Source of the DNA: Sitta carolinensis
Taxonomy: Eukaryota > Chordata > Aves > Passeriformes > Sittidae
Reading direction: 5' to 3'
Assembly (NCBI GenBank): GCA_032173965.1
Contig: CM063310.1
Location: forward strand, 1,489,735-1,553,734
DNA: 64,000 nucleotides
Position numbers and translations under genes: made by a program. Under the pieces are notes generated by a model that worked only from the letters and a program-made list of their open reading frames with translations, made no database searches and was not told where the DNA came from. Below, one piece after another: positions 1 to 64,000 of the stretch (position 1 is its first letter; each line of letters starts with the position of its first letter).

Positions 1-420
1 CCACTCGGAAGCCGGACCCGGTGAGCGTGTCCCTGTCCCCCTGTCCCTGTCCCTGTCCCCATTCCTGTCCCAGTCCCCGTGTCCCGGTCCCGGTCCCTGT
101 CCCGGTGTCCCCGTGTCGCACTCACCCACTCGGAAGCCGGACCCGGTGAGCGTGTCCCTGTCCCCCTGTCCCTGTCCCGGTCCCCATTCCAGTCCCGGTG
201 TCCCTGTCCCTCCTGTCCCGGTCCCGGTCCCTGTCCCGGTGTCCCCGTGTCGCACTCACCCACTCGGAAGCCGGACCCGGTGAGCGTGTCCCTGTCCCCC
301 TGTCCCTGTCCCGGTCCCCATTCCAGTCCCGGTGTCCCTGTCCCTCCTGTCCCGGTCCCGGTCCCTGTCCCGGTGTCCCCGTGTCGCACTCACCCACTCG
401 GAAGCCGGAGCCGGTGAGCG
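1..420. repeat. 134-bp minisatellite spanning the LTBP3 exon 1 splice donor
   Basis: Four copies of the motif CCACTCGGAAGCCGGA start at 1, 126, 260 and 394, so the unit is about 125-134 bp. Read on the minus strand, each copy holds the last coding bases of LTBP3 exon 1, a GTGAGT donor and the start of the intron. Only the copy at 394 is joined to the rest of the exon. The filler is C-rich pentamer/hexamer sequence (CCTGTCC, CCGGTCC). Confidence 0.9.
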
Positions 421-632
421 TGTCCGCCGCGTGCCCGTTCTCTCCGATCAGGGTCATGTTGGAGCCGGGCTGGCACGAGTCCCGGCACAGCCCCTTCAGA
501 CACGTCCTCCGGCAGATCAGGGGGGCGAAGACCACCTTGAAGCGCTCCCGGGCCACGGCCGCGCCCCCCCCGCGCCCCCCCCAGCGCCGCCAGCGCCGCC
601 AGCGCCGCCCACAGCCCCCCCCAGCGCCACAT
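394..632 (-). CDS. LTBP3: Latent TGF-beta binding protein 3, first coding exon (partial gene)
   Basis: LTBP3 is a secreted fibrillin-like matrix protein that binds the TGF-beta latency peptide. The exon encodes a start with a leucine/alanine-rich signal peptide ([22 protein letters not shown] at 632-630), then, in another frame, [20 protein letters not shown] and [20 protein letters not shown], which match the conserved LTBP3 N-terminus. It ends at a GTGAGT donor (393-388). Signal peptide and mature sequence are one base out of register. Two eight-base C runs at about 567-585 lie between them and are the likely place for a missing or extra base. The remaining exons lie beyond the left edge. 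Paralogues LTBP1, 2 and 4 fit less well, as far as I recall them. Confidence 0.85.
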
Positions 633-1789
633 GCTGCCCCCGGGACCCCCGGGACCCCCGGGACCCCCGGCCCCGACCCCGCGGCGGGCGGCGGCTCCGG
701 CCCGGCCCGTGAGGACCCCTCGGGAGGGGGGGTCCCGGACGCTGGGGGCCCTCGGGGGGGCTCGCAGTGGCCTGGGAGCCTTGAGAGGGTCCCGGGTCCC
801 CTCCTGGGGGGGGTCCCGGCTGCCGCCCCCTCTCGAGAGGCTCCCCCCGAGGGTCGCGCCCAGCCCAGAGGCCGAGGGTCCCCTTTTTGGGGGTCTCGGG
901 GCTCCGGGGTCCCCTGGCCGGACGCGGGGTCCCCTCGGGGTGGTGGGGGGGGCTGTCCCGGAGGCCGCAGCCCCCCTGCCGGGAGCTGGGGTCCCCCCCG
1001 GGGGTGTCCCGGGCTCCGGGGGTCCCCTCGGCGGGCGCGGGCTGCCCTCGGGGTGTCCGGGCGGGGGCGGGGGGCTCCCGGCGCAGTCCCGCGCTCCCGC
1101 GGCCGCCTGGGATGGCGCTGGGCTGGGGGGAGCGGGGGGGGGGGGGCCCGGGCGGGGGAGGGGGGCGGGGGCCGGGCCCTGGGTCCGCTCCAGGAATTGG
1201 GGGGGGCGGGCGGGGGGTGGGGGAGGGGAGGAGCCCGGATGGCCGGGCCGGTTCCAGCGCCGGGCACGGAACCCGGGCAGGGGCGGGCGGGAACAGGGGG
1301 GGGACGGGACCCCCGAAACTTTTGGGGTTTGTCCCGCGGAGGGGGTGGGAACCTCCTGGAGCCCCCCCGGGAGGGGGGACGGGCGTGCTGGGAGCCCCCC
1401 CAAACTTTTGGGATCACCCATGGGGGTCTGCGGGCCTCTGGAACGCCTGAGAGACCCCCCAAACACACACATAGAGAAACGGGGACCCCCCCCCTAAAGC
1501 CCTGGGACCCCCCCAAGGGAGATGGAGCCCCCTCCCCAAAACCCCCCGAATGCCAAAACCCCGCACGGGGGGAGGGGGGCGATGGGATCCCCCCAACGCT
1601 GGGACACCCCCCCCCCCACCAAGGTGGAAAGGACCCCCCCAAAGCGCGGGGACCCCCTTGATGGGGGCGGACGGGACCCCCCCAATCCCAGAGACCCCTC
1701 CAAGGGGGGGTGTGGGACCCCCAAACACAGCTGCCTCTCCCCCCAGCCCCCCCCCAAGGCAGCACGAGGCGGTTTTGGGGTCCCGGGGT
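633..1789. other. Spacer upstream of LTBP3, GC-rich, no gene seen
   Basis: This is C/G-run-rich sequence between the LTBP3 start and the MAP3K11 poly(A) signal. The long open frames on both strands are composition artefacts made of Pro/Gly/Arg. The part next to 632 must hold the LTBP3 5' UTR and promoter, but I see no specific box there. From about 1300 to 1760 there is irregular repeat of the GGGACCCCCCCAAA type. Confidence 0.5.
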
Positions 1790-1795
1790 TTTATT
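1790..1795 (-). terminator. AATAAA poly(A) signal, probable MAP3K11 3' end
   Basis: TTTATT on the plus strand is AATAAA on the minus strand, about 330 bp downstream of the MAP3K11 stop codon at 2122. No other minus-strand gene ends here. Confidence 0.65.
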
Positions 1796-2121
1796 TGGTC
1801 TCAGCCGCCCCCCGACCCTCCCGGACCCCCGTCCAGTGTCGGGACCGCCCGGGGGCGGGGCTCCCCCTGAGGGGGCGGGGCCTCAGCGCGCCCACCAATC
1901 AGGGCGGAGCTTCCTGGTTTGCCCCAGGAGGGGGGCGTGGTTTCCTGCCGTAACGCCCCGCCCAGGAGGGGGCGGGGCTTCTGTAATGCCCTTTGCTTTG
2001 ACCAATGGCGCGTCCGCGTGGGGGGGGCTTCCGCCGCCGCAGCTGTCAGTCACGGCCCGGATGGGGCGTGGCTCGCGCGAAGGGCGTGGCTTCCTGCTGT
2101 CAGTCCGTCCTTCGCGGCCGC

Positions 2122-10272
<8,151 letters not shown>

Positions 10273-10506
10273 AGGTGAGACCCCCGGTGGGACGTGAGGG
10301 GGGGGAGCGGGCGGGGCGGGGGTGTGACCCCAAAACGGGGTGGGGGGGTCCAGCCCTATAATGGGGGGGGGGTCCCTGGGGCTGGGGGAGGGGTCCCGGG
10401 GGGATTTTGGGGGGGTGCAGCCCCACGGTGACATTTTGGGGGATCCCCCCCCCCCGCCTTGGCTCCGGCCGAGCTCTGTCACTTTTAGGGCCGATAAAGA
10501 GAAATT

Positions 10507-10516
10507 AATAAATAAA
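10507..10516 (+). terminator. Overlapping AATAAA poly(A) signals, probable PCNX3 3' end
   Basis: AATAAA occurs at 10507-10512 and again at 10511-10516 in a short AT-rich island (about 10480-10530) that stands out in GC-rich surroundings. It is followed by a T/G-rich element with a TTTTTTTTGTTTT run. It suits the end of a plus-strand transcript. Confidence 0.7.
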
Positions 10517-10539
10517 TTAAATAACGGTTCCCAAAGTCG

Positions 10540-12333
10540 GTGTTTTTGGTGTTTTGGGGTTTTTTTTGTTTTCCCGCCACGCTCGGAGCGCGGGGGGGGG
10601 GGACACTTGGGGTGGGGGGGGCACAGGGGCACCTGAGCCCCTCAGGTGCGGTGAGGGTTGGGGGGGGTCAGAGGGGGTCGTTGGAGCCCCCCCCGCCCCC
10701 CCCGCGCTGGGAGGAAGCGGCAGAAGGGAAGGGCGGGGGCGCGGGGGGGGGGGGGCGCGGCCGGCGGGAGCCGCTGCAGCCGCTCGGAACGGGGGGTCCG
10801 GCACGGCTGGGACCCCCCCGGGACCCCCCCGGGACCCCCGGCAGGGGTTGGCACCCCCCCCACACCCCCCACCCCCAAGCGACAGCGACAGGAGGGGCCA
10901 CAGGTAGGAATGGGGGGAGGGGGCGGCAGGGAGGGGGGGGGCCCATGAGGATCGTGCCCGTGTGTGGGGGGGGTCTCACCCTCCTGGGGGGGGGGCGGGG
11001 TTACACGAGGGTCTCTGACGGGGTGTCCCCAACCTCGCGACCACCCAAAATCTTGTGCCGGGACCCCCCCCACGTGTGACCACCCCCCCCCCCAAGATCC
11101 TCGTGCGGGGCCTTCCCCCCCCCCACGGCCGCCAATTCTGCCCCGGGGGGGGGGGTCCCGGGAGATTTGGGGACCCCCCAAGTCCGCTGAGTCCCTGAGC
11201 CACCTGCACCAGGGGGGGCGGGGGGGGGTCACCCATCCTGCTCCCCCCTCCCCAAATTAACACTTGGGGAGGGGGGGGTTCGAGGCGGGGCCAGGTCGCC
11301 CGGGGGGGATTTGGGGGGGGGGGGGGTCCGGACGCTGCTTCCTCCGGGGGGGGGGGGGGGGGCCGGACGCCGGGTCCTGAAGTTGGAGAAGGGAAGTTGG
11401 GGGGGGCGGGGGGGGGGGGGGCCGGACGCCCGAGTTCACGGCGGGGGCAAGGTCAGGAGCGGGGGCTCGGCCTGGTGGGGAGGGGGCGCTGGGGGTGAGG
11501 GGGGACCCCCCGGGGGGTGGGGGTGGCTGGGGGGGTGGCGGGAGCTCTTGGGGGGCAGCATTTTGGGGGCGGCCGGCCGCCGGCACTTCCTGGATGGCAG
11601 GAAACCGCTGGCGGCGCCGTGTCCGGGCCCCCCCCAAAGAACCCCCGGGCCCACAACCCCCCCCAGATCCCCCCCAGAACCCCCCAGACCCCCCCAGATC
11701 CCCCCCGGGGGTCCAGGGGCTGCGGGGGGCACTGGGGGTCCAAGCCAGTCCCGGACGGACCCGGCTGTCCGGGGGGGGGGTCCCAGGTGCCTCCTTGCCC
11801 CCCCAGCACCGTTTTGGGGTCCCTGCAGTGGCGGGGGGAAAGGTGGGGAGGGGGTAAAGGGGTCTGGGGGCGTCTGGAGGGACAGAGGGACATGGGGAAG
11901 GGGGGAGGGAGCAGGACCCCCCCACCCAGCCCCCCACTGACCCCCGTGCCCCTCCCCAGGTGTCGCCGTCGCCCCCCACCCCAGCGAGCGCCGCGGCCGG
12001 AGCCCCCCCGGGCCCCCCCATTGACCCGGCCCGGAGAGGGGCGCGTGGGAAAAGGGGCGGGGCCTGCGGCCGGCGGGAAGCCGCGCGCAGCCAATCAGAG
12101 CGCGGGGCGCGTTCCCACGTTCCCATTGAGAAAACCGCCGGGGGCGGGAGCGCCGTACAACCGGGGGGGGGGGGGACGGGGGGGTGCCCGAGACCCCCGG
12201 GGGGACGCTAAGGAATCCTTGAGGGTCTCTGGGGGGATTCCCTGAGGATCCCAGGGGTCTGGGGGAGTCTCGGGGAGTCCCTGGGGGTCCCGGGAGGGTA
12301 ATTGAGGGGTCCTGGGGGGGTTTCGGGGGGGCC
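10540..12333 (+). promoter_or_regulatory. SIPA1 5' region: CpG-rich spacer with CCAAT box
   Basis: This region is GC-rich with long G and C runs. Around 12085-12125 there is CCAATCAGAGCG (CCAAT at 12091) and an ATTGAG(A)AAA stretch, a plausible SIPA1 promoter 240 bp before the ATG. Elsewhere 11290-11440 and 11640-11760 contain short G-run repeats. I see no conserved coding exon. Confidence 0.4.
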
Positions 12334-21650
<9,317 letters not shown>

Positions 21651-22287
21651 AATCCCCCGAGAACCCCCGGAGACCCCCCCGACATCTCCCGAGGACCACC
21701 GGACCTCTCTCTTGAGGACCCGCGCAGACCCGCAAGGGACCCCAGACCCCCACTGGGGACCCCCCGGACCTTCCCCCGACCCCGCTGGGAGCTGTGGGAC
21801 CCGCAGGACTCGGGGACCCTCCCCAGCCCCTCCCCCAGGCACAGGGGCACCGCGGGACCGCCCCCCCCCCCCGCGCACGCTCACCCTGGACCCCCCCTGC
21901 ACCCTCACCCCCTCCCCCACTCACCCCACCCCTCCCCCACTCTCGCCCCCCCCTCGCACACCCCCCAGTGCCCCCTCCCCTCGCACGCTCACCCCCCCGT
22001 TGCCCCCCCCTTGGCGCACTCGCCCCCCGCCACTCCCCCCCCGTGTGCCCCCCACTAACTGTGAAACTGAAGCTGTGACACCCCCGTGCCCCCCGCGGGA
22101 CAACGTGACACTGGAACCCCCTCTTGTGACACTGGGACCCCCCCAATGGTGACACTGGGACCCCCCCCAAAGCGACACTGGACCCCCCCAAGGTGACACT
22201 GGACCCCCCCAAAGTGAACATGGCCCCCCCCAAAGTGACACTGGACCCCCCAGGGGGACGCGCCGGGACCCCCCCGACCCTCCCCGC
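21651..22287 (+). other. SIPA1 3' UTR
   Basis: Between the SIPA1 stop and its poly(A) signal. C-rich; 22090-22260 holds about eight units of 18-20 bp (GTGACACTGGACCCCCCC). No other gene seen. Confidence 0.65.
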
Positions 22288-22293
22288 AATAAA
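22288..22293 (+). terminator. SIPA1 poly(A) signal AATAAA
   Basis: CGCAATAAAAACCC, 640 bp after the SIPA1 stop and 530 bp before the FERMT3 ATG. Confidence 0.75.
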
Positions 22294-22324
22294 AACCCTT
22301 TGGCCTCGGCAGTGCCGCCCGTCT

Positions 22325-22800
22325 TTGGGATCTCCAGTTCATCCCAGTACACCCCAGTCCATCCCAGTCCATCCCAGTACACCCCAGTACATCCCAGTCC
22401 ATCCCAGTTCATCCCAGTTCATCCAGTACACCCCAGTGCACCCCAGTACATCCCAGTACACCCCATTTACACCCCAGTACACCCCAGTACATCCCAGTCC
22501 ATCCCAGTTCATCCCAGTACATCCCAGTACACCCAGTTCCTCCCAGTTCATCCAGTTCATCCCATTCTCTGCCCCCAGGCCGGGGCGGGGCCCCCCGGCA
22601 TCGCCGGCTCCTCCGGGGGGCGGCACCGGGGGATCCGGGGGGTGGCACCGGGGGTGACACCGGCGGTGACACCGGGGGGATCCGGGGGTGGCACCGGGGG
22701 GATCCGGGGGTGGACACCGGGGGGATCCGGGGGTGACACCGGGGGGATCCGGGGGGTGGCACCGGGGGATCCGGGGGCGGCACCGGGGGGATCCGGGCCG
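22325..22800. repeat. Two arrays in the SIPA1-FERMT3 spacer
   Basis: 22325-22560 is CCCAGT(A/C)CATCCCAGT repeat (10-bp core CCCAGTACAT/CCCAGTCCAT). 22615-22800 is a 21-22 bp unit, CACCGGGGGGATCCGGGGGT. Both lie where the FERMT3 5' UTR and promoter should be, and no classical box is left. Confidence 0.85.
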
Positions 22801-22822
22801 GGGTCCTGCGGGCGGCCGGGCC

Positions 22823-25800
22823 ATGGCGGGGCTGAAAACGGCGAGCGGGGAGGAGATCGATGGCTCCTTCGAGCTGCTGGGTGGAGGTGGAGGAGGAGGA
22901 GGAGAGCGGGGCCGAGGGACAGGAGGGGCAGGTCCAGGGTGTGGGGCAGAGTGTGGGGCAGGTACAAGATGTGCAGGTCCAGGGTGTGGGGCAGAGTGTG
23001 GGGCAGGTCCAGGGTGTGGGGCAGCCCCGCGTCCTCACCCTCTGCGTCACCGGGGAGCTGCCGGTCGGGGCTCTCCTGCACCGCATCGCGGGAGCCCTCG
23101 GTGAGTGACGGGCAGGGGGCGAGCGGGGAGACCCCTGGGATCCACGGACCCATGGCCGGACCCATAGCCGGACCCATAGCAGTGACCCCATAGCCCTGAC
23201 CCCATAGCACTGCCCCATAGCACTGCCCCATAGCACTGACCCCATAACACTGACCCCATAGCACTGACCCATAGCACTGACCCCATAGCACTGCCCCATA
23301 GCACTGACCCCATAACACTGACCCCATAGCCTGACCCCATAGCACTGACCCCATAGCACTGCCCCATAGCACTGACCCATAGCACTGACCCCATAACCCT
23401 GACCCCATAGCACTGCCCCATAGCACTGCCCATAGCACTGACCCCATAGCACTGCCCCATAGCAGTGACCCCATAGCCCTGACCCCATAGCACTGACCCC
23501 ATAGCACTGACCCCATAACCCTGACCCATAGCACTGCCCCATAGCACTGACCCATAGCACTGACCCCATAACCCTGACCCCATAGCACTGACCCCATAGC
23601 ACTGACCCATAGCCCTGACCCCATAACCCTGACCCATAGCACTGCCCCATAGCACTGACCCCATAGCACTGACCCCATAACCTGACCCATAGCACTGACC
23701 CATAGCACTGACCCCATAGCCCTGACCCCATAGCACTGCCCCATAGCCCTGACCCCGTAGCACTGACCCCATAGCCCTGACCCCATAACCTGACCCCATA
23801 GCACTGACCCCATAACCCTGACCCCATAGCACTGCCCCATAGCACTGACCCATAGCACTGCCCCATAGCACTGACCCCATAGCCCTGACCCATAACCTGA
23901 CCCCATAGCACTGACCCCATAACCCTGACCCCATAGCACTGCCCCATAGCACTGCCCCATAGCCCTGACCCCATAACACTGACCCCATAGCACTGACCCC
24001 ATAACTGACCCATAGCCTGACCCCATAGCACTGACCCCATACACTGACCCCATAGCACTGACCCCATAGCACTGACCCCATAGAACCCTAGCCCCATAGC
24101 ACTGACCCCATAGCACTGACCCCATAGCCCTGACCCCATAGCACTGACCCCATAACCTGACCCCATAGCCCTGACCCCATAACCCTGACCCCATAGCACT
24201 GACCCCATAGCACTGACCCCATAGCACTGACCCATAGCACTGACCCCATAGCACTGACCCATAGACTGCCCCATAGCCTGACCCCATAACACTGACCCCA
24301 TAGCACTGACCCCATAACCCTGACCCCATAGCACTGACCCCATAGCACTGACCCCATAGCACTGACCCACCATGACCATACTGACCCCATAGCACTGACC
24401 CCATAGCACCCTGAACCCCATAGCCCTGACCCTAGCACTGACCCCATACCCCCATACCTGACCCCATAGCCTGACCCCATAGCACTGACCCCATAGCCCT
24501 GACCCCATAGCCTGACCCCATAGCACTGACCCCATACCCTGACCCTAGCACTGCCCATAAGCCCTGACCCCATAACGCCCTGACGCCCATAGCACTGACC
24601 CCATAGCACTGACCCCATAGCCTGACCCCATAGCACTGACCCCATACACTGACCCATACCCTGACCCCATAGCACTGACCCCATAGCCCTGACCCCATAG
24701 CACTGACCCATAAGCCTGACCCCATAGACCCTGACCCCATAGCACTGCCCCATAGCCTGACCCCATAGCCACTGACCATAGCCTGCCCATAGCACTGACC
24801 CCATAACCCTGACCCCATAGCACTGACCCCATAGCCCTGACCCATAGCACTGACCCATAGCACTGCCCCATAGCACTGACCCCATAGCACTGACCCCATA
24901 GCACTGACCCCATAGCACTGACCCCATAGCACTGACCCATAGCCTGACCCCATAGCACTGACCCCATAGCCCTGACCCCATAGCACTGACCCCATAGCCC
25001 TGACCCCATAGCCCTGACCCCATAGCCCTGACCCCATAGCACTGCCCATAGCACTGCCCCATAGCACTGACCCATAGCACTGACCCATAGCACTGACCCC
25101 ATAGCCTGACCCCATAGCACTGACCCCATAGCCTGTACCCCATAGCCTGACCCCATAGCACTGACCCCATAGCACTGACCCCATAGCACTGACCCCATAC
25201 CTGACCCCATAGCACTGCCCCATAGCACTGACCCATACCCTGACCCCATAGCACTGACCCCATACACTGACCCTACCTGACCCATAGCCTCCCATACCTG
25301 CCCCCACCCCTCCTGCCCCAACACTGACCCCACTTCCGCCCCCTCCCCACCCCCGTTGACCCCCGGGACAGTTGTGCCCCCGCGTGTGTGTCGCTCAGCG
25401 GTGATGGGGGTGTTTATTTTTAGGGCGGTTTTGGGGGGGAAATCCGGCCCGCGGTGGGGGAGGGCAGCTCTTATCAGGGGGTCCCGGGGTCCCCCCACTT
25501 CCCGACCCCCCCCGGGGCTCCCCCTGGCCGGGCCGATAAGGGACCCGGGGGCTGTAAATAGCTCAGGGAGTGACCCCCCCACCCCTGAGCCCCCCGGATG
25601 CGGTTTGGGGGCGCAGGGTGACCCCCAAGAACCCCCCACTCCAGTTCAGCAGCCCCCAGACCCACCCCGGCCCCTCACAGATACCCTGGGCCAGCCCAAA
25701 ACCCCCCCATAACCCCATTAGAGCCCCCCCATAACCCAGTAAAGACCCCCAGCCCCCAAACCCCCCCATAACCCCATTAGAGCCCCCCATAACCCCCCCA

Positions 25801-28800
25801 TAACCCCGTTAAAGCCCCCCGATAATCCCATTAAACCCCTCTGGGGTGGTTTTGGGTACACACATCCCCCCAGCCCCCATGACGCCCCCATAACCCCATT
25901 AAAGCCCCCTGGGCTGGTTTTGGGGTACCAGAGCCCCCAGCCCCCATAACCCCATTAAAGCCCCCCCATAAACCGGTTAAATCCCCCCGGGGTGGTTTTG
26001 GGGCGCCCCTCCCCATCCCCCGGTTTTGGGTGCCCCCTCCCCATCCCCCGGGTGATTTTGGGGTGCCCTCCGTCCCCGGGTGTTTGGGTCCCCTCCCCAT
26101 CCCCCGCGTGTTTGGGCGCCCTTCCCAGCCCCCGGGTTTTAGGGTGCCCTCCCAGCCCCCAGGGTGTTTTGGTGCCCATCCCCCGGGTATTTTGGGTGCC
26201 CCCTCCCCATCCCCCCGCGGTGGTTTTAGGGTGCCCTCCCCATCCCCGGGTGTTTTTGGGTGCCCCCTCCCCATCCCCCGGGGTGATTTTGGGGTGCCCC
26301 TCCCCATCCCCCGCGGTGGTTTTAGGGTGCCCCTCCCCATCCCCCGGGGTGTTTTTGGGGTGCCCCCTGCCCAGCCCCCCCTCTCCGCAGGCTCCCCCCG
26401 GGACTGGTCGCAGCACGCTCTGTGGTGGGAGCAGGGGCGCCGCTGGCTCCTGAGCCCCCAGCCCACCCTGGACGCGCTGGGGGTCGGGGGGGGGGCGCGG
26501 CTCCGCTTCGCCCCCCGGCACCGCCCCCTGCGGCTGCGCCTGCCGGCCGGGGGGGTCCTCAGGCTGCGGCTCGACTTCGCCGCGACCCCCGGGCGGGCGG
26601 TGGCGAGGGTCTGCGGGCTGCTCGGTGGGTCTGGGGGCGTCATTGGGGGGGTCTGGGGGCTGCTCGGTGGGTCTGGGGGCGTCACTGCGGGGTCTGCGGG
26701 CTGCTCGGTGGGTCTGGGCGCGTCACTGCGGGGTCTGGGGGCTGCTCGGTGGGTCTGGAAGGGTCTAGGGGTGTCACTGGGGGGGCTAGGGGGGTCTGGG
26801 GGTCAGTGGGGGGGTCTGGGGGGGTCTGGGGGCGTCACTGGGGGGGTCTGGGGGCTGCTCGGTGGGTCTGGGGGCGGCTCGGTGGGTCTGGGGGATCCTG
26901 GGGGATCATTGGGGGTCTGGGGGTTTCCCGGGAGGGCTCGGGGCTCCCCGGGGTCCCGCGCTGATTTTGGGGGGGGGGGGGTCCCGCAGGGCTCCGGCAC
27001 CCCGAGGAGCTCTCGCTGCTGTGGGGGGAGGGGCGGGAGGAGGGGGAGGGGCCCAAAGGCCGCGACCCCCGCCCCGCCCCCCCCGACCTGGACCTGACTC
27101 ACCTGCGGCCGCGGGCAGGTAAGGGGGGAGGGGGCGCTGGGGCTGGAACCCCCCCCCCGTGCCTCCCCCACCCCCCCCCCTCTTCTCCCCACCCCCCCAG
27201 GTGAAGCCCCTCCCCCCGCGCTGCCCCCGAGCTGCTCCAGCCCCTGAGGAGCCCCGACGGGGGGGGCGCGACCCCCGGGACCCCCCCGGAGCCCCCCGGC
27301 TCCGCCCTGCAGCGGCGGGCGGGGCTGCACGCGCGGTGAGGGGCGGGGCCTGCGGGGGCGGGGTCACGGTGGGCGGGGCATGGAGGGGGCGTGGTCACCA
27401 TGGGTGGGGCCTGGATGGGGCGTGGTCGCGGTGGGGCGGTACTTGGGTGGGCGTGGTCACGGTGGGCGGAGGCTTTTTTGTGGGCGTGTTCACAGTGGGC
27501 GGAGCCTGGATGGGCGGGGTTTTGGGGGTGTGGTTTGGGGTTAGGGCGTGGTTCGGGTGTGTTTGGGGCGGGGTTTTGGGGGCGTGGCTTTTAGGGGTGG
27601 GGTTTGGGGCGTGGTTCAGGGGCGGAGTTTAGGGTTCGGGTGTGGTTTGGGGTTCAGGTGTGGGCTGGGTGTGTTTGGGGCGTGGTTTGGGGTGGGGTTT
27701 GGGGGTGTGGCTTTTAGGTGTTTGGGGTTCAGGTGTGTTTTGGGGCTGGGGTTATGGTTCGGGTGTGGTCAGGGGTGGTCTGGGTGTGGTCAGGGTGTGG
27801 TTTTGGGGTTTGGGTGGGTGTTGGGGGTTCGGGTGTGGTCAGGGCGTGGCCGAGCGCTGGCCCCGCCCCGCAGGTGGCTGGACGTGGGGCGCTCGCTGCT
27901 GGAGCAGGGCGTGGCCGAGGAGGAGGAGGCTGCTGCTGCGCTTCAAGTACCCCTGTGCCATGGGGCTGGACCCCCAGGTACCCCAAAAAACCGCCCGGGT
28001 GTCCCCAAAACCCGCCCAGGTACCCCCAAAACCGCCCAGGTACCCCAAAAACTGCCCGGGTGTCCCCAAAACCCGCCCAGGTACCCCAAAAACCGCCCAG
28101 GTACCCCAAAAACTGCCCGGGTGTCCCCAAAACCCCCCAGGTACCCCCAAAACCCCAGTACCCAAATGCCCGGTGTCCCAAAACCCCCAGGTACCCAAAA
28201 CACCGCAGGTACCCCAAAAACTGCCCGGGTGTCCCCAAAACCCACCCAGGTACCCCCAAAACCCGCCCAGGTACCCCAAAAACCTGCCCGGGTGTCCCCA
28301 AAACCCGCCCAGGTACCCCAAAAACCTGCCAGGTACCCAAAAACTGCCACGGGTGTCCCCAAAACCACCCAGGTACCCCAAAACCTGCCCAGGTACCCCA
28401 AAATCCACCCAGGTATCCCAAAAACCACCCAGGTGTCCCCAAATCCACCCAGCTACCCCAAAACTCCTCTGGGGGTCCCCAAACACCCCAAGAATGCTCA
28501 GACCCTCTGTGTGACTGCCCGGGAGGGGCTTTGGGGGTCCCTGGGAGGGGTTTGGGGGTCCTAGAAGGGTTTTTGGGGTCCCTGGAAGGGTTTGGGGTCC
28601 CGGGGGATGCTGGAGGTCCCTGGGAGGGGCTTTGGGGGTCCCTGGGAGGGGTTTGGGGGTCCCTGGGAGGGGTTTGGGGGTCCCTGGGAGGGGTTTGAGG
28701 GTCCCTGGGAGGGTTGGGGGTCCTGGGGGGGCTTTAGGGGTTCCTGAAATGGTTTTGGGTGTCCTGGGTGGGGGGTTCTGGGGGTCCCTGGGGACTGTTG

Positions 28801-31800
28801 GGGTCCCTGGGGGGGGGGGGGAATGTTGGGGTGCCGGGGGAGGGGTTGGGGGTCTCTGGGAGGGGATTTTGGGGTCCCTGGGGGAGGGGTTTGGATTCCC
28901 TGAGAGGGTTTTGGGGTCCCCGGGTGGGGTTTGGGCTCCCTGGGCGGGGTTTTGGGGGTGCCTGGGGGATGTTGGGGTGCCGGGGGGTTGTTGGGGTGTC
29001 GGGGGTCGCGGCTGCCCCCCGGCCCCCCCAGGACGGGCGGCGCCTGGCGCTGCTGCAGGAGGAGGCGCGGGCGGAGCTGCTGGCGGAGGAGCTGGAGTGC
29101 GGGCAGGAGCAGGGGCTGCGCTTCGCCGCGCTCCAGGTACCCCGAAAATACACCGGGATACCCCGAAAATACACGGGACCCGAAAAATATACCGGGATAC
29201 CCGAAAATACACCGGGATACCCGAAAAATACACCGGGATACCCGAAAAATACACAGGGACCCCCGAAAATACACCGGGATACCCCGAAAAATATACCGGG
29301 ATACCCGAAAAATACACCGGGATACCCCGAAAATACACCGGGATACCCGAAAAATATACCGGGATACCCGAAAATACACCGGGATACCCCGAAAAATATA
29401 CCGGGATACCCGAAAAATATACCGGATACCCGAAAATACACCGGGATACCCCGAAAATACACCGAGACCCCGAAAAATATACCGGGATACCCGAAAAATA
29501 TACCGGGATACCCGAAAATACACCGGGACCCCGAAAAATATACCGGGATACCCGAAAAATACACCGGATACCCGAAAAATACACCGGGATACCCGAAAAA
29601 TATACCGGGATACCGAAAATACACCGGGACCCCGAAAAATATACCGGGATACCCGAAAAATACACCGGGATACCCGAAAAATACACAGGGACCCCCGAAA
29701 ATACACCGGGATACCCCGAAAAATATACCGGGATACCCGAAAAATACACCGGGATACCCCGAAAATACACCGGGATACCCGAAAAATATACCGGGATACC
29801 CGAAAATACACCGGGATACCGAAAATACACCGGGATACCCCGAAAAATATACCGGGATACCCGAAAAATATACCGGGATACCCGAAAAAACACCGGGATA
29901 CCCCGAAAAATATACCGGGATACCCGAAAAATATACCGGGATACCCGAAAATACACCGGGATACCCCGAAAATACACCGGGATACCCCGAAAATATACCG
30001 GGATACCCGAAAATACACCGGGATACCCGAAAATACACCGGGATTCCCGAAAATACACCGGGATACCCGAAAAATACACCGGGAACCCGAAAATACACCG
30101 GGATACCCCGAAAAATACACCGGGACCCCGAAAAATATACCGGGACCCCGAAAAATACACCGGGATACCCGAAAATACACCGGGATACCCCGAAAAATAT
30201 ACCGGATACCCGAAAAATACACAGGGACCCCGAAAATACACCGGGATACCCGAAAATAACACCGGGATACCCGAAAATACACCGGATACCCGAAAATACC
30301 CGGGATACCCGAAAAATACACCGGGACCCCCGAAAATACACCGGATACCCAAAAATATACCGGGATACCCGAAAAATACACCGGGAACCCCGAAAAATAC
30401 ACCGGGATACCCGAAAAATATACCGGGATACCCCGAAAATACACCGGGATACCCCGAAAAATACACCGGGATACCCGAAAAATACACAGGGACCCCGAAA
30501 ATACACCGGATACCCAAAATATACCGGGATACCCGAAAATACACCGGGACCCGAAAATACACCGGGATACCCGAAAAATATACGGATACCGAAATCCCGG
30601 ATACCCGAAAATAACCGGGAACCAAATATACCGGATACCCGAAAATACACCGGGATACCCGAAAAATACACCGGGATACCCGAAAAATATACCGGGATAC
30701 CCGAAAATACACCGGGATACCCGGAAAATACACCGGGATACCCCGAAAAATACACAGGGATACCCGAAAAAACCCGGGATACCCAGAAAAATAACGGGAA
30801 CCCCGAAAATACCGGGATACCCGAAAATACAGCTGGGACACCCAAAACACCGGGACACCCCGAAAATACCGGGATACCCAAAACACGGGACACCCAAAAC
30901 ACACCGGGAACCCCAAAACTACACCAGGGACACCCCGAAAATCACCGGTCAAAAATCCAGGGACCCCCCAACAACCGGGACCGACAAAATACCAATCGGG
31001 AACCCGCAGCCAAAACACCGGGACCCAAAATACCTGGGACCCCAAAACCACCCCGGAACACCCCGAACAAACGGGGACACCGGGACCCCCAGAAACCCCC
31101 GGGACACCCAAACCAGCCCCAGGACACTGGGACCCCCAGAAACACTACCAGGTCAAGATCCCCCCAAGTCCTTGGGACCCCCAAATCCAACCCTGGGACC
31201 CGGGAGCCCCCAAGATCTCCCGAGACCCAATCCTGGACCCATCTGGGCCCAAAAATCTCCCACTGGGGACCCCCGGAATCCCCCTGGGACCCCGGATGCC
31301 CTGACACTCTCGCACCCCAGACCTGGATAGGGGCAAGAGATTGGGGGGCACTGGGGGGGACCCCGAGGCCCGGGACCCCCCGGCCCAGGACCTGGAGGCA
31401 CTGGAGAACTGGGATGGGGTGGGGACCTGGGGGGGCATGTGGGGCACTGGGGGGATTGGGGGGCACTGGGGGGGATTGGGGGGCACTGGGGGGGACTGGG
31501 GGATATGGGGGACTGGGGGTGGGGCACTGGGGGGGATTGGGGGGCACTGGGGGGGATTGGGGGGCACTGGGGGTGGGGGATGGGGGGGATTGGGGGCACT
31601 GGGGGATTGGGGGGCACTGGGGGGGAATTGGGGGGCACTGGGAGGGGATTGGGGGGCACTGGGGGGAATTGGGGGCACTGGGAGGGGATTGGGGGGCACT
31701 GGGGGGGATTGGGGGGCACTGGGGGGGATTGGGGGGCACTGGGGGGGATTGGGGATGGGGGGGATGGGGGGCACTGGGGGGGCATTGGGGGATGGGGGGG

Positions 31801-34800
31801 ATTGGGGGGCACGGGTGGGGGGATGTGGGGGGATTGGGGGGCACTGGGGGGGATTGGGGGGCACTGGGGGGGATTGGGGGCACTGGGGGGGATTGGGGGA
31901 TGGGGGGATTGGGGGCACTGGGGGGATTGGGGGGCACTGGGGATGGGGGGGATGGGGGGATTGGGGGGACTGGGGGGAATTGGGGGGCACTGGGGGGGAT
32001 TGGGGGGGATTGGGGGGCACTGGGGGGGAATTGGGGGGCACTGGGAGGGGATTGGGGGGCACTGGGGGGGATGGGGGGGATTGGGGGGCACTGGGGGGGA
32101 TTGGGGGGGCATTGGGGGGCACTGGGGGGGATTGGGGGGGGGGGGGATTGGGGGATGGGGGCACTGGGGGGGAATTGGGGGGCACTGGGGGGATTGGGGG
32201 GCACTGGGGGCCCCTTCTGACCATACTGGGAGGAACTGGGGGTCCCGGAGGGGTCGCTGGGCCTCACTGGGGGTCCCGGGGGGTCCCCAGGAGGAGCTCG
32301 GAGCCCCCCTCGAGCTGGAGGAGGAGCTGGAGATTTACAGGTGCCCCCAGACCCAAATCCCACCCCGACACACCCCCCCTCAAATTTGGGGTCTCCCCAG
32401 GCCCTCCCTGTGGCCTTTTGGGGTCTCCCTTGATCCCCTCCTCAAATCTGGGGTCTCCCCTGACCCCCCCTCCCCAATTTGGGGTCCCCAGGGCCTCCCC
32501 GTGGCCCCTCCGGGGGTCCCGCCCCACCCGGGCCGTGCTCTCGGGGGCGTCGCTGTCGCTCTGGACCCCCCCAGACTCGGGGGAGCCCCCCCTGCAGCTG
32601 AACCTGCGTGGTGAGACCCCCGAAACCCCCTGCCCCAAATCACCCGAGATCCCCGAAACCCCCTGCCCCAAATCACCCCGAGATCCCCGAAACCCCCTGC
32701 CCAAAATCACCCCGAGACCCCCGAACCCCTGCCCCAAATCACCCGAGATCCCCGAACCCCTGCCCCAAATCACCCCGAGATCCCGAACCCCCTCCCAAAA
32801 TCACCCTGAGACCCCCGAACCCCCCCAAGGCCCCCAGCACCCCCAAATCCCTTGGGACCCCCCCCATTTCCTCTCCTGGGACCCCTAAAACTCCCTTGGG
32901 ACCCCCCAGGGCCCCCAAATCCCCCCTGGGACCCCCCCAAAGCCCCCAAATCCCCCCCGGCCTCCCTTTAACCCCCCCAAACCCCCTTGGGGTGCCCCCA
33001 TCTCCCTTCCTGTGCCCCAATTCCCCTCCCCCAGACCCCCCCGACCCCCCCTGACCCCCCATTCCCCCCCAGGCTGTGAGGTGACCCCGAGTTGGATTTG
33101 GGGGCGCAGAAATTCGGCATCAAACTCCGGGGGGCGACCCTCGGGGGGGCGAGCGAGACCCTCCTGCGGTGCCGTGAGGTGGGGGGGGGTCCCGGGGGGG
33201 GTCCCGGGGGGTCCCGGGGGGGTCCGGGGGGATTTGAGGGTCCTGGGGGGCTCTTGGCCAGAGGGAGCTGAAATTTTTGGGGTTTTTATTTTGGTGTTCT
33301 TAGGGATTTTGGGGGGGGGGGGTTTGGGGAGAGTTTGGGGGTCTTGGGGGCTTCGGGGGGGGGGAGGAATTTGGGGGGGCTTGGAGGAGATCGAGGCGTC
33401 CTGGGGAGTTTGAGGAGGGGGCTCTGTGGTTTTTATTTGGGGGGATTTGAGGAGGGGGCTCTGTGGTTTTTATTTGGGGGGATTTGAGGAGGGGGCTCTG
33501 TGGTTTTTATTTGGGGGGATTTGAGGAGGGGGCTCTGTGGTTTTTATTTGGGGGGATTTGAGGAGGGGGCTCTGTGGTTTTTATTTGGGGGGGATTTGAG
33601 GAGGGGGCTCTGGTGTTTTTTGGGTTCAGTGGATTTAAAAGCTTTTCTGTAATTTCTATTTTTTTTGGGGGGTGTCTCAGGCAGCTCCAAGATTCCTGGG
33701 GGGATTTTGGGGGGGATTTTGGGGGGGATCTCACAGAATTTGGGGGCTCGGGGGGGGGGTCCCGTGGCTATTTTGGGGTCCCCACCGCCCCCCCGCCCCC
33801 CAGGCCCCCCAGTTCGCTCGCTGGCTCTGCGGCTGCCGCGCGGCCGCGGGGGTCGGGGGGTCCCCATCGCACCTGCGGGCTCAGATCCGGGGGGTCCGGG
33901 GTCCTGGGGTGCCGGGGGGGGGGGCTGGCGGACGCCGCCCGGACGGGGGGGACCCCCCCGCGAACCCTCCCGACACCCCCCCGGACCCGCGGCGCTGCTG
34001 CCCCCCCTGCCTCCCAGGACTAATAGGCTCAAAACCACCAGAGTACCCGCCTAAATCCCCCCGAGACCCCTCCTCACATTTAACCCCCCCGAGACCCCTC
34101 CTCAATTTAACCCACCCAGAGACCCCTCATCACATTTAACCCCCTGAGACCTCCTCATTAACCCACCGAGACCCCTCTCACATTTTAACCCCCCAGAGAC
34201 CCCTCCTCATATTTAACCACCGAGACCCCTCATTAACCCCCAGAGACCCCTTCACCTTACCCCATGACCCTTCAATTTAACCCACCCGAGACCCCCTCAC
34301 ATTTTAACCCCCCGAGACCCCTCCTCATATTTAACCCACCCAGAGACCCCCCTCACATTTTAAATCCCCCCCATTTAAGCACCCCTCCTCACTATTTAAC
34401 CCACCCGAGACCCCTCTCACATTTTAAACCCCCCCGAGACCCCTCCTCATATTTAACCCACCCAGAGATCCCCCCTCCCATTTTAACCTCACACTCCTAA
34501 AGACCCCTCCTCACCTTACCCCCCCAGAGACCCCCTCTCACATTTACCCATCCCCGAGCCCCCCCACATTGTTACCCCGTTGGACCCTCCCTCACATTTA
34601 CCCCCTCCAGAGCCCCCCCTCACATTTATCCCCCCAATTACCCAGTCCCCCCTCACATTTAGCCCCCCAGTGCCCCCTCACTATTTACCCTCCCCCAGAG
34701 CCCCCCTCACATTTACCCACCTCCAGACCCCCCCCCAGTTTCCAATCCCCCTTCACATGCCCCTAAATGCCCCCCCCTCACCCATCCCCCCCCCAGTTCC

Positions 34801-37598
34801 CCAGTCCCTCCTGGCCGCTTTGCTCCGGGAGGGGCCCCTGAGCCCCCCCAGGCCCGGCTGCGCTTCGTGGAGGCCTGGAGAGCGCTGCCCGGCTGGGGGC
34901 TGGGGCACTTCGTGGTCAGGTACTGGGGGGCTGGGGGGCACTGGGGGGGGTTTGGGGGGGACTGGGGGGGACTGGGAGGGGATTGGGGGGCACTGGGGGG
35001 CACTGGGAGGGGATTGGGGGGCACTGGGAGGGACTGGGGGGGATTGGGGGGCACTGGGAGGGAACTGGGAGGAACTGGGAGGGGATTGGGGGGCACTGGG
35101 GGCACTGGGAGGGGATTGGGGGGCACTGGGAAGGGACTGGGGGGCACTGGGAGGGGATTGGGGGGGACTGGGAGGGGATTGGGGGGCACTGGGGGGGATT
35201 GGGGGGACTGGGAGGGGATTGGGGGGCACTGGGGGGCACTGGGAGGGGATTGGGGGGCACTAGGAGGGGACTGGGGGGCACTGGGAGGGGATTGGGGGGA
35301 CTGGGGGGCACTGGGAGGGGATTGGGGGGGACTGGGAGGGGATTGGGGGGCACTGGGGGGCACTGGGGGGGCACTGGGAGGGGATTGGGGGGCACTAGGA
35401 GGGGATTGGGGGGCACTGGGGGGCACTGGGAGGGACTGGGGGGGACTGGGGATGGACTGGAGGGAACGGAAGGGGGGGGTCCAGGTGTTCTTTCGGGGTT
35501 CCCAGTTGTATTTTCAGGGTTCCCAGCTGTATTTTGGGGTTCCCAGCTGTATTTTCAGGGTTCCCATCCCGGTTTCGGGGTTCCCAGCTGTATTTTCGGG
35601 GTTCCCATCCCCATTTCGGGGTTCCCAGCTGTATTTCGGGGCTCCCAGCTGTATTTTCGGGGTTCCCATCCCCATTTTGGGGTTCCCAGCTGTATGTTTG
35701 GGGTTCCCATCCCGGTTTCGGGGTTCCCAGCTGTATTTTCGGGGTTCCCATCCCCATTTCGGGGTTCCCAGCTGTATTTCGGGGCTCCCAGCTGTATTTT
35801 CGGGGTTCCCATCCCCATTTTGGGGTTCCCAGCTGTATGTTTGGGGTTCCCATCCCGGTTTCGGGGCTCCCAGCTGTATTTTCAGGGTTCCCATCCCCAT
35901 TTCGGGGTTCCCAGCTGTATTTTCAGGGTTCCCATCCCCATTTCGGGGTTCCAGCTGTATTTCGGGGCTCCCAGCTGTATTTTCAGGGTTCCATCCCCAT
36001 TTCGGGGTTCCCAGCTGTATTTCGGGGCTCCCAGCTGTATTTTCGGGGTTCCCAGCTGTATTTGCGGGGTTCCCATCCCCATTTCGGGGTTCCCAGCTGT
36101 ATTTTCGGGGTTCCCAGCTGTATTTGCGGGGTTCCCAGCTGTATTTGCGGGGTTCCCATCCCCATTTCGGGGTTCCCAGCTGTATTTCGGGGCTCCCAGC
36201 TGTATGTTTGGGGTTCCCATCCCCGTTTCGGGGCTCCCAGCTGTATTTTCGGGGTTCCCATCCCCGTTTCGGGGCTCCCAGCTGTATTTTCGGGGCTCCA
36301 TCCCATTCGGTTCCCAGCTTATGTGGTTCCATCTCGGTTGGGCTCCCAGCTGTATTTGCGGGGTTCCATCCCATTCGGGTTCCAGCTGTATTTGGGGCTC
36401 CCAGCTGTTGTTTGGGGTTCCCATCCCCGTTTCGGGGCTCCCAGCTGTATTTTCGGGGTTCCCGGGCAGGTTCCAGGGCGCAGCCCGGGATGAGGTTCTG
36501 GCCGTGGGGCTCTCGCGGCTGCTGCGGCTCCAGCTCGGCTCGGGCGCTGTCACCCGGAGCTGGAGCTGCAGCGCCCTGCGCCAGTGGGCGGTGAACTGGG
36601 ACAGCCAGCAGGTGAACTGGGAGCACTGGGAGCGCCGGGGGGGGGCTGGGGGGGGGCTGGGTGGAGGGGGGGCGCTGGAGGTTGGGGGCATGGGATGGGC
36701 TGGGGGGCACTGGAATGGTTGGGGGGCATGGGAATGGGTGGGGGGCACTGGGAATGGGTTGGGGGGCACTGGGAATGGGCTTGGGGGCATGGGAGGCTGG
36801 GAATGGGTTGGGGGCCTGGGGATGGACTAGGGGGCACTGGGGGGCACGGGGGATGGAGGGGGTGACTGGGGGGCACTGGGAATGGGCTGGGGGGCATGAG
36901 AGCTGGGAAAGGGCTGGGGGCACTGGGGATGGTGGGGGGCACTGGAAGGGGTTGGGGCATGGGAATGGGCTGGGGGGCATGGAGCTGGGGGAGACTGAGG
37001 GGCATGGGGATGGACTAGGGGGCACTGGGGGGCACGGGGGATGGACTGGGATGACGGAGGCACTGGGAATGGGCTGGGAGTGAGTGTGAAGCACTGGGAG
37101 TGACCGGGAAGCACTGGGGGGCACTGGGAATGGGCTGCGGGGGGAACTGGGATGTACTGGACTGGGCTGGGAAGGGACTTGGGAAAGGACTGGGAAGCAC
37201 TGGGAGTAACTGGGAGCGCACCCAAACACAGTGGGGGCTGAACTGGGAGTGACTGGGAAGCACTGGGAGTAACTGGGAGTGACTGGGAGCGCACCCGACC
37301 ACACTGGGGAGGCACTGGGGGCACTGGGAACGGGCTGGGGGGAACTGGGGGGCACTGGGAGTGACTGGGAGGCCCCCGGAGGCCCCGCGGTGTTTTTGGG
37401 GAGGGGTCTCACCTGTGTGCCCCGCCCCCCCCCCAGGTGCGGCTGTGGCTCAGCGGTGACGTCACGCTGGGGCTGCGCGTGCTCTCCGCCCCCCCCCGCG
37501 CCCTGCACCAGTTCCTGGGGGGGGTCCTGGCACTGGGGGGGCCCCCCCGGGACCCCCTCGAGCTGCAGCGGCTCATGGAGGGGGGGTACGACCCCTGA
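22823..37598 (+). CDS. FERMT3: Kindlin-3 (FERMT3), with frame breaks
   Basis: Haematopoietic FERM adaptor that activates integrins. Exons: 22823-23100 (MAGLKTASGEEIDGSFEL; RVLTLCVTGELPVGALLHRI), 26391-26624 (QHALWWEQGRRWLL; HRPLRLRLP), 26990-27118 (RHPEELSLLW), 27201-27335, 27874-27977 (RWLDVGRSLLEQG; LRFKYPCAMGLDPQ), 29032-29136 (LECGQEQGLRFAALQ), 31321-31418 (AQDLEALENWD), 32291-32340 (LELEEELEIYR), 32492-32610 (PH domain: RAVLSGASLSLW, PPLQLNLRG), 33073-33178 (QKFGIKLRGATLGGASETLL), 33804-about 34000 (QFARWLCGCR), 34797-34919 (QARLRFVEAWRALPGWGLGH), 36470-36611 (ALRQWAVNWDSQQ, with the integrin-binding Gln-Trp) and 37437-37598 (LHQFLGGVLALGG, ends GGYDP, stop TGA). A short exon near 31145 (HYQVK) is uncertain. 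Frame breaks occur near 22880, 27210-27250, 27925, 33083 and after 33860. Splice sites are kept and homology is continuous, so I favour a real gene with consensus errors over a pseudogene. Confidence 0.88.
22925..23030 (+). repeat. Coding minisatellite in FERMT3 F0 domain
   Basis: Within exon 22823-23100, units of about 18-36 bp (CAGGTCCAGGGTGTGGGG core) encode QVQGVGQSVGQ repeats between the acidic EVEEEEESGAEGQ and RVLTLCVTGE. The human loop is only EEDPEAESV, so a surface loop of the ubiquitin-like F0 fold is lengthened by about 30 residues. Confidence 0.8.
23150..25310. repeat. 14-bp minisatellite CCCCATAGCACTGA, FERMT3 intron
   Basis: A 2.1-kb array, the longest in the window, of about 150 copies of CCCCATAGCACTGA with variants CCCCATAGCCCTGA, CCCATAGCACTG and CCCCATAACCCTGA. 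It lacks stops on the minus strand, giving spurious frames of several hundred residues (GSVLWGQCYGV). Copies become more degenerate between 24400 and 24780. Confidence 0.97.
25400..25570. promoter_or_regulatory. Non-repetitive island with MEF2 and paired GATA sites in FERMT3 intron
   Basis: The only stretch of this 3.3-kb intron without tandem repeats. It contains a MEF2-type site TTATTTTTAG (25414-25423), a GATA site read as CTTATCAG (25470-25477), a second CGATAAG (25534-25540) and TGTAAATAG near 25553. FERMT3 is expressed in platelets and leukocytes, so a haematopoietic enhancer is a reasonable inference. Confidence 0.5.
25690..26375. repeat. Two arrays before FERMT3 second coding exon
   Basis: 25690-25980 is a CCCCCATAACCCCATTAAAG type. 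26000-26375 has units of about 30-36 bp with GGGTGCCCCTCCCCATCCCC and GGTG(T/A)TTTTGG. The second runs to within 20 bp of the acceptor at 26390. Confidence 0.9.
26625..26930. repeat. Array at the donor of FERMT3 second coding exon
   Basis: Units containing GGTGGGTCTGGGGGCGTCA and CTGGGGGCTGCTC. The unit includes CTGCTCGGTGGGTCTGGG, i.e. the last five exon bases and the donor itself, repeated about six times. Confidence 0.85.
27340..27850. repeat. GGGCGTGGTTT-type repeat in FERMT3 intron
   Basis: Irregular units with GTGGGCGGGG, GGGCGTGGTCACGGTGG and GGGGTTCGGGTGTGG (about 20-30 bp). Nothing coding. Confidence 0.75.
27978..28470 (+). repeat. CCCAGGTACCCCAAAA minisatellite seeded at a FERMT3 donor
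   Basis: About 22 units of 18-25 bp start directly at the donor of exon 27874-27977 (CCCCCAG|GTACCCC). Many units repeat this CCCAG|GTACC, so the intron carries about 18 further donor-like CAG|GTACC copies. Confidence 0.93.
28500..28990. repeat. GGGGTCCCTGGGAGGGG repeat in FERMT3 intron
   Basis: Units of about 24 bp, GGGGGTCCCTGGGAGGGGTT, with decayed copies to the acceptor at 29031. Confidence 0.9.
29137..30930 (+). repeat. 20-bp minisatellite GATACCCGAAAATACACCGG, seeded at a FERMT3 donor
   Basis: About 90 copies over 1.8 kb begin at the first intron base (GTACCCCGAAAATACACCGG) after exon 29032-29136. Variants include GATACCCGAAAAATATACCG and GGACCCCGAAAAATAC. It has no stops on either strand over long stretches, which yields spurious frames above 1000 residues. 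Confidence 0.97.
31420..32215. repeat. GGGGGGCACTGGGGGGGATT minisatellite in FERMT3
   Basis: About 40 copies of a 20-bp unit beginning right after exon 31321-31418. The exon itself already contains one GGGGGGCACTGGGGGGGA copy (31345-31362), so the array seems to derive from coding sequence. The plus strand is extremely G-rich and has G-quadruplex potential. Confidence 0.95.
32620..33050. repeat. Array after FERMT3 PH exon
   Basis: 32620-32830 has units of about 29 bp with AAATCACCCCGAGATCCCCG. 32830-33050 is a looser CCCCCAAATCCCCCCTGGGA type. Confidence 0.88.
33400..33610. repeat. 38-39 bp array in FERMT3 intron
   Basis: Five near-perfect copies of a unit containing TTTGAGGAGGGGGCTCTGTG and GTTTTTATTTGGGGGG, the most homogeneous array of the window. 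Confidence 0.95.
34060..34760. repeat. CCCCGAGACCCCTCCTCACATTTAA-type array in FERMT3
   Basis: Units of about 26-30 bp with GAGACCCCTCCTCA and CATTTAACCC. Copies are ragged, with many one-base losses. Some of the raggedness may be consensus error. Confidence 0.88.
34920..35460. repeat. GGGGGGCACTGGGAGGGGATT array seeded at a FERMT3 donor
   Basis: About 26 units of 20 bp, very close to the 31.4-32.2 kb array, start at the donor GTACTGG of exon 34797-34919. The same unit family also turns up in introns of OTUB1 (59.5 kb), so related units recur at distant donors. Confidence 0.93.
35490..36465. repeat. GGGGTTCCCAGCTGTATTTTC minisatellite in FERMT3
   Basis: About 45 alternating units of 20-24 bp (GGTTCCCAGCTGTATTTTC and GGTTCCCATCCCCATTTCG) that run up to the acceptor at 36469. 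Confidence 0.95.
36612..37380. repeat. GGGGGGCACTGGGAATGGGC array seeded at the FERMT3 penultimate donor
   Basis: Units of about 20-25 bp with GGGGCACTGGGAATGGG and GGAGTGACTGGGAAGCAC. It starts at the donor GTGAACTGGGAGCACTGGG. Confidence 0.9.
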
Positions 37599-37619
37599 GA
37601 GACCCCCACGGGGTTCCCC

Positions 37620-38270
37620 AGTGAGCCCCAGTGCTCCCAGTATCCCTGTGCCCCCAGAGACCCTCAGTGTCACCCCAGTATCCCCCCAGTCCCCTCCCAA
37701 GCCCCCCAGTGTGTTCCCAGTAACCCCCAGTGTCCCCAGTGCCCCCCAGTGTGTTCCCAATGCCCCCCAGTATCCCCAGTGCCCCCCTGCACACCCCCAG
37801 TATCCCAGTGTCCCCCTGAACCCCCCCAGTATCCCCCCACTGCCCCCCTGAACCCCCCAGTGCCCCCCAGTATCCCCAGTGCCCCCCTGCACACCCCCAG
37901 TATCCCCAGTGTCCCCCTGAACCCCCCCAGTATCCCCCCAGTGCCCCCCTGAACCCCCCCAGTGCCCCCCAGTATCCCCAGTGCCCCCCTGCACACCCCC
38001 AGTATCCCCAGTGTCCCCCTGAACCCCCCCAGTATCCCCCCAGTGCCCCCCTGAACCCCCCCAGTGCCCCCCAGTATCCCCAGTGTCCCCCTGAACCCCG
38101 CCAGTATCCCCCTGTGCCCCCAGTATCCCCTCGAGCCCCCCAGTGTGTTCCATGCTCCCAGTGCCCGTTCCCCAGTGTCCCCCAGGATCCCCAGTGCCCC
38201 CCAGGATCCCCAGTGCCCCCTGAACCCCCCCAGTGCCCCCCCATGTCTCAACACGCTCCTGGTGCTCAGC
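37620..38270. repeat. CCCAGT-type array in FERMT3 3' flank
   Basis: Units of about 15 and 70 bp: CCCCCAGTATCCCCAGTG, CCCCCTGAACCCCCC and CCCCTGCACACCCCC in higher-order order, following the FERMT3 stop. No FERMT3 poly(A) signal was found here. Confidence 0.9.
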
Positions 38271-38465
38271 TGGACCTGAGGTGTTTGTGGGGTCCCTCGG
38301 GGGGGGCTCAGACCCCCCCAAATCCTTGTGGGGAGGGGGTTGGACCCCCCCCAATCCCACACTCGGGGGTCCCACCCCATCCTTGTGGGAGGGGCTGGTG
38401 TTGGTCTCGGGCATTGGGACCCAAAACCCCCCCAAGCCCCCCACACCGGGGTCTCTGCTCCGCTC

Positions 38466-38471
38466 TTTATT
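38466..38471 (-). terminator. STIP1 poly(A) signal AATAAA
   Basis: TTTATT on the plus strand, 127 bp beyond the STIP1 stop codon. Confidence 0.85.
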
Positions 38472-38597
38472 GGGGGTGGCAGCGCCCCAGAACCGACAGG
38501 AGGGGGAGGGGGGGAGGGGCAGCGCCCCCCCAGACCCCCCTTGGGGTCGGGGGGTCCCCGGGGGGGTCCCAGGGGGGTTCCCCGGGGCGTGGGGGGG

Positions 38598-46488
<7,891 letters not shown>

Positions 46489-46815
46489 GGCCGCGGCTCC
46501 GCTCCCGCCGCTCCCGCGCCGCCCTCTGGAAGCTGCTAGAACCCCGCGGCCACGCCCCCCGCGCCCCATTGGCCGCGCGCCCCGCCCGCCCGCCCCCACG
46601 CGCGCTCCCATTGGCTGCCGCTCCCCTCTCCCGCCTTGCCATTGGCTGCTGCCGGCAGCGGGGCCCGCCCCCTTCCCGGGCCCGCCCCCGGCGGAAGCCG
46701 GTGTTAGGCTCCGCCCTCCTCCCGCTCCCATTGGCCGCAGCTACCGGCGCCGGGAGCTCATTGGCTGAGCTCCGCGGGGACTTCTGGAATTTTCCGCTTC
46801 TCCTATTGGCTGAGA
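46489..46815 (-). promoter_or_regulatory. STIP1 promoter with heat-shock elements and CCAAT boxes
   Basis: On the minus strand upstream of the STIP1 ATG (46488): six CCAAT boxes (plus-strand ATTGG near 46568, 46611, 46643, 46732, 46761 and 46804). There is one perfect three-site heat-shock element TTCTGGAATTTTC at 46782-46794, and one near-perfect element GAAGCTGCTAGAA at 46529-46541. HSF1 control fits a stress-induced co-chaperone. Confidence 0.75.
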
Positions 46816-47205
46816 GGGGCGCTAATCAGAGAGGAGGAGGGCGAGGCGCCCCTGGCGGCGCGGAGGTCTCGGGGGGAGGGCGAGGGCGGCTGAGGGGCGG
46901 GGCTTGCACCGAAAGGGGCGGTGTTTATACGAAAGGGGCGGGGCTTGCACGGGGACCCCCCCGAGGCCGGGGGGGGGTCCCGGGGGTGACTGCGGGGGTC
47001 CCTGGGTGGGGGGGACGGGGGTGTCGAGTGCCGCACGTGTGACCTTGACAGGGCCCTGCTGATCCCTCGGGTCCCCCTCCCCCCTGTCCCCACCCCTCCC
47101 GTGCCATCCCCCTGGGTCACATCTCTCCCCCCCTCCCCAAATTTCCCCTCCCGGACCCCCGGGTCCCACGGGAAAGAGGCGCCGGCAGGAAAAGGAGCCG
47201 CTGGG
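46816..47205. other. STIP1-FLRT1 spacer
   Basis: GC-rich, with two copies of GAAAGGGGCGG(G/T)G around 46910-46950, a CACGTG E-box near 47034 and no coding homology. Confidence 0.5.
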
Positions 47206-47211
47206 TTTATT
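47206..47211 (-). terminator. FLRT1 poly(A) signal AATAAA
   Basis: TTTATT on the plus strand, about 440 bp beyond the end of the FLRT1 tail-encoding sequence. Confidence 0.75.
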
Positions 47212-47647
47212 GGGGGGAGGGGGGAAAGGGGGATTTTGGGACCCCCTCGGCCCTCTCGGGTCGGTTTTTCCTGATTTTGGTCCTTTTTCCCCAAATCCAA
47301 CGGCAGGGGCGGGGGGAGGGGTGAAGGCACCTCGCGGGGGGGGAGGGGAAAGGGGGGGGCACAGACCCACCCCGAAGGCGCGTGGGGGGAGGGGGGACCC
47401 ATCCCGACCCCTGGGTCCGACCCACCCCACCCCCCAGGCTCCATCGGGGCCTGGGGTCCTCCCGGAGGTCCCAAGGGGGTCGTGGCAGTCGGGGTCCATC
47501 CCCCCCCCCCCACCACCACCCCCCAAATCCCAGTCCTGCACCAAATCTGCCGTTATTCCCCCAAAAAGCCGCGGTGCCGAAAAAAAAAAAAAAAAAACAC
47601 GTTTAAAAAAGCCAAAAACGCCCCGAAAAGGCTCCCCCGAAATGTCC

Positions 47648-49558
47648 TCAGAGCCGGGGCGCGGCGCCACAGCCCGGGAGGGGGGGGGGGGGTCCCAAGA
47701 AGAGGCCGCCCCCTCCCCCATCAGGACCCCCCACCCCCCCCGTGGGGCACCTGCCCCCCCGGTAGCCCCGCACTCCGGGGGGGGGCGGCGGGGGCGGCGG
47801 CGGGGGGTACACGGTGCGGATCCCGCCCTCCTCGGGGGTCCGCAGCGGCCGCAGCGCCAGCCGCCCCCCACCCCCACCCCCTTTGGGGGGCGGCAGCGGC
47901 GGCGCCCCCAGCGCCCCTCCCCCCCTCCTCCTCCTCCTCCTCCTCCTCCTCCTCCAGCAGCCCCCCAGCACCCCCAGCAGCACCCCGGCCGCCGCCGCCG
48001 CCGCCGCCCGAGCGCCGCCGCCGGGGGCAGCGCGGGGGGCGCATCCCGGCCGGGGCTCCGGGGGCTCCGGGCTGGGGGGGCTCCCCGGCCCCCGCCCGGG
48101 CCTGGGCGCAGAGCGGGGGGGCTGCGGGCGGCTCCAGCGCCGCCAGGCACACGCGGTACGGGGCGCGGGGCTGCAGCGCCCGCACCACGTACTCGCCGCG
48201 CTCGCCCCGCACCAGGGTCTCGGTGACCGAGCCCCCCCCGGGCCGCAGCCAGCTCAGCCGCAGCGACGCCCCCGGAGGGGCCGGGGGCCACCGCACCCGC
48301 AGGGCCCCCCCCGGAGCCGCCTGCACCCACAGCCCCGGCGTGGCGGCGGCCGCGGCTCCCGGCGACGCGGCCAGCGCGGGGGACACGGCGGCGGCCGCGC
48401 CGGGGTTCGCCCCCCCGGCTCCCCCCACGGGGCTCTCGCACGCGTCCATCTCGGCGCGCAGCTCGCCCACCGGCAGCCCCCGCAGCCGCGCCGGCGCCTG
48501 GCACAGCAGCCCCCGCACCTCGAGGCGCGGCGGGGCGCGGCGGCGCAGCCAGTCCCGCAGCCAGGCCAGGTTGCAGCCGCAGAACCAGGGGTTGTTGCGC
48601 AGCCCCAGGTGGCTCAGGCTGCCCAGATCGTCGAAGAGCCCCCTGGGCAGCGTGGTCAGGTTGTTGTCCGACAGGTCCAGCCGCTCCAGCGCCCGCATCC
48701 TGGCCAGCGCCCCGGCGGGCACGTGGCTGATGGCGTTGGCGGCCAGCGAGAGCCGGCGCAGCCGAGCCCGGGGCAAGTTGGCCGGCGGCGCCGCCAGCGC
48801 GTTGCGGCCCAGCGAGAGCTCGCTGAGGTTGCCCAGGCGGCTGAAGGTGTCGTCGGCCATGCGCTGGTTGGCCAGCAGGTTCCCGTCCAGCACCAGGCGC
48901 CGCAGCGCCGGCAGCCCCTCGAAGGCGCGCAGCGGGATGGTGTGGATGCGGTTGTCGTCCAGGCGCAGCTCCTCCAGCGCCGGCGGCAGCCCCGCGGGCA
49001 CGCTGCTCAGGTGGTTGCGCGAGAGGAAGAGGAGGCGCAGCCGGCGGTTCTCGGCGAACGCGTCCTCCTCGATGCCGGCCGCCGACACGGAGTTATCGTC
49101 CAAGTGCAGGCGCTCGAGCAGCGGCGCCCTCGCCAGCGCCCGGCGGCAGAGGCCGCGCACGTTGTTCTCCTGCAGGTGCAGCTCCCGCAGCGCCGGCGGC
49201 AGGTGAGCCGGCAGCTGCTCCAGCGCGTTGGCGTACAGGTAAAGCACCCGCAGCGCCGGCAGCCGGCCCAGGCGAGCCGGGATGCCCGCGTCGCCGATGC
49301 GGTTGTTCTGCAGGAAGAGCGTGGTGGCGCCGGGCGGGAGCCCCTCGGGCACGGCCGTCAGCCCGCGGTCGTTGCAGTAGACGCGGCCGCCGGCGCAGCG
49401 GCACACGGCCGGGCAGGCGCCCACGGCGGCGGCGCTCACCAGGGCCACGGTGGCCACGGTAGCCACGGTGGCCACGGCGGCGGGCAGCAGGCGGGGCGGC
49501 CCCCCCCGCGGGGCCCGGGCTACGGGAGGGACGGGGAGGGGCGGCGAGGGGGGGCCAT
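47648..49558 (-). CDS. FLRT1: Fibronectin-leucine-rich transmembrane protein 1, single coding exon
   Basis: Type I membrane adhesion/guidance receptor binding latrophilins, Unc5 and FGFR. N-terminal LRR cap ACPAVCRC and [16 protein letters not shown]; about ten LRRs ([102 protein letters not shown]); C-cap [20 protein letters not shown]; Fn3 part ([19 protein letters not shown]); then, in another frame, an alanine-rich transmembrane helix [19 protein letters not shown] with an arginine stretch and tail [20 protein letters not shown]. The ATG at 49558 (GGGGCCATGG context) is one base out of frame with the ectodomain across a seven-C run. A second frame change lies between Fn3 and the helix, about 48030-48120. 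The end of the tail is not resolved. FLRT2 and FLRT3 are less likely given the STIP1/OTUB1 neighbours. Confidence 0.9.
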
Positions 49559-49599
49559 GGGTGGATGGGTGGCCTGTGAAGGGGGGGGGGGGGGGTGGG

Positions 49600-50140
49600 G
49601 TTAGGGTAGAGGGGGGGTGGGGGGTGCAGCCCCCCCCCCCTTCCCCAGGTTCCCCTTGGGGGGTTGAGGGTGGCCTCTCACCTTTTCTCCCAAGCCTGAG
49701 CTCAAATGTGAGGTACGACCCCCCCCCTCGGCTGTAGGACCCCCCCCATTGAAGGGGGAATTGGGACCCCCAGTGTGACCCCACAGAAAGGGCAGGGAGC
49801 CCCAAACCCCATGATGGGGCACCCCCCATTATAGGACACCCCCTCCCCATTATAGAGCACCCCCATTATAGAGCGCCCCTCCATTATAGCCCCCCCATTA
49901 CAGGACACCCCCTCCCCATTATAGGACACCCCTCCCCATTATAGGACACCCCCATTATAGGACACCCCCTTCCCAATAATAGCCCCCCCCCATTATAGAG
50001 CACCCCTCTATTATAGCCCCCCCATTATAGAGCACCCCCTCCCCATTATAGCCCCCCCCCCCCAAAACTTCCTGAGCCCCCTCTCCCTTGTAGGGGACCC
50101 CCCCGACCCCCTACCCAGACCCTGCACACCCCAGACCCCC
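49600..50140. repeat. CATTATAGGACACCCC array upstream of FLRT1
   Basis: 49820-50060 has about 14 units of 15-22 bp (CCCCATTATAGGACACCCCC, CCATTATAGAGC). The flanks are C-rich unique sequence. It lies in the inferred FLRT1 intron. Confidence 0.88.
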
Positions 50141-50182
50141 CCCCTCCCCGGCCGTCCAGGTGTGCTGGGGGCGGGGCCTTAC

Positions 50183-50290
50183 CTGGCTCCTCTCGGTCCT
50201 GGCGTCGCGGGCTCCCGGCTCGAGGCCGTGGCTACCGGCGCCGGGGCTCCATGGCCCCCCCGCCCCGCCGGGGGGGCCGCTGTGGGTGGG
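50183..50290 (-). other. Probable FLRT1 5' UTR exon
   Basis: The minus strand shows GAGGAGCCAG|GTAAGG, a strong donor at 50182-50181, preceded by CCGAGAG and GC-rich non-repetitive sequence. There is no conserved coding sequence. Assignment to FLRT1 is inferred from strand and from an acceptor-like CCCTCCCGTAG at 49520. Confidence 0.45.
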
Positions 50291-50399
50291 GAGGGGGCGT
50301 CAGCCACGGGGGGGGTCCTCATGTCACAGCCCCCCCCCCTCCCCCTCCCTGTGACACCCGCCAGGACTCAGGTGTCCGGCCCCTCCCCCCGCCCCTCCT

Positions 50400-51235
50400 G
50401 GGGCCAATTAGAGCCTCGCTAATGACCCCCCCTCATTAGCAGCGCCTCGTTAAGGACCCCCCCCGGGACCCCCTTGCATCAGCCCCGGCCTCGGGGGGGC
50501 ATGTGACCGCCCCCCCCCCCAGGAGGGGACACAGGTGACACCCCCGGGACCCCCCCGCTAAGCGTTGGGGGGGTTTTGGGGGGCTTGGGGAGGTTTGGGG
50601 GGTCCCGTGGAGATTGGGGGGGGTCGCTGCTCTAAACCCTGATCCTGCCCCCCCCCCCCCCCCCCCGCGCATCCTGGGGTCCCGGGGGGGTTTGGGGGGG
50701 CTTGGGGAGTCCGGGGGTGCTGGGGGGTGTTTGGGGGGGGTCAGGATCCCCCGGATGCCCGGGCCCCTCTCCCCTCCCCTCCCTCCCCGCCCCCAGCCCG
50801 GACGGTGCCTCCCCCTCCCCCCCCCCGAGCATCCCCGGGGACCGGCAGGGTTTGGGGGGGGTCCCGGGGGTCCCGGTGGGGTTTGGGGAGGCCGGGGGGG
50901 GTGCTCAGGGTGGGGGAGGGGGCTGCGCTTGGGTGTCCCCCTCCTCTCCCGGACGCCCGGGCCCCTCCCCCCGGCTGGAGCATCCCCGGCAAGTGGGGGT
51001 GGGGACACCGCGGATTTGGGGGGGTCGGGGGGGGTCGGAAGGGATTAGAGGGGGGTCCCTGGGTGTGGGGGGGTCGCTCCGAGGGGCTACGGGCGGGAAC
51101 GGGCCCCGCTCCGGCCGAGCGGACCCTCCCCCCCCCAACCCCGGGCTGGAGCATCCGCGGGTACCCGAGCGGGGGAGGGGTCGGGGTCGGGTTTGGGGGT
51201 CCCGGGGGGGTTCGGGGGGGTCGGGGGGTCCTTAC
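50400..51235. other. FLRT1 5' intron, CpG-rich
   Basis: Contains four spaced copies (ending near 50670, 50830, 50975, 51160) of a module with CCGGATGCCCGGGCCCCT or GGAGCATCC(C/G)CGG followed by GGGGTTTGGGGGGGTC, unit about 150-190 bp. No gene recognised. Confidence 0.5.
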
Positions 51236-51310
51236 CGGGTGGCTACCGGCCGGCGCGTGCGGGCCCGGCGGCGGCGGCGGCGGCTGCGGGCGTGGGAAGG
51301 CGGCGGCAGA
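51236..51310 (-). other. Probable FLRT1 first exon (5' UTR)
   Basis: The minus strand reads GGTAGCCACCCG|GTAAGG (donor 51235-51234) after a GCCGCCGCCGCCGCC stretch, typical of a CpG-island first exon. Inferred, not proven. Confidence 0.4.
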
Positions 51311-51334
51311 GGGGGGGCCTGGGGAGGGGGGGCC

Positions 51335-51530
51335 GGGCCGGGCCCGCCCCCCGGTGCGGGGGGATTTGGGGAGGGGGGGAAAGGAGCGGGCCCGCCCCCC
51401 GGTGCGGGGGGATTTGGGGAGGGGGGGAAAGGAGCGGGCCCGCCCCCCGGTGCGGGGGGATTTGGGGAGGGGGGGAAAGGAGCGGGCCCGCCCCCCGGTG
51501 CGAGGGGATTTGGGGAGGGGGCGGCGGGGG
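51335..51530. repeat. 56-57 bp array upstream of the FLRT1 first exon
   Basis: Four near-identical copies with GGGCCCGCCCCCCGGTGCGG, GGGGATTTGGGGAGG and GGGGGAAAGGAGC. Confidence 0.95.
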
Positions 51531-51779
51531 AGGGGGGATGTGAATCTGGGGCATGAGGGGAATTTGGGGAGGGGGCGGTGGCTCTTCCCTGCCTCGGTTT
51601 TTGGGAGGGGGGGTGGGAATCGTATGGGGACCCCCCCTCAATCTCACATGAGGGGTCCTCCGGTCCCCCCCGGTGTGGGGAGGGGCGGATTTGGGGGTCC
51701 TGGAGGGGGAGGGTCCTGCCCTGGGCTGGATGAGGTCTGGGACCGCCCCCTCCCCAAAACTGCCCCCCCCCCGGACCTC

Positions 51780-52135
51780 TCACTGCGTTCCTCCCCCAGC
51801 CCCATTTACCCCCCGGCCTCAGAGACCCCCGAGGGTCCCCAAACTTCAACCCCCAGCCCCAACTGCCCCAACAGGGGGTCCCCAACCCCTCCACTGCCCC
51901 CAACGGGGGTCCCGAGCTCCTCCCACCCCCTCCTCACCCCAATCTCCCCCTCCTCACCCCAATCTCCCCCTCCTCACACCCAAACACCCCCTCCCCAGCC
52001 CAAAATCCCCCTCCTCACCCCCAATCTCCCCCACCCCAAACTCCCCCTCCTCACCCCAATTTCCCCCTCCCCAAACTCCCCCAACCCCCCCACCACCCCT
52101 AAAGCCCCAACCCCCCTCCCCTCCCTCCCCCTCCC
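51780..52135. other. C-rich spacer, no gene recognised
   Basis: CCCCAATCTCCCCCTCCTCA repeats (51930-52080). A plus-strand 3' UTR could lie here because it ends in a plus-strand AATAAA. No macro-domain or other coding match seen. Confidence 0.5.
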
Positions 52136-52137
52136 CA

Positions 52138-52143
52138 AATAAA
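52138..52143 (+). terminator. Orphan plus-strand AATAAA
   Basis: CCCCAAATAAACTCGC, 26 bp from the OTUB1 signal on the opposite strand, the layout of two convergent gene ends. In human the convergent neighbour is MACROD1, but none of its coding exons were found. Confidence 0.5.
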
Positions 52144-52168
52144 CTCGCTCAGCACTCGGGGCCACATC

Positions 52169-52174
52169 TTTATT
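52169..52174 (-). terminator. OTUB1 poly(A) signal AATAAA
   Basis: TTTATT on the plus strand, 111 bp beyond the OTUB1 stop codon. Confidence 0.85.
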
Positions 52175-52284
52175 GAGGAGGGGGCTCCGGCGAGGGGCGG
52201 GCGGGCAGGGCAGGGCTGGGGGTGGGTGGGCGCTGCGGCGGCGGGGCCGGGGGTCTCGGGGGGTCCCGGGGGGGGGTCTGGGGG

Positions 52285-55200
52285 TCACTTGTAGAGGATG
52301 TCGTAGTGGCCGGGGCGGTAGAGGAGGCAGACGCGCGGCTGGGAGCCCTCGGGGAACACGTGCGGGTTGGTGGCGCCGCCCTCGCCCCGGTCCATGTACT
52401 CCACCAGGATGGAGACGTGCAGCGCCCGCGCCAGCGCGATGATGTGGATGTGGTCACTCTCCTTGGCCATGGGCTCCACCTCCTGCGGACGGACAGAGGG
52501 ACAGAGGGACAGATGGACAGAGGACAGGGGATGTGGTCACTCTCCTTGGCCATGGGCTCCACCTCCTGCGGACGGACAGAGGGACAGAGGGACAGATGGA
52601 CAGAGGGACAGGGGATGTGGTCACTCTCCTTGGCCATGGGCTCCACCTCCTGCGGACGGACAACAACAGACGATGCACACAGACAGGTGTCACTCTCCTT
52701 GCATGGGCCCACCTGGGAGGCAAGGACGAGGGAAGATGGCACAACAGGATGTGGTCACTCTCCTGGCATGGCTCCCCTCGAGGAAGACAGACGACGATGG
52801 ACACACAGACAGGATGGGACCTCTTGGCAGGGCTCACCTCTGCGACGACAGAGACAAGGGACAGATGGACAGAGGACAGGATGTGGCACTCTCCTTGGCC
52901 ATGGGCTCCACCTCCTGCGGACGGCACACAGAGGGACAGATGCAGGGACAGATGGGCAAGGGACAGATGGACAGAGGACAGATGGACACACGACAGGGAT
53001 GTGGTCACTCTCCTTGGCCATGGGCTCCACCTCCTGCAGACAGATGGACACACGGATGGACGGACAGACGGACAGACAGGGGGACAGATGGACAGACAGA
53101 TGGACAGACAGACAGACGGGGGGACACCGAGGGGGTCGGGGGTCACCGGGGTGAGGGGCACAGGGCTGGGTGAGGGCACGGCCAGGCCAGGTGGGCTTGC
53201 ACAGGTGAGTGACACCTGCCAGGGCACGTGGGGGGCACTTTGGGGTCTGGGGGTCCCGCAGGGCCCCCGGGGCGGTGACACAACCCCGAGTGCCCCACAC
53301 CTGCTGGCAGAGCCCCCAGGTACCCCAGGTGAGGTGACAGAGGTGCCCCAGGTACCTCAGTGCCCAGGCACAGTGACACGTGCCAGCTCCAGGTGCCCTA
53401 AGCACAGTGAGAGGAGTGCCCCAGGTGTCTGTACCTGCTGGCAGAGCCCCCAGGTGCCCCAGGTACCCCAAACACAGTGACAGGAGTGCCACACACCAAC
53501 CCCAGGTGCCCAGGTGCCTGTACCTGCTGACAGAACTGCCAGGTACCCCTCACACAGTGACAGAGGTGCCCCAGGTAGCCCACACACGGTGACACGTACC
53601 ATCCCCAGGTGACAAGAGTGCCACATGCCAGCTCCAGGTCCCCCAGGTGCCCAGTGCCCAAGCCCCCAGGTGCCCAGGTACCCAGTGCCCAGGTACCCAA
53701 TGTCCAAGCCCCCAGGTACCCAGGTGCCCAGTGCCCAAGCCCCCCAGTGCCCAAGCCCCCAGGTGCCCAGTGCCCAAGCCCCCCAGGTGCCCAGTGCCCA
53801 AGCCCCCCAGGTGCCCAGGTGCCCAGTGCCCAGGTACCCAGGTGCCCAGTGCCCAGGTACCCAAGCCCCCCAGGTGCCCGTACCTGCTGGCAGAACTCCT
53901 TGATGCTGCGGCCGCCCTCGAGGAACTGCTCGAAGAAGCGCCGGTGGCGCTGCAGGCAGCCCGAGGTGAGCAGGCGCAGGTAAACCACCAGGTAATCCGA
54001 GGTGGCCGGCTCGTTAAAGGCTGCCAGCAGCTCCGGCAGCGGCACCCGGCGCTCCACGCGCTCGATGAGCTCCATCAGCTGTGGGGACACACCTGTGACA
54101 CACCTGGGACACACCTGTGATATACCTGTCACACCTGGGACACGCCTGTCACACCCATACACACACCTGTGTCACACACCTGGCGCTCCACCGCGCTCGA
54201 TGAGCTCCATCAGCTGTGGGGACACACCTGTGACACACCTGGGACACACCTGTGATATACCTGTCACACCTGGGACACACCTGTCACACCCATACACACA
54301 CCTGTGTCACACACCTGGCGCTCCACGCGCTCGATGAGCTCCATCAGCTGTGGGGACACACCTGTGACACACCTGGGACACACCTGTGATATACCTGTCA
54401 CACCTGGGACACGCCTGTCACACCCATACACACACCTGTGTCACACACCTGGCGCTCCACGCGCTCGATGAGCTCCATCAGCTGTGGGGACACACCTGTG
54501 ACACACCTGGGACACACTTGTCACACCTGTGATATACCTGTCACACCTGGGACACGCCTGTGATATACCTGTCACACCTGGGACACACCTGGGACACACC
54601 TGTGATATACCTGTCACACCTGGGTCATACCCATACGCACACCTGTGTCACACCTGTCACACACCCCCGGCGCTCCACACGCTCAATGAGCTCCATCAGC
54701 TGTGGGGACACACCTGGGACACACCTGTCACACCTGTGATATACCTGTCACACCTGTGATATACCTGTCACACCCATACACACACCTGTGTCACACACCT
54801 GGCGCTCCACGCGCTCGATGAGCTCCATCAGCTGTGGGGACACACCTGGGACACACCTGTCACACACACCCGGCGCTCCACGCGCTCGATGAGCTCCATC
54901 AGCTGTGGGGACACACCTGTCACTCCTGGGACACACCTGTCACACCTGTGATATACCTGTCACACCTGTGATATACCTGTCACACCCATACACACACCTG
55001 GGTCACACCTGTGTTACACACATCCAGCTCTCCATGAGCTCAATGAGCTCCATCAGCTGTGGGGACACACCTGTCACACCTGTGATACACCTGTCACACC
55101 TGGGACACCTGTGATATACCTGTCACACCCATACACACACCTGGGTCACACCTGTGTCACACACCTGGCGCTTCACGCGCTCGATGAGCTCCATCAGCTG

Positions 55201-58200
55201 TGGGGACACACCTGTGACACACCTGTGATATACCTGTCACACCTGGGACACACCTGGGACACACCTGTGATATACCTGTCACGCCTGGGTCATTCCCATA
55301 CACACACCTGTGTCACACCTGTCACACACACCTGGCACTCCACGTGCTCGATGAGCTCCATGAGCTGTGGGGACACACCTGGGACACACCTGTGATATAC
55401 CTGTCACACCTGGGTCACACCCATACACACACCTGGGTCACACCTGTGTCACACCTGAGTAATCCGTGTCATACCTGTGTCACCCATTGTCCACACACAC
55501 ACACCTGTGTTGCACTTGTCCCACCTGTGTCCCACCCACCCACACCTGTCCCCCCTGTCCTGTGTCCCACCTGTGTTCCCACCTGTGTCCCACCTGTCCC
55601 CGCACACCTGTGCCCCGTGCCCACCGTGTTGTGGAAGTCCTCGATGGTGAACTCGGTGAAGCCCTGCGCCACCAGCTCCTCCTTGCTGCGCGCCGACACC
55701 TCCTTGAACCTGGGGGGCACGGGGGGCTCGGGGGGGCTCGGGGGGCTCGGGGGGGCACGGGGGGGCACGGGGGGCTCGGGGGGGACGGGGGCTCGGGGGG
55801 GGCAAGGGGGGCTCGGGGGGGTCCCAGGGGACGGGGTGGGGACACCCGACACCCGGGGGTCTCGGGGGTGATTCTGGGGGTTTTGGGGTCTTGGGGGGTT
55901 TAGGGGTCTAGGGTGTTTGGGGTCTATGGGGGGGTTTTGGGGGTCTCTGGTGTTTGGGGGTCTCTGGGGGGTTTTGGGGGTCTCTGGGTTTTGGGGCTCT
56001 CTGGGGGTTTGGGGGTCTCTGGGTTGTTGGGGGTCTCTGGGTTTTTGGGGGTCTCTGGGTGGTTGGGGGTCTCAGGGTTGTTTTGGGTGGTCTCAGGGTG
56101 TTTGGGGGGCTCTGGGTGTTTTGGGGCTGGTGGGATCATTGGGTCCTCAGGGTGTTTGGGGGTGATTCCTGGGTGGTTTTGGGGGTCTCTGGGGGTTTTG
56201 GGGGCTCCCCAGGGTTGTTTTGGGGTCCGGGGGTTTGGGGGTCTCTGGGGGGGTTTTGGGGGTCTCTGGGTGGTTTGGGGTCTCGGGTTGTTTTGGGGGT
56301 CTCTGGGTGGTTTTGGGGGTCTCTGTGTTTTGGGGGTTCAGGGTTGTTTTGGGGGTCTCTGGGTGTTTTGGGGGTCTAGGGTTGTTTTGGGGGTCTCTGG
56401 GTGGTTTGGGGGTCTCGGGGTGTTTTGGGGGTCTCTGGGGGTTTTTGGGGTCTCAGGGTTTTTTGGGGTCTCTGGGTGTTTTTGGGGTCTCAGGGTTGTT
56501 TTGGGGGTCTCAGGGTTGTTTTGGGGGTCTCTGGGTGGGTTTGTGGTTTGGGGGTCTCTGGGGGTTTTGGGGGTTCGGGTTGTTTTGGGGTCTCTGGGGG
56601 GTTTTGGGGGTCTCAGGGTTGTTTTGGGGGTCTCAGGGGGGTTTTGGGGGTCTCAGGGTTGTTTTGGGGGTCTCTGGGTGGTTTGGGGGTCCCCGGGGCT
56701 GTTTTGAGGGCTCTCAAGGTGTTTTGCAGATCCCCAAGAATATTTTTGGTCCCCCAGGGATATTTTTCCTCCAGCTGTTTGGTCCCAGGTGGTTCCCTCC
56801 CAGGCCGTGTTTGGGTCTCTCAGGGTGTTTTCCCCTCCCCAGGTGTTCTTTCCCCTCCCCAGGTGTATTTTCCCCTCCCCAGGTGTGTTTTCCCCTCCCC
56901 AGGTGTATCTTTCCCTCCCCAGTGTGTTTCCCCTCCCCAGGTGTGTTTCCCCCTCCCCAGGTGTATTCTTTCCCCTCCCCAGGTGTGTTTTCCCCCTCCC
57001 CAGGTGTTTTTTCCCCTCCCCAGGTGTATTTTCCCCTCCCCAGGTGTTTTCCCCCTCCCCAGGTGTATCTTCCCCTCCCCAGGTGTATTTTCCCCCTCCC
57101 CAGGTGTATTTTCCCCCTCCCCAGGTGTATCTTTCCCCCTCCCCAGGTGTGTATTTTCCCTCCCCAGTGTATCTTTCCCCTCCCAGGTGTATTTTCCCCT
57201 CCCCAGGTGTATCTTTCCCCTCCCAGGTGTATCTTTCCCCTCCCCAGGTGTGTTTTCCCTCCCCAGGTGTATTCTCCCATGTTTCCCCTCCCCAGGTGTT
57301 TTTCCCCCCCCCAGGTGTATTTTCCCCTCCCCAGGTGTATTTTCCCCTCCCCAGTGTGTTTCCCCCCCCAGGTGTGTATTTCCCCTCCCCAGGTGTATCT
57401 TTCCCCTCCCCAGGTGTATCTTTCCCCTCCCCAGGTGTATTTTCCCCCTCCCCAGGTGTGTTTCCCCCTCCCCAGGTGTGTTTCCCCTCCCCAGGTGTAT
57501 TTTCCCCCTCCCCAGGTGTGTTTCCCCCTCCCCAGGTGTATCTTTCCCCTCCCCAGGTGTGTTTCCCCCTCCCCAGGTGTATCTTTCCCCTCCCCAGGTT
57601 ATCTTTCCCCTCCCCAGGTGTATTTTCCCCTCCCCAGGTGTGTTTCCCTCCCATGTATTTCCCCCTCCCCAGGTGTGTTTCCCCCTCCCCAGGTGTGTTT
57701 CCCCCTCCCCAGGTGTATCTTTCCCCTCCCCAGGTGTGTTTCCCCCTCCCCAGGTGTATCTTTCCCTCCCCAGGTGTGTTTCCCCCTCCCCAGGTGTGTT
57801 TTGGGGCACACACCTCTGCAGCTCCTGCCCGTCCTCCAGCAGCGCCTCCAGGTGCGCGAAGCCGAAGGCGCGGTAGAAGCAATTCCCGTCCGGCCGCGTC
57901 TTGCGGATGTAGGAATATTTCTGCAGCAGGTCCTGGGGGGGCAGGGGCACGTGGGGACACCGGGAACCGGGGGGACACCGGGGAGGGACACCGGGGGGAC
58001 ACCGGGGGACACCGGGGGGGACACCGGGGGACACTGGGGGGACACCGGGGGACACTGGGGGGACACCGGGGGGACACCGGGGGGACACCGGGGGGGACAC
58101 TGGGGGGACACCGGGGGACACTGGGGGGGACACCGGGGGACACTGGGGGGACACCGGGGGGACACGGGGGACACGGGGGGACAACCTGGGGACACGGGGA

Positions 58201-60148
58201 CACCCGGGGACACCCAGGACAGACCAGGGGACAGGGGGACACCGGGGAGAACTGGGGACACGGGGAGACCCCCGGGGGGACAGGGGAATGTGGGGGCACC
58301 GGGGAGGGGATGGGGACACCCTGGGACAGCCCGGGACAGATCAGGGGGACAGGGGACACGGGGAGACCCCCGGGACACCCTCAGGACAGACCTGGGGGAC
58401 ATGGGGACATGGGGAGAACTGGGACACCCCTGGGACAGGACTGGGGACACGGGGACACTGGGGGGAACTGGGGACACCCTGGGGAACAGGGGACTGGGGA
58501 CACAGGACACGGAGGGGAATGGGGACCCCTGGACACCCCCGGACAGACAGGGGACACGGGCACAGACAGCCAGGGGACCCAGGCTGCAGCGGACCCTCAG
58601 GCCCCCCAGTGCCAACTCTGCGGCACCAGTGACACCCCAGGACATGCCCCAGTGCAGCCCCGTGCTGCCCAGTGCCCCCTGCCCCGTCCCAGTGCCCCCC
58701 AGTGCCACACTGCTGCTGTCCCCAGTGCCCCCAGTGCCCCCAGTGCCCCCCAGTGCCACACTGCTGCTGTCCCCAGTGCCCCCCAGTGCCCCCCAGTGCC
58801 CCCCAGTATGCCTGGGCTGCAGCCAGCCCTGTCCCCGTGTCCCAGAGGGGGTCCCAGTATGTCCCAGTGCCCCCCAATATCCCCCAGCACCCCCCAGTCC
58901 TGCACCGGGGCTTTTCCCAGTAACTCCCAGTGCTGTCCCCAGTCCACACTGGTATCCCAGTCCATCCCAGTCCATCCCTGTCCCTCCCAGTCCATCCCGG
59001 TCCATCCCTGTCCCTCCCAGTCCCATCCCAGTTCCCCCAGTCCCATCCCAGTCCCATCCCAGTCCATCCCAGTTCCCCCAGTCCCATCCCAGTCCCATCC
59101 CAGTCCCATCCCTGTCCCTCCCAGTCCATCCCAGTCCCCCCAGTCCCATCCCTGTCCCTCCCAGTCCATCCCAGTCCCCCCCAGTCCCATCCCTGTCCCT
59201 CCCAGTCCCCCCCAGTCCCATCCCAGTCCCATCCCAGTCCCCCCCAGTCCCATCCCAGTCCCATCCCAGTCGCTCCCAGTCCCATCCCAGTCCCATCCCA
59301 GTCCCATCCCAGTCGCTTCCAGTCCCATCCCAGTCGCTCCCAGTCCCATCCCAGTTCCCCCAGTCCCATCCCAGTCCCATCCCAGTCCCATCCCAGTTCC
59401 CCCAGTCCCATCCCAGTTCCCCCAGTCCCATCCCAGTCCCATCCCAGTTTCCCCAGTCCCATCCCAGTTCCCCAGTTCCCCCAGTCCCCCCCAGTCCCCC
59501 CCAGTGCCCCCCAGTCCCCCCCAGTGCCCACCTTGATCTTCTCCTGGTACACGTGGTCATCCTCGGCGTACTCCTTGTAGAGCTCGGACAGCTCCAGGCG
59601 CTCCGACACCAGCGGGTTCTGCACGGCGATCTGGGGGCACCGGGGGGGTCACGGCCCTGGGGACCCCCGGGGGGGTCACGGCCCTGGGGACCCCCGGGGG
59701 GGGCGGCTCGGGGGGTCCCGGGGGGGATTTGGGGCGGGGGGGCCGCACCTCCTGCTGGATCCGGTCCTGCTGCGCCATGATCGCCTCGTCGTAGGCCAGG
59801 CAGTTCACGCCTGCGGGGACACCGGGGGTCACCGGGAGGGTCCCGGGGGGGTCCCACCGGGAGGGTCTGGGGGCTCAGGGGACCCCCGAGAGGCGGCGAG
59901 GCCGGGCGGAGCGGGGAAGGCTCGGGGTATTTGCGGTGGGTTCGGGGAACCGGGGGCGGCCCCGGGAGCTGCCGAGGTGAGCGAGGCCCTCCCGGCAGGA
60001 GGGCAACCGCGGCGCGGGGGAGAAGCGGGGTGGGTGTTGGAGGGGATCCCGGCCCGCCGGGGCTGGGTGAGGGGGCTCCATCGGTACCGTCGGCATCGCT
60101 GCCGCCCAGCGGCTCCGGCTGCGGCTGCTGAGGCTCCTCCGCCGCCAT
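52285..60148 (-). CDS. OTUB1: Otubain-1 deubiquitinase, complete, seven exons
   Basis: OTU-family cysteine protease, Lys48-specific, that also blocks E2 enzymes without catalysis. Exons: 60148-60088 (MAAEEPQQPQPEPLGGSDAD), 59810-59749 (GVNCLAYDEAIMAQQDRIQQ), 59630-59532 (IAVQNPLVSERLELSELYKE), 57932-57814 (KYSYIRKTRPDGNCFYRAFG), 55709-55625 (FKEVSARSKEELVAQGFTEF), 54078-53884 (LMELIERVERRVPLPELLAA; TSDYLVVYLRLLTSG) and 52482-52285 (EVEPMAKESDHIHIIALARA; LLYRPGHYDILYK, stop TGA). Lengths sum to 819 nt in one open frame, 272 codons plus stop; human is 271 residues from memory. Catalytic Cys92 (in DGNCFYRAF), Asp89 and His266 (in RPGHYDI) are present. No frame break was found. Acceptors of the last two exons are repeated many times in the adjoining introns. 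Confidence 0.97.
52483..53110 (-). repeat. Tandem copies of the OTUB1 last-exon acceptor and start
   Basis: On the minus strand, GCAGGAGGTGGAGCCCATGG and CCAAGGAGAGTGACCACATC (EVEPMAKESDHI) recur with exon-start positions at 52565, 52649, 52914 and 53033; two or three decayed copies lie at 52690-52850. The real exon starts at 52482. Unit about 83 bp in the fresh copies. The rest of the unit is GGACAGAGGGACAGATGGAC. Confidence 0.93.
53280..53880. repeat. CCCAGGTGCCCAGTGCCCA array in OTUB1 last intron
   Basis: 53630-53880 has units of about 20-30 bp with AAGCCCCCCAGGTGCCCAGT and CCCAGGTACC, seeded at the exon 6 donor (minus strand GCAG|GTACGGGCACCTGGGG). 53280-53620 is a looser 60-70 bp series with TGTACCTGCTGGCAGA, i.e. 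decayed copies of the exon 6 3' end and donor (FCQQ|GTACAG). Confidence 0.88.
54079..55460 (-). repeat. Nine tandem copies of OTUB1 exon 6 5' end with acceptor
   Basis: On the minus strand each unit (about 134 bp in the fresh copies) has CCCCACAG, then CTGATGGAGCTCATCGAGCG and CGTGGAGCGCCAG, then GTGTGTGACACAGG. Exon-start positions: 54213, 54347, 54481, 54699, 54831, 54902, 55056, 55197 and 55364; the real exon starts at 54078. The remaining unit sequence is ACAGGTGTGTCCCAGGTGTG-type. Most copies offer acceptor, 33 nt (LMELIERVERQ) and a GT donor. Confidence 0.95.
55880..56700. repeat. GGGGGTCTCTGGGTGTTTTG array in OTUB1 intron
   Basis: About 38 units of 19-24 bp, with variants GGTCTCAGGGTTGTTTTGGG. 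No stops in one plus frame, giving a spurious Gly/Val/Ser-rich frame. Confidence 0.95.
56820..57805. repeat. CCCCTCCCCAGGTGTATTTT array in OTUB1 intron
   Basis: About 45 units of 20-22 bp (TTTCCCCTCCCCAGGTGTAT, TTTCCCCCTCCCCAGGTGTG). It ends at the donor of exon 4 (57814; minus strand CAGAG|GTGTGTGCCCC). Every unit on the plus strand, antisense to OTUB1, is a pyrimidine tract plus CAG|GT. Confidence 0.95.
57945..58560. repeat. GGGGGGACACCGGGGGACACTGG array in OTUB1 intron
   Basis: 57955-58230 is a regular array of 14-16 bp units (GACACCGGGGG). 58230-58560 is a decayed GGGGACACCGGGGAGAACTGG series, beginning at the acceptor side of exon 4. Confidence 0.92.
58640..59531. repeat. CCCAGT arrays seeded at the OTUB1 exon 3 donor
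   Basis: 58930-59531 has about 40 units of 10-20 bp (CCCAGTCCCATCCCAGTCCC). On the minus strand the array begins at the donor AAG|GTGGGCACTGGGGGGGACT. 58640-58880 is a CCCCCAGTGCC type with a 60-bp duplication containing CACACTGCTGCTGTCCCCAG. Confidence 0.93.
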
Positions 60149-60275
60149 CGCCGCCCTGCCCGCCCCGCGCCGCTTCCGGGGCAGCGCCGCCGCTTCCGGG
60201 GCAGCGCCCGCGCCGCTTCCGGGAGCGGGGCAGGCACCGCCCACAATGGGCGTGGTTACAACGAGTGACCACGCC
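60149..60275 (-). promoter_or_regulatory. OTUB1 promoter region
   Basis: CpG-rich sequence just upstream of the OTUB1 ATG with three copies of CCGCTTCCGGG(A/G) (ETS-type CCGGAAG on the minus strand; near 60171, 60189, 60212), then GGGCGTGGT and GGGCGGT boxes. ETS-driven TATA-less promoters are usual for housekeeping genes. Confidence 0.6.
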
Positions 60276-60319
60276 CCCCTCCCGCCGTGGCGGCGGCTGC
60301 GCTCGGGGAGGGGCGGAGG

Positions 60320-62115
60320 GAGCGGAGGGACCGGGAGAGACCGGGAGAGACCGGGAGAGACCGGGAGAGACTGGAGGGACCGGGAGAGAGCGGGAGAGAC
60401 CGGGAGAGACTGGAGGGACCGGGAGAGACTGGAGGGACCGGGAGAGACCGGGAGAGACCGGGAGAGACCGGAGAGAAACTGGAGGGACCGGGAGAGACTG
60501 GAGGGACCGGGAGAGACCGGGAGAGACTGGAGGGACCTGGAGAGACTGGAGAGACCGGGAGAGACCGGGAGAGACCGGGAGAGACTGGAGGGACCGGGAG
60601 AGAGCGGGAGAGACTGGAGGGACCGGGAGAGACCGGGAGAGACTGGAGGGACCGGGAGAGACTGGAGGGACCGGGAGAGAGCGGGAGAGACCGGGAGAGA
60701 CTGGAGGGACCGGGAGAGACCGGGAGAGACTGGAGGGACCGGGAGAGACCGGGAGAGACTGGAGGGACCGGGAGAGACTGGAGGGACCGGGAGAGACCGG
60801 GAGAGACCGGGAGAGACTGGAGGGACCGGGAGAGACCGGGAGAGACGGGAGAGACCGGGAGAGACTAGAGGGACCGGGAGAGAACTGGAGGGACCGGGAG
60901 AGACCGGGAGAGACCGGGAGAGACTGGAGGGACCGGGAGAGACTGGAGGGACCGGGAGAGACCGGGAGAGACTGGAGGGACCGGGAGAGACTGGAGAGAC
61001 CGGGAGAGACCGGGAGAGACCGGGAGAGACTGGAGGGACCGGGAGAGACTGGAGGGACCGGGAGAGACCGGGAGAGACCGGGAGAGACCGGGAGAGACTG
61101 GGAGAGACTGGAGGGACCGGGAGAGACCGGGAGAGACCGGGAGAGACCGGGAGAGACGGGAGAGACTGGAGGGACCGGGAGAGACTGGAGGGACCGGGAG
61201 AGACCGGGAGAGACCGGGAGAGACCGGGAGAGACCGGGAGAGACTGGAGGGACCGGGAGAGACCGGGAGAGACCGGGAGAGACCGGGAGAGACTGGAGGG
61301 ACCGGGAGAGACTGGAGGGACCGGGAGAGACCGGGAGAGACCGGGAGAGACTGGAGGGACCGGGAGAGACCGGGGAGAGAGCGGGAGAGACTGGAGGGAC
61401 CGGGAGAGACTGGAGGGACCGGGAGAGACCGGGAGAGACCGGGAGAGACCGGGAGAGACTGGGAGAGACTGGAGGGACCGGGAGAGACTGGAGGGACCGG
61501 GAGAGACGGAGGGACCGGGGAGAGACCGGGAGGAACCGGGGGGACCGGGAGAGACGGGAGAGACCGGGAGAGACTGGAGGGACCGGGAGAGACCGGGAGA
61601 GACTGGAGGGACCGGGAGAGACCGGGAGGATGGAGAGACCGGGAGGAGCGGAGAGACTGGAGGGACCGGGAGAGACCGGGAGGGAGCGGAGGGACCGGGA
61701 GAGACCGGGAGAGACTGGAGGGACCGGGAGAGACCGGGAGGGAGCGGGAGGGAGCGGAGGGACCGGGAGAGACTGGAGGGACCGGGAGAGACCGGGAGGG
61801 AGCGGGAGGGAGCGGAGGGACCGGGAGATACCGGGAGGAACCGGGAGAGACTGGAGGGACCGGGAGGAACCGGGGGGACCGGGAGAGAGCGGGAGAGACC
61901 GGGAGAGACTGGAGGGACCGGGAGAGACCGGGAGGGAGCGGAGGGAGCGGAGGGAACGGGAGGGACTGGAGGGACCGGACGGACCTGGAGGGACCGAGAG
62001 AGACCGGAGGGACCGGGAGAGACCGGAGGGACCGGGAGGGACCGGGAGGGAGCGGAGGGACCGGGAGAGACCGGGAGGGACAGGGATGGGTCTGGGATGG
62101 ACTGGGATGGGACGG
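60320..62115. repeat. 10-bp GGGAGAGACC satellite-like array
   Basis: 1.8 kb of ACCGGGAGAG (10 bp) alternating with ACTGGAGGG (9 bp), nearly pure up to 61500, then GGGAGGGAGCGGAGGG variants. Sharp start next to the OTUB1 promoter. Purine-rich on the plus strand. Confidence 0.97.
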
Positions 62116-62276
62116 GGATGGGACTGGGAAGGTGGGGTTGCACAGGAAAAGATCCCGGCGCTGCTGCGGGCGGGGCTCGCTCCCCCCGCGCCTCCTCTCC
62201 CTGCCCCAGGTGTCCCCGGCAGGACTCGCCCCTCCTCATCCTCGCGGGTCGCCCCGGGAGCAGCCGCGTGTGCCCG

Positions 62277-62361
62277 TATCGCGATTATCGCCCCATTCTC
62301 CGCCGGCCCCATTCCAAGTGCCCGCGCTGCCGGCGGGAAGGGGCGGGGCTATGCAAATCAG
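62277..62361. repeat. 85-bp octamer/GC-box element, copy 1
   Basis: From TATCGCGATTATCGCCCCA to GGGGCGGGGCTATGCAAATCAG. It contains a perfect octamer ATGCAAAT (62351-62358) next to a GC box, the arrangement of an snRNA distal sequence element. Copy 2 at 63907-63991 is about 95% identical and in the same orientation. Confidence 0.88.
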
Positions 62362-62403
62362 ATTGCGGACACAGGGAATGATAACTCAAATTTCGCTTTT
62401 ATT

Positions 62404-62415
62404 TCTGTTTTTAAC
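62404..62415 (-). terminator. U2 snRNA 3' box
   Basis: The minus strand reads GTTAAAAACAGA, close to the snRNA 3' box consensus GTTTN0-3AAARNNAGA, 20 nt beyond the mature U2 end. Confidence 0.75.
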
Positions 62416-62434
62416 CCGTTGATATCCCCATGAG

Positions 62435-62622
62435 GGGTGCACCGTTCCCGGAGGCACTGCAATACCGGGACGATGCGCGGAGCGGAGGGAGCAAGCTCCG
62501 GGTCCAACTCCCGAGCCCAAAAATCCGTTTAATATGAAGTCCTCTCATCGAGGACGTATCAGATATTAAACTGATAAGAACAGATACTACACTTGATCTT
62601 AGCCAAAAGGCCGAGAAGCGAT
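62435..62622 (-). ncRNA. RNU2: U2 spliceosomal snRNA, 188 nt
   Basis: U2 base-pairs with the intron branch point. The minus strand begins ATCGCTTCTCGGCCTTTTGG at 62622, contains the branch-point recognition segment GTGTAGTATCTGTTC, stem IIa GTCCTC/GAGGAC, the Sm site ATTTTTGG and the stem-loop IV loop TATTGCAGT, and ends GGTGCACC at about 62435. Length equals the usual 188. Compared with human U2 from memory, the first 70 or so nt are essentially identical. The loop of IIa (GATGA rather than TATCC), the next bases and stem III/IV differ, largely with pairing kept. With a DSE and 3' box in place it looks like an expressed variant rather than a retro-pseudogene. Confidence 0.93.
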
Positions 62623-62839
62623 GCCCGCCCCGCCCCGCGCCCCCCGCCCGCCCCGCGCCGCCTCCCGCACACCTCACGGGCACCCCCGAGACCACCCCGA
62701 AACTCCCCCGAGCTCGGCCGCAGACTCAGCCCCGGCTCCTCCCGCAGCCCCTGCCCGCCATCCTCGGGAATTTTCCCTTTGAAACTCCGCAATCCGCGGG
62801 AGCGGCGCTCCCACAATGCCCTTCTGGAGCCTTCAGATG

Positions 62840-62935
62840 GAATTTGCATAACCACGCCCCTTTTCCCGGCAGCGCGGGGGGCTGGGAGTGAGTTGTTATT
62901 AGCATAATCCCGCCCCTTTGTTTGCATATTCATAG
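62840..62935 (-). promoter_or_regulatory. U2 distal sequence element with three octamer-like motifs
   Basis: ATTTGCAT (62842-62849, ATGCAAAT on the minus strand) followed by ACCACGCCCC lies about 220 bp upstream of U2. ATTAGCATAATCCCGCCCC (about 62898) and TTTGCATATTCAT (about 62921) repeat the theme. Octamer plus Sp1 site at -220 is the standard vertebrate snRNA enhancer. Confidence 0.75.
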
Positions 62936-62989
62936 TGCAGGGAGGGCTCGCTCCGCCCCTCCCCTCACCCAGCGGCGCTGGGGCGGGGG

Positions 62990-63900
62990 GCGCTGGGCGG
63001 GGGGAGCGGGGGGTCCCTGCATCCCCCCGGGAGGGTCTGGGGTCCCTGCCTCCCCCGGGAGGGTTTGGGGGTCCCGCATCCCCCGGGAGGGTTTGGGGGT
63101 CCCTGCCTCCCCCGGGAGGGTCTGGGGTCCCTGCCTCCCCCCGGGAGGGTTTGGGGGTCCCGCATCCCCCGGGAGGGTCTGGGGTCCCTGCCTCCCCCCG
63201 GGAGGGTTTGGGGGTCCCGCATCCCCCGGGAGGGTCTGGGGTCCCTGCCTCCCCCCGGGAAGGTTTGGGGGTCCCGCATCCCCCGGGAGGGTCTGGGGTC
63301 CCTGCTTCCCCCCGGGAGGGTCTGGGGTCCCTGCATCCCCCCGGGAGGGTTTGGGGGTCCCTGCATCCCCCCGGGAGGGTTTGGGGGTCCCTGCATCCCC
63401 CGGGAGGGTCTGGGGTCCCTGCATCCCCCGGGAGGGTCGGGGGTCCCTGCATCCCCCGGGAGGGTCGGGGGTCCCCCGGGAGGGTCTGGGGGTCCCTGCA
63501 TCCCCCCGGGAGGGTGTGGGGTCCCTGCCTCCCCTCGGGAGGGTTTGGGGTCCCTGCATCCCCCTGGAAGGGTCTGGGGGTTCCTGCATCCCCCCGGGAG
63601 GGTCTGGGGGTCCCTGCATCCCCCGGGAGGGTTTGGGGTCCCTGCCTCCCCCCGGGAGGGTTTGGGGGTCCCTGCATCCCCCCGGGAGGGTTTGGGGGTC
63701 CCTGCATCCCCCGGGAGGGTCGGGGGTCCCTGCATCCCCCGGGAGGGTCGGGGGTCCCCCGGGAGGGTCTGGGGGTCCCTGCATCCCCCTGGAAGGGTCT
63801 GGGGGTTCCTGCCTCCCCTCGGGAGGGTTTGGGGTCCCTGCATCCCCCGGGAGGGTTTGGGGTCCCTGCATTCCCCGGGAGGGTTTGGGGTCCTTCTTTC
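62990..63900. repeat. 30-bp array GGGAGGGTTTGGGGGTCCCT
   Basis: About 31 units of 28-31 bp with CCCCCGGGAGGGT(T/C)TGGGG and GTCCCTGC(A/C)TC. Two longer segments (about 63330-63530 and 63600-63790) repeat each other, showing higher-order duplication. Confidence 0.95.
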
Positions 63901-63906
63901 TCCCCA

Positions 63907-63991
63907 TATCGCGATTATCGCCCCAGTCTCCGCTCGCCCCATTCCAAGTGCCCGCGCTGCCGGCGGGAAGGGGCGGGGCTATGCAAATCAG
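63907..63991. repeat. 85-bp octamer/GC-box element, copy 2
   Basis: Direct repeat of 62277-62361, 1630 bp away, with octamer ATGCAAAT at 63981. After CAG the two copies diverge at the right window edge. Confidence 0.88.
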
Positions 63992-64000
63992 GAGCGGCCG

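Follow-up and report, generated by a model that had tools for sequence, protein, structure and literature searches.

Hypervariable minisatellites, tandem and GC-rich arrays with 10-100 bp units, turn over in a polar manner. In intron gain by tandem genomic duplication, a duplication across exon sequence yields new splice-site pairs, and the new intron arises within an exon (PMC4974935, PMC2891723). A third class, exon (or sequence) stuttering, is a form of DNA instability recently named from the dot chromosomes of the chicken (Hron et al. 2026, PMC12954441). In that study, the copied source lies at most 1 nt from the exon border in more than 90% of cases, the exon part spans 20-187 nt (median 36), the median copy number is 4, and expansion is inferred to be independent in individual species. 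The arrays that we report from a 64,000-nucleotide stretch of DNA (the window) are a case of exon stuttering, and their numbers match the published class; a sequence-only reading of the window had known of no named description, and in this it was wrong. As in the chicken, tandem copies of donor or acceptor exon edges fill the adjoining intron and leave the exon intact, the units are imperfect and tens to hundreds of bp long, the setting is GC-rich and gene-dense, and introns are heavily covered by repeats (here TRF arrays occupy 74% of 33,616 intron bases, 5.8% of exon bases and 53% of the window). The two accounts also differ: LTBP3, SIPA1, STIP1, OTUB1, FERMT3 and MAP3K11 have zero occurrences each in the main text of PMC12954441, we found no counterpart to the test of edge preference made here in the sections consulted, and, in contrast to species-by-species expansion, one exon-intron join is common to predicted proteins of two passerine families. 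Like minisatellites, the OTUB1 exon 6 array carries its newest copies at one end; unlike them, the units hold exon edges and splice sites, and polarity appears in one of three arrays tested. Intron gain shares with our arrays the birth of splice-site pairs by duplication, but here extra exon pieces lie in an intron.

GC content ranges from 58 to 78% across the window, and its OTUB1 protein matches bird records at 93-98%, with 82% or more of its length covered (best 120 of 1463 matches; another protein search used the best 120 of 741). The location is probably an avian dot-type microchromosome, tiny and GC-rich. Gene models were spliced alignments to human proteins, and the 56 exons and 88 edges used are those judged confident in these alignments, some exon calls having been removed, fused or shortened by eye ahead of the counts (among them STIP1 42377 and 40699-40719, SIPA1 17548, and several FERMT3 and MAP3K11 pieces); the LTBP3 exon 1 donor edge was placed by eye at 394. 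In a BLASTN screen in the style of Hron et al., the 56 exons were compared with 50 introns and the LTBP3 flank; the control was a set of 20 mononucleotide shuffles, the best of which reached 38.2 bits. Tandem arrays of splice site plus exon edge at six exons of four genes scored above every shuffle, with 19 proximal copies (LTBP3 exon 1 donor, 3; SIPA1 17094 acceptor, 2; STIP1 exon 13, 1; STIP1 exon 6, 1; OTUB1 exon 7, 4; OTUB1 exon 6, 8); four distal matches also exceeded the shuffles. The copied source lies at most 1 nt from the exon border in five of these six exons; the STIP1 exon 13 copy stops 9 nt inside the border in this screen, and an edge scan shows the border crossed. The edge scan, which had lower thresholds and required a copy to cross the splice site by at least 8 nt, found such copies at 15 of 88 edges and none at the other 73, and added a strong case in a fifth gene, FERMT3, absent from the earlier reading. 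Its short cases are the OTUB1 exon 6 donor (two copies), FERMT3 27977 (8 nt) and SIPA1 18401 (14 nt); lone weak matches, scoring 31-48, at SIPA1 13292 and FERMT3 26990, 32492, 34919 and 36611 were kept out of the array count. On both screens, chance similarity was rejected as the source of the copies. A mobile-element origin was set aside, the units reading as local exon and intron sequence.

On the minus strand, the LTBP3 exon 1 donor array (1..425) has a 134-nt unit with 32 exon nt, repeated at 1-32 (truncated where the window ends), 126-157 and 260-291 beside the functional edge at 394-425; one base common to all three decoys differs from the functional exon. SIPA1, on the plus strand, has an acceptor array at the exon starting at 17094 (16526..17124; four decoys and one partial, each unit with 31 exon nt) and a weak one at the exon starting at 18401 (18113..18414), which has 8-14 exon nt per unit and fails the shuffle-controlled BLASTN screen. 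The FERMT3 donor array at exon end 26624 (26607..26894, plus strand) comprises five copies with 16-22 exon nt per unit. In STIP1 (minus strand), the exon 13 acceptor duplication (39202..39428) includes one clear decoy of about 60 exon nt, which equals the query length, with a weaker, older-looking second decoy lying at 39523-39563, while the exon 6 acceptor array (41779..42329) has six decoys with 23 exon nt and a 91-nt period. OTUB1, also on the minus strand, has an exon 7 acceptor array (52446..53082; 37 exon nt per unit, six or seven decoys depending on the method, 83-nt period adjoining the exon), short copies of the exon 6 donor edge (53301..53537, with CAGCAG/GT at 53524, 53435 and 53301; the two with alignment scores hold 11-14 exon nt) and an exon 6 acceptor array (54043..55413) of nine decoys with 33-36 exon nt per unit and a 134-nt period in the copies closest to the exon. 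By eye, GGTG is shared at the founding join of this last array; microhomology is not claimed. Recurrent arrays carrying a splice site and exon edge, as first read from the sequence, are thus real, with BLASTN copies above all shuffles. Six of the seven cases then listed hold strictly, and SIPA1 18401 shows the pattern with only its few exon nucleotides. The range then given, 20-45 exon nt per unit, was nearly right. It is also true that only the outermost copy runs on into the functional exon, although any tandem duplication across one exon edge yields this by geometry.

We consider it likely that these arrays reflect exon stuttering on a probable dot-type microchromosome through frequent, intron-wide duplication with edge-blind breakpoints, sorted by purifying selection. 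We infer a process in which slippage, unequal exchange or repair would generate short tandem duplications at a high rate throughout introns, with breakpoints placed irrespective of exon edges. These duplications would then be filtered by purifying selection: wholly intronic units would persist, as would in-exon units that keep the frame, and a unit across one exon edge would be tolerated since the outermost copy of its array is still continuous with the remaining exon. Once seeded, decoys would copy one another and then decay like neighbouring intron. The period is divisible by three in 7/8 in-exon array rows versus 121/362 elsewhere (Fisher p 0.003, approximate since the rows overlap and the eight represent seven loci), so that exons look like selective fences; among edge-crossing rows the figure is 2/10. 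Divergence was compared in four arrays with frayed or partial decoys omitted (four decoys used for OTUB1 exon 7, 5/6 for STIP1 exon 6, 4/5 for SIPA1 17094). Counted as substitutions, divergence in decoy exon parts equals or exceeds that in decoy intron parts in three of the four, and on this count selection on decoys was not found in these arrays except, ambiguously, in OTUB1 exon 7. There, the four well-kept decoys (three frayed ones omitted) show 0/219 differences in the exon part versus 122/299 in the intron part, a pattern that slippage of a (CTGTCC)n tract may explain, though conversion from the exon could do so too, as could constraint. Gaps are commoner in intron parts (0.07-0.35) than in exon parts (0.00-0.06) in all four arrays, so exon parts are more stable once indels are counted. 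Changes common to decoys and absent from the functional copy (LTBP3, 3/3; OTUB1 exon 6, where 6/9 decoys have CCAG versus CCGG in the exon) indicate that decoys beget decoys.

The sequence-only reading had suggested instead a local mechanism, such as slippage or break repair that restarts at exon edges. Duplication targeted to exon borders, whether linked to transcription, splicing or repair, is a reading that we judge unlikely. Counting arrays that cross confident edges by at least 15 nt, with an overhang of up to 60 nt, we observed 6 versus 6.3 +/- 2.2 under random placement of one array at a time, a weak test with 70 arrays in one window. A joint packing null over introns with both edges confident (29 introns for periods of at least 20 nt) gave 5 observed versus 13-17 expected for periods of at least 20 or at least 10 nt, and 5 versus 7.2-8.5, not significant, for periods of at least 40 or at least 30 nt. 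Edge-crossing counts thus equal or fall below random expectation at overhangs of up to 60 nt, and, with repeats in 74% of intron, restarting at exon edges is unsupported as a mechanism. Targeting does gain from the overhang cap: with the cap set to 20-25 nt, the count of 6 exceeds expectation (P 0.001-0.047), an excess that becomes borderline at 30 nt (P 0.112 and 0.047) and is no longer found at 40 nt or more. It gains also from outer array boundaries, which lie 40 nt or less from a splice site more often than expected among long-period arrays (25 versus 17.7 for periods of at least 30 nt; 23 versus 15.0 for at least 40 nt; P 0.001 or less in both); this pile-up is as expected if arrays grow until an exon is reached, and a mild edge preference would give the same. 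A nearest-gap statistic (mean 0.35 versus 0.5, 62 arrays, p 0.0001) was set aside in favour of the joint packing null, since arrays that share an intron displace one another outward. In OTUB1 exon 6, intron-part identity is lower the farther a copy lies from the exon (rho -0.92, p 0.0004), placing the newest copies next to the exon as targeting would have it, but OTUB1 exon 7 (rho -0.49, p 0.33) and STIP1 exon 6 (rho +0.3, p 0.62) showed no such polarity, and 73 of the 88 edges carry no copy. Exon edges are not clearly special in this window, and edge targeting was rejected as the leading explanation on the placement nulls.

That G-quadruplexes or other secondary structures drive the expansions, one possibility raised by Hron et al. 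(2026, PMC12954441), seems to us quite unlikely here. Array bases outside exons are 45% covered by G4 motifs, versus 29% for the remaining non-exon sequence and 8% for exons, as raw figures without a shuffle baseline; yet cover is 0.00 in the OTUB1 exon 6 and 7 arrays, the two longest exon-edge arrays, and 0.05 in STIP1 exon 6. Given this near-zero cover, G4 is not needed to keep these arrays, and its case as their driver is weakened.

The arrays create splice-site copies, as the earlier reading had anticipated, and many score like functional sites (matrix from 44 donor edges minus FERMT3 33172, which lacks GT; scoring covered 4/7 OTUB1 exon 7 and 4/6 STIP1 exon 6 decoys). Judged by sequence, many decoys would be splice-competent, with products mostly frame-shifted or stopped: read as exon extensions, 20 of 22 decoy acceptors from five arrays hit a stop and two shift the frame. 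The OTUB1 exon 6 decoys are the exception, as potential in-frame cassette exons; their apparent form as complete small in-frame exons is possibly new. Their acceptors score 5.8-8.5 versus 7.5 for the functional one, and six of nine form 33-nt, stop-free, phase 0 pieces with a donor exactly 33 nt on (all minus strand): 55332..55364 (LMELIEHVECQ, donor score 10.0), 55165..55197 (LMELIERVKRQ, donor CAG/GTGTGT), 54870..54902 (LMELIERVERR, weaker donor CGG/GTGTGT), and 54799..54831, 54449..54481 and 54315..54347 (each LMELIERVERQ, donor CAG/GTGTGT). Predicted OTUB1 proteins of two passerine families contain the identical exon-intron join, with tandem LMELIERVERR copies, and a house finch record, isoform X3, terminates in a frame-shifted exon-7 copy. 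Such features would suit arrays that serve splicing, in which selection would keep decoys for their use as cassette exons or as decoy acceptors, a reading that we hold to be very unlikely: the 33-nt layout is lost in three of the nine decoys, most extensions would be stopped as above, and in three of four arrays substitutions are no rarer in exon parts than in intron parts. In OTUB1 exon 6 itself, substitution diversity is 0.088 in the exon part versus 0.030 in the intron part (gaps 0.03 versus 0.35), so the substitution conservation expected of a cassette exon was not found. Equally doubtful is stuttering as an exon nursery, in which passerine OTUB1 decoy acceptors and junction-born donors would form a run of near-identical 33-nt phase 0-0 microexons, some spliced in, each copy adding 11 residues to a deubiquitinase helix, with copy number differing among birds. 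Assembly or base-calling artefact is highly improbable, for although 52660-52870 is by eye rich in single-base losses resembling unpolished long reads and STIP1 has apparent frameshifts, unit lengths vary among genes, point changes separate copies, the same OTUB1 join and tandem copies recur in two passerines' records, and Hron et al. (2026, PMC12954441) report having checked such an intron in raw nanopore reads.

Overall, our findings extend exon stuttering to a probable passerine and to five named genes, and the window supplies a small-scale test of whether exon edges are special. The largest exon-edge arrays occur without G-quadruplex motifs. In OTUB1, stuttered splice sites could give rise to in-frame protein variants, and stuttering may be the explanation for several odd bird OTUB1 gene models.

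In the window, direct repeats whose unit joins intron, splice site and exon edge form arrays whose last copy continues into the exon. These arrays are real and exceed chance: in a screen of exons against introns modelled on that of Hron et al., 19 copies at 6 of 56 exons scored above the best of 20 shuffles, as did four distal matches. A finer scan of 44 acceptor and 44 donor edges found site-crossing copies at 15 of the 88, seven of which we judged strong: the donor arrays of LTBP3 exon 1 (394, −) and FERMT3 (26624, +), and the acceptor arrays of SIPA1 (17094, +), STIP1 exon 13 (39261, −), STIP1 exon 6 (41801, −), OTUB1 exon 7 (52482, −) and OTUB1 exon 6 (54078, −). All cases proposed by the sequence-only reading are among these, except its "exon 8" of SIPA1 (acceptor, 18401, +), which has just 8–14 exon nt per copy. 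Thirty-seven exon-bearing copies occur across eight arrays (3, 5, 3, 3, 2, 6, 6 and 9). That reading knew of no named description of the class, a claim that fails because the phenomenon was, though recently, named exon stuttering (Hron et al. 2026, PMC12954441). That source counts 115 genes and 236 introns, 190 of the latter on dot chromosomes, with stuttered exon parts of 20–187 bp (median 36) in 1–44 copies; a literature search for the term returned no other source. The window's arrays belong to this class.

G+C ranges from 58 to 78% across the window (2-kb steps), and tandem repeats, in 380 TRF rows, make up 53% of it. The genes identified by Pfam scans and spliced alignment are LTBP3 exon 1 (−), MAP3K11 (−), SIPA1 (+), FERMT3 (+), STIP1 (−), a leucine-rich repeat gene (−) and OTUB1 (−). 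The leucine-rich repeat gene, one frame with LRRNT and leucine-rich repeats (about 48588–49418, −), is presumably FLRT1 by human synteny. The human neighbours of these genes lie at 11q13, and so does human PYGM. Chicken PYGM is on dot chromosome 37, according to Hron et al. (PMC12954441), and we infer that the window is located on a dot chromosome. Some 2.3 kb separate the OTUB1 start from a complete U2 spliceosomal snRNA gene (62432–62622, −; 187.9 bits). Two short-period arrays are very long: a 14-nt unit, CCCATAGCACTGAC, in about 156 copies in a FERMT3 intron (23161–25273), and a purine-rich array upstream of OTUB1 (60315–62118; periods 10, 19 and 29 nt). The SH3-coding part of MAP3K11 is unrecognisable (region 7400–8400), only the kinase and later parts aligning well. 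STIP1 coding stretches at 42614–42624, 40947–41038 and 39642–39737 are out of frame or match human STIP1 poorly, which may reflect assembly indels or a decaying gene. Many single-base losses interrupt otherwise regular repeats at 52660–52870, a stretch that resembles long-read sequence before polishing.

We asked whether arrays favour exon edges. In the TRF annotation, arrays take up 74% of the bases in introns and 5.8% of those in exons. When 70 non-redundant intron arrays (period at least 20) were dropped at random within their own introns and allowed to reach up to 60 nt into the exon, the number expected to cross a confident edge by at least 15 nt was 6.3 ± 2.2, against 6 observed, which argues against the mechanism restarting at exon edges that had been proposed. 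An excess appears only when arrays may overhang by no more than 20 or 25 nt (1.1–2.7 expected, 6 observed), is borderline at 30 nt (P 0.112 and 0.047) and vanishes at 40, 60 or 100 nt; since actual overhangs reach 37 nt in TRF rows and about 60 nt in STIP1 exon 13, we judge 40–60 nt a fair cap. Joint packing of each intron's arrays predicts 17.4, 12.7, 8.5 and 7.2 crossings for periods of at least 10, 20, 30 and 40, against 5 observed at every cut-off, a deficit significant for the first two only. Array boundaries lie less than 40 nt from a splice site more often than expected for the longer periods (25 vs. 17.7 for periods of at least 30 nt; 23 vs. 15.0 for at least 40 nt), as though arrays spread through the intron and halt at the exon. 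Of 8 array rows wholly within exons (7 loci), 7 have a period that is a multiple of three; elsewhere 121 of 362 do (p 0.003, approximate since array rows overlap), and among edge-crossing rows 2 of 10. Therefore, duplications do strike exons, chiefly frame-keeping ones persisting, while a duplication spanning the edge would be free of any frame requirement because the outer copy stays intact. One SIPA1 exon (17330–17418) holds two frame-keeping expansions, an 18-nt unit (×2.5) and a CTG run. Overall, the evidence points to exon edges as fences set by selection, not origins, of the arrays.

We call the intronic copies of an exon edge and its splice site decoys. Between-copy substitutions are at least as frequent in the exon part of decoys as in the intron part in OTUB1 exon 6 (0.088 vs. 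0.030), STIP1 exon 6 (0.202 vs. 0.106) and SIPA1 17094 (0.134 vs. 0.104); OTUB1 exon 7 is the opposite, with 0 of 219 positions differing in the exon part and 122 of 299 in the intron part once three frayed decoys are excluded. In each of these four arrays, gaps are more frequent in the intron part. Decoys share changes missing from the functional copy (LTBP3; OTUB1 exon 6); much array growth is therefore decoy copied from decoy. Copies closest to the exon are most alike in OTUB1 exon 6 (rho −0.92), a polarity not found in the other two arrays tested. G4 motif cover is 0.00 in both OTUB1 arrays, the two largest edge arrays, and 0.05 in STIP1 exon 6, against 0.26–0.56 in the remaining five; thus, G4s are not required, at least to keep these arrays.

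The matrix used to score splice potential was derived from 44 acceptors and 43 GT donors of the window itself. Decoy acceptors score 5.8–8.5 in OTUB1 exon 6 (nine decoys; functional 7.5), 5.4–12.4 in OTUB1 exon 7 (four; 12.4), 7.4–10.5 at SIPA1 17094 (four; 9.7), 3.6–8.8 in STIP1 exon 6 (four of six scored; 8.0), 5.6–13.5 at SIPA1 18401 (three; 15.2) and 5.4 in STIP1 exon 13 (one; 14.0); one of the two unscored STIP1 exon 6 decoys has CAAG in place of the exon border's CAGG. Just 2.3% of 1461 intronic AGs attain the functional median. In LTBP3, two of the decoy donors are equal to the functional one. If the 22 decoy acceptors are taken to extend the exon, 20 run into a stop and two, both in OTUB1 exon 7, shift the frame. 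In OTUB1 exon 6, a donor is created where the exon piece joins the next unit, mostly CAG/GTGTGT, whose score of 10.0 lies at the 93rd percentile of functional donors; in the decoy at 54902 it is CGG/GTGTGT (7.1). Thus, six of nine decoys form 33-nt, stop-free pieces bounded by acceptor and donor, with phase 0 at both ends; of the others, one has 34 nt, one its nearest donor at 35 and one no donor before 48.

The OTUB1 protein encoded in the window shares 98% identity with the representative of a 56-member cluster named Agelaius phoeniceus (red-winged blackbird, Icteridae) and 93–98% with further named bird records across 82% or more of its length; by eye, residues 1–114 are the same as in Pseudopodoces humilis. 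The window is accordingly from a bird, most likely a passerine. Among 120 of 1463 matches listed, two proteins carry tandem exon-6 edges: P. humilis (Paridae; LMELIERVERR-VCVTGVTQ-LMELIERVERW-VCVTGVTQ-LMELIERVERR-VPLPEL) and Rhabdornis inornatus (Rhabdornithidae; two copies). Exon 5 is absent from both records, which are probably artefacts of gene modelling, yet they suggest that exon-6 copies are present in the DNA. The window decoy at 54902 (LMELIERVERR-VCVTGVSQ) has the same join; therefore, the founding duplication seems to predate the split of those families or to have recurred at the same spot. Unit length (19 and 22 codons) and copy number are unlike the window's, where decoy acceptors lie 71–218 nt apart. 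A Haemorhous mexicanus (house finch) record named isoform X3 ends ...EVEPMSKESDHIHIITV...GGGAHVQGE, and a partial Loxia curvirostra record likewise ends ...DHIHIITV. The last nine residues of this putative isoform match, with one difference, an exon-7 edge read in a shifted frame, GGGAHGQGE; a stop follows it in three of four window exon-7 decoys read. A search with the house finch tail gave 65 matches; apart from one mammalian record (41% identity), every other one covers about half of the tail at most. At least eight bird OTUB1 models lack exon 5 (P0005, P0008, P0033, P0069, P0093, P0097, P0099 and P0124), most with intron-like residues instead; perhaps short-read assembly and gene prediction fail across introns with stuttering.

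The window thus adds further genes and a probable passerine to exon stuttering, evidence for exon edges as fences rather than origins and, in OTUB1, a testable array of candidate in-frame cassettes.
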